A stretch of 64,000 nt of DNA, taken from assembly GCF_964019385.1 (NCBI RefSeq), contig NC_088643.1:2630755-2694754 (forward strand). The letters are read 5' to 3'. This document shows positions 1 to 64,000 of the stretch, piece by piece. The DNA is from Sycon ciliatum (Eukaryota > Porifera > Calcarea > Leucosolenida > Sycettidae). Numbering within the stretch: the stretch's first letter is position 1; every line of letters begins with the position of its first letter. The notes under the pieces are model-generated. The model did not search any database, had not been told where the DNA came from, and saw nothing but the letters and a program-made list of their open reading frames with translations. The position numbers and the translations under genes are program-made.

Positions 1-299
1 ACATTCTGGTACAGTGGAACACTGACATCCATCAGCAGCACCTGTGTGCTGGACCGCAACACCAGGTCTGGGCGGTTGTGGCGCACTTGCGTATCCGTTG
101 GGATATTGAACTCCCACAGGAGCTTCATGTCAGGATTTTCCGTGACAGGCACAAGATGATGCTTCAGCGGGTTGCTTCCCGGCTGACCCAGACCATGCCG
201 CTTGCATAGTGCCCAATGCACCAACTTGACGAGCGTGTCATGCCGTTCGATATACAGTGTTTTGGCTAGAGCTGGGCAACAGGCCACAATGTGATCAAC

Positions 300-301
<2 letters not shown>
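1..301 (-). pseudogene. R4/Dong-like retrotransposon C-terminal fragment
   Basis: Read on the minus strand, this is a piece of the region C-terminal to the reverse transcriptase of a restriction-like-endonuclease non-LTR retrotransposon. It starts in the zinc-binding motif (DHIVACCPALAKT), continues through IERHDTLVKLVHWALCK, and reaches the endonuclease core HNRPDLVL followed by LLMDVSVP. The same blocks occur in the longer copies at 10271-11296 and 37488-40013, but this one is clearly diverged from both. It is 5' truncated exactly at the (TAA)n array and runs out of the window on its 3' side. Assignment to R4/Dong rests on the RPD...D endonuclease signature and the TAA target, both typical of that clade; R2 or NeSL are less likely. 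Confidence 0.75.

Positions 302-384
<83 letters not shown>
302..384. repeat. (ATT)n microsatellite
   Basis: A perfect trinucleotide tract of about 28 units. It separates the R4-like fragment on the left from the inverted PLE insert on the right. Confidence 0.95.
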
Positions 385-554
385 TAAAAATTCGACGAGG
401 AGACAATAATTTTAATATGGCAATAAGTAGGACGAGCTGAAGCGACATGTGGACTACTTTATTAACAATGTAAGCGATGGAGACGATGCAAGAAACAACC
501 TAAAGGGTAAGGAAAAATACATGTAAGAAGAAAAAGGGCAATGGAAAAAAAAGA

Positions 555-594
555 TGATTCGAACAAGTTTTCGTACAACACTCTTCAGGAATCA
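555..594 (-). ncRNA. Hammerhead ribozyme, type I (PLE-A)
   Basis: On the minus strand: stem I TGATTC/GAATCA, core CTGAAGA (position 7 is variable in hammerheads), stem II GTG/TAC, GAA, and short stem III AAC-TT-GTT ending in GUUC, which is a valid NUH cleavage site. PLEs are known to carry hammerheads in their terminal regions. Confidence 0.8.
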
Positions 595-876
595 CCGTTG
601 TACTAAAGAACAAAATGAGAACAAAGGAAATAATATAGCAATCAAGGTAGGGTGACACGATACAATGACAGCACTAGAATATCGAGGTGCGATTTCTCAC
701 AAAAGTGTGCAGAAAACAAGGGTATACAAGTAAGAACTAAGCGTGACAAGTGTGTATCAGCAACAAAAAACAAAAAAGTGAGAACGAATGATAATAATAA
801 CAATAATAAACAAGAAGGTGACAAAACACATTTAGGCACAAGTGGCAACAACGTTGCCACACTACACAACAGAACA

Positions 877-2295
877 TTATTTGAACAATTTTAGGGTAAT
901 AACACTATCTTTCTGGACACACAAATTCGGCTTATGAATGCGCTGACAAACAGCTTCCAAAACTTGTAACTGCAAAAGATAACCATGACGAGCACGGCAC
1001 AAAACAGAAAAACAGGAATCAGAATAAGTACGACAACAGTCAGTACTAGAAACCAAATGATTGTATACTGAAGACTTGTTATTACGAGACGGACGCACAC
1101 AATCTCGACTCACGCGCACACCCTCACACTCCCTCTCACCCTCACTCAGCTCACCTTCTCCCTCACTGTCCGAATCAGAACCTGCTCCGTCATCCACCGC
1201 GGTTTGACTCTCCTCCTCACTTGCATTGTCCTGCGTCTCACCTTCACCACCCACGCCAACCCTGAATGCCGTTGCCTTCACGTCAGTCGTCGTCCTATCC
1301 GATTGTTTCCTTTGTATTTTTACCGTGAATTCATAGGTCCGGTTGTAATCTGCTGTAGATCTCCGTGGTCTGTCATTTGCTGCTTTGTTTTGTGGATTAG
1401 TTGTTGTTGTTGTTGTTGTTGGATGTGAACCTGGTGTTGTTGTTGGATGTGAAGCTGGTGTTGTTGTTGCCGCCATGGTTGTTGGTCTTTCTGTTGAATC
1501 CAGCTCTGGTTCCGGTGGGACAAATCGACCACCACGGGTGCTCCCCACCAACACAGACCTCGAAGGAGGAGGGTCAGGGGGAGGCAGAGGTGCTGTCACC
1601 ACTCGAGGCACAGCCCCATGCAAAGCACCCAGAGGCACAGACTTAGGCACACCCGAGGGCTGCACCAGTGGCGGTTCCGCACGCACCTCCAAAGAGCTGC
1701 CAAGCTCCAGCCCGTCCAACACAGATGTCAGAGGGGGAGCGGCAGACAGCGGCAGGGAACTATCCTGCCGTCTAGGTGATGGGTTTTTCCTAGGCCTCCC
1801 GCGTTTGGGCCTCTCAGATTGCGCACTGGGTGGAAGGATGTGAAGTGGAGTGTGTTGTTTGATACGTGCGTTCAGGTGCTGAACAGTCCTACCAACATAC
1901 CGACTAGCACAATGTCGGCATTCGAAGTTGTAGATAACATGACTGAGGTGGAGGGTTGGTAGAACGTCCTTCCGCACCGTGAACGCACCCATTGTTGTGA
2001 AGACTGGCACAAAATGTACTGCATAATAAGTACGACGGACGATAGACTTGACTGCGTGACACACTTTGATCGATTCCTGCCCCTTCCATGGCAAACATAG
2101 ATAGACGGGACAGCGAGGTGGACCAATCAGCACCGATTTCGGTTTCTGCTCCATGGACAGAAACTTACGCAACAAGAATTCCGGGTAGCCATTCTTCAAG
2201 AAAACAGATCGAAGGAAATCGAGCTCGGCCTGCTGCTTACTGGGCGAACAAATACGTTTCGCACGGTCCACGAGGTGACGACTTGTTCGAATCAT
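877..2295 (-). CDS. Penelope-like element C-terminal protein with split GIY-YIG endonuclease
   Basis: An open frame of 472 residues, 5' truncated at the inverted junction, so the apparent start is not the native one. Residues 1-50 (ELDFLRSVFLKNGYPEFLL) resemble the end of a PLE reverse transcriptase thumb. Residues 120-148 hold the first half of a GIY-YIG nuclease: IYNFEC, then C, RYVGRT, and LNARIKQH with the catalytic Arg. Residues 162-171 (RPKRGRPRKN) look like an AT-hook. About 250 Pro/Thr- and then acid-rich residues follow, before the second half at 405-472 (VLEAV with the expected Glu at 447, then KPNLCVQK). The nuclease would nick target DNA for integration. The long internal insertion is unusual for the family. 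No stops interrupt the frame. Confidence 0.75.
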   Translation of the reverse strand: MIRTSRHLVDRAKRICSPSKQQAELDFLRSVFLKNGYPEFLLRKFLSMEQKPKSVLIGPPRCPVYLCLPWKGQESIKVCHAVKSIVRRTYYAVHFVPVFTTMGAFTVRKDVLPTLHLSHVIYNFECRHCASRYVGRTVQHLNARIKQHTPLHILPPSAQSERPKRGRPRKNPSPRRQDSSLPLSAAPPLTSVLDGLELGSSLEVRAEPPLVQPSGVPKSVPLGALHGAVPRVVTAPLPPPDPPPSRSVLVGSTRGGRFVPPEPELDSTERPTTMAATTTPASHPTTTPGSHPTTTTTTTNPQNKAANDRPRRSTADYNRTYEFTVKIQRKQSDRTTTDVKATAFRVGVGGEGETQDNASEEESQTAVDDGAGSDSDSEGEGELSEGERECEGVRVSRDCVRPSRNNKSSVYNHLVSSTDCCRTYSDSCFSVLCRARHGYLLQLQVLEAVCQRIHKPNLCVQKDSVITLKLFK

Positions 2296-2429
2296 CTTTT
2301 TTTTCCATTGCCCTTTTTCTTCTTACATGTATTTTTCCTTACCCTTTAGGTTGTTTCTTGCATCGTCTCCATCGCTTACATTGTTAATAAAGTAGTCCAC
2401 ATGCCGCTTCAGCTCGTCCTACTTATTGC

Positions 2430-2439
<10 letters not shown>

Positions 2440-2477
<38 letters not shown>

Positions 2478-2498
2478 GACTGGTTTGAGGGAAAGAGA

Positions 2499-2534
<36 letters not shown>
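2440..2534. repeat. (ATT)n microsatellite with embedded SINE tail
   Basis: Two (ATT)n tracts (2440-2476 and 2500-2534) flank about 22 bp (GACTGGTTTGAGGGAAAGAG...). That stretch is the 3' end of the tRNA-derived SINE in minus orientation, an extremely 5'-truncated copy. Confidence 0.85.
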
Positions 2535-2535
<1 letters not shown>

Positions 2536-2723
2536 TGAAACTCGGATGTTGAGCCATAAATAAATGTAAAAGAGAAAAGGACATATGGATACGAGTTAAG
2601 AGTAACTCAGTACTCTGTCAGTTTTGTGCCTAGTTATTGCACTTTCTGACTGTATATAGTATCATGTTACAGTGATGGAGAGTTACTCTTAACTCGTATC
2701 CATATGTCCTTTTCTCTTTTACA
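2535..2723. mobile_element. Miniature palindromic copy of the 592-bp retrozyme-like unit
   Basis: The left arm starts TGAAACTCGGATG (full 3' end in minus sense). The right arm ends at CTTTTACA next to (ATT)n, the internal 3' stop. The arms share the GATACGAGTTAAGAGTAACTC segment inverted. The ribozyme is absent. It is flanked by (ATT)n on both sides. Confidence 0.75.
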
Positions 2724-3254
2724 TTATTATTATTATTATTATTATTGTGGAAGAGAAAAAAGACATATGGATACGAGTTAAGAGTAACTCTCCATCACTG
2801 TAACATGATACTATATACAGTCAGAAAGTGCAATAACTAGGCACAAAACTGACAGAGTACTGAAACATTCGACGTCCTGACACCTAGCTTCAACACATCT
2901 CCGTAGCGCTAACCGACAGCCTTCCAACTTGGAAGGTTCAAGGTTATGGAAAGACCAAAGAGGGGAAGGCAAGCGCAACGAAAACGAGCAAAAGCTACAG
3001 TCCCAAAGGAACAAAGAATGTCGATTGTTACTGGACGATGACGAGACCAGTACGATATTTGACAAAGCGGTCTAACTACAATTCGAAGCAGCAAAGCAGC
3101 ACACCACCCAACTTGGGTGGGTCATAAATATCAAAGATAAGTAAAGAAAGGGAAGCTTTGCGAGAACGAATTGTACAAGCCGAAAGCCAAACTCCTACAG
3201 TACTCCTCATGCATGACATTGTGATGGACTAGTTGACTACAAAACAAGTTGTTT

Positions 3255-3303
3255 CACACGACGTACGTTTCGCCGTATGGTTCGTGACGGCTCATCAGGT
3301 GTG
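3255..3303 (-). ncRNA. Hammerhead ribozyme (592 unit 1)
   Basis: Minus strand: CACAC, CTGATGA, stem II GCCG/CGGC with a 12-nt loop, GAA, a very short stem III in ACGTACGT, cleavage after GUC, and GTGTG closing stem I. Stem I can extend through GTTTC/GAAAC across an AAATTG bulge. Confidence 0.88.
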
Positions 3304-3846
3304 CAATTTGAAACTCGGATGTTGAGCCATAAATAAATGTGGAAGAGAAAAAAGACATATGGATACGAGTTAAGAGTAACTCTCCATCACTGTAACATGA
3401 TACTATATACAGTCAGAAAGTGCAATAACTAGGCACAAAACTGACAGAGTACTGAAACATTCGACGTCCTGACACCTAGCTTCAACACATCTCCGTAGCG
3501 CTAACCGACAGCCTTCCAACTTGGAAGGTTCAAGGTTATGGAAAGACCAAAGAGGGGAAGGCAAGCGCAACGAAAACGAGCAAAAGCTACAGTCCCAAAG
3601 GAACAAAGAATGTCGATTGTTACTGGACGATGACGAGACCAGTACGATATTTGACAAAGCGGTCTAACTACAATTCGAAGCAGCAAAGCAGCACACCACC
3701 CAACTTGGGTGGGTCATAAATATCAAAGATAAGTAAAGAAAGGGAAGCTTTGCGAGAACGAATTGTACAAGCCGAAAGCCAAACTCCTACAGTACTCCTC
3801 ATGCATGACATTGTGATGGACTAGTTGACTACAAAACAAGTTGTTT

Positions 3847-3895
3847 CACACGACGTACGTTTCGCCGTATGGTTCGTGACGGCTCATCAGGTGTG
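3847..3895 (-). ncRNA. Hammerhead ribozyme (592 unit 2)
   Basis: Sequence identical to the copy at 3255-3303: all core residues and stems I and II are present. Confidence 0.88.
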
Positions 3896-4442
3896 CAATT
3901 TGAAACTCGGATGTTGAGCCATAAATAAATGTGGAAGAGAAAAAAAAAAGACATATGGATACGAGTTAAGAGTAACTCTCCATCACTGTAACATGATACT
4001 ATATACAGTCAGAAAGTGCAATAACTAGGCACAAAACTGACAGAGTACTGAAACATTCGACGTCCTGACACCTAGCTTCAACACATCTCCGTAGCGCTAA
4101 CCGACAGCCTTCCAACTTGGAAGGTTCAAGGTTATGGAAAGACCAAAGAGGGGAAGGCAAGCGCAACGAAAACGAGCAAAAGCTACAGTCCCAAAGGAAC
4201 AAAGAATGTCGATTGTTACTGGACGATGACGAGACCAGTACGATATTTGACAAAGCGGTCTAACTACAATTCGAAGCAGCAAAGCAGCACACCACCCAAC
4301 TTGGGTGGGTCATAAATATCAAAGATAAGTAAAGAAAGGGAAGCTTTGCGAGAACGAATTGTACAAGCCGAAAGCCAAACTCCTACAGTACTCCTCATGC
4401 ATGACATTGTGATGGACTAGTTGACTACAAAACAAGTTGTTT

Positions 4443-4491
4443 CACACGACGTACGTTTCGCCGTATGGTTCGTGACGGCTCATCAGGTGTG
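4443..4491 (-). ncRNA. Hammerhead ribozyme (592 unit 3)
   Basis: Identical core and stems to the copy at 3255-3303. It lies 596 bp from the preceding copy because of an A-run insertion elsewhere in the unit. Confidence 0.88.
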
Positions 4492-5034
4492 CAATTTGAA
4501 ACTCGGATGTTGAGCCATAAATAAATGTGGAAGAGAAAAAAGACATATGGATACGAGTTAAGAGTAACTCTCCATCACTGTAACATGATACTATATACAG
4601 TCAGAAAGTGCAATAACTAGGCACAAAACTGACAGAGTACTGAAACATTCGACGTCCTGACACCTAGCTTCAACACATCTCCGTAGCGCTAACCGACAGC
4701 CTTCCAACTTGGAAGGTTCAAGGTTATGGAAAGACCAAAGAGGGGAAGGCAAGCGCAACGAAAACGAGCAAAAGCTACAGTCCCAAAGGAACAAAGAATG
4801 TCGATTGTTACTGGACGATGACGAGACCAGTACGATATTTGACAAAGCGGTCTAACTACAATTCGAAGCAGCAAAGCAGCACACCACCCAACTTGGGTGG
4901 GTCATAAATATCAAAGATAAGTAAAGAAAGGGAAGCTTTGCGAGAACGAATTGTACAAGCCGAAAGCCAAACTCCTACAGTACTCCTCATGCATGACATT
5001 GTGATGGACTAGTTGACTACAAAACAAGTTGTTT

Positions 5035-5083
5035 CACACGACGTACGTTTCGCCGTATGGTTCGTGACGGCTCATCAGGTGTG
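5035..5083 (-). ncRNA. Hammerhead ribozyme (592 unit 4)
   Basis: Identical core and stems to the copy at 3255-3303. It is the last complete ribozyme before the inversion point near 5515. Confidence 0.88.
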
Positions 5084-6061
5084 CAATTTGAAACTCGGAT
5101 GTTGAGCCATAAATAAATGTGGAAGAGAAAAAAGACATATGGATACGAGTTAAGAGTAACTCTCCATCACTGTAACATGATACTATATACAGTCAGAAAG
5201 TGCAATAACTAGGCACAAAACTGACAGAGTACTGAAACATTCGACGTCCTGACACCTAGCTTCAACACATCTCCGTAGCGCTAACCGACAGCCTTCCAAC
5301 TTGGAAGGTTCAAGGTTATGGAAAGACCAAAGAGGGGAAGGCAAGCGCAACGAAAACGAGCAAAAGCTACAGTCCCAAAGGAACAAAGAATGTCGATTGT
5401 TACTGGACGATGACGAGACCAGTACGATATTTGACAAAGCGGTCTAACTACAATTCGAAGCAGCAAAGCAGCACACCACCCAACTTGGGTGGGTCATAAA
5501 TATCAAAGATAAGTTCGTGTGAAACAACTTGTTTTGTAGTCAACTAGTCCATCACAATGTCATGCATGAGGAGTACTGTAGGAGTTTGGCTTTCGGCTTG
5601 TACAATTCGTTCTCGCAAAGCTTCCCTTTCTTTACTTATCTTTGATATTTATGACCCACCCAAGTTGGGTGGTGTGCTGCTTTGCTGCTTCGAATTGTAG
5701 TTAGACCGCTTTGTCAAATATCGTACTCGTCTCGTCATCGTCCAGTAACAATCGACATTCTTTGTTCCTTTGGGACTGTAGCTTTTGCTCGTTTTCGTTG
5801 CGCTTGCCTTCCCCTCTTTGGTCTTTCCATAACCTTGAACCTTCCAAGTTGGAAGGCTGTCGGTTAGCGCTACGGAGATGTGTTGAAGCTAGGTGTCAGG
5901 ACGTCGAATGTTTCAGTACTCTGTCAGTTTTGTGCCTAGTTATTGCACTTTCTGACTGTATATAGTATCATGTTACAGTGATGGAGAGTTACTCTTAACT
6001 CGTATCCATATGTCTTTTTTCTCTTCCACATTTATTTATGGCTCAACATCCGAGTTTCAAA

Positions 6062-6113
6062 TTATTATTATTATTATTCCCTCAAACCAGTTAATATTAT
6101 TATTATTATTATT
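6062..6113. repeat. (ATT)n with a 16-bp SINE tail remnant
   Basis: ATT tracts on both sides of CCCTCAAACCAGTTAA, the exact 3' end of the SINE in plus orientation. It shows how short a retained cDNA can be at this target. Confidence 0.8.
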
Positions 6114-6302
6114 ATTATTGGTAAACAGTTTCCTCTGAGACAAAAATGCGATAATACTCATAAAAAGGACACACTTCAGGCTCATTACAAACATCTTGAA
6201 AGTTTTCGTCTATTTCACCTGATGAGAAGGCTTGAAAGTATACTTGTGAAGACGAAAACTTTCAAGATGTTTGTAATGAGCCTGAAGTGTGTCCTTTTTA
6301 TG

Positions 6303-6305
<3 letters not shown>
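6114..6305. mobile_element. Miniature palindromic PLE-C copy
   Basis: The left arm (minus sense) ends at GGTAAACAG, the full terminus. The right arm (plus sense) ends at TTTTTATGAGTATT, an internal TATTAT site. Only about 100 bp of element is present in each arm. One hammerhead survives, in the right arm. Confidence 0.75.
6214..6250 (+). ncRNA. Hammerhead-like ribozyme (PLE-C mini copy)
   Basis: TTCAC, CTGATGA, a degenerate stem II (GAAGGCTT), GAA, palindromic stem III AGTATACT, cleavage U, then GTGAA closing stem I. The weak stem II lowers confidence in activity. Confidence 0.6.

Positions 6306-6356
<51 letters not shown>
6306..6356. repeat. (ATT)n microsatellite
   Basis: Perfect ATT tract between two palindromic PLE-C inserts. 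Confidence 0.95.
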
Positions 6357-6439
6357 GTTTCCTCTGAGACAAAAATGCGATAATACTCATAAAAAGGACA
6401 CACTTCAGGCTCATTACAAACATCTTGAAAGTTTTTGTC

Positions 6440-6476
6440 TTCACAAGTATACTTTCAAGCCTTCTCATCAGGTGAA
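6440..6476 (-). ncRNA. Hammerhead-like ribozyme (PLE-C)
   Basis: Minus-strand copy of the motif at 6214-6250, with identical core and a weak stem II. Confidence 0.6.
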
Positions 6477-6550
6477 ATACAGGCAAGAGAAAAGGAACAG
6501 GAACAGTGGATTAAATACAGTAAGAAGGTGGTAAAACAGCGCAAAAAGAA

Positions 6551-6667
6551 AGATTGCTGAATGTTTTGGAAGCTGTATACATCCACACAAGGAAACCCAA
6601 CCTTTGCAAACAGAAACAAATCAAATTCACACTTAGGCTGTTAGGTAGGTCGTCAAAACCTCGTTAG
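6551..6667 (+). pseudogene. PLE-C GIY-YIG C-terminal tail fragment
   Basis: Plus-strand codons give RLLNVLEAVYIHTRKPNLCKQ and onward to a stop after SSKPR. This is the last roughly 40 residues of the GIY-YIG domain, with the conserved LEA Glu. It matches the minus-strand copy at 9386-10015. It starts directly at the arm junction, so nothing upstream is present. Confidence 0.7.
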
Positions 6668-6875
6668 TTACATGTATGTCCAGTGGTTGTCTCTTGTTGT
6701 CGCACTACATGTCGCGCTTATTGAGTTTTCTCGCATTTGCACCTTTGTGTCATTATTGCAATTTTCGCTGTTTACTTTAGCTATCTTCTTTCTTTCTTTC
6801 TTTCTTTTTGCGCTGTTTTACCACCTTCTTACTGTATTTAATCCACTGTTCCTGTTCCTTTTCTCTTGCCTGTAT

Positions 6876-6912
6876 TTCACCTGATGAGAAGGCTTGAAAG
6901 TATACTTGTGAA
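6876..6912 (+). ncRNA. Hammerhead-like ribozyme (PLE-C)
   Basis: Plus-strand copy in the right arm: TTCAC/GTGAA stem I, CTGATGA, GAA, and AGTATACT stem III. Confidence 0.6.
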
Positions 6913-6967
6913 GACAAAAACTTTCAAGATGTTTGTAATGAGCCTGAAGTGTGTCCTTTTTATGAGT

Positions 6968-6988
6968 ATTATTATTATTATTATTATT
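6968..6988. repeat. (ATT)n microsatellite
   Basis: Short tract between the PLE-C insert and the 442-bp retrozyme insert. Confidence 0.9.
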
Positions 6989-7137
6989 TGTAAGAAAGGG
7001 TTTGCTCCCCACACCGGAGCTCGCGCTATTCCGCCGACTTTACTTGACACTTGACTGACTCACGACTGCCATCCAGAGCACACGAGAAGTCCATCGAACC
7101 TTCGACTCGGCAAACCTGCAAGAAAGCACCACTCCCT

Positions 7138-7183
7138 GCTCAATACACAGTGTTTCGGGGAATTCACCCCTCATCAGTTGAGC
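7138..7183 (-). ncRNA. Hammerhead ribozyme (442 unit)
   Basis: Minus strand: stem I GCTCAA/TTGAGC, CTGATGA, stem II GGGG/CCCC with a 6-nt loop, GAA, stem III ACAC/GTGT, and cleavage after GUA. Confidence 0.88.
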
Positions 7184-7677
7184 TTGAGTAGGCTGAGGAA
7201 GATTGTGCCTGAAGAGCACCACTTATATAGTGCTCTCCAGGCACAAACATCACCAGGGATACAAACTTACAGAGACGCTCCATTTCCAGCGCGACAAACA
7301 CCTCGTGAACACCAGATAGCAGCGTTAGTCAGTGTCGCTCCTGGACGGTGAGACCAGACGTTGAGGACCCTGGGTCATTCGCAACGCTGTCACCTCCAAA
7401 CCAACTAGTCGCAAGCCCGCGCTGGGCTGTTGTGCCCAGCGCGGGCTTGCGACTAGTTGGTTTGGAGGTGACAGCGTTGCGAATGACCCAGGGTCCTCAA
7501 CGTCTGGTCTCACCGTCCAGGAGCGACACTGACTAACGCTGCTATCTGGTGTTCACGAGGTGTTTGTCGCGCTGGAAATGGAGCGTCTCTGTAAGTTTGT
7601 ATCCCTGGTGATGTTTGTGCCTGGAGAGCACTATATAAGTGGTGCTCTTCAGGCACAATCTTCCTCAGCCTACTCAA

Positions 7678-7723
7678 GCTCAACTGATGAGGGGTGAATT
7701 CCCCGAAACACTGTGTATTGAGC
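7678..7723 (+). ncRNA. Hammerhead ribozyme (442 unit)
   Basis: Plus-strand copy with a 6-bp stem I (GCTCAA/TTGAGC), GGGG/CCCC stem II and ACAC/GTGT stem III; every core residue is present. Confidence 0.9.
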
Positions 7724-8119
7724 AGGGAGTGGTGCTTTCTTGCAGGTTTGCCGAGTCGAAGGTTCGATGGACTTCTCGTGTGCTCTGGATGGCAGTCGTG
7801 AGTCAGTCAAGTGTCAAGTAAAGTCGGCGGAATAGCGCGAGCTCCGGTGTGGGGAGCAAACCCTTTCTATGTTGTGCCCAGCGCGGGCTTGCGACTAGTT
7901 GGTTTGGAGGTGACAGCGTTGCGAATGACCCAGGGTCCTCAACGTCTGGTCTCACCGTCCAGGAGCGACACTGACTAACGCTGCTATCTGGTGTTCACGA
8001 GGTGTTTGTCGCGCTGGAAATGGAGCGTCTCTGTAAGTTTGTATCCCTGGTGATGTTTGTGCCTGGAGAGCACTATATAAGTGGTGCTCTTCAGGCACAA
8101 TCTTCCTCAGCCTACTCAA

Positions 8120-8165
8120 GCTCAACTGATGAGGGGTGAATTCCCCGAAACACTGTGTATTGAGC
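8120..8165 (+). ncRNA. Hammerhead ribozyme (442 unit)
   Basis: Second tandem plus-strand copy, identical in core and stems to 7678-7723. Two cleavages would release a 442-nt monomer. Confidence 0.9.
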
Positions 8166-8345
8166 AGGGAGTGGTGCTTTCTTGCAGGTTTGCCGAGTCG
8201 AAGGTTCGATGGACTTCTCGTGTGCTCTGGATGGCAGTCGTGAGTCAGTCAAGTGTCAAGTAAAGTCGGCGGAATAGCGCGAGCTCCGGTGTGGGGAGCA
8301 AACCCTTTCTTACAAATCATCGCCGAAGTCGCAACCACCACTTCG

Positions 8346-8370
8346 TATTATTATTATTATTATTATTATT
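8346..8370. repeat. (ATT)n microsatellite
   Basis: Tract between the 442-bp insert and an R4 3'-UTR fragment. Confidence 0.9.
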
Positions 8371-8697
8371 TCTCCTTTATTCACTTCTTTCGAAGGCGAT
8401 AAGCCAGACCCACCGGGAAATATTTCCATGGGTGGGACAGCAAAAAGAAAGTGAAAAAACAAAAAAAAAAAAAAATAAATAAATAAAACCTAAAAACCAA
8501 AGGGACAAGAACTAGTTGAAGGAAGAGGAAGAAAGGAAAGAAACTCAATCCGAACTCCAACATCAAAACAATAATAAAGAATTTGCAGCGACAGGCAAAA
8601 TACATCAACCAATGAAGGGAGTAGTAACAAAGGAAATATCAGTCTTTATCAGTCGTTATTCAAGTCTCTTAATTAACTGATTTGAGGGAAAGAGACA
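8371..8697 (-). mobile_element. R4-like (family 1) 3'-UTR fragment plus SINE tail
   Basis: The minus-strand sequence matches the 3' UTR of the long copy (40020-40348), from AAGAGACTTGAATAACG to GAATAAAGGAGAA, joined to (TAA)n. Its upstream end (about 8670-8697) runs into a 27-bp SINE tail. No coding sequence remains. Confidence 0.75.
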
Positions 8698-8713
8698 ACA
8701 ATAATAATAATAA

Positions 8714-8868
8714 TTTTTCTCTCATGAAGTTTATCAAAATTCTGTTCAGGATTTTCTTTTATCTTCATTGATTGGTGCTTCACCCTTGGGTCATATGGAT
8801 CCCGGTGCTGTGCTTCATGCCTCCTTTCAAGCTTTCTTTTTCTGCTTTGGGAGTGAATAAAGTCGTCA
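8714..8868 (+). mobile_element. R4-like (family 2) 3'-UTR fragment
   Basis: About 155 bp identical to the end of the copy at 10271-11725, ending TGAATAAAGTCGTCAT beside (AAT)n. A second short AAAGTCGTCAT follows at 8882-8892, apparently from slippage or a repeated 3' junction. Confidence 0.75.
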
Positions 8869-9049
<181 letters not shown>

Positions 9050-9140
9050 GGTAAACAGTTTCCTCTGAGACAAAAATGCGATAATACTCATAAAAAGGAC
9101 ACACTTCAGGCTCATTACAAACATCTTGAAAGTTTTTGTC

Positions 9141-9177
9141 TTCACAAGTATACTTTCAAGCCTTCTCATCAGGTGAA
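9141..9177 (-). ncRNA. Hammerhead-like ribozyme (PLE-C)
   Basis: Minus-strand motif identical in core to 6214-6250, located just upstream of the element 3' terminus. Confidence 0.6.
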
Positions 9178-9385
9178 ATACAGGCAAGGGAAAAGGAACA
9201 GGAACAGTGGATTAAATACAGTAAGAAGGTGGTAAAACAGCGCAAAAAGAAAGAAAGAAAGAAAGAAGATAGCTAAAGTAAACAGCGAAAATTGCAATAA
9301 TGACACAAAGGTGCAAATGCGAGAAAACTCAATAAGCGCGACATGTAGTGCGACAACAAGAGACAACCACTGGACATACATGTAA

Positions 9386-10015
9386 CTAACGAGGTTTTGA
9401 CGACCTACCTAACAGCCTAAGTGTGAATTTGATTTGTTTCTGCTTGCAAAGGTTGGGTTTCCTTGTGTGGATGTATACAGCTTCCAAAACATTCAGCAAT
9501 CTAGCACTGCGTACACGTGACACAATCGAAAAACAATCATCCGAATACACAGCACGACAATCAGGATGCTCAAACAAATGACTAGCAATGGACGACTCAT
9601 ACTTATCAGAACTAACATCAGAACAATCAGCATGTGCGGTGGACACATCCGATTTCACATGGCTAGTCGAGTGGACCCTAGCCGTTGCCTCTGTCTGTGC
9701 TTTAGTCGCTGCCATCGCCGCCGTTGCCGATCTTGATATTCTTCTGGTTGATGCGGTTCCTGTCACTGCCACGCACGTAGGTGTCTTGTCCGGTTGTTTT
9801 TCTGGTGGTCTAGTTAATTGTGAGGTGACGTTCCTTGGTGTTGATGCCGCTGCGTTGGACCATCCTGTACCAGGATGATTCTTTGCTGGACGTCCCCTCC
9901 GTGGTCGAGTGGATCGTGCGTGTTGTGGAATAAGGTGTAGCGGTGCGTGTTGTCGGATGCGTGCGTCCAGAGTCCAGATGTTGAAGAGTCCTACCTACAT
10001 ATCGGCTCTCACATT
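9386..10015 (-). pseudogene. PLE-C GIY-YIG protein, frameshifted
   Basis: The minus-strand frames read SRYVGRTLQHL, then (after a small duplication-type shift near 9965) RIRQHAPLHLIP, RPRRGRPAKN (AT-hook-like), a Ser/Thr/Ala-rich linker, and finally LLNVLEAVYIHTRKPNLCKQ to the stop near 9386. The order matches families A and B: first GIY-YIG half, AT-hook, linker, second half. The linker is shorter here (about 150 residues) and lacks the strongly acidic run. The N-terminal half of the PLE is missing. The frameshift makes this copy inactive. Confidence 0.7.
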
Positions 10016-10076
10016 GTTTTACCACCTTCTTACTGTATTTAATCCACTGTTCCTGTTCCTTTTCCCTTGCCTGTAT

Positions 10077-10113
10077 TTCACCTGATGAGAAGGCTTGAAA
10101 GTATACTTGTGAA
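10077..10113 (+). ncRNA. Hammerhead-like ribozyme (PLE-C)
   Basis: Right-arm copy: TTCAC, CTGATGA, GAA, AGTATACT, U, GTGAA. Confidence 0.6.
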
Positions 10114-10167
10114 GACAAAAACTTTCAAGATGTTTGTAATGAGCCTGAAGTGTGTCCTTTTTATGAG

Positions 10168-10270
<103 letters not shown>

Positions 10271-11296
10271 GGTCGTGGCCTAGTATGCATCGTAGATCTC
10301 CATGACCGTACTTGCATCCGGCTCGCTCAGTACCTGAAGGATCGGGAAGATGTCCCTGCCCTGGCCGCTGTTCTCCAGCACCATGAATCACGTCCCTCTA
10401 GAAAATCAATACCAAAGCTGGCAAATACTGTCCTGCAGCGCCTTCGCCTGACGAGCCTGGACACCGCTAACAAAGAGACTGTTAAACAGGCCCTCAATGA
10501 CAACCGCCGCCGTGAACTTCGAGCGATGCCTCTTCATGGTCGCTATTGGGCGCGTGTTGATGGTATCCTGGACATGCAGCTCTCGTTTTCCTGTTTCAGA
10601 TCCCAGACAATGCGTCCTGAAACGGAAGGCTTTCTCATTGCTTGCCAGGATCAGGTGATTGCCACGAGAAACAATATGCGCCATATCCACAAGAGGCATG
10701 ATGTCGTGGACCTCTGTCGTGTATGTGGTGCACCCGGAGAAAATATGGACCACATCATCGCCTGCTGTCCAGCCCTGGCACGGACTGCATACATTGCCCG
10801 GCATAACTTTGTGGTCCAGGCCCTGCATCGTGCGCTGTGTAAGCAGCATGGGTTACCCAGCAGTAAGCAGCTGGTGCAGGTCACAAGTTCTGCCAGTTGC
10901 AAGCTGATGTGGGAGATTTCCATTCCCACAGATCGAGTAATAAAAGCGAACAGACCAGACCTGGTGCTGGTTCTGGATGATCGGGCACTGCTCTTGGACG
11001 TCAGTGTCCCATTGGACCACAGGGTCAATGAGAAGGTGCAGGAGAAGATCAGCAAATACCTGCCCTTGGCAGCAGAGCTGAGGAGGATCTGGAACAAAAA
11101 GATAACTATTGTTCCAGTTATCATTGGTGCTCTGGGTGGTGTGTCAGGAACGAGCCGCAGCCACATCTTAAGCCTTGGGCTCCACGCGTCCGTGATCCAG
11201 CGGCTGCAGCAATGTGCTATTCTGGGCACCCTGAGAATTGTGCGGTCGGTGACTGGTCATGGATGGGAGAGTGGCATGGTCGGAACGGTCGGTTGA
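10271..11296 (+). pseudogene. R4/Dong-like ORF, C-terminal part
   Basis: An uninterrupted frame of about 340 residues, missing the reverse transcriptase. It covers the post-RT region (LHGRYWARVDGI), a zinc motif C-x2-C-x7-DH-x4-C (CRVCGAPGENMDHIIACC) and a restriction-like endonuclease core (ANRPDLVLVLDDRALLLDVSVP). The conserved tail is IWNKKITIVPVIIGALGG. The element's endonuclease would nick TAA repeats. The frame nominally continues upstream through the microsatellite, which is not native coding. Lack of stops suggests recent insertion. Confidence 0.8.
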
Positions 11297-11725
11297 CCTT
11301 ATGTTAGCCTGCCCGTAATGTCTCGTTGTGTCTCAGTCTGTGTGTTTTATGATTGTGGTGCATCATGTGCTGTGTGACGAGCCGAGAGGCGTGAATTTCT
11401 GCCATATGCCCCCAGTCATGTATTGTCTTTCTCTGCATATGCCGTTTTATCTCGTCTGAGTTTGTCTTGCTTGGAGTGTCCCATGTGCAGCATGCTTGGT
11501 GTTTACTACTTGAGTAGTTCTGTTATACATGACTGTGATTTTATGTGAGTATCGAAGTTGGTATACTTGAATTTTTCTCTCATGAAGTTTATCAAAATTC
11601 TGTTCAGGATTTTCTTTTATCTTCATTGATTGGTGCTCCACCCTTGGGTCATATGGATCCCGGTGCTGTGCTTCATGCCTCCTTTCAAGCTTTCTTTTTC
11701 TGCTTTGGGAGTGAATAAAGTCGTC
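10271..11725 (+). mobile_element. R4/Dong-like retrotransposon, family 2, 5' truncated
   Basis: Starts inside the coding region directly at the microsatellite and ends TGAATAAAGTCGTCAT followed by (AAT)n. The 3' UTR (11297-11725) is shared with the copies at 8714-8868 and 32049-32807. Confidence 0.8.
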
Positions 11726-11896
<171 letters not shown>

Positions 11897-12317
11897 ACTG
11901 TGCAGGGAGGAGACCTGGCTATTGTGCAACAGGAGGCTATACAAGGTTCGATTAAAATACTGAGAACTATCCTTAACATGTAGATGCACCTCTGCTGCGT
12001 TTGCATGTTCAATAGCTAAGAGACTTGAATAACGACTGATAAAGACTGATATTTCCTTTGTTACTACTCCCTTCATTGGTTGATGTATTTTGCCTGTCGC
12101 TGCAAATTCTTTATTATTGTTTTGATGTTGGAGTTCGGATTGAGTTTCTTTCCTTTCTTCCTCTTCCTTCAACTAGTTCTTGTCCCTTTGGTTTTTAGGT
12201 TTTATTTATTTATTTATTTTTGTTTTTGTTTTTTCACTTTCTTTTTGCTGTCCCACCCATGGAAATATTTCCCGGTTGGTCTGGCTTATCGCCTTCGAAA
12301 GAAGTGAATAAAGGAGA
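11897..12317 (+). mobile_element. R4-like (family 1) 5'-truncated copy
   Basis: Contains the last roughly 28 codons of the R4 ORF (GGDLAIVQQEAIQGSIKIL to the TAG at 11983) and the complete 3' UTR ending GAATAAAGGAGAA, then (ATA)n. It is nearly identical to 39929-40348. Confidence 0.85.

Positions 12318-12353
<36 letters not shown>
12318..12353. repeat. (AAT)n microsatellite
   Basis: Tract between an R4 3' end and a 442-bp retrozyme insert. Confidence 0.9.
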
Positions 12354-13069
<716 letters not shown>

Positions 13070-13153
13070 TGTTTTTATTCCATTTCACATTTTTCATTCG
13101 TGTTGGGTTTAACTACTCACTGTACTGATACATGGTGATGATTGTGCTTTGCT

Positions 13154-13668
<515 letters not shown>

Positions 13669-13690
13669 AATAATAATAATAATAATAATA
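13669..13690. repeat. (TAA)n microsatellite
   Basis: Short tract joining the SINE tail to the PLE-B insert. Confidence 0.9.
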
Positions 13691-13797
13691 AGAGTCGGCG
13701 TGGAGAAAGCAATTTTATTAGTGCAATTAGGAGTATAATCGATGCAGACATGGCCAGACAACAACGAGTTCATGGAATTTTTTAAGGATTTTTATGT

Positions 13798-13837
13798 TAT
13801 TCAAAATCGATTTTCGTGTTCCGCTCATCAGTGAATA
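13798..13837 (-). ncRNA. Hammerhead-like ribozyme (PLE-B left arm)
   Basis: Minus strand: stem I TATTCA/TGAATA, CTGATGA, a weak stem II (GCGGAACAC), GAA, palindromic stem III AATCGATT, and cleavage U. Confidence 0.65.
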
Positions 13838-14037
13838 GTATCGGAACTGAGGGTACTGTGTACAACAATAGAACATTTTATAACAGCATAATTAATTAAA
13901 AGTGTGAACAACAAAGGAAGTGCTACAGCATTACATAATAGGTGTCAAACATAGTGCTAACGTATATAACTGAGTGCAGCCACAAAGCAAGAGGTGATAC
14001 AGTGCAACATGACACAACATTTACATCTGATAACCAG

Positions 14038-14415
14038 CTACGAGAACAACTTTAGCGCGACTACATGCTTCTTTTGTTTACAAAGAACAGGATTATGCAC
14101 ACGAATACATACAGCTTCCAGAACCTTCAACTGCTTAACATAACTTGCACGGCACAAAACAGAAAAGTGAGAATCATCGTACACAACAAGACAATCTGGA
14201 CGTGATAACAAGTGACAAAATACAGCTGACTTTTTGCTCACGTCGCTCTCTTCCGTCTCATCCCGCTCCTTTCCTTCGACCTCCTCCGCCTTATCCTCGT
14301 CCTCCGTCTCATCTTCATCATCATCGTCCTCATCACCACCATCATCATCATCAGTCACTTCCTCATCATCCGTTTGATGCTCAGTCTCACTGCACTCCTT
14401 ATCAGCCTCCAAATT
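14038..14415 (-). pseudogene. PLE-B ORF C-terminal part in the inverted arm
   Basis: Minus-strand duplicate of the last roughly 125 residues of the right-arm ORF: LEADKECSETEHQTDDEE, the acidic run, SAVFCHLLSRPDC and VLEAVCIRVHNPVLCKQKK. It differs little from the right arm, so the two arms were made close together in time or from the same template. Upstream of Leu the frame enters junction sequence (to about 14455) that is not PLE-like. Confidence 0.75.
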
Positions 14416-14458
14416 TCTCAGATCAATATTCCTTAAGAATGGATACCCACATGACTTA

Positions 14459-15781
14459 TTGAACAAAATACTGAAGCAAGAATCTAATAACAAAGATACA
14501 TTCACAGGTCCTCGGAAGTGTCCTATCTACTTATGCCTGCCTTGGAAAGGCAACGCGTCTGTCAGCATGTCCAGAGCTATCAAGACCCTAGTCAATAAAA
14601 CATACTTTGCTGCCCACTTCATCCCCGTGTTCACCACGGTACGTGCGTTCATGGTGAGGAAGGATGTCCTACCTCCCCAGCTTTCAAGCCATTTGGTTTA
14701 TCTCTTTGAGTGCCGGAATTGTGCTGCCCGGTACGTTGGTAGGACTCTTCAACACCTGAACGCACGTATCAGACAACATGTGCCGTTGCACTTATTACCA
14801 CCAGCAGCCAGAGCAAAGAGGCCAAAGCGTGGTAGACCGTGTAAGAACCCAGTTAGCTCAGTAGACAAACACGCTGTGCCGACAGCGCCGCCTGTTCCCG
14901 TGCCACCACCGGCCCCACCACCTGGGGTGCCGTGGGTGGCTGGGGCTGGGGTGGGTTTGCCATCATTGACCTGGCCACCACTTCTCGACCCACTGCAAAC
15001 GGCAGCGGAGCCTACTCTAGCACAACATCATCGTCCTGGAATGGAGGAGGGGCCACCGAGACACACTGAACCTTCACCTCGGCAGTTGCCCTTGCCTCCG
15101 CCTGAGCCACCCCCTTTACCTTTGGTGACTACCGAGACGGTGGTCCCCCCGGTGCTGGGATCCACGGTGCCGACTGTGTCTGGACAGAGAGGGAGATCAT
15201 CGACAAACCAAAATGAAACCAATATCCTCACCCATAGACCCAGAAGAAGCACAGCAAACTATTCACTTGAAATTTATGCACGGAATGGACTTGGTCCACG
15301 CAAAATGGACAGTGGAAATGGGTGTGCAGTAGCAGAGAACCCAGCAACGGTGACGCGGAGCAGCGGTCAAACGACTTGTGATGCTGGTGGAGATGATGGA
15401 GCCATGTTGGAGGCTGATAAGGAGTGCAGTGAGACTGAGCATCAAACGGATGATGAGGAAGTGACTGATGATGATGATGGTGGTGATGAGGACGATGATG
15501 ATGAAGATGAGACGGAGGACGAGGATAAGGCGGAGGAGGTCGAAGGAAAGGAGCGGGATGAGACGGAAGAGAGCGACGTGAGCAAAAAGTCAGCTGTATT
15601 TTGTCACTTGTTATCACGTCCAGATTGTCTTGTTGTGTACGATGATTCTCACTTTTCTGTTTTGTGCCGTGCAAGTTATGTTAAGCAGTTGAAGGTTCTG
15701 GAAGCTGTATGTATTCGTGTGCATAATCCTGTTCTTTGTAAACAAAAGAAGCATGTAGTCGCGCTAAAGTTGTTCTCGTAG
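14459..15781 (+). CDS. PLE-B C-terminal protein with split GIY-YIG endonuclease
   Basis: An open frame of 440 residues, 5' truncated by the arm junction; the first Met is probably not native. TGPRKCPIYLCLPWKG (about 16-31) matches the family A copy. First GIY-YIG half at 79-107 (LVYLFEC, CAARYVGRT, LNARIRQH). AT-hook-like RPKRGRPCKN at 121-130. A Pro-rich stretch (about 140-240) and a strongly acidic Asp/Glu run (about 330-370) follow. Second half at about 378-440, with VLEAV (Glu 415) and NPVLCKQKK. The active-site Arg and Glu are separated by some 300 residues, far more than in ordinary GIY-YIG domains. No stops or frameshifts. Confidence 0.75.
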   Translation: MNKILKQESNNKDTFTGPRKCPIYLCLPWKGNASVSMSRAIKTLVNKTYFAAHFIPVFTTVRAFMVRKDVLPPQLSSHLVYLFECRNCAARYVGRTLQHLNARIRQHVPLHLLPPAARAKRPKRGRPCKNPVSSVDKHAVPTAPPVPVPPPAPPPGVPWVAGAGVGLPSLTWPPLLDPLQTAAEPTLAQHHRPGMEEGPPRHTEPSPRQLPLPPPEPPPLPLVTTETVVPPVLGSTVPTVSGQRGRSSTNQNETNILTHRPRRSTANYSLEIYARNGLGPRKMDSGNGCAVAENPATVTRSSGQTTCDAGGDDGAMLEADKECSETEHQTDDEEVTDDDDGGDEDDDDEDETEDEDKAEEVEGKERDETEESDVSKKSAVFCHLLSRPDCLVVYDDSHFSVLCRASYVKQLKVLEAVCIRVHNPVLCKQKKHVVALKLFS

Positions 15782-15981
15782 CTGGTTATCAGATGTAAAT
15801 GTTGTGTCATGTTGCACTGTATCACCTCTTGCTTTGTGGCTGCACTCAGTTATATACGTTAGCACTATGTTTGACACCTATTATGTAATGCTGTAGCACT
15901 TCCTTTGTTGTTCACACTTTTAATTAATTATGCTGTTATAAAATGTTCTATTGTTGTACACAGTACCCTCAGTTCCGATAC

Positions 15982-16021
15982 TATTCACTGATGAGCGGAA
16001 CACGAAAATCGATTTTGAATA
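15982..16021 (+). ncRNA. Hammerhead-like ribozyme (PLE-B right arm)
   Basis: Plus-strand copy of the motif at 13798-13837: TATTCA, CTGATGA, GAA, AATCGATT, U, TGAATA. Confidence 0.65.
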
Positions 16022-16104
16022 ACATAAAAATCCTTAAAAAATTCCATGAACTCGTTGTTGTCTGGCCATGTCTGCATCGATTATACTCCTAATTGCACTA
16101 ATAA

Positions 16105-16465
16105 AATAATAATAATAATTTTTTTTTTTTTTTTTTTTTTTTTTTTGAATAATAAACTGGTTTATTATGTACTATTATGTGAGATGAAATAAAACAGGAA
16201 AGGGCACAGGCCCTGATACGTGCAAGGGATAGCAATCAACCTTGCACATGTGTTCTAAATACATGTAAATGTAAATGCAAAACAATTAAAAACAAAAACA
16301 CAAACAATGAGCAATAACTTCAGGACTGGGCACAAGTCCTAAACCAGTAAAAGGTGCAAGAGATAATAATCAACCTTGCGAGTTCGAGTCAAAGCATGCG
16401 GACTCACAACAAAATGGCATCAACGTGAGCAAAGAGGAAGAAGAGAAAGGAAACAGCAAAACAAA
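16105..16465 (-). mobile_element. 3'-UTR fragment of a poly(A)-tailed retroelement
   Basis: After a short (AAT)n comes a T-run of about 26 bases (16120-16146: the poly(A) tail of a minus-strand element) and about 320 bp identical to the 3' UTR at 33590-34190. No coding part remains. The copy preserves an uninterrupted TGTAAATGTAAATGCA site (16264-16279), which is occupied in the other copy. Confidence 0.8.

Positions 16466-16500
<35 letters not shown>
16466..16500. repeat. (AAT)n microsatellite
   Basis: Tract at the start of the SINE multimer. Confidence 0.9.
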
Positions 16501-16503
<3 letters not shown>

Positions 16504-17440
16504 AAGCGAGGGTCCCTGGTTCGAGTCCTGGTGGTGACAGTCAATTTTTTCTTCAGACTTTTCCCGTTTGTCTCTTTCCCTCAAAACCAGTCAATATTTT
16601 ATGACTTGGGGCTCCCCGCGTGCTAGTTTGTACGTGAAGTGTGTGGGTTACAGTGAGGGCTGCGTCCCACCCGCCTGTGTGGATTCACAGGAAGTGTGAG
16701 TTACGGAGTCTGAAGAAAACGTTGAACGGTCTCTGCTTGGATGACGACTACACCATAGCTCAGCGGTTAGAGCATCGCTGGCTACAAGCGAGGGTCCCTG
16801 GTTCGAGTCCTGGTGGTGACAGTCAATTTTTTCTTCAGACTTTTCCCGTTTGTCTCTTTCCCTCAAAACCAGTCAATATTTTATGACTTGGGGCTCCCCG
16901 CGTGCTAGTTTGTACGTGAAGTGTGTGGGTTACAGTGAGGGCTGCGTCCCACCCGCCTGTGTGGATTCACAGGAAGTGTGAGTTACGGAGTCTGAAGAAA
17001 ACGTTGAACGGTCTCTGCTTGGATGACGACTACACCATAGCTCAGCGGTTAGAGCATCGCTGGCTACAAGCGAGGGTCCCTGGTTCGAGTCCTGGTGGTG
17101 ACAGTCAATTTTTTCTTCAGACTTTTCCCGTTTGTCTCTTTCCCTCAAAACCAGTCAATATTTTATGACTTGGGGCTCCCCGCGTGCTAGTTTGTACGTG
17201 AAGTGTGTGGGTTACAGTGAGGGCTGCGTCCCACCCGCCTGTGTGGATTCACAGGAAGTGTGAGTTACGGAGTCTGAAGAAAACGTTGAACGGTCTCTGC
17301 TTGGATGACGACTACACCATAGCTCAGCGGTTAGAGCATCGCTGGCTACAAGCGAGGGTCCCTGGTTCGAGTCCTGGTGGTGACAGTCAATTTTTTCTTC
17401 AGACTTTTCCCGTTTGTCTCTTTCCCTCAAAACCAGTCAA
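16501..17440 (+). mobile_element. Head-to-tail SINE multimer (3.3 units, 282-bp period)
   Basis: A partial unit (16501 to about 16583) is followed by three units with an exact 282-bp period (for example 16641, 16923 and 17205). There is no TAA tail between units: CCAGTCAATATTTTATGAC joins one to the next. Each unit has box A (ATAGCTCAGCGGTTAGAGC) and box B (GGTTCGAGTCC) and would be transcribed by Pol III. The last unit ends in (TAA)n. The units look identical, so the array is recent. Confidence 0.8.
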
Positions 17441-17464
17441 TAATAATAATAATAATAATAATAA
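17441..17464. repeat. (TAA)n microsatellite
   Basis: Tail of the SINE multimer, abutting the ORF1 fragment. Confidence 0.9.
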
Positions 17465-17733
17465 TGTACAAGGCGAGCCGGTCTCACGCCAGGGTGCTGG
17501 CCTGTACTACTGGCTGTAGCACTTGTGCTAGCTGTGTTGACAGTGTCACGGCGCGGTTGCTGGCCTAGGCGGGTAGCAGACTTGATCTCACTCAGCGGTA
17601 TGTTTGGCGCGAGGCTTCCAATTATGGCCGGGAGGTTCTCCGAGCTGCTCTCTGTCAGGCCGCGTAACACAACATTGTGAACCCGGCTGCACTTGTCGGT
17701 AGCCTCCGCCACAAGGTCACGGAGTGTCAGCAT
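17465..17733 (-). pseudogene. Retrotransposon ORF1 middle fragment (RRM-like)
   Basis: The minus-strand frame LRDLVAEATDKCSRVHNVVL followed by RGLTES and IKSATRLG resembles the segment after the coiled coil of non-LTR ORF1 proteins, where NVV-x-GL-x-E and a later A-x-RLG recur. It lies downstream of the ORF1/ORF2 fusion on the same strand, so the order is rearranged relative to an intact element. The first codon is not a trustworthy start. Confidence 0.5.
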
Positions 17734-17830
17734 GTCTCCGTGAAATTATAATACCGTAAAAGAAAACTAGAGGGGAAAAAAGAAGAAACAATGAGGAATA
17801 GGAACTGATTTAGGAACCACTTGCAGTCAG

Positions 17831-18703
17831 TTACACAGGGCAGCGGGCCTTGGCAACGGCCCAGGTAGCAGATGCATCCGCCACATCGCTGACGCGCAGG
17901 GGGCGAGCACCACACAAACAAACCATGCTGGAGCGAACCAGAGCAAAGCCAAGTCGGCAGCGAATCCACGCCATTACACGGTTGTACGGCTCCTTCGTCT
18001 TGTCGGACAGGAGCCCTGCAATCCGCTTATAGCAGGCTGTTGTCGACTTGCCCATGCCTTCTGGTGTGCCTTGTATGGGCGTGTCCACCGGATTTTGGCA
18101 GGTGGCTGTGGCGACAGGATGGCGGGCAGTGATAGTGGCGAACGTCTCCTTTACCTCTGCAATGGCGGTCTTGGCGCCGTTCTCCACTTTCAATACATCC
18201 TCGGAACATTTGTCGACAGCTGTCCTGAGCCGACGATTCTCCGCTGACAGGCGGTTGATGTCAAGGCGCTGCTCGCTGACTGTCGTGTGAAGGTCATCAA
18301 ATTTCTTCAGTAGACCGGCCAAAGTGTCTTTTACAAGAGACTTCAGCTCGGTCCGGAGCTGCGCCTGGAAACTGTCCAGCATTACCTTCATTTGGCTCAC
18401 GACTACTTGGCTGTCACTAGCACTGGGACTGTCGCTGGTTTGGTCCAGTGTAGCGCCCGACTTGCAGGCTGCCTTGCGTGTCCCTGACACGGGCCGGTCA
18501 ATGCTCTCAGTGCTTGGGCACAAGCTCTCGCTTGGGCTCTCAGGCTTTCGTTTGGTGGGCTTCGCCCTCGGCGTCGAGTCAGATGGTTCCCCGGAAACAT
18601 CACTACTACATGAGCTGCGTGAAGAGCCACCCTTTTCACGGCCAGCGTTACTGGGGGTGGTTATCTTCCGGACAAACGTTTTCATTGCACACTCAATTGC
18701 CAA
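17831..18703 (-). pseudogene. Coiled-coil ORF1 fused to an ORF2 C-terminus
   Basis: An open frame of 290 residues. Residues 1-110 are low-complexity Ser/Lys/Arg-rich. About 115-200 form a predicted coiled coil (MKVMLDSFQAQLRTELKSLV and onward), as in non-LTR ORF1 proteins. From about 210 the sequence switches to GMGKSTTACYKRIAGLLS and IRCRLGFALVRSS. This matches the extreme C-terminus of the ORF at 34287-35236 (RNMLKRLAIRLAA, IRCELGFTLVRDS). The simplest reading is an internal deletion removing the end of ORF1 and most of ORF2, keeping frame by chance. A genuine short fusion protein is possible but not supported. Confidence 0.5.
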
Positions 18704-18749
18704 AAATCCTTCAAAAATTGTTCAAGCAAAGGTGAAGGCAGAGGACAGA

Positions 18750-19383
18750 TGAGCCTGGTAGGAGTTCTGCGTGGCACATGAAGACCACACACAAGCAGGG
18801 ACTTTGCGAGGATATGAAACGCACGATGCTGAGTTGAATTTGTGTCACAGTATTTCAAATAATTGTTTGTGATCACAGTACCACATCGAGCAGAACTGAA
18901 TCTTATCCACAAGCTTACCCACGGTCAGGCTGCCAACATGACTGAACAAATGATCCCTGCAAGCACCACACGGCAGACGTCCGAGGCCATGTCCATTGCT
19001 GGGACGTCCATCTTCAAAAAGAATTCCATCCTCGTCTCAATGCTACACTGCGACTCGTCGTACAGTCGTACAGTCTACAGAGTCGTCGTACACGCGCATT
19101 CATGACGTCACACGGTCACTGAAATAAACTATTTTTTGCGGGCAAACTAACTATTTTTTGCGGGCAATATCGCATATTATTGCCCGCCGCGTGAAAGGTG
19201 CTGATTCGCTGGAGTACGGGCAATAATCACGTGTCATGTGATAAGACTCCCTTATGAACGACTCAGTGCTGTCGTTGGCGGAAATACAGAAAAAAGTGTA
19301 CGGGTAAACAGAGCAGCTCTTGTCTAAAAGCAATTCCGGGAAATACTATAAAAAAAGAATTGAGCATGCCATGCATAGTCACT
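18750..19383. other. No recognised feature
   Basis: Unique-looking sequence upstream of the fused ORF. Two copies of AACTATTTTTTGCGGGCAA at 19127-19167 are the only internal repeat seen. Confidence 0.4.
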
Positions 19384-19385
19384 TA

Positions 19386-19831
19386 GGGCCTGGTCAGACT
19401 GAAGCAAAATCGAAATAATCCTATGATTATAATCCGAATCTCCAAAGTAACTTGCCGCCAGAGCTGCAAAAGCGAGAGTTGACGCTCCAAAAAAAAGCAA
19501 GAACGGGCCACGCTTTTCCGCTCCAAACAGGATTTGACGCTGATACGCCATTGACGCTGATAATCACTGATTTTTTCATCTCGATATCGAGGAGCTAATT
19601 GGCCACGGACAACAACAAAACTCATAAGGATCGTTGCAAGGATTGCACTGAAGGTGTTGGCGATCCCAAGGTGAAGGAATTTGACGTCGTTCGTGGAGAT
19701 TACCACTTGACGCTCGAAATGAAGTTTGAATTTTCATTCTCCCCACATGTGTAGTGTGATCGCGATTCAAATTCTGGTTGCTGTTCTTTTTTCGTCAGGC
19801 AACCAAAAGTTGCCGCAGTCTGACCAGGCCC
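19386..19831. mobile_element. MITE with 16-bp inverted repeats, TA target duplication
   Basis: The termini GGGCCTGGTCAGACTG and CAGTCTGACCAGGCCC are perfect inverted repeats, flanked by TA on each side. At 446 bp with no coding sequence it is a non-autonomous DNA transposon. A TA duplication suggests the Tc1/mariner or a similar superfamily, but the terminus itself is not diagnostic. Confidence 0.75.
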
Positions 19832-20032
19832 TAACTGTACGTTCGGAGGGAGAATAAAATAATTTTCCCGCACACACCTATTTTTAATAATATTATTAAA
19901 TTTTTGATAGGGCAATCTCCACATATGTACATATGTACATGCCTAAGTCAATCCTCTATGTACAGCGTGAATACATAGTGGAACCGAGCATAATTCAGCA
20001 TAATTCAGCATAATTTTTTTCCTAAAAGCATA

Positions 20033-23003
20033 ATGGCTCAAACCACTGACCCACTCCCCTTGAACCCGCATGCTCCAGCCTTTACACCATCGTCTCCTCT
20101 TCAACCGTCGGCCCCCGTAAGCTGTTCATATACCCACATAAAGGTTGGCCACATAAATATTAGCAGCCTTAGACACAAAACACACATTATAGCTAAGTTA
20201 ATAGACCAACATGCCCTGGATCTTCTGGCAGTTACTGAAACGTGGCTTGACTCCAGCATCTCGGACAACGAGGTCTCGGTGCCGGGAGCAATTCTTTTCC
20301 GTCGTGATCGGCCGTGTACTGAGGGCTGCTCGTGCTTGTCCTCCTGCAGCCCCTGCAGGAAAGGAGGGGGAATTTGCATGTACGTGAACGACCAAGTTAA
20401 TGTGACTCCTGTCTTGACCCACTCGCATACCAGTCTAGAATTGATGTGGCTCAGAACCGGCACAGTCAATGATGGTGTTTTGTTCGGTTGCATATATCGG
20501 CCCCCATCCGAGCCAGTGGAGTACTGGACTCGGCTTGCCACAGCCACAGAACAACTGGACAGCGAACATGTTGTATTATTAGGCGACGTCAATGTAGACT
20601 TCCTGCATCAGGCATCCAGTGTTTTCCAACACCTTAAGAACACACTTTTACTCCCGTGCGGGATGGCCAATAAAGTCCAGGACGCAACCAGAATCACTGC
20701 CTCGACACGCACGTCGATTGACTGCATACTGACTAACATAGACCTCGTCACGTCAGCATCCGTTATAGACTGTGAGTTCTCAGACCATCGCCTGGTCCTC
20801 AGTACTGTCCCATTGCCCACAGCGGGCACACGGAACTCCGACACCGATGGTCAGCAACCAAGCAGACAACGAAGAGACTACCGAGGCTTCGACGCAGACC
20901 GCTTCTGCGGTATGTTGTTGTCTTCCAATCTTCATCACTTTGCAACCACTGACACTGACCTGATGTTAGACGAATGGGCCGAGAAATTTAATGCTGCACT
21001 TGATATTGCAGCGCCTTATGTGCCCAGGAAGCGACCGAAGCGGAATCGGAAGACTTGCCCTTTCATGACCAAGGCTCTTCTTGACTTGATCAGGGAACGC
21101 AAATCAGCCTTCAAGAAGCAGCCAACTTTCGTGACATGGTCATAATGGCGCAGTTCAAGAGATAACGTAGTCAGTCCAACAACTTGTACCGTCATCTTCA
21201 GAATCGTTACTTCGCGGATCGGTGCAGGACGTATGAACGGAACCCTCGACAGTTCTGGAAAATATTGAACACGATCACCAAGCGTACGCCACAGAGGCAA
21301 ACAGTTACTATCCCAGCTGAGAGACTAAACGATTACTTCCACGCTATTGTCACCGATAATCATGCCACCTATGATCTGCCAATGGGTCCGGCTAACTCTA
21401 CGGACCTCAGGACGTTCGAGGCGGTAACTGTCTCAGAAGTGAAAAGGCTAATCAGTGCCCTCCAGAGCCGCAAAGCTCCTGGCCCGGACGGAATTATGCC
21501 TTTTTTGCTAAAGGTATCGAAAGACGTAGTCGCCCTTTCACTTACCATTTTGTACAACACTTCCCTTTCTTCTGGACACTTTCCATCCCGGTTCAAAATT
21601 GCCCACATCACCCCGATATTGAAGTCAAAACAAGGCCCCCGTAATAGCCCTTCCAATCACCGCCCGGTGTCTCTAACATCTATTCTCGCCAAACTCCTTG
21701 AGCAGCTCGTGTTCTCTCGTCTCCAGGTGTTTTTCCAAGAACGTTGCCCGTTCCATGAAGATCAATTTGGTTTCCGGAAGCACCGGTCGACCGAGCAACT
21801 CCTCACGAAGGTAACGAATGATTGGCTGCTAGCCCGCGAAGCGGGTCTGCATACAGCTGTTGTTTGCGTTGACCTGAAGAAGGCGTTTGATACCGTGCAA
21901 CACCAGCAACTTCTCATCGCAATCGCGGCCGTGGGTATTTCTGGCATAGCCCTGGCTTGGTTGCAGTCATACCTCCGTGGACGGCAGCAGCGCGTGGTTA
22001 CCTACATCGGAACGTCTCCTCTGGTACCAGTTACTAGTGGCGTACCTCAAGGCACCATTCTGGGCCCTGTGCTCTTCAATTTATATGTGCGGAAGCTGCC
22101 GCTCACAGCTGATGCTCTTTCCTGCAAGCTGCCGATGTTCGCGGATGACATGACGCTGTATGCCAGTAGAAGGTCGCCAAATGAAGCTGTCGGTGCCGTC
22201 AACAAGGTACTTTCAGTGCTTGCTCTAGATCTTGCGGATCTAGGGTTGTCAGTCAACTCTGCCAAAACTGTCGCCATGTTCATTTCCAAACTCCCCCTGC
22301 ACCTGTCTGTTCCTGTGATACTCAACGATCAGGTATTGACCCGCGTTACCAGCACCCGACTCCTGGGGGTCATCATTGATGACCGCCTAACGTGGTCGCC
22401 TCACATTGACTTTGTAATTCGCAAGACATGTGTGCTAAGATTGGCGCTCTTCGTCGGTCCTTTCGGCAATTGAGCAGGAAGGCCAGGAAGCAATTTATTG
22501 TATCAGTCATTCTACCTGATCTTTTGTACTGTTGTTCGTGTTTTGTAACGAAGCTGTCCGCTAAGGACCGCCAAAGGCCTTCTACTGTGTTCCGCCGTGC
22601 TGTGCGAGCTGCCTGTGGTGCTAAGTCACAGGACGACATCACGCCATTATTGACCACATTGGCGATTTATCCATTTGAACACTATATGATTCTCAACTTT
22701 GCCCAGTTTATTCATAGAAATCATGTCATCATCTCACTGCCTACCCTAACGGAATTATTTCCACCGATCAAAACAAGCCTTAGAACTAGAAGCCACTCTA
22801 ATGCTTCCATTGCCATATCTAAGCACCGGACAACTGATGGAGTAAATTCTTTTTCTAATCGTGCCGCAATTTTCTTTAATACACTACCTGCCGAGTGGCG
22901 CAGACACCACCGTACCTCTACATTTGCAAACCAACTCAGGGATCTTTTTAAAGACCCAGTGGCGTTTAAGAAGTATTTTGACCTTCTTTTTGGAATCTGT
23001 TGA
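20033..23003 (+). pseudogene. CR1/Jockey-like ORF2 (endonuclease + reverse transcriptase), frameshifted
   Basis: Three frame segments. 20033-21145 carries the endonuclease: VGHINISSLR, TETWLDSS, GGGICMYV, GCIYRPP, LLGDVNVDF and SDHRLV. 21184-22473 carries the reverse transcriptase: KAPGPDGI, NHRPVSLTS, VCVDLKKAFDTVQHQ, GVPQGTILGPVLF, and the catalytic FADDMTLY near residue 320 of the segment. 22428-23003 completes the C-terminal region (WRRHHRTSTFANQLRDLF). The frame changes near 21146-21184 and again near 22430-22470, so the protein cannot be made. The catalytic residues themselves are intact. It is more decayed than the copy at 41392-45861 and of a different family. Confidence 0.8.
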
Positions 23004-23201
23004 GTTTCTCGATGATCTTGATAGTTCTTGTACTAAGATTGAAGTTGACTTGGTGTTTGATCACTGTACTGCTTGATGTCTGAATTCCAATTTTTTTCTA
23101 TTTTTTCTTTTCTTTTCCTTTCCTTTCCACTTATCCCGTTATCGGCCCTCTTAAGAGTTGTGTGTATCACTGTTGAGGCATCCGATGGTAAATAAAATAA
23201 A

Positions 23202-23202
<1 letters not shown>

Positions 23203-23258
<56 letters not shown>
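23203..23258. repeat. (TAC)n retrotransposon tail
   Basis: About 18 units. It is the 3' tail of the CR1/Jockey-like element and the target of the LTR element. Confidence 0.9.
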
Positions 23259-23259
<1 letters not shown>

Positions 23260-23604
23260 GTAATGGGTAGCCGAGTGGTAGGCGCGGTGAAATCAACAAT
23301 AATTACTTTTATTCTACTTTCAGGTACACACCTGAGATATAATCGTTCGTGAAAGAAGAAGCGGCAAAATAAATAACTTTCTCTCCGGTGCTCACCTAGA
23401 GGCTGAATCCTTATTCTTCGAGTTAGCTTTCATTGCTATCCAATCTAATCTAATCTAATCTTCTCTTCCTCAAAACAGAAATGCGCAGCCGCTTTTATGC
23501 AGCAGACGACGTACGCTTACATACGGAGATACACTAAATATACATCAGGCAAGCTCCGTATTAGTTCCGTACTGCTTCCGTATTGGTCGGGCAGGGATAC
23601 TACA
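23259..23604 (-). repeat. 3' LTR (minus-strand element)
   Basis: Begins TGTAATGGG and ends GATACTACA on the plus strand. Contains three copies of ATCTA in tandem (CAATCTAATCTAATCTAATC). Confidence 0.85.
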
Positions 23605-24085
23605 CCCTCCCTTCCTACAGATAATCACGCCCTCGTGATTTTCAAAAAATTAGTGAAGAGTTACGAACACAGCGTCAACCGGAAGATGGCAAATAATATA
23701 TCGGAAATGATAACGTTTAGAGTAGACAGAAGAAATGAACTGATAACAAATCATAAAGTAGAAGTAAAAGCACACAAGGTTCACACGATCTCACGGGGTC
23801 AAAAGGGAAAGAACTGTCCTCCAAATAGGACCTGAAACCACAGCACTCTTGCTGCACTACGCTGGCACAACCCGTCAGGAACATCGCAGTTCAAAAACCA
23901 AACTGAATACACTATAACTATAAGGGGCGTTGTCACACACATTGTCCCACGTTAGCTGGGTAAACCGTGGCTCACCATGATCAGACGTCTACCAAACTAA
24001 ACTGGATTCACACACTCGCATAAAGGAAGACTGAAAAGAACAGGGAGACTGAAGGAAGAGAGGAAAGAAAATGCCATACCTGGAA

Positions 24086-24632
24086 TCAGCGTAAGTAACC
24101 ACGGCGGCGGCTGGAGCTATGGCGGAGGGCGAGCCAGGTTTTATCTTCATCTTGGTTGAGCCGGTCACTCAGATCGGCTAGCTCGGCGTCAGACAAATGA
24201 CCTCCCTCCTCGTCTTGAATCGTGGTCTTCACATTGTCGATAGCATTGCTTTGCGCGACGTAAAGAGTGATGGTATAGCCAGGAAGAGTGTTGACGAAAA
24301 TCTGCATCCCACCACGGAGGGGAAGTACCAAGTGAAGAGTGGGCTCCTGCTTCCGACTGCGTGCCGGCGAAAATCAAACGCTGCTGGTCTTTGGAAATAC
24401 CCTCCTTGTCTTGGGCAGCAGCCTGCCTGTTGTCGTCCTCATCAGCTTCGCCATCACCACCGGTAGTATACATGTAGGTAGCGGGTCGCTTGGAATCGCC
24501 ATCGGAGTCTCCAGTGTGTGCCGTGCGGAGAGAAAGGTGATCCACGCTAGCACCCTGACTGAGCTGCAGGCTAATAAGCAGTGCCAGGCCGAGGAAGGCA
24601 AGAAACATGATTCTCATCTTGATTCGTCGCAC
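24086..24632 (-). pseudogene. Captured secreted polyubiquitin-like gene
   Basis: The minus-strand frame starts with a signal-peptide-like MRIMFLAFLGLALLISLQLS, then an Asp/Gly/Thr-rich spacer to residue 73. From residue 74 it reads [20 protein letters not shown], clearly ubiquitin residues 31-50. At ubiquitin residue 54 the frame shifts: 11 codons are missing (net loss of 32 nt). The next frame reads [11 protein letters not shown], the ubiquitin C-terminus, then directly [19 protein letters not shown], the start of a second ubiquitin, as in polyubiquitin. That unit diverges after residue 35 into [15 protein letters not shown] to a stop. Lys 6, 11, 29, 33 (second unit) and 48 (first unit) are replaced. 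It lies in the LTR element's sense orientation, so it is probably a transduced host transcript, now frameshifted. Confidence 0.75.
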
Positions 24633-24710
24633 GGAGCTGTAGCGGGTTGAGCCATCGGAGTCTGGGGTCGAATCACGTTGTTTTATTTAAAACTCCACCG
24701 CTGCCACCAA

Positions 24711-25056
24711 TGTAATAGGTAGCCGAGTGGTAGGCGCGGTGAAATCAACAATAATTACTTTTATTCTACTTTCAGGTACACACCTGAGATATAATCGTTC
24801 GTGAAAGAAGAAGCGGCAAAATAAATAACTTTCTCTCCGGTGCTCACCTAGAGGCTGAATCCTTATTCTTCGAGTTAGCTTTCATTGCTATCCAATCTAA
24901 TCTAATCTAATCTTCTCTTCCTCAAAACAGAAATGCGCAGCCGCTTTTATGCAGCAGACGACGTACGCTTACATACGGAGATACACTAAATATACATCAG
25001 GCAAGCTCCGTATTAGTTCCGTACTGCTTCCGTATTGGTCGGGCAGGGATACTACA
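24711..25056 (-). repeat. 5' LTR (minus-strand element)
   Basis: Begins TGTAATAGG and ends GATACTACA on the plus strand. It differs from the other LTR at about one visible position, which implies recent insertion. Confidence 0.85.
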
Positions 25057-25597
25057 CTACTACTATAATTCAGCATATTTGTTGGCATAATTGTGGCATA
25101 ATCAAAAGCATAATTTGACGATTGGCCGAGCATAGTCCGCCAATGGCTATGCCGGAGCATAACGTTTTGACGAAATCCCAAATATTATGCCGGCATAATC
25201 CACCAAGCTTGCAAGGGCTATGACAAGGAGTCGTAACTGGGGTATTAAAAAAACATCTGCAGGCTTTCTGACAAAGTTGTATAAAAATGCCCTATTACTA
25301 TATGTATAGAGAGATTATGCCGACCTTACACGTTGGAATCCGTATCCGTATTGGACGAAATCCCAAGATTATGCCGGCATAATCCGCCAAGGGCTACACG
25401 TTGGAATCCGTATACAGGTCTACTCTCCATATAACGTAATCTCTGGGACCACGCAAAAAATATGTTATATGGAGAGTTATGTTATTTGGAAAACCGTGTG
25501 TAAAATACAAGATGTATCTCAAAATGAAGGGTATTACAAGGCGGGTTCAACCGTGCAAACATCTATACACTGTACCACCATTGACTTCATGTACCAT
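25057..25597. other. GCATAAT-rich sequence, possible DNA transposon remnant
   Basis: Many copies of GCATAAT and its complement. TATGCCGGCATAATCCGCCAAGGG occurs near 25375, and a variant near 25190. An 18-bp direct repeat (ACACGTTGGAATCCGTAT) flanks about 49 bp at 25328-25413. No coding sequence seen. Confidence 0.35.
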
Positions 25598-25996
25598 TAT
25601 AGCAAGAAAAACTGCTTTATGGCAGTTTTCTAAAAAAAGTTATTGTGTTCTAGTCCATTGACCCCGTCTAAAAAGTAAGAAATTACCGAAATGTGATAGC
25701 TGAAAATTAAAATTTCACACAAAACCTCACAATAATCACAACAATTGAAATGCTGCTTTCAACTTTAACTTGTACTGCACCAACAATTGGCAACATGCAT
25801 GCATAGGAAAGAGGATCACGAGGGGTCTTCTACATGTAACCTTTAATTCTGTGTGTGATTATTGTGAGGTTTTGTGTGAAATTTTAATTTTCAGCTATCA
25901 CATTTCGGTAATTTCTTACTTTTTAGACGGGGTCAATGGACTAGAACACAATAACTTTTTTTAGAAAACTGCCATAAAGCAGTTTTTCTTGCTATA
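25598..25996. mobile_element. Fold-back element with 143-bp inverted arms
   Basis: Arms 25598-25740 and 25854-25996 are nearly perfect inverted repeats (TATAGCAAGAAAAACTGC... against its complement) around a 113-bp spacer. No reading frame. A long-arm MITE or fold-back element is most likely. I saw no convincing target duplication. Confidence 0.7.
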
Positions 25997-27430
25997 ATTT
26001 CTTTTGTTTTTTTCTGTCACCAATCAATGGAATGCCCTATATCAATAATTATGTAAAATAATGATGGCCTTCACATCATATCAAGAGGTTTATGTACTCT
26101 TGATCATAGCAATACCGTATTATACGCATTGATGTGCAAGCCTCTTCTTTTAGAAAATGGCACTATCATGTTCTTCTGCGGGGAAACATGTGAGTAGTGG
26201 TGGTTTTTATACGGAGGTCATTCTGTGCATGTTGCTGTTGCAGAATTTCATGACTGTCATAAATTTGTCTTGCCTTTCAGATATTTCAGATTTCCCCACC
26301 CTCGATCAGATTTATTTGAGAAATGTAGCCATGCGCCAGGTGCGTGTCGCAGATGTTTTTGTTGATTCTGTGTTTATAATGGTTTATAATCATGGGTTAT
26401 CGTGATAAGGTCATCCAGCATCATATTGCACTGAAATCGTAATCCTGTTCATGTCGATACAACTTTTGGAAGTAGTTCAATGACTTCAAACTGTTAGTCC
26501 ACGATTTTCTAAAACAACACAGCAAAGGAGGAACAATAAACATGTATTAAAATGTAAACAAATACATTGCTGAGTCCGACACTTCGTTCCAACAACTGCA
26601 CTGATCCTGAGGATAAAAGGGTCAAGGCTATGGTTGGAGGTACTGATACTGAGAGATAAACAAGGCACACCATGATAATAAAATCTTACACATCTTTTGG
26701 TGAGTATGAATGATATCTAGTCGAACCTCTTTAGGACGAACACCAAGGGACCGATGGTATTTATTCTGTGAGTTTGTCTTAACCTATTTTATAACCAGTA
26801 AATACAATTATTTCTCCAATAGACATACGAATAGATTTCTTCTACAGCGAAAGATTCTATGCCACACCGACTCTGAACCTTTCTTTAGCAACATGACGGC
26901 AACTGAAACAACAACAGAGAAAGTACGATACATGTACTGCACATTCTTGCAGGTACTACAAACAGATTGCAGATCGTAATTCTTGCTTTGGCGGCACGAA
27001 ACTTTATTTGGGGCAGTGCAATCTCGGCGGTACTCACAAATCAAACAGCCCAGACTCGAGTAAACAAATCCAATCATACAAGTACGAGATTTTCACGAGA
27101 CGAGACTGCACCCATTGGCTTGTTTCGTATGAAGCAAACAAGTTACTGAACCTCTCCACAATGGAGATGTTCCCTGATATGCGAATTTATTTTGGCAAAC
27201 TCGGTCAATGAGTCCTTGAACCTTTCCCTCCAGATTGGGAAATGCCAACGATAGTATGCCACTGACCAGTGCCTTACTTGTAACGTACTAATGTGCAATG
27301 AATATGAGTAATTCGACAACACATCTAACATAAGCCTTACCGTCAAGAAGGTGAACTCGCGTTCTTCGCACACTGTAGACAAGGACAAAGAGATAGAAAT
27401 GGATCTAAATCCGAATACTGAAAAATTAAA
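25997..27430. other. No recognised feature
   Basis: AT-rich sequence with only short, unconvincing frames. A stretch at about 26718 (GTCGAACCTCTTTAGGACG) faintly resembles a pogo-type terminus, but no partner was found. Confidence 0.3.
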
Positions 27431-27735
27431 ATCATCACACGTTTCCGTAAATGAAAGGGTGAGCATAAGCAAATGAATCGAAGGAAACTGGTCAACTCAG
27501 AGATCAACTGTCATTGAGTATTCCGTAAAAGGAGGCCTCGGCAGCGGAAAAGCTAAATTTAGAAAGGAGATCCTGTCAGCTTTTCCATTATTTCTTGCAT
27601 TTCGCCCAAAATCAGCACACTTTTCGTAAATGAAAGAGTCAACACAAGCAAATGAATCAAAGGGAACTGGTCAACTCACCTGTCATTGAGTAATATTCCG
27701 CGAAAGGAGGCCTCAGCAGCGCCGAAACGAAATAA
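27430..27735. repeat. Imperfect tandem duplication of about 110 bp
   Basis: CGTAAATGAAAG, GCAAATGAATC, AACTGGTCAACTCA and GGAGGCCTC recur in the same order about 180 bp apart, with substitutions and small indels. Confidence 0.6.
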
Positions 27736-27812
27736 GCCAGGCCAGGAGACGAAATATCCGAAACAGCTCATGCAAGAAGCAGTTCCAAAGAAGGAAGTTC
27801 CTCGTGCATGCA

Positions 27813-28012
27813 NNNNNNNNNNNNNNNNNNNNNNNNNNNNNNNNNNNNNNNNNNNNNNNNNNNNNNNNNNNNNNNNNNNNNNNNNNNNNNNNNNNNNNNN
27901 NNNNNNNNNNNNNNNNNNNNNNNNNNNNNNNNNNNNNNNNNNNNNNNNNNNNNNNNNNNNNNNNNNNNNNNNNNNNNNNNNNNNNNNNNNNNNNNNNNNN
28001 NNNNNNNNNNNN
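27813..28012. other. Assembly gap (200 N)
   Basis: Exactly 200 unresolved bases, probably a fixed-size scaffold gap. It removes the N-terminal part of the MULE transposase. Confidence 0.98.
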
Positions 28013-28501
28013 CGATTCTACCGAACAAGACGGAGGCAATGTATGAGCAACTATTCCAAGTTCTCCTCGACAGAACGGACGCTTTGCAGCCGTCCACTCT
28101 AGTTACAGATTTTGAGCTAGGTGCCATCAACGCATTTAGACTGAAATTCCCCGGAATTAAGTGCACAGGCTGCTTCTTTCATCTCACCCAGAACATTTAT
28201 CGTCGTGTCCAGTCAAACGGATTCCAAGAGCGCTACGAATAGGATTCATAATTTGCAGTGGCCCTGCGAATGCTGCCAGCGTTGGCTTTTGTACCAACTG
28301 GGGACGTGGCCACTTACTTTGAAGCGGTGGAGGATGATTTCCCCAACGACGCCGAGGCGATCCTCGCCTACTTCGAGCATTCGTACATTGGAACGCTCCG
28401 CCCAAATGGGCAACGGCGGACACCACTGTTCCCGATTGCGCTGTGGAACGTACACGACCGCACTCTGATGGGAGAGGACCGCACAAACAACGCCCAAGAA
28501 G

Positions 28502-30039
28502 TAGGGTCCAGCGGATAATGCTCCGAAAATGTTCGTACAATGCTAACCATAATGCTCCAAAAACTGCCTTATAATGCTGATTATAATGCTTCAGCAATGG
28601 ATATAATGCTCTTGGTTTGGGACAAAAATGGAAAAAAAAGTCTGCTCATTGTCAAACTTCCAGGAAATTGTGCATATCGTCGATCTGGATTCCTTAGTTG
28701 CCACCTTATCTCTCATGCGCTCCACTGCTTCTTAGCACTATAAGACATGATCGCTTCTCCATTGATTGCTCTCCATTCCAACTTTGATGCAGGGTTGTGG
28801 CAGAATAGTCGATGTATCAAATATCTCCCCTAATTATCCATGTAGTAAGAGATGAAACCATTATTGCAGGTAGTCATTCATTGTTGGGATGAAGTTAATC
28901 TTGGCAAATCTGAGTATTCCTGGCCGCAGACAAGCTGTCACTGCGTCCACTCTGTGAATAATGTCTTCATCTGAAACACCAGACGTGAGGCCAGCTCCTG
29001 AGATCCGATCTCAGATGGAGAGCCCTCCCATTTGCGGAAATCCTGAAAACACTTGGGCAGAAGTTATTTTGCCACTCTACATCCTTTGCTTGTGCTCTCA
29101 TCTCCTTGAGATGGTGTGTAGACGTATGGCTTGCCACAATACTCTTCCTTTCTGATAGCATTTGACTGTAGGCCTGGCATTACAGCCGTCCACAACTAAC
29201 TGTACGTGCTTCATCAGGAAAGTAAGACAATCGCTGCTGAGCAATCGACTTGGTACTGAGTCCATGAGAAATTCTAGTTCTGTTCGAGCCGCCTGAGCTG
29301 GACTCGGCAAAGGCAGTTCTTTTGGAACGAGCTCTTTCTGTTTATAGCCGCTCCATCCTGGTCAAAATTTAGCAATGCATCAGTGTCTACTTCAGTATCG
29401 CTAGAGATGCTATTGCCAGAGCCTCTGGCACAACTAGAAAACTCTTCTTCGTCTGTTTGATATTCACTTCGGGTATGTCTCCTCCATAGCTCTCCATTAT
29501 TCTAAAAGTAAAAGAAACCTCGTAAATAATTTCTCCGGATTTCTGTCACTTGAACTGCCTCGGCCTCGGTTGGCCATGCTTCACAAATGGCTTATAGTAT
29601 ACATAGTCATTTACCTGACCACAACGCTACAATCATAACGTTTTTATGTAGCAATAGTTATGTAGCGTTAGTGCTAAAGGTGTTACGTGTCTACACAATC
29701 ACAAAGTCATGCGCCGGTACAATGCATAGTGCTCAAATGCCCGGAATGGGCGGAGCGTAGTACGTAAGAGGTACACAAAAGGAGAAAAATAGGGCTGTTT
29801 CGTTGTTACTCAGAGTTTCATGGCGAAAACCAATCATCAGACAACATCTCATGATCATGATTGTGGCCGATTGTTGCCAAAAACCGGGGATTTCCCGATA
29901 TTATCCACTATGAAACTCGTTATGCCGCTCAAACCTCACATAATGCTCGTTTTGTTCCTTTCTAATGCTCCATAATGCTCTGATGCTCGGATAGTCGTAT
30001 AATGCCGAATATAATGCCGGCATTATCCGCTGGACCCTA
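28502..30039. mobile_element. hAT-like DNA transposon, 1538 bp
   Basis: Perfect terminal inverted repeats (TAGGGTCCAGCGGATAATGC and its complement) and an 8-bp target duplication CCAAGAAG (28494-28501, 30040-30047), both hAT hallmarks. Subterminal regions are full of ATAATGCTC repeats, candidate transposase-binding sites. A minus-strand frame at about 29098-29330 (QAARTELEFLMDSVPSRLL) is unrecognised, and no complete transposase exists. Removing it restores the MULE frame (NNAQE/GWHRR). Confidence 0.82.
29802..29845 (-). ncRNA. Hammerhead ribozyme inside the hAT-like element
   Basis: Minus strand: stem I GTTGT/ACAAC, CTGATGA, stem II TTGG/CCAT closed after a U-U pair, GAA, stem III ACTC/GAGT with a 1-nt loop, and cleavage after GUA. 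Confidence 0.72.
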
Positions 30040-30236
30040 CCAAGAAGGATGGCATCGTCGGTTTGCATCGATAGTCACCTGCCACCATCCGACTATTTGG
30101 AAGGTTATCGAGTGTTTGAAAATGGAACAGGCCACCACGGAACGAGCTTGAGCGGCTTGTGGCAGGACACTCTGGTCCTAAGGGGAAGAAGAGATATCAG
30201 CAATGTGATGAACGGCTGAGGGCTCTGCTACAGTCC

Positions 30237-30380
30237 GTCGAGCAGCGACCACCAAGAGAGTTCCCCCGTGGAGTAGCACATAATATGGCGTTCAATGTTG
30301 TCGAATAGGCGGTCGAGCAGCGACCACCAAGAGAGTTCCTCCGTGGAGTAGCGCATAATTTGGCGTTCAATGTTGTGTAT
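30237..30380 (+). repeat. 70-bp tandem duplication at the MULE end
   Basis: CGAGCAGCGACCACCAAGAG through GCGTTCAATGTTGT is repeated head to tail (30237-30303 and about 30312-30378), so the transposase C-terminus is duplicated. Confidence 0.7.
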
Positions 30381-30475
30381 AGTAAATGACCATGTCACAC
30401 GTGCATACTCTCATATCCTTCATATTTTGCTTTCTTTCGAAACAATGCATTTTTGAGTGCATGCCTGCTCAAATT

Positions 30476-30615
30476 CGGTGAAATGGGCTGTCGGTGAAAA
30501 CAGTGCTCTGTGAACTGTCTTTCGGTGAATTGGGTATCCTGTGAAATGGGCTGTCTGTCAAAAAGGTAGTCTGTGAAATGTCATTCAGTGAACTGTCGTT
30601 CTGTGAATAATCAGC
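30476..30615. repeat. Degenerate minisatellite
   Basis: About eight imperfect copies of a 17-20 bp motif of the type CTGTGAAATGGGCTGT. Confidence 0.6.
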
Positions 30616-30639
30616 GAGTGCGACAAAATGGCAAAAAAA

Positions 30640-31040
30640 ACTGACAAGGAGTACTGAGACATTCGGCGACCTGACACCTAGCTCTAACATTTCTCCAAGG
30701 CACAAACCAACAACCTTCCAACTTGGAAGGCTCAGGTTCGGAAAGGTCCAGGTAAGGTTTATGCCATTTTGTCGCACTCGCTGACTGTGCATGATCTGTG
30801 TGCGTTGGTGAACAGTTTGTCATAACTCGTAACATTTTTTTCCTTTTCCTTTTTCACCAAATATACATGTAATTGATTTACTAGTTGCTAGATAAATCCG
30901 TTGATCCCCGGAGCTGCAGAGAGTGCTCAATGTCAGAGGCTGAGCTTAGTACACAGCAGACTCAGCCGAGTTGTAACTCTGAGTTTCATGCCGCTAGGCA
31001 ATCATCAGAGACAACGGACACTAGGATCTACCCTGCCGTA
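30640..31040 (-). mobile_element. Diverged relative of the 592-bp retrozyme unit
   Basis: Positions 30640-30730 match the 592 unit through ACTGACA, GAGTACTGA, CATTCG, CTGACACCTAGCT and CCTTCCAACTTGGAAGG, with substitutions. A hammerhead-like motif follows at 30970-31015 on the same strand. It is outside any TAA array, and its boundaries are not clear. Confidence 0.5.
30970..31015 (-). ncRNA. Degenerate hammerhead-like motif
   Basis: Minus strand: GTTGT/ACAAC stem I, CTGATGA, stem II TTGCC/GGCAT, GAA, stem III ACTC/GAGT. Two extra bases lie between stem I and the core, so activity is doubtful. Confidence 0.5.
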
Positions 31041-32048
<1,008 letters not shown>

Positions 32049-32807
32049 ATGGTTCTGGATGATCGGGCACTGCTCTTGGACGTCAGTGTCCCATTGGACC
32101 ACAGGGTCAATGAGAAGGTGCAGGAGAAGATCAGCAAATACCTGCCCTTGGCAGCAGAGCTGAGGAGGATCTGGAACAAAAAGATAACTATTGTTCCAGT
32201 TATCATTGGTGCTCTGGGTGGTGTGTCAGGAACGAGCCGCAGCCACATCTTAAGCCTTGGGCTCCACGCGTCCGTGATCCAGCGGCTGCAGCAATGTGCT
32301 ATTCTGGGCACCCTGAGAATTGTGCGGTCGGTGACTGGTCATGGATGGGAGAGTGGCATGGTCGGAACGGTCGGTTGACCTTATGTTAGCCTGCCCGTAA
32401 TGTCTCGATGTGTCTCAGTCTGTGTGTTTTATGATTGTGGTGCATCATGTGCTGTGTGACGAGCCGAGAGGCGTGAATTTCTGCCATATGCCCCCAGTCA
32501 TGTATTGTCTTTCTCTGCACATGCCGTTTTATCTCGTCTGAGTTTGTCTTGCTTGGAGTGTCCCATGTGCAGCATGCTTGGTGTTTACTACTTGAGTAGT
32601 TCTGTTATACATGACTGTGATTCTATGTGAGTATCGAAGTTGGTATACTTGAATTTTTCTCTCATGAAGTTTATCAAAATTTGGTTCAGGATTTTCTTTT
32701 ATCTTCATTGATTGGTGCTTCACCCTTGGGTCATATGGATCCCGGTGCTGTGCTTCATGCCTCCTTTCAAGCTTTCTTTTTCTGCTTTGGGAGTGAATAA
32801 AGTCGTC
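32049..32807 (+). mobile_element. R4/Dong-like family 2 copy, strongly 5' truncated
   Basis: Nearly identical to 10968-11725: the last 109 codons from VLDDRALLLDVSVP (endonuclease end) to the TGA at 32378, then the 3' UTR ending TGAATAAAGTCGTCAT beside (AAT)n. The truncation point is exactly at the microsatellite. Confidence 0.82.
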
Positions 32808-32827
32808 ATAATAATAATAATAATAAT
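32808..32827. repeat. (AAT)n microsatellite
   Basis: Short tract joining the R4 3' end to the retrozyme insert. Confidence 0.9.
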
Positions 32828-33570
32828 GTGGAAGAGAAAAAGACATATTGATACGAGTTAAGAGTAACTCTCCATCACTGTAACATGATACTATATACAG
32901 TCAGAAAGTGCAATAACTAGGCACAAAACTGACAGAGTACTGAAACATTCGACGTCCTGACACCTAGCTTCAACACATCTCCGTAGCGCTAACCGACAGC
33001 CTTCCAACTTGGAAGGTTCAAGGTTATGGAAAAGACCAAAGAGGGGAAGGCAAGCGCAACGAAAACGAGCAAAAGCTACAGTCCCAACGGAACAAAGAAT
33101 GTCGATTGTTACTGGACGATGACGAGACCAGTACGATATTTGACAAAGCGGTCTAACTACAATTCGAAGCAGCAAAGCAGCACACCACCCAACTTGGGTG
33201 GGTCATAAATATCAAAGATAAGTAAAGAAAGGGAAGCTTTGCGAAAACGAATTGTACAAGCCGAAAGCCAAACTCCTACAGTACTCCTCATGCATGACAT
33301 TGTGATGGACTAGTTGACTACAAAACAAGTTGTTTCACACGACGTACGTTTCGCCGTATGGTTCGTGACGGCTCATCAGGTGTGCAATTTGAAACTCGGA
33401 TGTTGAGCCATAAATAAATGTGGAAGAGAAAAAGACATATTGATACGAGTTAAGAGTAACTTTCTGACTGTATATAGTATCATGTTACAGTGATGGAGAG
33501 TTACTCTTAACTCGTATCAATATGTCTTTTTCTCTTCCACATTTATTTATGGCTCAACATCCGAGTTTCA
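32828..33570. mobile_element. Palindromic 592-bp retrozyme-like insert, second locus
   Basis: One full minus-sense unit (32828-33420), the start of a second, and a plus-sense arm (about 33463-33570). The left end is the internal site (GTGGAAGAG), and the right end the full terminus (GAGTTTCAAA). It differs at several positions from the array at 2745-6061, for example ATATTGATACG for ATATGGATACG. Confidence 0.8.
33336..33384 (-). ncRNA. Hammerhead ribozyme (592 family, second locus)
   Basis: Minus strand, identical in core and stems to 3255-3303. Confidence 0.88.
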
Positions 33571-33743
33571 AATAATAATAATAATAATATTTTTTTTTTT
33601 TTTTTTTTTTGAATAATAAACTGGTTTATTATGTACTATTATGTGAGATGAAATAAAACAGGAAAGGGCACAGGCCCTGATACGTGCAAGGGATAGCAAT
33701 CAACCTTGCACATGTGTTCTAAATACATGTAAATGTAAATGCA

Positions 33744-33989
33744 CTACAGAACAACAAGGATAATCAAGGCTTGTTTGCTGCTACTTTAAGTTTCATGCTT
33801 ACGCAATCATCAGGCAACATGAAGATCGGGTGCCGACCATGCCGGTATATATGCCAGGAGAGGGTGGTATAAAAAGCTGTGTGAGACTGTGGGGGCTAGC
33901 GCAGTAGCGGTGATGTTTTAGGCAGGGGGCTGTGTGCAGAGTGTGTGGTTGTTGAAGGCAGGGGCTAGCAGTGCAGTGTGAGCGCGAAG
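33744..33989 (-). mobile_element. Short retrozyme-like insertion (246 bp) with 16-bp target duplication
   Basis: Flanked by perfect copies of TGTAAATGTAAATGCA (33728-33743 and 33990-34005). The related 3' UTR at 16264-16279 has that site once. In minus sense it carries a TATA-like TTTTTATACC, a TATATACCGG and a hammerhead near its 3' end. No coding potential. The clean target duplication shows a retroelement-like integration of a small ribozyme-bearing unit. Confidence 0.85.
33776..33829 (-). ncRNA. Hammerhead ribozyme (246-bp element)
   Basis: Minus strand: stem I TGTTGC/GCAGCA (one G-U), CTGATGA, stem II TTGC-GTAA-GCAT (a GNRA-type loop, U-U at the base), GAA, stem III ACTT/AAGT, and cleavage after GUA. 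Confidence 0.78.
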
Positions 33990-34286
33990 TGTAAATGTAA
34001 ATGCAAAACAATTAAAAACAAAAACACAAACAATGAGCAATAACTTCAGGACTGGGCACAAGTCCTAAACCAGTAAAAGGTGCAAGAGATAATAATCAAC
34101 CTTGCGAGTTCGAGTCAAAGCATGCGGACTCACAACAAAATGGCATCAACGTGAGCAAAGAGGAAGAAGAGAAAGGAAACAGCAAAACAAAAAGCAAAGA
34201 CGGAGGATAAACGGCAACAGAACCAAAACTGGCAAACAAACCTGTGACATCATCATGCACAGACACAAAAGACAAATCGAGCCGAG

Positions 34287-35236
34287 TCAAACTGGCATGA
34301 GCGACTCATGCTGCAGGACATCGCTGGGGTGATGGCTGAAATTCACCTTCCTCCGACTACCACGCAACATCATGACGGAGTCACGGACTAGAGTGAAGCC
34401 AAGCTCACAGCGGATCCGTCCCATGAGGATGCTGTACGAGTCTCCGGTTGCCGCTGCCAGGCGAATGGCGAGACGTTTCAACATATTCCGGGCCTCACCG
34501 CCAGCTCCCCCGACAGAGGAGAACACCAATGGAGAGAAGCTGCCCCTCTCCACCCGCCGGATCCGCTCACCATAAGCCGCTTTCTTCTGCTCCTCATGCC
34601 ATCTGTAGGTCGCAGAGAGGGACTTAGTCATGTAAGAGGACGCGCAGGGATAGAAAACCCTTATGTCAAAAAATGCATCCTCTTGCATGGACCAGAGGCC
34701 CCTCCCCTTGACGTCCAGTCTGGCCTGAGGGTCAGTGTTGGCGGCCCTTGGAAGAGCTTCACCAGCAAGGGGTTGAAGAACAGGCTCCGTCTCCACGGCA
34801 TTGCACACTCTGCCAAGAAGGCCGGCAATGTAGTCCCGGACATGGTTGTGGCGGATGATGGGGAAGCCGCCACGTCTGCATATCATGGCATGGTCGGTGG
34901 TGAAAGGCACACCACATAAGCAGGTGTCAGGGATACCAAGAACAGGCCACCCGTAGCGTGCAGCAAGAGCATCCTGGAATGACCTCCTGTCGAGGCTGAA
35001 GCCGTGTGCAGCGATGGGCAGGCACGATAGCCACGAGCTGGCACCGCGGTCGCAACTAGCCTCCAAGGAGCGCTGCTCATGGTCGCTGAGGTCTGCACTG
35101 ATGGTGGCAGTAGTGTCGGACCACAGGGTACGGAGTTTGGCACGGCCCTGGAGCTTAGCATTGCGCACGGTGTCCTCATCAGTGGCCAGCAGTAGGGACT
35201 GGCGCATGATGTTGGCCTGGAGCTCACTGGTGACTG
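34287..35236 (-). pseudogene. Retroelement ORF C-terminal region with zinc and nuclease-like motifs
   Basis: About 316 uninterrupted residues. Order: SSWLSCLPIAAHGFSLDRRS, a zinc-like motif CLCGVPFTTDHAMIC, then HNHVRDYIAGLL, and a candidate nuclease core ARLDVKGRG followed by AFFDIRVFYP (D...D, like RPD...D in restriction-like endonucleases). The tail is FSPLVFSSVGG and IRCELGFTLVRDS. This block is widespread in invertebrate retroelement proteins, but I cannot name the clade. The RT part is missing, cut at the microsatellite. The same C-terminus appears in the fusion at 17831-18703. Confidence 0.6.

Positions 35237-35271
<35 letters not shown>
35237..35271. repeat. (TAA)n microsatellite
   Basis: Tract between the truncated retroelement and a PLE-A insert. 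Confidence 0.9.
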
Positions 35272-35443
35272 TTAAAAATTCGACGAGGAGACAATAATTT
35301 TAATATGGCAATAAGTAGGACGAGCTGAAGCGACATGTGGACTACTTTATTAACAATGTAAGCGATGGAGACGATGCAAGAAACAACCTAAAGGGTAAGG
35401 AAAAATACATGTAAGAAGAAAAAGGGGCAATGGAAAAAAAAGA

Positions 35444-35483
35444 TGATTCGAACAAGTTTTCGTACAACACTCTTCAGGAATCA
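35444..35483 (-). ncRNA. Hammerhead ribozyme (PLE-A copy 2, left arm)
   Basis: Minus strand, identical in stems and core to 555-594. Confidence 0.8.
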
Positions 35484-35764
35484 CCGTTGTACTAAAGAAC
35501 AAAATGAGAACAAAGGAAATAATATAGCAATCAAGGTAGGGTGACACGATACAATGACAGCACTAGAATATCGAGGTGCGATTTCTCACAAAAGTGTGCA
35601 GAAAACAAGGGTATACAAGTAAGAACTAAGCGTGACAAGTGTGTATCAGCAACAAAAACAAAAAAGTGAGAACGAATGATAATAATAACAATAATAAACA
35701 AGAAGGTGACAAAACACATTTAGGCACAAGTGGCAACAACGTTGCCACACTACACAACAAAACA

Positions 35765-36643
35765 TTATTTGAACAATTTTAGGGTAATAACACTATCTTT
35801 CTGGACACACAAATTCGGCTTATGAATGCGCTGACAAACAGCTTCCAAAACTTGTAACTGCAAAAGATAACCATGACGAGCACGGCACAAAACAGAAAAA
35901 CAGGAATCAGAATAAGTACGACAACAGTCAGTACTAGAAACCAAATGATTGTATACTGAAGACTTGTTATTACGAGACGGACGCACACAATCTCGACTCA
36001 CGCGCACACCCTCACACTCACTCTCACCCTCACTCAGCTCACCTTCTCCCTCACTGTCCGAATCAGAACCTGCTCCATCATCCACCGCGGTTTGACTCTC
36101 CTCCTCACTTGCATCGTCCTGCGTCTCACCTTCACCACCCACGCCAACCCTGAATGCCGTTGCCTTCACGTCAGTCGTCGTCCTTTCCGATTGTTTCCTT
36201 TGTATTTTTACCGTGAATTCATAGGTCCGGTTGTAATCTGCTGTAGATCTCCGTGGTCTGTCATTTGCTGCTTTGTTTTGTGGATTAGTTGTTGTTGTTG
36301 TTGGATGTGAACCTGGTGTTGTTGTTGGATGTGCAGCTGGTGTTGTTGTTGCAGCCATGGTTGTTGGTCTTTCTGTTGGATCCAGCTCTGGTTCCGGTGG
36401 GACAAATCGACCGCCGCGGGTGCTCCCCACCAACACAGACCTCGAAGGAGGAGGGTCAGGGGGAGGCAGAGGTGCTGTCACCACTCGAGGCACAGCCCCA
36501 TGCAAAGCACCCAGAGGCACAGACTTAGGCACACCCGAGGGCTGCACCAGTGGCGGTTCCGCACGCACCTCCAAAGAGCTGCCAAGCTCCAGCCCGTCCA
36601 ACACAGATGTCAGAGGGGGAGCGGCAGACAGCGGCAGGGAACT
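35765..36643 (-). pseudogene. PLE-A GIY-YIG C-terminal half
   Basis: An open frame of about 290 residues that starts in the linker (LDGLELGSSLEVRAEPP) after the AT-hook. It contains the Pro/Thr-rich and acidic parts and ends with VLEAVCQRIHKPNLCVQKDS. The first GIY-YIG half is absent because the arm junction cuts the frame. Compared with 877-2295, it has shorter Thr and Gln-codon repeats and several substitutions. Confidence 0.72.
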
Positions 36644-36723
36644 ATGCTGTCATTGTATCGTGTCACCCTACCTTGATTGCTATATTATTTCCTTTGTTCT
36701 CATTTTGTTCTTTAGTACAACGG

Positions 36724-36763
36724 TGATTCCTGAAGAGTGTTGTACGAAAACTTGTTCGAATCA
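36724..36763 (+). ncRNA. Hammerhead ribozyme (PLE-A copy 2, right arm)
   Basis: Plus strand: TGATTC, CTGAAGA, GTG/TAC, GAA, AAC/GTT, C, GAATCA. Confidence 0.8.
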
Positions 36764-36907
36764 TCTTTTTTTTCCATTGCCCCTTTTTCTTCTTACATGT
36801 ATTTTTCCTTACCCTTTAGGTTGTTTCTTGCATCGTCTCCATCGCTTACATTGTTAATAAAGTAGTCCACATGTCGCTTCAGCTCGTCCTACTTATTGCC
36901 ATATTAA

Positions 36908-36943
<36 letters not shown>
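36908..36943. repeat. (TAA)n microsatellite
   Basis: Tract joining the PLE to a SINE dimer. Confidence 0.9.
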
Positions 36944-37441
36944 GTGAGGGCTGCGTCCCACCCGCCTGTGTGGATTCATAGGAAGTGTGAGTTACGAAGT
37001 CTGAAGAAAATGTTGAACGGCCTCTGCTGGGATGACGACTACACCATAGCTCAGTGGTTGGAGCATCGCTGGCTGCAGGCGAAGGTCCCTGGTTCGAGTC
37101 CTGGTGGTGACAGTCAATTTTTTCTTCAGACTTTTCCCGTTTGTCTCTTTCCCTCAAACCAGTTAATATTTTATGACTTGGGGCTCCCCGCGTGCTAGTT
37201 TGTACGTGAAGTGTGTGGGTTACAGCGAGGGCTGCGTCCCACCCGCCTGTGTGGATTCATAGGAAGTGTGAGTTACGAAGTCTGAAGAAAATGTTGAACG
37301 GCCTCTGCTGGGATGACGACTACACCATAGCTCAGTGGTTGGAGCATCGCTGGCTGCAGGCGAAGGTCCCTGGTTCGAGTCCTGGTGGTGACAGTCAATT
37401 TTTTCTTCAGACTTTTCCCGTTTGTCTCTTTCCCTCAAACC

Positions 37442-37444
<3 letters not shown>
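36944..37444 (+). mobile_element. Head-to-tail SINE dimer
   Basis: One 5'-truncated unit (36944 to about 37166) joined without a tail to a full unit (about 37167-37444), period about 281 bp. Both have ATAGCTCAGTGGTTGGAGC (box A) and GGTTCGAGTCC (box B). It ends CCAGTTAA plus (TAA)n. Confidence 0.8.

Positions 37445-37480
<36 letters not shown>
37445..37480. repeat. (TAA)n microsatellite
   Basis: Tract between the SINE and the long R4 copy. Confidence 0.9.
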
Positions 37481-40348
37481 GTTCCAAATGAATGAGCGTG
37501 CTTTCTACCGGACGCTTCGGGAGCCTGCACACCCTGTTAGTGGTGCTTCAAATCGATTGGAGACGCCGCAATTTCCAGAGGCGGGTGAAGCCACCGAATT
37601 CTGGAGTGATCTTCTGTCTACACCTGCGCCGTTCACCGCTGGTGAGTGGTATGTAAGGCAAGCAGAATATTATGAAGAACACGTCCCTGTGCAGAGTAGC
37701 GCAGTTATCACCCAGGACATCCTGGCTGACTGCCTGCGCAAACTAGCCTTGTGGAGGGCTCCGGGCCATGACAAGTTGCATGGGTACTGGTGGAAGAGGC
37801 TGACAAGCCTGCACTCTTACCTTCGGAGAGCCTTCCAGAGGGTGATAGATGGCCACAGTGACATTCCGGGATGGTTGACGTCTGGCGCTACTACTCTCCT
37901 TCCTAAGACTTCTCCACCTTCGGCAATGCCCAAAGATTATAGACCAATTACGTGTCTTCCGATACAGTACAAGCTCTTTACCGCCGCCATATCGAAGATT
38001 ATGTGGCAGCACATCAATCAACATGAAATACTTGCAACGGAGCAGCGCGGTTGTGCAGCAGCTGGTCTTGGTTGCAAGGAGCACCTGATGGTGGATAAGA
38101 TGATTCTGGAGGATGCCCATACGAAAGGGCGAAATCTGGTCATGGCATACCTGGACTTCAAAAAGGCATTTGATAGTGTGTCGCATGAATGGATTCTACA
38201 TGCTTTGACGATGTATCGATTCCACCCGTCTTTGGTCACAACTATTGCTCGTAGCATGCGGAACTGGAGAACGACAATGCACATATGCGACCAGGGAAGA
38301 TGCAGGGTCACTACCGGCAACATTTCAATAAGAAGAGGCATATTTCAAGGTGACACATTATCCCCGTTACTGTTTTGCCTGGCGCTAAACCCAATCAGTT
38401 TTGAGCTCAACCGATTGCCTTTGGGATACAGAGTCAGCTGCAGAGACGCCGAGTTGTCTATCAATCACTCTTGGTACATGGACGACATTAAACTCTATGG
38501 GAAAACTACAAAGGATGTGACTACCCTCGTGTCTACCGTGTGTGGCGTTGGTGATGACATCGGCATGAATCTCAACCCGGCCAAGTGTGCCGTGCTGCAC
38601 GTCAGGAGAGGAAAACCAGATGAAGGATGCTCTATCCAGGTTGGCGATGAGACCATTGCAGAGTCGCTACGACTCAATGAAACATACAAGTACCTTGGAG
38701 TAGTGCAAGCAGCCATGATACCTCACCCGAAGCTCAAGACGCAACTCACTGCAGAATACAAAAAGAGATTGTATTTGCTTCTTAACAGTGGATTGAATGC
38801 GCGAAACATGATCAAGGCCATCAATACGTATGCTCTGCCGGTTATGACATATAGTTATGGAATCGTAAATTGGACCGAGGCTGAAATCAAGACCACAGAT
38901 CGAGTGACAAGATCAGCCTTGACTGCGTCTGGATTTCACCACCCCAAAGCCTCAGTCAACAGGCTCTACATGAAGAGGGGAGATGGAGGCCGGGGCTTGG
39001 TCTCTTGTGAGGATATGCACGGCCGGAGCATGTGTGGCCTGGCCCGCTACATGAGTACCAGCCCAATAGACAGAATAAGCCTGCTTTATCAGTATCATCA
39101 ACAAAAACCTACAACAAAAAGCCACTCAATAACTGCAAAGGCCGCTAAGTTCCTGTCGAGTTTGGATCTGCCAGCAGCTGGACCAGCTTTACCCAATAAG
39201 CATACCATTAAACAAGCGTGCGCTGAGCGAAAATCCAAAACACTTTCCACTATGCCGCTGCATGGGAGGTATTGGAGCCGATTGGAGGAGAATCGCCTAG
39301 ATAAGGAGCTTACCTTCATGTGGTTGAAATCAAGGACACTGAAACCTTCAACTGAAGGCATGATTATGGCAGCACAAGACCAATCCCTCAAAACGAAAAA
39401 TTACCAATACGCCATAATGAAGTCAATTCCTCGAACTGATGCCAATTGCAGGCTTTGCAAGGGCAGCTTAGAAACAATTGACCACATTGTCAGTGCCTGC
39501 CCAGTTCTGGCTCGGACCAGTTACATTGAACGACATAACCGGATAGTAAAGTATGTGCACTTCGAAATGTGTAAAGCACGAGATCTACCTACTGGTGCTT
39601 CACGATTCGACCACCAGCTCAAGGCATTGGTCAAGAGTAATCAGTATCGCCTCTATTGGGAGTATTCGGTCCCAACTGACCTGAAACTATCAGCAAACAG
39701 GCCCGATCTGCTCCTTGTTGATGACAAGGAGCGCATCGCCTACATTATAGACATCAGCGTTCCTGGTGAGAACAACATCAATAAGAAAATGGCTGAAAAG
39801 CGCTCGAAATATTATGATTTGAAGCGGGAGATTTCGAGGATTTGGTCCCTCAACCAGGTTGACGTGGTCCCTGTGGTTGTCGGTGCCCTGGGAGGCTTGG
39901 TGGGCGAGACTCCTCAATGCCTTCGGACTGTGCAGGGAGGAGACCTGGCTATTGTGCAACAGGAGGCTATACAAGGTTCGATTAAAATACTGAGAACTAT
40001 CCTTAACATGTAGATGCACCTCTGCTGCGTTTGCATGTTCAATAGCTAAGAGACTTGAATAACGACTGATAAAGACTGATATTTCCTTTGTTACTACTCC
40101 CTTCATTGGTTGATGTATTTTGCCTGTCGCTGCAAATACTTTATTGTTGTTTTGATGTTGGAGTTCGGATTGAGTTTCTTTCCTTTCTTCCTCTTCCTTC
40201 AACTAGTTCTTGTCCCTTTGGTTTTTAGGTTTTATTTATTTATTTATTTTTGTTTTTGTTTTTTCACTTTCTTTTTGCTGTCCCACCCATGGAAATATTT
40301 CCCGGTGGGTCTGGCTTATCGCCTTCGAAAGAAGTGAATAAAGGAGAA
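37481..40348 (+). mobile_element. R4/Dong-like retrotransposon, family 1, near complete
   Basis: The longest R4-type copy: uninterrupted coding region, 3' UTR 40014-40348 ending GAATAAAGGAGAA, then (ATA)n. The N-terminal DNA-binding region expected upstream of the RT is missing, so it is 5' truncated at the microsatellite. Confidence 0.85.
37488..40013 (+). CDS. R4/Dong-like reverse transcriptase with restriction-like endonuclease
   Basis: 841 codons from the first Met after the microsatellite. Reverse transcriptase: APGHDKLHGYWWK, KDYRPITCLPIQYKLF, LVMAYLDFKKAFDSVSH, RRGIFQGDTLSPLLFCLALN, and the catalytic YMDD at 330-333. Zinc motif C654-x2-C657-x8-H666-x4-C671. Restriction-like endonuclease core RPD 738-740 with the second acidic residue Asp755 (IIDISVP). 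The tail VVPVVVGALGG is shared with family 2. The protein would cut TAA repeats and prime reverse transcription from the nick. The missing N-terminus means this copy is unlikely to be fully functional, but the absence of stops suggests it is young. Confidence 0.88.
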   Translation: MNERAFYRTLREPAHPVSGASNRLETPQFPEAGEATEFWSDLLSTPAPFTAGEWYVRQAEYYEEHVPVQSSAVITQDILADCLRKLALWRAPGHDKLHGYWWKRLTSLHSYLRRAFQRVIDGHSDIPGWLTSGATTLLPKTSPPSAMPKDYRPITCLPIQYKLFTAAISKIMWQHINQHEILATEQRGCAAAGLGCKEHLMVDKMILEDAHTKGRNLVMAYLDFKKAFDSVSHEWILHALTMYRFHPSLVTTIARSMRNWRTTMHICDQGRCRVTTGNISIRRGIFQGDTLSPLLFCLALNPISFELNRLPLGYRVSCRDAELSINHSWYMDDIKLYGKTTKDVTTLVSTVCGVGDDIGMNLNPAKCAVLHVRRGKPDEGCSIQVGDETIAESLRLNETYKYLGVVQAAMIPHPKLKTQLTAEYKKRLYLLLNSGLNARNMIKAINTYALPVMTYSYGIVNWTEAEIKTTDRVTRSALTASGFHHPKASVNRLYMKRGDGGRGLVSCEDMHGRSMCGLARYMSTSPIDRISLLYQYHQQKPTTKSHSITAKAAKFLSSLDLPAAGPALPNKHTIKQACAERKSKTLSTMPLHGRYWSRLEENRLDKELTFMWLKSRTLKPSTEGMIMAAQDQSLKTKNYQYAIMKSIPRTDANCRLCKGSLETIDHIVSACPVLARTSYIERHNRIVKYVHFEMCKARDLPTGASRFDHQLKALVKSNQYRLYWEYSVPTDLKLSANRPDLLLVDDKERIAYIIDISVPGENNINKKMAEKRSKYYDLKREISRIWSLNQVDVVPVVVGALGGLVGETPQCLRTVQGGDLAIVQQEAIQGSIKILRTILNM

Positions 40349-40369
40349 ATAATAATAATAATAATAATA
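40349..40369. repeat. (AAT)n microsatellite
   Basis: R4 3' junction. Confidence 0.9.
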
Positions 40370-40637
40370 CAAAAGAGAGAGAGGTTGGAAGCTTTGTTAC
40401 AACTCTGAGTTTCACGTATACAGAAGAGAGAGAGAGAGATTGGAAGCTTTGTTACAACTCTGAGTTTCACGTATTACTACGATCATCAGGCAACCCCCCT
40501 GCCTGATGATCATAGTATTATGTGAAACTCAGAGTTGTAACTAAGCTTCCAATCTCTCTCTTGTGTACAAGGCTCTGCCCTACATGGGTATTCATTGACT
40601 TTTCGGAAAGTGAATTGAAGCAAACCACTTGACTACA
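40370..40637. mobile_element. Palindromic short hammerhead element
   Basis: The left arm (minus sense) and right arm (plus sense) meet at CAACCCCCCTGCC near 40495. GGAAGCTT, GTTAC and ACTCTGAGTTTCAC occur in both orientations. The left arm also has a partial duplication (40385-40420). Both outer ends abut AAT repeats (to 40369 and from 40638). The right arm is longer. Confidence 0.7.
40451..40494 (-). ncRNA. Hammerhead ribozyme (short element)
   Basis: Minus strand: stem I GTTGC/GTAAC, CTGATGA, stem II CGTA-GTAA-TACG above a U-U pair, GAA, stem III ACTC/GAGT, and cleavage after GUU. The plus-strand counterpart near 40502-40552 has lost its stem I. Confidence 0.75.
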
Positions 40638-40746
40638 AATAATAATAATAATAAATCTGGTGACGTTGCCTGAGCCAGCATTCTCCCCATAAATTACGTC
40701 TCCAGATTTAGCGCTGAATTTGTTTATGACCCTATTATATGTGTCG

Positions 40747-41391
40747 ATATTCGACGATAAGCATACTGCTGGGTAGATGCGAGTATCAGTTCAAGTGTCT
40801 GATGATTGCCTAGCAGCAGGAAGCACAGAGTTCAAGTACACTGTACAACCAACCTTTACGTCATCCGCTTAGTCTGCTATGTACCGTAGTTGGAAGATAT
40901 GTGGGCGCCGCGCTACCCCGCACATCAGCTCTCAATACGTGCTACAGCTGGGAGTATTAGTAGCTGAAAACGCACCCGTGGCACCATAACTACATTCGTC
41001 GCGTTGAGAAAGGTTAGCTCTGCTCTCTGTATTTCTTTGACTTTTTTGGAAGGCGCACAGCTATTTTGTGTCTACATGTATGTTTGTTTGTTTGTTTGTT
41101 TATTTACGGATTCTCCAGAGGTTAATGGATACCTATCATGGGAGTCTCACCAAACCAATAAAATAATGAAAATAAAATTATGTATGGAGTATAAAAAACT
41201 CAAAATCTTAGATTTTCTAAGTCAAATGTATCAGTGTATTGTAGCGTACAGGCCACTTACTTTCAAGTTTCAACACCATTATTTACGAAAGGAAACAGTA
41301 GAACTTTGAGGCAATAGTAGAAGGAGAAAAAAGCCACACGGGTTGTTCAAATGGAGATTTTGAGTATTCCAAGATGGCGGAAGACAAGTGC
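40747..41391. repeat. Segmental duplication, copy 1 (left part)
   Basis: Matches 53713-54357 almost base for base. With 45862-47570 it forms one block that was contiguous before the CR1/Jockey-like element inserted at 41391. No gene recognised in it. Confidence 0.85.
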
Positions 41392-41509
41392 TTTTTTCAG
41401 TTTACAAGTCGGATGCAGTTTTTGACGCTCCTCTGTAGTGTGTTTTTTCCTTAATCGTTTTGCCTGCCAATTTCATATGTCATAAGTCCAGTCTATCAGG
41501 AATCAAGAA

Positions 41510-42751
41510 ATGAACAACGAGGAAACGTTTCCGGTCTGGAAAGATGTGCCTGCTGAACAGCTGAAGCAGAACTCCGTGAAGTTTGTCTGCCCCCGGAACA
41601 TCAAAATCTTGGATGTGGCTGAGGCGATCGCGGCCTCCGGCTATGATGACCTCCTATCGGTACAGATAAGTGCAAATAGTCGATGCATTGTAACTTTCCT
41701 GTCCAACGAGAGTGCGATGGCCATGGCAGATCACGGCATTGAGTTGGACGGAACCGCCATTCTTGTCCATTTTTTCACGGAACCCCTGGTTGAAATCAGA
41801 GTCTTGGATGCACCAATCTGGGTCTCTGACCAAGATCTCATTGTCTGTTTGGCGGGGTACGGGACATGCGCAGGCACGCAGGGAGTACGGCATGGGCACA
41901 TTGTCACGAAATCTGGCTTGAGAGTTGCTACGGGTATACGACATTTGACCTTCAAGCTAAACAAGGGCACCCACATCCCGTCCGTCATAAAAACCCAGGG
42001 CGGGCTGACTGCACGCGTACGCTACGATGGCCAGGTGCGTACTTGCAATGTGTGCAACAACCCTGACCACCTCGCAGCACAATGCCCAAATAAGGGCATA
42101 AACGCACGTGCACCACCCCGTACAGGGCGAGCCCCACCACCACCAGCTGGGGAGGCGTGTAGTCAAGGCCCGTCTGGCAGCACGGAGGTAGTTGAGACAT
42201 CCACGACATGCACACCGCCACCAGCTGGGGAGGCGTGCAGTCAAGACCCGTCTGCCAGCACGGAGGTAGTTGTAGCTGTACCACCACCAAACACGTACAG
42301 TCAAGCCCTGCAAAGTCCAACCGCACGCGCACCAACTGCCAGCACTGAGGTACCACCACCAAACACGTACAGTCAAGCCCTGCAAAGTCCAACCGCACGC
42401 GCACCACCTGCCAGCACTGAGGTGGTCGCAGCCGCAGTACCGCACACAAGCTTGACCCCAGCGAAGCCAGCAGCGTCGCCAGCCGCCAACACAGTCGCCT
42501 GCACCCCAGTCACGCCGACGACTGCTCTGGCCACCTCCAGGGGGAAAACCACACACCCATCACCGGACACTGAAGACGATGGCTTTACTCCAGTGAAGAG
42601 GGGAAAGAACTCCTTTCGCCCAGGTAACAGTGCCACCTCGGAATGCCAGAACAACGACACAGACCCACAGGTCACGTGGGCTAACGAAGTCAGTGCGAAA
42701 GAGGTCGAAAACCTCCTCAAGCGGATCCGCAGACGCAAGGGCAGCTTCTAA
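41510..42751 (+). CDS. CR1/Jockey-like ORF1 nucleic-acid-binding protein
   Basis: 413 residues. The N-terminal 170 residues are a globular region (VEIRVLDAPIWVSDQDLIV) that may be RRM-like. A single zinc knuckle, C179-x2-C182-x4-H187-x4-C192 (CNVCNNPDHLAAQC), is the gag-type motif of non-LTR ORF1 proteins. The C-terminal half is Pro/Ala/Thr-rich with internal duplications (PPPAGEACSQ twice, PPPNTYSQALQSPTARAP twice). It would package element RNA. The start is the first ATG after the 5' UTR. The last 122 nt overlap ORF2 in another frame. Confidence 0.82.
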   Translation: MNNEETFPVWKDVPAEQLKQNSVKFVCPRNIKILDVAEAIAASGYDDLLSVQISANSRCIVTFLSNESAMAMADHGIELDGTAILVHFFTEPLVEIRVLDAPIWVSDQDLIVCLAGYGTCAGTQGVRHGHIVTKSGLRVATGIRHLTFKLNKGTHIPSVIKTQGGLTARVRYDGQVRTCNVCNNPDHLAAQCPNKGINARAPPRTGRAPPPPAGEACSQGPSGSTEVVETSTTCTPPPAGEACSQDPSASTEVVVAVPPPNTYSQALQSPTARAPTASTEVPPPNTYSQALQSPTARAPPASTEVVAAAVPHTSLTPAKPAASPAANTVACTPVTPTTALATSRGKTTHPSPDTEDDGFTPVKRGKNSFRPGNSATSECQNNDTDPQVTWANEVSAKEVENLLKRIRRRKGSF

Positions 42752-45689
42752 CCGGTCTACAGCCACAGGCGTGCAGCCACCACTCTCCCCTCCTCCTCCA
42801 TCAAACACTTGTAAGTTACCCCACACTAGCCTTAATGTAGGAACCCTCAACATTTGCAGCCTCAGGAACAAAGTTGAAGAAGTCCACCACGTTTTGCATA
42901 ATTTTAACCTAGATGTATTAGCCATTACTGAAACTTGGCTCAATGACACTATAAGCGATGCCCTAGTTGCAATACCTGGCTACTCTATACTTAGATCTGA
43001 CAGGACTAGCCAGCAAGGTGGAGGAATATGTTTTTATGTCAGGCACTCACTCACTGTCACTGCCATCACCTTCCCAAATCCAAACCAGCTTGAAGTCTTG
43101 TGCATTGTGGTGCAGACCACAAAAACTGACCAGCTTACACTGACCTGTGTCTACAGGCCCCCAAACAACACTGTGGGCTTTTGGCAGCTTCTTACAGATA
43201 CCGCCGATCATCTCTACAACCCACGTGCACCGATGATTGTTCTGGGTGACCTAAACTGTGACACACTGCGAACACCACCCACATCCCACCTTCACCATTT
43301 CAAAGAGTTCTGCAGCTCACTTCACCTTGAGAACATAATCTCCTCTCCCACACGATTCCCCAGCCAATCATGTCTAGACGTTGTACTGGTCGATCAACAG
43401 TTGCTAGGTCGTGCGCCAGGCAGTTCCAGAGCTTTCATCTGGAACCAAGCTGTACATCCCGTAGTAGACGTCAGTGATCATCACCTTGTAACTTTCTCCT
43501 ACAGCGCCCCTGGTAGAGCTTCATCACCCGCAACTACAGGGATACGACATATCCGCCGACCACCTCTGTCTTCAATCAGCCCTGATATGCTGAAAACAGA
43601 AATCGCAAAGAATGTGGCCGAATCGACGAGCGGCACCTCCCAATCGCTGGATGAATCAGCATCAGCGTTTCGCGACAGCGTCCTGTTGGCCGTAAACACG
43701 CTGTGTCCACTACGGCCCTGTCGCAGTCAGAAATCACGGAAACCTAAGCCATCCCCGTGGTGTACACCAGCGCTAACAAATCTCTTCCACCGTCGCAAAC
43801 ATCTTCACCGCGCGGTTATGAGAAACCCGACTGACACCCAGCTCTTGCAACTGTACCGTGCAGCAAGAAGAGAAGGCACGCTGCTTAACAAACGCCTAAA
43901 GAATCAATATTTAGTAAGGGAGTTCTCAGACTGCCGAAATGATCCTCGCCGCCAATGGAAACTGCTCAACAAACTCCTTGGTCGGAACACCACTCCAACA
44001 CCTCTCAAAGCCGACGTTTCCAGCCTCACCAACTTCTTTGGATCGGTCGTCTCTGACCCAGAGCGACCTCCTTCCCTGCAAATCCCCCAAGGCCCCCGAC
44101 AGCTCACCAGTTTCGCAAATTTCACCCCTGTCACTACCACTGAAGTCTGCAAGCTCCTCAAGAAGATCTCCCCTTTCAAATCCACCGGATCCGACGAACT
44201 CCCACCCCTTCCTCTGAAGATCTGTGCAGAAGAACTAGCCGGTCCCCTCTGTCTCATTTTCAACGAATCACTCTCCCTCGGTTCCTTTCCAGACATATAT
44301 AAAGTAGCGTCTGTATTCCCCCTCTTCAAGAAAGGCAATCCAGAATGTCCCTCTAACTATCGCCCCATATCTCTACTCCCCATCGTATCCAAGCTTCTAG
44401 AAAAGATCGTCCTTCATCAACTGCAGCGCTATATCAACACCCACCCAGAGCTCAACATTCTTCCTCCCCAACAGTTCGCCTACCGCTCAGATCATTCCAC
44501 AGAGGATGCACTTTCACTGGCTATATCAAAGTGGCAACAACGCTTGGATGACGGTCAGAACACCGGAGTGTTATTCTTGGACATGAGCAAGGCGTTCGAC
44601 CGGGTCAAGCACCAGCCACTCATCAACGAGCTCTACTCCTGCGGTATTTGTGGCACAGCACTGTCTTGGTTCGCCTCCTATCTAAGCGCTCGTCGACAGA
44701 CAGTGACGAACCCCTCCACAAAAACATCCGGCGACTCCGTGACCTGTAGTCGAGGGGTACCTCAAGGCTCTGTCCTGGGCCCCGTTCTTTTCACAATCTA
44801 CACAAGACACGTAACAGACGTCACACCAACTCACACATCTAACATACTCTACGCCGACGATATAGGACTCTACACATCGAGCAGCTGCATCAACACGATA
44901 CAGGACCGACTATCAGAGAGCTTCGATGCGGTTAAATCACACCTCACGGAACTGGGCCTCCTACTGAACCCCGACAAAACTCAACTATTAATCGTCCGCC
45001 GGAAGACAACCCCATTTCCACCTACCTTCACTGTCATCTGTGGTAACTTCCCAGTATCCCCTTCCCAGTGTGTCCGTTACCTTGGAGTGCTAGTCGACCA
45101 GCACCTTGCCTTCAAGGAGCAGGTCGGGAAAGTTGTTGCTGACGTCAACCGTAAGCTGGCCGCATTCCGCAGAATACGACATCACATCACCACCCAGGCA
45201 CAACGTTCCTTTTACCTAAGCATTATCCAATCCACCATGGAGTACGCCAGCAACTGCTACGTTCACACGATATCAGCAACCCTATACAACACACTCATTC
45301 GATGCTTCAAACGTAGCCTCAGGATAACATTTGGCTACCCACCATGCCACCCAACCGCCACCATTTGTCAACGCCACAAAATTATTCCTGTCGCCATCCG
45401 TTATAACCTAAAGATATTTTGCCTTGTCTATAAATGTGTGCATGGCCGCCGCAGCCCTCTACTTGCCGAGCTTTTTGTACTTAGATCAAATAGCAACCAT
45501 ACCAATGCCTTGACCAGGGGACAGTCCGCCCTGGCTTTAGCCCTGCCTAATGCTTCGTCACGGTACGGTTTCTATGCTTTGCCTCACCTGGCTGCTGACA
45601 GGTGGAATTCGCTTCCAGCAGCATGCCGCCAGGCAGCCTCCTTTGCAATGTTCAACAGTACTCTTCGCAGCCTCTTTTGCAACACATAA
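42630..45689 (+). CDS. CR1/Jockey-like ORF2: endonuclease and reverse transcriptase
   Basis: Up to 1019 residues; the true start may be re-initiation or a later codon, because the first roughly 65 residues overlap ORF1. Endonuclease (about 66-290): LNVGTLNICSLRNK, TETWLNDT, GGICFYV, VYRPPN, GDLNCD, and SDHH at 282-285. Reverse transcriptase: FKSTGSDELPP, SNYRPISLLPIVSKLLEK, LFLDMSKAFDRVKHQPL, RGVPQGSVLGPVLFTIYT, catalytic YADD at 741-744, RYLGVLVDQHLAF. The C-terminal region ends WNSLPAACRQAASFAMFNST. It nicks target DNA and primes reverse transcription. No frameshift or stop, and all catalytic motifs are present, so it is potentially active. Clade within the Jockey superfamily (CR1, L2 or relatives) is not settled by eye. 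Confidence 0.88.
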   Translation: MPPRNARTTTQTHRSRGLTKSVRKRSKTSSSGSADARAASNRSTATGVQPPLSPPPPSNTCKLPHTSLNVGTLNICSLRNKVEEVHHVLHNFNLDVLAITETWLNDTISDALVAIPGYSILRSDRTSQQGGGICFYVRHSLTVTAITFPNPNQLEVLCIVVQTTKTDQLTLTCVYRPPNNTVGFWQLLTDTADHLYNPRAPMIVLGDLNCDTLRTPPTSHLHHFKEFCSSLHLENIISSPTRFPSQSCLDVVLVDQQLLGRAPGSSRAFIWNQAVHPVVDVSDHHLVTFSYSAPGRASSPATTGIRHIRRPPLSSISPDMLKTEIAKNVAESTSGTSQSLDESASAFRDSVLLAVNTLCPLRPCRSQKSRKPKPSPWCTPALTNLFHRRKHLHRAVMRNPTDTQLLQLYRAARREGTLLNKRLKNQYLVREFSDCRNDPRRQWKLLNKLLGRNTTPTPLKADVSSLTNFFGSVVSDPERPPSLQIPQGPRQLTSFANFTPVTTTEVCKLLKKISPFKSTGSDELPPLPLKICAEELAGPLCLIFNESLSLGSFPDIYKVASVFPLFKKGNPECPSNYRPISLLPIVSKLLEKIVLHQLQRYINTHPELNILPPQQFAYRSDHSTEDALSLAISKWQQRLDDGQNTGVLFLDMSKAFDRVKHQPLINELYSCGICGTALSWFASYLSARRQTVTNPSTKTSGDSVTCSRGVPQGSVLGPVLFTIYTRHVTDVTPTHTSNILYADDIGLYTSSSCINTIQDRLSESFDAVKSHLTELGLLLNPDKTQLLIVRRKTTPFPPTFTVICGNFPVSPSQCVRYLGVLVDQHLAFKEQVGKVVADVNRKLAAFRRIRHHITTQAQRSFYLSIIQSTMEYASNCYVHTISATLYNTLIRCFKRSLRITFGYPPCHPTATICQRHKIIPVAIRYNLKIFCLVYKCVHGRRSPLLAELFVLRSNSNHTNALTRGQSALALALPNASSRYGFYALPHLAADRWNSLPAACRQAASFAMFNSTLRSLFCNT

Positions 45690-45861
45690 TGGCACAGTGT
45701 GCAGCCACCGTTTTCTTTTTTCTTTACTCTATTTCACGCACTTACGGCTTTCTTCATTTAGCTCTATTTCACGCACTTACCTAGGGTACCCTGTAAAAAG
45801 ACTCACAGTCTGTGGGGATTGCCCTAGTAAAATAATAAATACTACTACTACTACTACTACT

Positions 45862-47570
45862 ACAAGTGCCGCTACTTGTATGTACATTCAATTTCTATTA
45901 CTGGTTAAATTTTCGTCTAATGATCGATTCAGTTCGTGAAACTCAAAGTTACGAAACAGCAACTGCTCGTTCTTCTGTCTGTGCATGTACAGGTTTATGA
46001 AGGATAGGCTGGACGTTCCTTGACACTGGAAGAACTGAAGGACTACTGAACAGCTGCAGTGAATACGCTCTGTTTGTTTTCTCCTTCACTAGGAAGTTCT
46101 CAGAATTTCTTTTCCAACTGGCTGTAACCGTGTGCTTCAGTTGAGTGAGTTCTATTATCACAATACACACTTAGCGAGATCCACTAGAAATATCTTAGAT
46201 GGAAAGGTGTACCTAAAACTCACTACATGTACGAGCAGTCGCTCTGCGAACGTCTTCAGAACGTTTGACGGCATTTGATATCAGCTATACTGCCCTATAC
46301 TAGTTGGGAGACGTGTGGGCGTACATTGCAGTAATGTCTGGAGCCACATAATGTAGCGCGGAAGAGCGAACAGCGTAGAATCAAGCTCATCAAGCTCAGT
46401 ACATGACAGTGTGTGGGCGTACAAGTACAGTGCAGTAGTTTTGGACGCCATAAAATTTTAGCGGTAGAATGACCAGCCTAGCACCGAGCTTAATGATTAG
46501 GAGTAGTACTCTTTCATACCCGCCTAAAGGTTTCTCCTCTTGTTCTCAGGTACACGTTTCCTACTAGTATAAGGACGCTTTCGAGACTGCATACGGATTT
46601 CTCTGTCTTATTCGCAGGTAAGTTTCCTATACTGCTCTTCCTTGGCTGCACACAGTTTTCTCGTCTTGTTCTCAGTTACGTTTTCTGTATGCTCTTTCGT
46701 TACTGCATACAGGTTTCTAGGCTTTTTCGCGGACAAGGTTCCAATTTCACTCTTTCTTGATTGCACACGGGCTTCTCGTCTTGTTCACAGGTAAGCTTCT
46801 TATAATTATTGTATTTTCTTGACTGCCTACAGGTCTCCTGTTTTTCTCGCAGGTACGTTTACTATACAGCTTTTCTGGACTGGAAATAGGAGCCTACGGT
46901 GTCTCATCTTGTTCACAGGTAAGTTTCCTTTCCAGCTCTTTCTTGAATGCACACAGTGTTTCGTAATGTTCTCAGTTCAGAGTGCTATAATTCTTTTTCC
47001 TGACTGAATACAAGTGTCTTGCCTCGTGTGCAGGCAGATGTTTCCTATAAATGTTCATATTTCATAGCTGTATACAAGTTTCGAGTCTTGTCCATGGGCA
47101 AGTTCCATTAAATTGATCCATTCATTGATCTTTCATGACTGCAAATACCTTTCCCGTCTTGATTTAAGTTGAGCTCTCTATATGCTCTACTGCTCTTTCC
47201 TTACTGCAAGCAGGGGTATCGTCTTTTTCGCTGTTGAGATTCCTTATTACTAGTACTCTTTTCTTACTGCGTGCAGATTTCTCGTCACGTTCACAGGTAA
47301 GCTTCCTATTATGCATTTTCCGAACTGCATACAAGTGTCTCGTCTTGTGTGCAGGCAAAAGTTTCCTATGTTCAATATTATTTCATGGCTCCAAACAGGA
47401 TTCGTGTCTTGCTCACAGGTAAGTTCCCTTCATTGATCTTTCATGACTGTATACAGGTGTCTTGTGTTGTTGGCAGGACAGTTTCCTATTTTGCTCTTCC
47501 TACATTGAATACAGGCTTCTTGTCTTGTTCGCAGCTAGAGGTTTTCACATATTACTCTTGCTTGACTTAA
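45862..47570. repeat. Segmental duplication, copy 1 (right part)
   Basis: Matches 54350-55853. Copy 1 has about 190 bp (46156-46340) that copy 2 lacks. It ends at a TTAA (47567-47570), where copy 1 continues into unrelated sequence and copy 2 continues with TACTGGTATA. Confidence 0.82.
46525..47566 (+). repeat. Minisatellite of splice-site-like units
   Basis: Degenerate tandem units of roughly 55-80 bp. The unit consensus resembles GTAAGTTTCCTAT, a CTCTTTCTTGACTGCATACAG stretch, and GTTTCTCGTCTTGTTCACAG. Most units therefore contain a 5'-splice-like GTAAG and two pyrimidine-rich AG sites in the same orientation. No long frame is shared. Confidence 0.65.
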
Positions 47571-48289
47571 CCCTTTGGAGTCCATGGTTCGATTTCGAAC
47601 CATGGGCATTTTGTCTGCATGTGGGCGCAGTCAAACTTTCGGTTCTCGGTCAAATCTTGACCAAATTCAACAATCGAAGGGTCTAGATGGTAGAGAAAAC
47701 TCTCAGCTATCGCCTCGAACAGGTCCGAAGTCTCTCCGATGAAGTTTGACTAAGCAGCGAGCGATCAAACATTTCAAATTCTCTGCGCTGCGTGCTGCGA
47801 GTCAGCAGTGCGTGATAAAAGGGATTTTTCCAGCTTCATGACAGGCGGCACGTGCCAGGACCGGCGAAGCGGGAAGGCGCGGCAAGGCAAGCTTATATGA
47901 ACAGTTCCGAGCTAGATTCAGTGAAATGGCTACAGGAGACCGATTTCGTCTCAGATCTGGAGCAACGGAACAGGCCTGAGTTGGAAATCGTGTCTGTGTA
48001 ATTGTGTCACGATACGGATGGAACACGCAGGCTCACATGTGACGAGATGAAGATAATCTCAACAGGCTGACGGAAATCCAACAGGCTCACGGGAACGCTG
48101 CAGTTATGGTCGGAGACGCGGAGTTATTTAGTCACTGGTAAATGTTGCATCGAGTGCTGTGTGCTCTAACACAATTGTAAAAATCATGAAAAAGCGAAAA
48201 TAATGCAATGGTGGGGCTGAGTGGTGTTCTGTGGAGGAGACGTCGCTGTCTCAGTATTCAACGCCGGACCCTGTATTTCAAGTCTGTGG
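47571..48289. other. Possible piggyBac-like terminus and unrecognised sequence
   Basis: Starts CCCTTTGGAGTCC directly after TTAA, followed by the perfect hairpin CCATGGTTCGA-TT-TCGAACCATGG. TTAA plus CCC is typical of piggyBac ends. The opposite end was not found, and no transposase is visible. Confidence 0.4.
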
Positions 48290-48640
48290 TCATGCTCGAT
48301 CATAAGTTCCTGTATGGCTCCAGTGCCTTCTCAGCATTGTTGGCGGGTAAGCACCTGGGTAGTGTCCAAGTACTCCGGCTCTGGTGGCTTGAGGGATGTA
48401 CGAGTGCTCGCCGTGCACCCCTGCCGGCAATCTGCTAGTGAAGCTTGGTACCTACTGTGTCCGGGAGATTTTCATCCAGAAGCTGATCTTCCTAGGCTGG
48501 AGCTGCTGCTACTCCTGTGCTAGCCCTCAACCACTGGCGCTCCTACTCGGCTCCAGTGTGGGCCATTAACCACCCTGCCCGATTTCGCACTGTTGCTATT
48601 CCACACCGTCAGCATTTAACTCTGAGGTCAGACCTTGATC
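48290..48640 (+). pseudogene. Non-LTR reverse transcriptase C-terminal remnant
   Basis: Frameshifted homologue of the minus-strand fragment at 49374-49815: YGSSAFSALLAGKHL, then (shifted) the VREIFIQKLIFL region and FRTVAIPHR. Too decayed to place in a clade. Confidence 0.55.
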
Positions 48641-48678
48641 CCTCCCACCATATGCTATCTGTCTGTCTGCCTCTCTCT

Positions 48679-48750
48679 CACACACAAATGTGCGCGCATA
48701 CACACAAACACACACACACACATGCACACACGGTGACACAAACATACACA
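48679..48750. repeat. (CA)n-rich microsatellite
   Basis: Interrupted CA/ACAC tract. Confidence 0.8.
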
Positions 48751-49146
48751 TAGCCAACTTCTCTGTGTTTGGTGATCATCATCTGTTTTCTGATGTGCAA
48801 GCTCACCTCTGATGCCGATTACTTCCTTGCTTAGACCCGGTCTGCTATTAGACCAGTCTGCTCTCCCTTCACTCGCTTGTAAGTCCTACTTGGAGCAGTA
48901 AGGTTGTGTTGTTGTTTTCTTTATTTGAATTCGCTAAAACCAAACGGACAGAACTGTCCAGTGACAAGGGAGCGAATGATGAGCGTCATAATCACTATGC
49001 ATCAAAACATCTCAGGACAAAATGAGACAGACTATATTAAGGGAGGGTCCGCACAACACTTGTACATAAAGGGGAGTACGAGAACAAAGGCGCGGCAGAA
49101 GTCGAAGCAAGAAAGCAATCAACGCCAGAGATATTTTTGTCCACCA

Positions 49147-49148
<2 letters not shown>

Positions 49149-49186
<38 letters not shown>

Positions 49187-49222
49187 AGAGCGAGAGAGAG
49201 ACAGAGAGAGAGAGACTAACAA
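49149..49222. repeat. (GA)n microsatellite
   Basis: Interrupted GAGA tract. Confidence 0.85.
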
Positions 49223-49373
49223 ATGAGGGCTGAGACCTCTACAGCAGGGCTTTACGTCTGAAAACAACCGCACGAATTAACAAGCAAGTTGTCAGAGAGC
49301 AGGGAGAGAGACGGGCAGGCAGGCCAACAGGCAGGCATATAATGAAAATATGGCGATAGTGATCCGTCTGACC

Positions 49374-49815
49374 TCAAGGGTTCATGCTGTGTGGAACAGC
49401 AGCAGTGCGAAATTGGGCCGGGTGCGGTATGGCCCGTACCTCGCTGGGCAACGCATTCCAGAGCCTAGCTCCTTGGAACGCGAGACAACCCTTACCCAGC
49501 TCAGTGCGGGTTGGCGATGGTCTTAGACCCATCGATGATTGCAGCCGAGTAGGAGCGCCACTGGTTGGTAGCAACAGCACTTGCAGTGTGGGGCTAGCAC
49601 GGGAGTAGCGGCAGCGCCAAACCAGGAAGATGAGCTTCTGGATGAAGATCTCCCGGACACGGTAGGCGCCGAGTTGGACTAGCAGGTTTCTGGCAGAGGT
49701 GCGCGGCGAGCATCCGTACACAGCTCGAGCCGCACGATTCTGCAGAACTTGGAGACGGTCCAGGTGCTTACCCGCCAGCGATGCTGAGAAGGCATTGGAG
49801 CCATATGAGTTGTGT
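49374..49815 (-). pseudogene. Non-LTR reverse transcriptase C-terminal fragment
   Basis: The minus-strand frame reads LQNRAARAVYGCSPRTSARN, VREIFIQKLIFLVWRCRYS, then GKGCLAFQGARLWNALPSEV and FRTAAVPHS. LQNRAAR...LWNALP is the standard region after the RT domain in Jockey/CR1-type proteins. The catalytic core is absent. It lies inverted relative to the copy at 48290-48640, about 1 kb away. Confidence 0.65.
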
Positions 49816-50162
49816 CACTGCTCCTACTGATGTCATTGTTGTGAAAGCAATATCATCGCCATTGGTGGTAATTTTCCACCGTCCATGAATCATTAATAAT
49901 CATCATCTATGTGTCACGGCCTAACCATCCTCGTAACTCCCCTCATCGTGACTAGTGCTGTACCGTTGAAACCTACTTTGCTTCAGTGTATATTCGCTCC
50001 AAAGCGCTTGTTTTGTTGCATAGTGATCTGACGCAGTGTGCTATAGCCTATCGGGTAATATGGATAAGATTAGTACAGTCGGCATCGCCTATCGAGTGAC
50101 CAGGTACATGTATAAGGATTCCTCGTCGTCGCCGACACAGCCACGGCCATTCGACCATACTA

Positions 50163-50503
50163 GGGAGGTTCTGCTATACGTGAAACGTAGAGAAATCACA
50201 TAGAGAGCAGGTATCTGGGTTAGAGTCTACGGCTTCGCGTGTTTTGGCTCCAGATTTCTACGCCGAGATGGGGTTCTCTACGTTGTGGCACACGCAGAGA
50301 AAATGCGTACGGATTTGCTGGGTATCGATCAACTGCATGCAGAAAACTGCCAAATATGGAAGGGGAAATTCCCAGTACACATTCCACGTGACTTCTCTAG
50401 GTGAAACGTAGAGCAGAACAGCATTTCTTTACGTTACGGGAACGCGAAGAAAGTTCGCGTGATTCTTTGCGTCGCGTTCCCAAAACGTAGAGCAGAACCT
50501 CCC
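50163..50503. mobile_element. MITE, 341 bp, TACTA target duplication
   Basis: Terminal inverted repeats GGGAGGTTCTGCT...TACGT (one mismatch over about 19 bp) and a 5-bp duplication TACTA (50158-50162, 50504-50508). Internally there is a second palindromic stretch around AACGCGAAG/CTTTGCGTCGCGTT. No ORF. Confidence 0.72.
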
Positions 50504-50515
50504 TACTAGTACCGT

Positions 50516-50813
50516 AAAGTACCGCCAGAGCGCCCCATCATCTCATCATTTCATGGTCGTATTGTGGAGGTGGTCTGCTGTCTGTAGGTCATACGACATG
50601 AACCTTGTACACATATTGCACGTTTTGCAATCAATCCGTACCTTCGAGCGGACACAAGCTCCACACAAAAACCTGCCAAGTGTGACCTTAGTACACTAAG
50701 ATTCTTACATCGTACAAACTTCGTTGCACTCTGCCATACGATTTTCCTTCCTCTGGCTGTAAAATCAAGGTGGGGTGCTCTCGCGAGACGGGGCGCTCTG
50801 GCGGTACTTGACG
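50516..50813. repeat. Inverted repeat pair, possible MITE
   Basis: AAGTACCGCCAGAGCGCCCC (50517-50536) recurs inverted at about 50790-50809. No clear target duplication. Confidence 0.5.
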
Positions 50814-50867
50814 GGATATGAATACCGGCTTAAAGGGGAAGTTAAGGCAAAAATTAAAATTTCACCA

Positions 50868-51170
50868 GTTGTAGTCTTTGGGGTGCTGAGTCGAATGGTC
50901 GTGGTCCGAGGAAGCTGAGACGCTCCCTTCCTACTTGAATCCCAATCGAACTCGCGCACTTCCACCGAAGCTGGGTGACTGCGCCCTACTAGATGGGGAT
51001 TTGTATGCAAAATGTCACTAAAAGCGCCATTTCGTTCTTATAAAAGCACGGATGACCGCGATTGGCCCATATGTTGTAGTCTTTTGGACGCTGAGTCGAC
51101 TGGTTTTGGTCCGAAAAGGCTGCGATGCAGCGTTCCTTCTTTATTCTCAATCGAACATGGTTGAAGAAGC
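50868..51170. repeat. Diverged tandem duplication of about 200 bp
   Basis: GTTGTAGTCTTTGGGGTGCT... and GTTGTAGTCTTTTGGACGCT..., each followed by GAGTCGA, TGGTCCG and a CAATCGAAC block. Confidence 0.6.
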
Positions 51171-51299
51171 GGTCACGTGCTCCTGGGTGCCCAAATCACC
51201 TGGTCACCACGCCAGCAGGCGACAACTTTCACACCAAGGTTCAACTCGAGTGACAGGACTGCACCCCAAAAAGGTCAAACAAGCTAGTAAGTTGTACCC

Positions 51300-51365
51300 T
51301 GCGGCAATAGCAAAAAAATGATGCGGCAATAGCAAAAAAGTGATGCGGCAATAGCAAAAAAAGGA
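51300..51365. repeat. Three 22-bp tandem repeats
   Basis: GCGGCAATAGCAAAAAA units with ATGAT or GTGAT spacers. Confidence 0.8.
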
Positions 51366-51379
51366 CTGTGGCAATATAG

Positions 51380-52490
51380 AAACCTGTGTAACGGCTCCTG
51401 TGCGACTTTGCATGTAACGCCCTGCGTGCGGTAAACATGTGCCAATGTAACGCTTCATGGCCTCACTGCGACCATATAATTGCCAGTGCGGTACTTATAC
51501 TGTACAGCATTGTGTGCTTACATGCTTCTACGGCCTTGTGGATGCAATTGAGTCTCACATACATGTACATGAAATATTGCTTGTAGTGCAGCATCAGGTG
51601 TTAACATACAATGGCTAAATATTTTTCTCGCAATAATGACCGTATTCACCACAAGTGTGTTTATGTCCAGAGCCAACTCAAGTCCTGTATTATTAATTTA
51701 TGACCATGACAACAAGACTTCCGGGCTGAAATTCTTCTATGACAGGCATGAACACTTGCCTTACAATTGTTCGTGATTGTACGAAGTACACATTCGCTGT
51801 TGCATCAATTTTGCACCATTTACATTGTAGTGCCACTAGTGGTATCACCTGCATGCGTATTGAGTCAAACAATGTTACCTCTGTATAATTATGCTTATCG
51901 TGGCTATCAAGAGCTTCGATGCAAATTCCCAGCTGATGAATGGTGTCCAGCTTGTGTTCAGCTCAGCTGGCACTCACAACTCATAATAATAATTGCGTTC
52001 TAGACGCCAGATGAGATGTTTCAGCTACAATGTAGACAAAACGTCCGTGTTCAAGAAAGCCGTCACTTCATCTTCTGTCCATCCTCAATAGCACGTTCAA
52101 GCAAATACGTCTGAAAAACAGTAGCGACAATCCGACAGCGGCGACACGCCGTCTTCTCCGAATGAGCTTCTACCGTTCTAATTCAGATTCCCCCAAAAAT
52201 GTCAAAATAAATAATAGATTTCCACCAAGCTCGCTAGAATCTTGCGAACCGTCAACATGCAGGCATTTCAAGTGTTCGAGCGTGCGAAGATTCTGCTCAG
52301 CGGCTCAAGAACATTCGCCAAGCGAAAAAAGTCGATGAGGAAGATGTAATGGTGGACGAAATTACGAAAATCGGAAGAAGGTATTCGACCCAGTTCGACT
52401 ATCCTGGACTGGATTGGCAACGTCCAACAAACGGATTCGTATTCCATGGGGTCTCATGAGCTAGTGTGCCAAAGGGCGTTTAGTTGGAGC
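51380..52490. other. No recognised feature
   Basis: Unique-looking sequence without supported genes. Confidence 0.35.
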
Positions 52491-52491
52491 T

Positions 52492-53079
52492 TCAGTGCAT
52501 CACCTTCGCCGAAAGAGGCCCTTTCTGAGATTTGGCCGATGGACTATGTGTCGTTATACTGAGCTTGTATACAAACTCCCATCTCTCCCCACACAACACT
52601 CCAGACTTGTATTTTGCATATAACAGGTACTTCGATGACGAGAATATAAACTGGTATATAAACTGGTATATAAACTGGTATATAAACTGGTGTATAAACT
52701 GGTATATAAACTCCTTTTTTTTTAGGATTACACTAGTGACCTGCAGTCCGCCTTGATGGTTTTTCGACATGCACGAGCAGCACGACGGTCCCAACTTCAG
52801 GATCTCTTTCCCGTCAACGATGAAGAATACAACGTCGTCCTTTGTAACATGTGCCTTGTGCTGCACCTGGCGTTCCAGGCTGTCCTTCTTTCGCTGTTTC
52901 AGCACTCCGTCTGTCAAGCGCAGCACTCGACATGTGCGGCTGAAGAGCCCCGCGTGCCGCTCCTCCTGCGTTTTTACATGGACATAGAATGCAGATAGCA
53001 GGGGCGACGGAACTTCACTGCTGATGGTTTTCCAATCGATGTTCTCCTTTCCGCGTCCCTCGCAGAGCGGACGGAACAT
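52492..53079 (-). CDS. Unrecognised ORF of 195 residues, doubtful
   Basis: The longest non-transposon frame in this part. Residues 1-115 (TQEERHAGLFSRTCRVLRLT, DDVVFFIVDGKEILKLGPS) look protein-like. The frame then runs into sequence encoded by the ATATAAACTGGT minisatellite (FIYQF repeats), which is unlikely to be native. It could be one exon of a host gene (a TTTTTTTTAG tract and possible splice sites lie nearby) or chance. No domain recognised. Confidence 0.2.
   Translation of the reverse strand: MFRPLCEGRGKENIDWKTISSEVPSPLLSAFYVHVKTQEERHAGLFSRTCRVLRLTDGVLKQRKKDSLERQVQHKAHVTKDDVVFFIVDGKEILKLGPSCCSCMSKNHQGGLQVTSVILKKKEFIYQFIHQFIYQFIYQFIYQFIFSSSKYLLYAKYKSGVLCGERWEFVYKLSITTHSPSAKSQKGPLSAKVMH
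52640..52712. repeat. 13-bp minisatellite
   Basis: Five to six copies of TATAAACTGGTAT with single changes. Confidence 0.85.
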
Positions 53080-53587
53080 GCGCAGCCATAATCCGTGGCA
53101 CTGCCAGTGTTCTTAGAAACTGCTGCTTGAATAATGGCATCGTGATTCGTGGTCGTCCTCAGAAGAAACGTTTGGGAGTCGATTCAACAGGCTCGTGCTG
53201 ATTCATTTTTTTACTCTTACTTTGGAAAGGAGACGAACTCTATGTCTCTAAAGTCTAATGAGCAATCGGTTCTTTTACAGAGCCCGCGGTGAGATCTGCG
53301 CGCGGTTAACGGTCACTAGCACTGTGAGGTTCAAACTAACTTACTTGGCGCATAGCTGTTACTTCCGATGTAACTAGTACTCAGTACTAAACTGAAGTCA
53401 CAAGTACAAAGAGTGTGTGATGGTACTGCACTAGCACTGCATGCACTGCACAGAGTCAGTGGTAGTCTTGTACTTGATCCACACAGGTTGGTGAAAGGAA
53501 GACTCGTCGAGCCAAGGTTGTGGGTTGGAATTCCAATCTCTACCCTTGTGGGGGAGAGGGGAGTTTGTATATCAGCTCAGTATAAGC

Positions 53588-53708
53588 ATAATATAACCTA
53601 CTCAGTTGATTATATGGGAAATATAAACCAATATACAAACCTCGGCTTCACCTCGGTTTGTATACAGGTTTATATTTCCCATATAATCAACTGGTTAGGT
53701 TATATTAT
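53588..53708. repeat. Hairpin-forming inverted repeat
   Basis: Arms of about 54 bp (53588-53641 and 53656-53708; ATAATATAACC...CAAACC against its complement) around a roughly 14-bp loop. It lies immediately before segmental duplication copy 2. Confidence 0.7.
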
Positions 53709-53712
53709 ATAC

Positions 53713-55853
53713 ATATTCGACGATAAGCATACTGCTGGGTAGATGCGAGTATCAGTTCAAGTGTCTGATGATTGCCTAGCAGCAGGAAGCACAGAGTTCA
53801 AGTACACTGTACAACCAACCTTTACGTCATCCGCTTAGTCTGCTATGTACCGTAGTTGGAAGATATGTGGGCGCCGCGCTCCCCCGCACATCAGCTCTCA
53901 ATACGTGCTACAGCTGGGAGTATTAGTAGCTGGAAACGCACCCGTGGCACCATAACTACATTCGTCGCGTTGAGAAAGGTTAGCTCTGCTCTCTGTATTT
54001 CTTTGACTTTTTTGGAAGGCGCACAGCTATTTTGTGTCTACATGTATGTTTGTTTGTTTGTTTGTTTATTTACGGATTCTCCAGAGGTAAATGGATACCT
54101 ATCATGGGAGTCTCACCAAACTAATAAAATAATGAAAATAAAATTATGTATGGAGTGTAAAAAACTCAAAATCTTAGATTTTCTAAGTCAAATGTATCAG
54201 TGTATTGTAGCGTACAGGCCACTTACTTTCAAGTTTCAACACCATTATTTACGAAAGGAAACAGTAGAACTTTGAGGCAATAGTAGAAGGAGAAAAAAGC
54301 CACACGGGTTGTTCAAATGGAGATTTTGAGTATTCCAAGATGGCGGAAGACAAGTGCCGCTACCTGTATGTACATTCAATTTCTATTACTGGTTAAATTT
54401 TCGGCTAATGATCGATTCAGTTCGTGAAACTCAAAGTTACGAAACAGCAACTGCTCGTTCTTCTGTCTGTGCATGTACAGGTTTATGAAGGATAGGCTGG
54501 ACGTTCCTTGACACTGGAAGAACTGAAGGACTACTGAACAGCTGCAGTGAATACGCTCTGTTTGTTTTCTCCTTCACTAGGAAGTTCTCAGAATTTCTTT
54601 TCCAACTGGCTGTAACCAATGTCTGGCGCCACATAATGTAGCGCGGAAGAGCGAATAGCGTAGAATCAAGCTCATCAAGCTCAGTACATGACAGTGTGTG
54701 GGCGTACAAGTACAGTGCAGTAGTTTTGGACGCCACAAAATTTAGCGGTAGAATGACCAGCCTAGCACCGAGCTTAATGATTATGAGTAGTAGTCTTTCA
54801 TAACCGCCTAAAGGTTTCTCGTCTTGTTCTCAGGTACACGTTTTCTACTAGTATAAGGACGCTTTCGAGACTGCACACGGATTTCTCTGTCTTATTCGCA
54901 GGTAAGTTTTCTATACTGCTCTTCCTTGGCTGCACACAGTTTCTCGTCTTCTTCTCAGTTACGTTTTCTGTATGCTCTTTCGTTACTGCATACAGGTTTC
55001 TAGCCTTTTTCGCGGACAAGGTTCCAATTTCACTCTTTCTTGATTGCACACGGGCTTCTCGTCTTGTTCACAGGTAAGCTTCTTATAATTATTGTATTTT
55101 CTTGACTGCCTACAGGTCTCCTGTTTTTCTCGCAGGTACGTTTACTATACAGCTTTTCTGGACTGGAAATAGGAGCCTACGGTGTCTCGTCTTGTTCACA
55201 GGTAAGTTTCCTTTCCAGCTCTTTCTTGAATGCACACAGTGTTTCGTAATGTTCTCAGTTCAGAGTGCTATAATTCTTTTTCCTGACTGAATACAAGTGT
55301 CTTGCCTTGTGTGCAGGCAGATGTTTCCTATAAATGTTCATATTTCATAGCTGTATACAAGTTTCGAGTCTTGTCCATGGGCAAGTTCCATTAAATTGAT
55401 CCATTCTTTGATCTTTCATGACTGCAAATACCTTTCCCGTCTTGATTTAAGTTGAGTTCTCTATATGCTCTACTGCTCTTTCCTTACTGCATACAGAGGT
55501 AACGTCTTTTTCGCTGTTGAGATTCCTTGTTACTAGTGCTCTTTCCTGACTGCGTGCAGATTTCTCGTCACGTTCACAGGTAAGCTTCCTATTATGCATT
55601 TTCCGAACTGCATACAAGTGTCTCGTCTTGTGTGCAGGCAAAAGTTTCCTATTTTCAATATTATTTCATGGCTCCAAACAGGATTCGTGTCTTGCTCACA
55701 GGTAAGTTCCCTTCATTGATCTTTCATGAATGTATACAGGTGTCTTGTGTTGTTGGCAGGACAGTTTCCTATTTTGCTCTTCCTACATTGAATACAGGCT
55801 TCTTGTCTTGTTCGCAGCTAGAGGTTTTCACATATTACTCTTGCTTGACTTAA
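53713..55853. repeat. Segmental duplication, copy 2
   Basis: Second copy of the block at 40747-41391 plus 45862-47570. It lacks the 4.47-kb CR1/Jockey-like element and so records its insertion site (ACAAGTGC at 54350-54357). Confidence 0.85.
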
Positions 55854-55945
55854 TACTGGTATATTTGTCTTGTTTACAGGTAGAAGTTTCCAATGATGTC
55901 TCTTTCGAGACTCCATAAAGATGTTACGCCTTTTGACAGGTAAGA
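54815..55945 (+). repeat. Splice-like minisatellite, second copy
   Basis: Same unit structure and order as 46525-47566 with scattered substitutions, extending about 90 bp further right. Confidence 0.65.
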
Positions 55946-56655
55946 TCCTATAATAGCTCCTGTTGGCCTGCATACACTTTCCCCGTCTCGTTGTGAGCTA
56001 AGTTATCATTAATTTGTTGATGTCAACACTGGCCACTGCACTAGTAGTTGGTGGTGGACGTGTGGGGGCGCAGTAGCCCTGATGATTCCATCTGAGATAC
56101 TATGGCGGAGCAAGGCGTAAAAGAGGAGTGATAGAAAGTAATAGAAAAATTTAATGCAAGTACAGTTCTGTACCTACTATTACTCCAGTGGCACTTAGCA
56201 TTCGTAAGTGACGTCGACAATGGTTCTGGATACTTGCCATAACGTGCGTTCTACTGCCTGAGAAAGAACAGTGAAGGGTAGGTCACTAGGTGTCACTGCA
56301 GGAATCCACAGCTAAACGGGACGACTGTGAATGTGGGGCTCAGTGCAGGTAGCTGCTTTGTTCTCCGCTGGAGGTCCATTATTCTCTTTGTTCTTGCTGA
56401 GTGAACTCCAATGATGTCACGCAAATTTGCGCCTTGCACCATTTTGGAGTTCCCAGGTGTAGGGCTTCACGACTCCCTGCGCAGAATCAAGCACCCACAC
56501 ACATGACTGTACATTGCCAACACTTTCGTGGACTATGTCATAAGAGGTCTACGTGTGCTGCTGGAATAAATAATTATAATGAGACTTCGGGTGTAAGGAC
56601 ACTTCGCGTAGGACACGTTCCTGGTGTCGCGCCGCGCCGAGGGTCTTTATAAGCA
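55946..56655. other. No recognised feature
   Basis: Unique-looking sequence between two minisatellite stretches. Confidence 0.35.
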
Positions 56656-58236
56656 AAGGCGACTTTATATAATAGATCTTTTTTTGACTGCATATCGTTG
56701 TCCGGTCTTGTTCTCAGTTCAGTTTTCACCATGCTCTCTCGTTACTGCATAATGGTATTTCGCCTGTTTGGGAGAGAAGGTTCCTATAACTATTACTCCT
56801 TCCCAACTTCTTACAGGTCCCCGTCATGTTCAAACGTAAGCTTCCTATAATTATTGTATTTTCTTGACTGCATACAAGCGTTTTGTTTCTGTGCGGGCAG
56901 GGGTTTCCTATTTTCATATTTGATGGCTACATACAAGTTTCATGGCTTCCTCCCAGGTGAGTTCCCCTCATTGATTTTTCATGAGTGTCTACAGGTGCCT
57001 TGTCTTGTTCGCATGTAAGTATCCTATATTGCCCTGTCTTGACCTCACACAGGTTTTGTCTTGTTCGCTGGTGAAGGTTTCCTATAATTATGACTCTTTC
57101 GAGACTGCATACAGATTACACGTCCCATTTGCAGCTAAGTAGTTCCTATTATGGCTTATGCATGACTGCATATAATTTTCCCGTCTCTGTACCAGTTAGT
57201 ATTCCTATATGCTCTTTCTTTTCAACTGAATACAGGTATTTCGTCTGTTTCGCAGAGAATGATCCTATGTCTCCTTCCTGACTGGACTAGGCCTTTGCGG
57301 ATAGTGCCGGCAGAACAATTGGCAGAATTCGGTACTTTTTCTGGTGAGTTTCATGCATGTTTGGTATGTGGATAAAGAAATGGAGCAGAATTCGAGGAAT
57401 TGCCCGCCATAAGGTTTGTATGGTTCTGCCAATTTCACTGCTTTTCGATCAGAATCTGCCAACTTTTCGAGCATTACCCGCCAATGCCTAGACTGCACAC
57501 AGGGTCTCTGCTCATGTTCAAAAGTAAGCTTCTTATACTGTATAGTCTTGACTGAATACAAGTTTCGTTTCTAGTGTGTATTTACAAGTACACCATTTCA
57601 TATTGCATGGCTCCAATCAGGTTTCTTGTCTTGCTTACAGGTGAGTTCCCTTCATTGACCGTTGAAGATTGTGTCCATGTGTCTTGCCTTGTTCGCATAT
57701 AAGGTTACTATATTTCTCTTTCTTGAATTCACACAGGTAATTTTGTTTTGTTTCCAGGTCGCAGTTTCCGGTTTGACTCTTTACAGACTGGATTCAGATT
57801 TCACGTCTTATTCACAAGACTGCATAGAGGACGTATTATGTTCTTGTTCGGAGGTAAGTCTCCTATACTGCTAATTCTCGACTTCAGACAGGACATTTTA
57901 GTTTAAATTGCAGTTAGAAGGTTTCTGTTTGACTCTTTTGAGCCTGGTTACTGATTGTATGTCGTATGTACAGGTGGTGTCTTGTCTTGTTCGCAGGTAA
58001 GTTTCATTGCCTTTTCTTGACTTCGTACAGTTTTTGTTGTGGTTTTACTTGCAGGTGGAAGTTTCCTGTTTGACTCTTTCGAGGCTGGATACAGATTGTA
58101 CGATTTTTTGCAGGCAAGTTCCTATCGCGCCATGTGGACTGCTTCCTGGTTTCCCGTCTTGTTCTCAGCTAAGTTTTCTATATTATATTCTTTCTTCTCG
58201 CTCCAAATATACTGGCACACACAGAGACATAGACAG
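56656..58236 (+). repeat. Splice-like minisatellite, older third stretch
   Basis: The same motifs (GCATACAGG, CTTGTTCGCAGGTAAG, TTTCCTAT) recur in order, but with more divergence and interruptions, including an unrelated block around 57290-57490. Confidence 0.6.
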
Positions 58237-58242
58237 CAATAG

Positions 58243-61200
58243 CGCCTGCTCGCCTGGCCGCTCGCCTGGCCGCTCGCCTGGCCGCTCGCCCGGCCGCTCG
58301 CCCGGCCGCTCGCCCGGCCGCTCGCCCGGCCGCTCGCCCGGCCGCTCGCCCGGCCGCTCGCCCGGCCGCTCGCCCGGCCGCTCGCCCGGCCGCTCGCCCG
58401 GCCGCTCGCCCGGCCGCTCGCCCGGCCGCTCGCCCGGCCGCTCGCCCGGCCGCTCGCCCGGCCGCTCGCCCGGCCGCTCGCCCGGCCGCTCGCCCGGCCG
58501 CTCGCCCGGCCGCTCGCCCGGCCGCTCGCCCGGCCGCTCGCCCGGCCGCTCGCCCGGCCGCTCGCCCGGCCGCTCGCCCGGCCGCTCGCCTTGCCGCTCG
58601 CCCGGCCGCTCGCCCGGCCGCTCGCCCGGCCGCTCGCCCGGCCGCTCGCCGGCTCTGAGCGCCGGCTCTGAGCGCCGGCTCTGAGCTCGGGCTCTGAGCG
58701 CCGGCTATGAGCGCCGGCTCTGAGCGCCGGCTCTGAGCGCCGGCTCTGAGCGCCGGCTCTGAGCGCCGGCTCTGAGCGCCGGCTCTGAGCGCCGGCTCTG
58801 AGCGCCGGCTCTGAGCGCCGGCTCTGAGCGCCGGCTCTGAGCGCCGGCTCTGAGCGCCGGCTCTGAGCGCCGGCTCTGAGCGCCGGCTCTGAGCGCCGGC
58901 TCTGAGCGCCGGCTCTGAGCGCCGGCTCTGAGCGCCGGCTCTGAGCGCCGGCTCTGAGCGCCGGCTCTGAGCGCCGGCTCTGAGCGCCGGCTCTGAGCGC
59001 CGGCTCTGAGCGCCGGCTCTGAGCGCCGGCTCTGAGCGCCGGCTCTGAGCGCCGGCTCTGAGCGCCGGCTCTGAGCGCCGGCTCTGAGCGCCGGCTCTGA
59101 GCGCCGGCTCTGAGCGCCGGCTCTGAGCGTCGGCTCTGAGCGCCGGCTCTGAGCGCAGGCTCTGAGCGCAGGCTCGGAGCGCCGGCTCGGAGCGCCGGCT
59201 CTGAGCGCCGGCTCTGAGCGCCGGCTCTGAGCGCCGGCTCTGAGCGCCGGCTCTGAGCGCCGGCTCTGAGCGCCGGCTCGCCCGGCCGCTCGCCCGGCCG
59301 CTCGCCCGGCCGCTCGCCCGGCCGCTCGCCCGGCCGCTCGCCCGGCCGCTCGCCCGGCCGCTCGCCCGGCCGCTCGCCCGGCCACTCGCCGGCTCTGAGC
59401 GCCGGCTCTGAGCGCCGGCTCTGAGCGCCGGCTCTGAGCGCCGGCTCTGAGCGCCGGCTCTGAGCGCCGGCTCTGAGCGCCGGCTCTGAGCGCCGGCTCT
59501 GAGCGCCGGCTCTGAGCGCCGGCTCTGAGCGCCGGCTCTGAGCGCCGGCTCTGAGCGCCGGCTCTGAGCGCCGGCTCTGAGCGCCGGCTCTGAGCGCCGG
59601 CTCTGAGCGCCGGCTCTGAGCGCCGGCTCTGAGCGCCGGCTCTGAGCGCCGGCTCTGAGCGCCGGCTCTGAGCGCAGGCTCTGAGCGCCGGCTCTGAGCG
59701 CCGGCTCTGAGCGCCGGCTCTGAGCGCCGGCTCTGAGCGCCGGCTCTGAGCGCCGGCTCTGAGCGCCGGCTCTGAGCGCCGGCTCTGAGCGCCGGCTCTG
59801 AGCGCCGGCTCTGAGCGCCGGCTCTGAGCGCCGGCTCTGAGCGCCGGCTCTGAGCGCCGGCTCGCCCGGCCGCTCGCCCGGCCGCTCGCCCGGCCGCTCG
59901 CCCGGCCGCTCGCCCGGCCGCTCGCCCGGCCGCTCGCCCGGCCGCTCGCCCGGCCGCTCGCCCGGCCGCTCGCCCGGCCGCTCGCCCGGCCGCTCGCCCG
60001 GCCGCTCGCCCGGCCGCTCGCCCGGCCGCTCGCCCGGCCGCTCGCCGGCTCTGAGCGCCGGCTCTGAGCGCCGGCTCTGAGCGCCGGCTCTGAGCGCCGG
60101 CTCTGAGCGCCGGCTCTGAGCGCCGGCTCTGAGCGCCGGCTCTGAGCGCCGGCTCTGAGCGCCGGCTCTGAGCGCGGGCTCTGAGCGCCGGCTTTGAGCG
60201 CCGGCTCTGAGCGCCGGCTCTGAGCGCCGGCTCTGAGCGCCGGCTCTGAGCGCCGGCTCTGAGCGCAGGCTCTGAGCGCAGGCTCCGAGCGCCGGCTCGG
60301 AGCGCCGGCTCTGAGCGCCGGCTCTGAGCGCCGGCTCTGAGCGCCGGCTCTGAGCGCCGGCTCGCCCGGCCGCTCGCCCGGCCGCTCGCCCGGCCGCTCG
60401 CCCGGCCGCTCGCCCGGCCGCTCGCCCGGCCGCTCGCCCGGCCGCTCGCCCGGCCGCTCGCCCGGCCGCTCGCCCGGCCGCTCGCCGGCTCTGAGAGCCG
60501 GCTCTGAGCGCCGGCTCTGAGCGCCGGCTCTGAGCGCCGGCTCTGAGCGCCGGCTCTGAGCGCCGGCTCTGAGCGCCGGCTCTGAGCGCCGGCTCTGAGC
60601 GCCGGCTCCGAGCGCCGGCTCTGAGCGCCGGCTCCGAGCGCCGGCTCCGAGCGCCGGCTCTGAGCGCCGGCTCTGAGCGCCGGCTCGCCCGGCCGCTCGC
60701 CCGGCCGCTCGCCCGGCCGCTCGCCCGGCCGCTCGCCCGGCCGCTCGCCCGGCCGCTCGCCCGGCCGCTCGCCCGGCCGCTCGCCCGGCCGCTCGCCCGG
60801 CCGCTCGCCGGCTCTGAGCGCCGGCTCTGAGCGCCGGCTCGCCCGGCCGCTCGCCCGGCCGCTCGCCCGGCCGCTCGCCGGCTCTGAGCGCCGGCTCTGA
60901 GCGCCGGCTCTGAGCGCCGGCTCTGAGCGCCGGCTCTGAGCGCCGGCTCTGAGCGCCGGCTCTGAGCGCCGGCTCTGAGCGCCGGCTCTGAGCGCCGGCT
61001 CTGAGCGCGGGCTCTGAGCGCCGGCTTTGAGCGCCGGCTCTGAGCGCCGGCTCTGAGCGCCGGCTCTGAGCGCCGGCTCTGAGCGCCGGCTCTGAGCGCA
61101 GGCTCTGAGCGCAGGCTCCGAGCGCCGGCTCTGAGCGCCGGCTCTGAGCGCCGGCTCTGAGCGCCGGCTCTGAGCGCCGGCTCTGAGCGCCGGCTCGCCC

Positions 61201-64000
61201 GGCCGCTCGCCCGGCCGCTCGCCCGGCCGCTCGCCCGGCCGCTCGCCCGGCCGCTCGCCCGGCCGCTCGCCCGGCCGCTCGCCCGGCCGCTCGCCCGGCC
61301 GCTCGCCCGGCCGCTCGCCGGCTCTGAGCGCCGGCTCTGAGCGCCGGCTCTGAGCGCCGGCTCTGAGCGCCGGCTCTGAGCGCCGGCTCTGAGCGCCGGC
61401 TCTGAGCGCCGGCTCTGAGCGCCGGCTCTGAGCGCCGGCTCTGAGCGCCGGCTCTGAGCGCCGGCTCTGAGCGCCGGCTCCGAGCGCCGGCTCTGAGCGC
61501 CGGCTCCGAGCGCCGGCTCCGAGCGCCGGCTCTGAGCGCCGGCTCTGAGCGCCGGCTCGCCCGGCCGCTCGCCCGGCCGCTCGCCCGGCCGCTCGCCCGG
61601 CCGCTCGCCCGGCCGCTCGCCCGGCCGCTCGCCCGGCCGCTCGCCCGGCCGCTCGCCCGGCCGCTCGCCCGGCCGCTCGCCGGCTCTGAGCGCCGGCTCT
61701 GAGCGCCGGCTCTGAGCGCCGGCTCTGAGCGCCGGCTCTGAGCGCCGGCTCTGAGCGCCGGCTCTGAGCGCCGGCTCTGAGCGCCGGCTCTGAGCGCCGG
61801 CTCTGAGCGCTGGCTCTGAGCGCCGGCTCTGAGCGCCGGCTCTGAGCGCCGGCTCTGAGAGCCGGCTCTGAGCGCCGGCTCTGAGCGCCGGCTCTGAGCG
61901 CCGGCTCTGAGCGCCGGCTCTGAGCGCCGGCTATTAGCGCCGGCTCTGAGCGCCGGCTCTGAGCGCCGGCTCTGAGCGCCGGCTCTGAGCGCCGGCTCTG
62001 AGCGCCGGCTCTGAGCGCCGGCTCTGAGCGCCGGCTTTGAGCGCCGGCTCTGAGCGCCGGCTCTGAGCGCCGGCTCTGAGCGCCGGCTCTGAGCGCCGGC
62101 TCTGAGCGCCGGCTCTGAGCGCAGGCTCTGAGCGCCGGCTCTGAGCGCCGGCTCTGAGCGCCGGCTCTGAGCGCCGGCTCTGAGCGCCGGCTCGCCCGGC
62201 CGCTCGCCCGGCCGCTCGCCCGGCCGCTCGCCCGGCCGCTCGCCCGGCCGCTCGCCCGGCCGCTCGCCCGGCCGCTCGCCCGGCCGCTCGCCCGGCCGCT
62301 CGCCCGGCCGCTCGCTCGGCCGCTCGCCCGGCCGCTCGCCCGGCCGCTCGCCCGGCCGCTCGCCCGGCCGCTCGCCCGGCCGCTCGCCCGGCCGCTCGCC
62401 CGGCCGCTCGCCCGGCCGCTCGCCCGGCCGCTCGCCCGACCGCTCGCCCGGCCGCTCGCCCGGCCGCTCGCCCGGCCGCTCGCCCGGCCGCTCGCCCGGC
62501 CGCTCGCCCGGCCGCTCGCCCGGCCGCTCGCCCGGCCGCTCGCCCGGCCGCTCGCCCGGCCGCTCGCCCGGCCGCTCGCCGGCTCTGAGCGCCGGCTCTG
62601 AGCGCCGGCTCTGAGCGCCGGCTCTGAGCGCCGGCTCTGAGCGCCGGCTCTGAGCGCCGGCTCTGAGCGCCGGCTCTGAGCGCCGGCTCTGAGCGCCGGC
62701 TCTGAGCGCCGGCTCTGAGCGCCGGCTCTGAGCGCCGGCTCCCAGCGCCGGCTCCCAGCGCCGGCTCCCAGCGCCGGCTCTGAGCGCCGGCTCTGAGCGC
62801 CGGCTCTGAGCGCCGGCTCTGAGCGCCGGCTCTGAGCGCCGGCTCTGAGCGCCGGCTCTGCGCGCCGGCTCTGAGCGCTGGCTCTGAGCGCCGGCTCTGA
62901 GCGCCGGCTCTGAGCGCCGGCTCTGAGCGCCGGCTCTGAGCGCCGGCTCTGAGCGCCGGCTCTGAGCGCCGGCTCTGAGCGCCGGCTCTGAGCGCCGGCT
63001 CGACGGCCGCTCGCCCGGCCGCTCGCCCGGCCGCTCGCCCGGCCGCTCGCCCGGCCGCTCGCCCGGCCGCTCGCCCGGCCGCTCGCCCGGCCGCTCGCCC
63101 GGCCGCTCGCCCGGCCGCTCGCCCGGCCGCTCGCCCGGCCGCTCGCCCGGCCGCTCGCCCGGCCGCTCGCCGGCTCTGAGCGCCGGCTCTGAGCGCCGGC
63201 TCTGAGCGCCGGCTCTGAGCGCCGGCTCTGAGCGCCGGCTCTGAGCGCCGGCTCTGAGCGCCGGCTCTGAGCGCCGGCTCGCCCGGCCGCTCGCCCGGCC
63301 GCTCGCCCGGCCGCTCGCCCGGCCGCTCGCCCGGCCGCTCGCCCGGCCGCTCGCCCGGCCGCTCGCCCAGCCGCTCGCCCGGCCGCTCGCCCGGCCGCTC
63401 GCCGGCTCTGAGCGCCGGCTCTGAGCGCCGGCTCTGAGCTCGCCCGGCCGCTCGCCCGGCCGCTCGCCCGGCCGCTCGCTCGGCCGCTCGCCCGGCCACT
63501 TCGCCCGGCCGCTCGCCCGGCCGCTCGCCCGGCCGCTCGCCCGGCCGCTCGCCCGGCCGCTCGCCCGGCCGCTCGCCCGGCCGCTCGCCCGGCCGCTCGC
63601 CCGGCCGCTCGCCCGGCCGCTCGCCCGGCCGCTCGCCCGACCGCTCGCCCGGCCGCTCGCCCGGCCGCTCGCCCGGCCGCTCGCCCGGCCGCTCGCCCGG
63701 CCGCTCGCCCGGCCGCTCGCCCGGCCGCTCGCCCGGCCGCTCGCCCGGCCGCTCGCCGGCTCTGAGCGCCGGCTCTGAGCGCCGGCTATGAGCGCCGGCT
63801 CTGAGCGCAGGCTCTGAGCGCCGGCTCTGAGCGCCGGCTCTGAGCGCCTGCTCTGAGCGCCGGCTCTGAGCGCCGGCTCTGAGCGCCGGCTCTGAGCACC
63901 GGCTCCCAGCGCCGGCTCCGAGCGCCGGCTCCGAGCGCCGGCTCGGAGCGCCGGCTCTGAGCGCCGGCTCTGAGCGCCGGCTCTGAGCGCCGGCTCTGAG
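58243..64000. repeat. GC-rich satellite of alternating 12-bp and 13-bp repeats
   Basis: A 12-bp unit (GCTCGCCCGGCC) fills blocks at about 58246-58650, 59277-59391, 59861-60045, 60360-60485, 60684-60808, 60837-60878, 61193-61318, 61556-61681, 62190-62580, 62999-63170, 63277-63402 and 63437-63756. A 13-bp unit (GGCTCTGAGCGCC) fills the rest. Blocks switch at the shared GCTCGCC/GGCTC sequence. Shared variants, such as GAGCGCGGGCTCTGAGC followed by a GGCTTTGAGC unit near 60173 and again near 61006, show larger duplications. Long frames here are artefacts. The array continues past the window. Confidence 0.92.

Follow-up and report, generated by a model that had tools for sequence, protein, structure and literature searches.

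How do insertions within a microsatellite come to consist of two arms in opposite orientation, each ending outward with the 3' region of the same element? The question is raised by a stretch of 64,000 nt of the genome of the sponge Sycon ciliatum (hereafter the window), for which an earlier note had described twelve inserts of this architecture inside TAA repeats. We conclude that they are very probably insertions of Penelope-like elements (PLEs) and of hammerhead units without genes, of 592 bp, of 442 bp and of a sixth family, which probably borrow the PLE machinery, two fixed sites on the RNA being primed from both cut target strands.

Results

All twelve inserts lie close to the positions first given for them, the one placed at 6114 beginning at about 6120. 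In each, the arms face in opposite directions with their 3' regions outward, the flanking repeat has the same polarity on the left and on the right, and one arm reaches a longer 3' end (Long) and the other a shorter one (Short), as the note had proposed; on the latter point PLE-B and the sixth family are uninformative, because each is represented by one insert which itself defines both ends. PLE-A occupies 385-2444 (minus strand) in an (ATT)n repeat, with a long-end arm at 385-2280, antisense and containing a GIY-YIG-like frame, and a short-end arm at 2281-2444 (+); a second copy at 35273-36910 has its long-end arm at 35273-~36645 (-) and its short-end arm at ~36646-36910 (+). The PLE-B insert (13692-16107) is composed of a long-end arm at 13692-14412 (-) and a short-end arm at 14413-16107 (+), and its GIY-YIG-like frame (14378-15781) is open from 35 nt ahead of the arm junction. 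Three inserts belong to PLE-C: 6120-6310 (long-end arm ~6120-6211, -; short-end arm ~6211-6310, +), 6357-6972 (~6357-6553, -; ~6551-6972, +) and 9050-10170 (9050-~10014, -; 10015-10170, +), the long end of the second being 8 nt less than that of the third.

The 592 unit is likewise found three times, at 2535-2725 (long-end arm ~2535-2609, -; short-end arm ~2608-2725, +), at 2746-6060, where the short-end arm (2746-5514, -) holds about 4.7 tandem units and the long-end arm spans 5515-6060 (+), and at 32825-33571 (short-end arm 32825-33461, -; long-end arm ~33459-33571, +). The 442 unit forms inserts at 6986-8345 (short-end arm 6986-7427, -; long-end arm 7428-8345, +, with two tandem units) and 12355-12963 (long-end arm 12355-12897, -; short-end arm ~12896-12963, +). 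The sixth hammerhead family is present at 40370-40637, with a short-end arm at ~40370-40489 (-) that includes a partial tandem copy, 40370-40375 being unaligned, and a long-end arm at ~40496-40637 (+). In the best self-alignments the two arms are 98.6-100% identical in ten of the twelve inserts; identity is 84.8% at 6120, where the gapped alignment crosses the centre, and 88.6-91.5% at 40370.

Putative hammerhead cores were recognized by motif in all families. Those of the 592 unit lie at 3268-3298 (-), 3860-3890, 4456-4486, 5048-5078 and 33349-33379, and the four in the array score 26.8 bits against Rfam Hammerhead_1, under the cutoff of 34. In the 442 unit cores are predicted, on the motif only, at 7684-7708 (+), 8126-8150 (+), 7153-7177 (-) and 12550-12574 (-), and in the sixth family at 40503-40527 (+) and 40465-40489 (-). 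All three PLE families have a predicted sense-strand CUGANGA...GAAA minimal core near the 3' region (PLE-A, 569-588, -, 35458-35477, -, and 36730-36749, +; PLE-B, 15988-16007, +, and 13812-13831, -; PLE-C, 9154-9172, -, 10082-10100, +, 6219-6237, +, 6881-6899, +, and 6453-6471, -), with no Rfam hammerhead match for any of them in the search of 1-16200. At a loose threshold the same region returned chiefly miRNA models on palindromes, which were regarded as artefacts. Neither the 592 array that begins at 2746 nor either of the 442 inserts encloses a complete ORF of at least 110 aa, and judged by sequence both units qualify as non-LTR retrozymes, that is, gene-less tandem units with a putative type I hammerhead. 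The PLE copies of the window are 5'-truncated; GIY-YIG matches in PLE-A (877-2322) and PLE-B both fall under the Pfam cutoff, and the profile gave no match in the PLE-C fragment. P0001, the nearest homologue of PLE-B, is 95% identical to it across 94% of a 180-aa region and carries RT and a putative GIY-YIG domain, RVT_1 scoring above the Pfam cutoff and GIY-YIG below it. No common 3'-end sequence or fold was seen among six folds compared by eye.

Counts were made in the window and 38 fetched loci, and only on inserts with repeat on both flanks. A first look at the genome gave 1043 candidates for the 592 unit and 1494 for PLE-A. The 592 loci are drawn from the top-scoring 40 of the 1043, which biases the sample towards long, young copies, and the other families were counted only inside these 592-derived loci and the window. 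Out of 70 records of the 592 unit, 44 were counted and 26 were dropped because a locus edge truncated them or because at least one flank was not repeat; the counted records are 3 of 12 for PLE-A, 1 of 9 for PLE-B, 4 of 5 for PLE-C, 8 of 13 for the 442 unit and 1 of 1 for the sixth family, and, as controls, 8 of 14 for LINEs (loci L009-L016 left out) and 13 of 36 for the SINE. Two PLE-A inserts, L055 and L056, both Long+Short, stayed uncounted because they had been chosen with both ends already visible.

Among the repeat-flanked PLE and hammerhead inserts 55 of 61 are inverted, versus none of the 21 LINE and SINE inserts in the same loci (Fisher p ~2e-14). The outcome which would have counted against the note's reading, namely a majority of copies in single orientation, is not what the sample holds, as only 6 of 61 are of this kind. 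The end types of the 55 inverted inserts are 52 Long+Short, no Long+Long, two Short+Short, both apparent recombinants, and one Long with another end; the ranges for Long and Short were fixed after inspecting the end positions, and the Short range was extended to unit position 541 to admit L020 (542), the original bound giving 51 of 55. Outside the window the pairing is present in 40 of 43 inverted inserts, and by family in 3/3 of PLE-A, 1/1 of PLE-B and 4/4 of PLE-C. Upon shuffling the end labels 20,000 times, a mean of 27 and a maximum of 42 mixed pairs out of 54 were obtained, against 52 observed. The pairing is near-obligate: nearly every insert in the count has a tail on one arm and on one only. 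This tail, the distance between Long and Short, usually measures 20-34 nt, is about 20-34 nt in the PLE families (some below 30), and reaches 76 nt in the sixth family. The dropped 592 records that are inverted with both ends typed comprise six Long+Short (L034 at 2020, L035, L044 at 2006, L046 at 2059, L052 at 2009 and L054) and two Short+Short, L047 and L048, which stand outside the counts, have an identical layout in a duplicated locus and lack a target duplication.

Direct repeats of at least 10 bp occur at 7 of 15 examined records, one of them merely TAA repeat (L046), and at 8 there are none. Eight of the 15 served for the target-duplication test, those with repeat on one flank, with incomplete arms, the duplicate L048 and L046 being omitted; at these sites without repeat on both flanks, duplications of 10-13 bp were found in 6 of 8, and in a mismatched-locus control 1 of 56 reached 11, the next highest being 8. 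Hammerhead cleavage was considered as the source of the inner arm ends, and 5 of 104 adjoin the cut, at positions 45-49 of the unit, where 0.9 would be expected (p 0.002, for an interval picked post hoc); with so few next to the cut, cleavage is at most a minor source.

Discussion

Two-armed inserts in TAA repeats are the known signature of Penelope, in a form stricter than described so far. In PLEs of Adineta vaga, inverted pLTRs are accompanied by an optional tail of 30-40 bp on one arm (PMC3846280), and the present inserts resemble the Penelope/Poseidon-clade PLEs in the inverted 3' regions at both ends, the tail on one arm, the hammerhead motif, a relative with RT and a putative GIY-YIG domain, and the AT/ATT-rich target. 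They differ in that the tail, optional in those elements, is here near-obligate on exactly one arm, in that the counted targets are TAA repeats, and in that gene-less units have the same architecture; the target duplications are also short in A. vaga, where 8, 9, 10 bp or none were reported. LINE target-primed insertion, by contrast, gives a single orientation with one 3' end, as in the LINEs of the same loci (0 of 8 inverted). In L1 twin priming, two priming events give inverted arms that derive from adjacent, non-overlapping parts of one RNA. The inserts studied here share the inversion with that process, but they are not its product, because their arms overlap, as had been noticed before, and the overlap extends to the 3' region in both.

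The route of PLE integration is described as still open in work on an Anolis PLE (PAc), whose protein, a predicted homodimer, cleaves and extends both strands in vitro with a preference for ATT, and starts reverse transcription at two adjacent internal RNA sites matching the genomic tail (PMC11167929). By analogy, the Long and Short ends match those two fixed initiation sites. We therefore propose, following that account, that a PLE RT/GIY-YIG complex would cut both strands of a TAA repeat, or of some other AT-rich target, the two cuts being offset by about 10-13 bp, that each freed 3' end would begin cDNA at one of two fixed internal sites, Long or Short, and that the two cDNAs would be joined through microhomology or short filler, yielding inverted, overlapping arms with their 3' regions outward. 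The target DNA may load in either orientation, and both initiations may take place on a single RNA to which the two subunits of a dimer are bound, which would explain why each site is used once. We infer that PLE machinery was the agent of these insertions, and the shared architecture suggests that it probably moved the 592 and 442 units as well.

How many RNAs serve one insertion is a matter on which the arms themselves bear. Both arms of an insert come from one template type, as 592 arms differ by 0.58% within an insert and re-pairing the arms raises this to 1.8%, with no value below 1.3% among 2000 shuffles; the partner arm is nearest, or jointly so, in 21 of 35 testable inserts, a weak result because many inserts are near-identical to each other. 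The earlier note's suggestion of a multimeric or circular template agrees with the presence of arms that run to almost 9 tandem units, and the identity of units within inserts would likewise fit a circular RNA for the 592 and 442 units. Tentatively, we may hypothesize that a single RNA, in the small units a monomeric hammerhead circle, is engaged by a PLE dimer whose two subunits read it simultaneously, one from the Long and the other from the Short site, each usable once, and both running round the circle. It is rather unlikely that two independent RNAs serve instead, one per strand, with the Long+Short asymmetry arising from an asymmetric protein complex. Such an arrangement would give the pairing rule without one polymerase trailing another on the same RNA; although arms differ less within than between inserts, two RNAs from one source locus would fit this equally well and also yield near-identical arms, but the Anolis protein is predicted to form a homodimer (PMC11167929), in which no obvious asymmetry is offered.

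The earlier note was right to propose priming from both target strands, but its suggestion for the second arm, in which repeat DNA of the target would anneal to a complementary AT tract inside the RNA and act as primer, appears very improbable, because the Short end falls at nearly one element position whichever repeat strand faces it. Short ends face AAT in 27 cases and ATT in 32 (19 and 24 in the 592 unit), Long ends 32 and 24, single-orientation inserts included, and LINE 3' ends AAT in 8 of 8. As judged by eye, 17 of the 19 AAT-facing Short ends of the 592 unit stop at the same ACA, at unit position 562, and the remaining two (L020 and L045) upstream of it; those facing ATT stop at 562-568, an ambiguity due to the repeat continuing the element. 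The short-end motifs initially reported are partly composed of repeat bases, since an end gains an apparent 2-6 nt when it faces ATT instead of AAT. In favor of annealing, 5-6 nt of ATT-repeat-like sequence lie immediately downstream of the 592, PLE-A and PLE-C Short sites, a match equaled by 1-6% of nearby positions; nevertheless, the Short site is also used when facing AAT, with a homology of at most about 2-3 nt, and among the five families compared the Short sites of PLE-B and the 442 unit have no unusual homology to the repeat facing ATT.

Still less credit is due to snap-back self-priming, in which the first cDNA folds back and is copied into the second arm. The near-identity of the arms within an insert would be in agreement with it, and self-priming on an antisense template has been inferred for a bdelloid Penelope from palindromes at inverted junctions (PMC3846280), but an arm made by copying would extend at most as far as its source, and no tail could be copied from a short-ended cDNA. 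The short-ended arm should consequently never be the longer, yet it is so in 28 of the 52 Long+Short inserts, the excess being over 40 nt in 26; in the other 24 the long-ended arm equals or exceeds it. Finally, long-read libraries commonly yield long inverted repeats as artefacts, but an assembly or read fold-back can practically be dismissed because it would invert the flanking repeat, and in all 61 inserts the left and right flanks agree in polarity. Moreover, a fixed tail distinguishes the two arm ends, several copies at non-repeat sites are bordered by target duplications, and no inversion is seen in the 21 LINE and SINE inserts that these loci contributed to the counts.

Priming from two fixed RNA sites by PLE machinery would also bear on the retrozymes. 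PLEs have been named a strong candidate for the mobilization of animal retrozymes, with circular RNA as the RT template, the arguments being that ribozymes are shared, that copies occur in tandem and that the two co-exist (PMC7229834). Like the metazoan non-LTR retrozymes described there, the present units are small, tandem, hammerhead-bearing and without LTRs, although the 592 unit exceeds the 150-450 bp quoted; PLE arms with a tail are here found on retrozyme-like insertions, and the word "inverted" does not occur in the main text of that paper. A search at the level of abstracts returned no report of an obligate one-long-one-short rule or of retrozymes with PLE arms; older papers on the Drosophila tail and on PLE hammerheads may bear on it, and a prior description is possible. 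As far as this search extends, the near-obligate tail on exactly one arm, its occurrence in the gene-less 592 and 442 bp units and the origin of both arms from one template type appear to be new.

The near-obligate Long+Short rule points to priming that is coordinated between the strands and starts at two sites, which probably belong to a single RNA. Its presence in the 592 and 442 units lends direct support to the published view of PLEs as movers of animal retrozymes (PMC7229834), the insertions themselves giving physical evidence of PLE machinery serving retrozyme-like units. If a single RNA is indeed read twice, animal retrozymes would live as parasites of PLEs, which has been suspected before, and the rule would be a fingerprint of integration by two polymerases on one RNA. 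Because the rule is common to PLEs and hammerhead units, both PLE integration and retrozyme mobilization become directly testable, and the genome of S. ciliatum, with its 1043 candidates for the 592 unit and 1494 for PLE-A, provides a large natural set of such inserts.

Results

TAA/TTA tracts were mapped across the window, which is eukaryotic DNA and contains an N gap (27813-28012), tRNA-like repeats and, in one frame, a reverse transcriptase domain. In the closest homologue of the PLE-B frame, an RT domain is combined with a GIY-YIG region that scores below the Pfam cutoff. The opposite arm orientation that the earlier note had claimed for twelve inserts was seen in 12/12. These inserts represent six families: the Penelope-like elements PLE-A (385, 35273), PLE-B (13692) and PLE-C (6120, 6357, 9050), gene-less hammerhead units of 592 bp (2535, 2746, 32825) and 442 bp (6986, 12355), and a sixth hammerhead family (40370). 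All six families have a sense-strand hammerhead core, although it is missing from the short copy of the 592 unit at 2535. By eye, the PLE frames at 9386-9994, 14378-15781 and 877-2322 resemble one another past the GIY-YIG region, where each has an extended low-complexity segment and a C-terminal block of similar sequence. Elsewhere, 25596-25998 holds a perfect 145-nt inverted repeat (spacer 113 nt), distant from TAA repeats, and 58200-64000 has a GC content of 77-84% with short tandem repeats (read up to 60500).

The 538 Mb assembly was searched, 38 loci were fetched around the best 592-unit matches, and all families were sought in these loci and in the window. In 61 cases a PLE/hammerhead insert is bordered on either side by TAA repeat, whose polarity is the same left and right every time. 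Two arms in inverted orientation make up 55 of these inserts (592 unit, 39/44; PLE-A, 3/3; PLE-B, 1/1; PLE-C, 4/4; 442 unit, 7/8; sixth family, 1/1). In contrast, no inversion was found in the LINE (n=8) and SINE (n=13) inserts repeat-flanked on both sides in the same loci, all of single orientation, and therefore inversion is a property of the PLE/hammerhead families and not of the TAA repeat or of the assembly. The SINEs are tRNA-like, with a period of ~282 bp (13319-13668, 16503-17438, 36943-37444); the latter two form direct head-to-tail arrays between TAA repeats, and a four-unit array occurs in the fetched locus L046.

The outer arm ends of each family fall at two fixed positions, Long and Short, which lie 20-34 nt apart except in the sixth family (76 nt). 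One Long and one Short end were combined in 52/55 inverted inserts, the remainder being two Short+Short and one Long with another end (L024); Long+Long was found in none of the 55. Shuffling of end labels gave a mean of 27 mixed pairs of 54 and a maximum of 42 over 20,000 trials, and the p-value for the pairing, 8e-14, is too small because copies sharing ancestry are not independent. Both counted Short+Short inserts look like recombinants, judging from their sequence: in L046 the insert at 5305 matches the 7947 insert over its first ~155 bases and the 4180 insert over the remainder, and in L028 the outermost unit of the insert at 1463 shows 8 base differences from nine others, which are mutually identical in both arms. 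The region L046:4180-8501 thus holds a chimeric insert seemingly derived from recombination between neighboring inserts. A duplicated locus without repeat flanks (L047 and L048) is also Short+Short; its rows were dropped and lie outside the counted set.

The 592 Short end faced AAT in 19 cases and ATT in 24, and the Long end AAT in 23 and ATT in 16, at nearly the same element positions whichever polarity was faced. Long ends of all families faced AAT in 32 cases and ATT in 24, against AAT in 8/8 for LINE 3' ends (p 0.02); SINE 3' ends face either polarity (8 AAT, 5 ATT). PLE and hammerhead arms are not bound to one strand, and LINEs in these loci appear strand-locked, fitting pairing of a UAA tail with the target. 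The LINE 3' ends, fetched loci included, belong to two families (10271-11725, 37481-40347, 32050-32807, 8712-8867, 11897-12317). Since Long and Short ends are used at both polarities, the second arm does not require target DNA to anneal within the RNA, as the earlier note had suggested, although ATT-like sequence adjoins the Short sites of the 592 unit, PLE-A and PLE-C.

Of 52 inner junctions in the 592 unit, 19 contain filler of 1-24 nt and 33 have none, with 0-3 nt microhomology; at least 1 nt is present in 23/33 (chance 42%, p 0.001). Fifteen rows were inspected for target duplications and eight entered the test. Direct repeats of 10-13 bp occur at 6/8 sites lacking repeat on both flanks and are absent at two, whereas a mismatched-locus control (n=56) gave a single repeat that reached 11 bp, the next longest being 8; thus, the units also insert outside TAA repeats, via a staggered double cut.

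The short-ended arm exceeds the other in 28/52 inserts, by >40 nt in 26, and therefore is no copy of its partner. When the two arms of each 592 insert are compared, 0.58% of sites (64/11,128) are different and 21/39 inserts show no difference; re-pairing of arms from different inserts raises the value to 1.8%. Likewise, units differ by a mean of 0.13% inside 21 multi-unit inserts versus 1.3% between inserts, and both arms therefore derive from one template type. Such identity is compatible with a single RNA, which in the case of the 592 unit could be a monomeric circle; equal similarity would be expected if several RNAs came from a homogeneous source locus or if copies were homogenized afterwards.

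Discussion

The long and short ends described in the earlier note correspond to the known PLE tail (PMC3846280, PMC11167929). Adineta vaga Penelope inserts have inverted pLTRs, an optional 31-bp tail on one of them, and target duplications that are either absent or 8-10 bp long (PMC3846280). A PLE protein from Anolis, which prefers ATT, cleaves each target strand and extends it, and reverse transcription begins at two adjacent internal sites without homology to the cut DNA, their spacing being the tail (PMC11167929). In the same account, hammerhead mutants left in vitro insertion unaffected and zero reads ended at the cleavage site, and so a cleaved-circle template is not favored for the Anolis element.

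We hypothesize that both initiations would be located on one RNA, that the Long and Short sites would each be used once, that a dimer may be the integration machine and that a circle may serve as template of the small units. Together, these would explain the exclusive Long+Short pairing, the absence of strand preference, and the similar arm lengths and shared variants.

Metazoan retrozymes are described as small gene-less tandem hammerhead units, with PLEs as a strong candidate mobilizer and circular RNAs as RT templates (PMC7229834). The 592 and 442 units fit this description and their insertions have the same architecture as those of PLEs, which is direct evidence for the published proposal that PLEs mobilize retrozymes.
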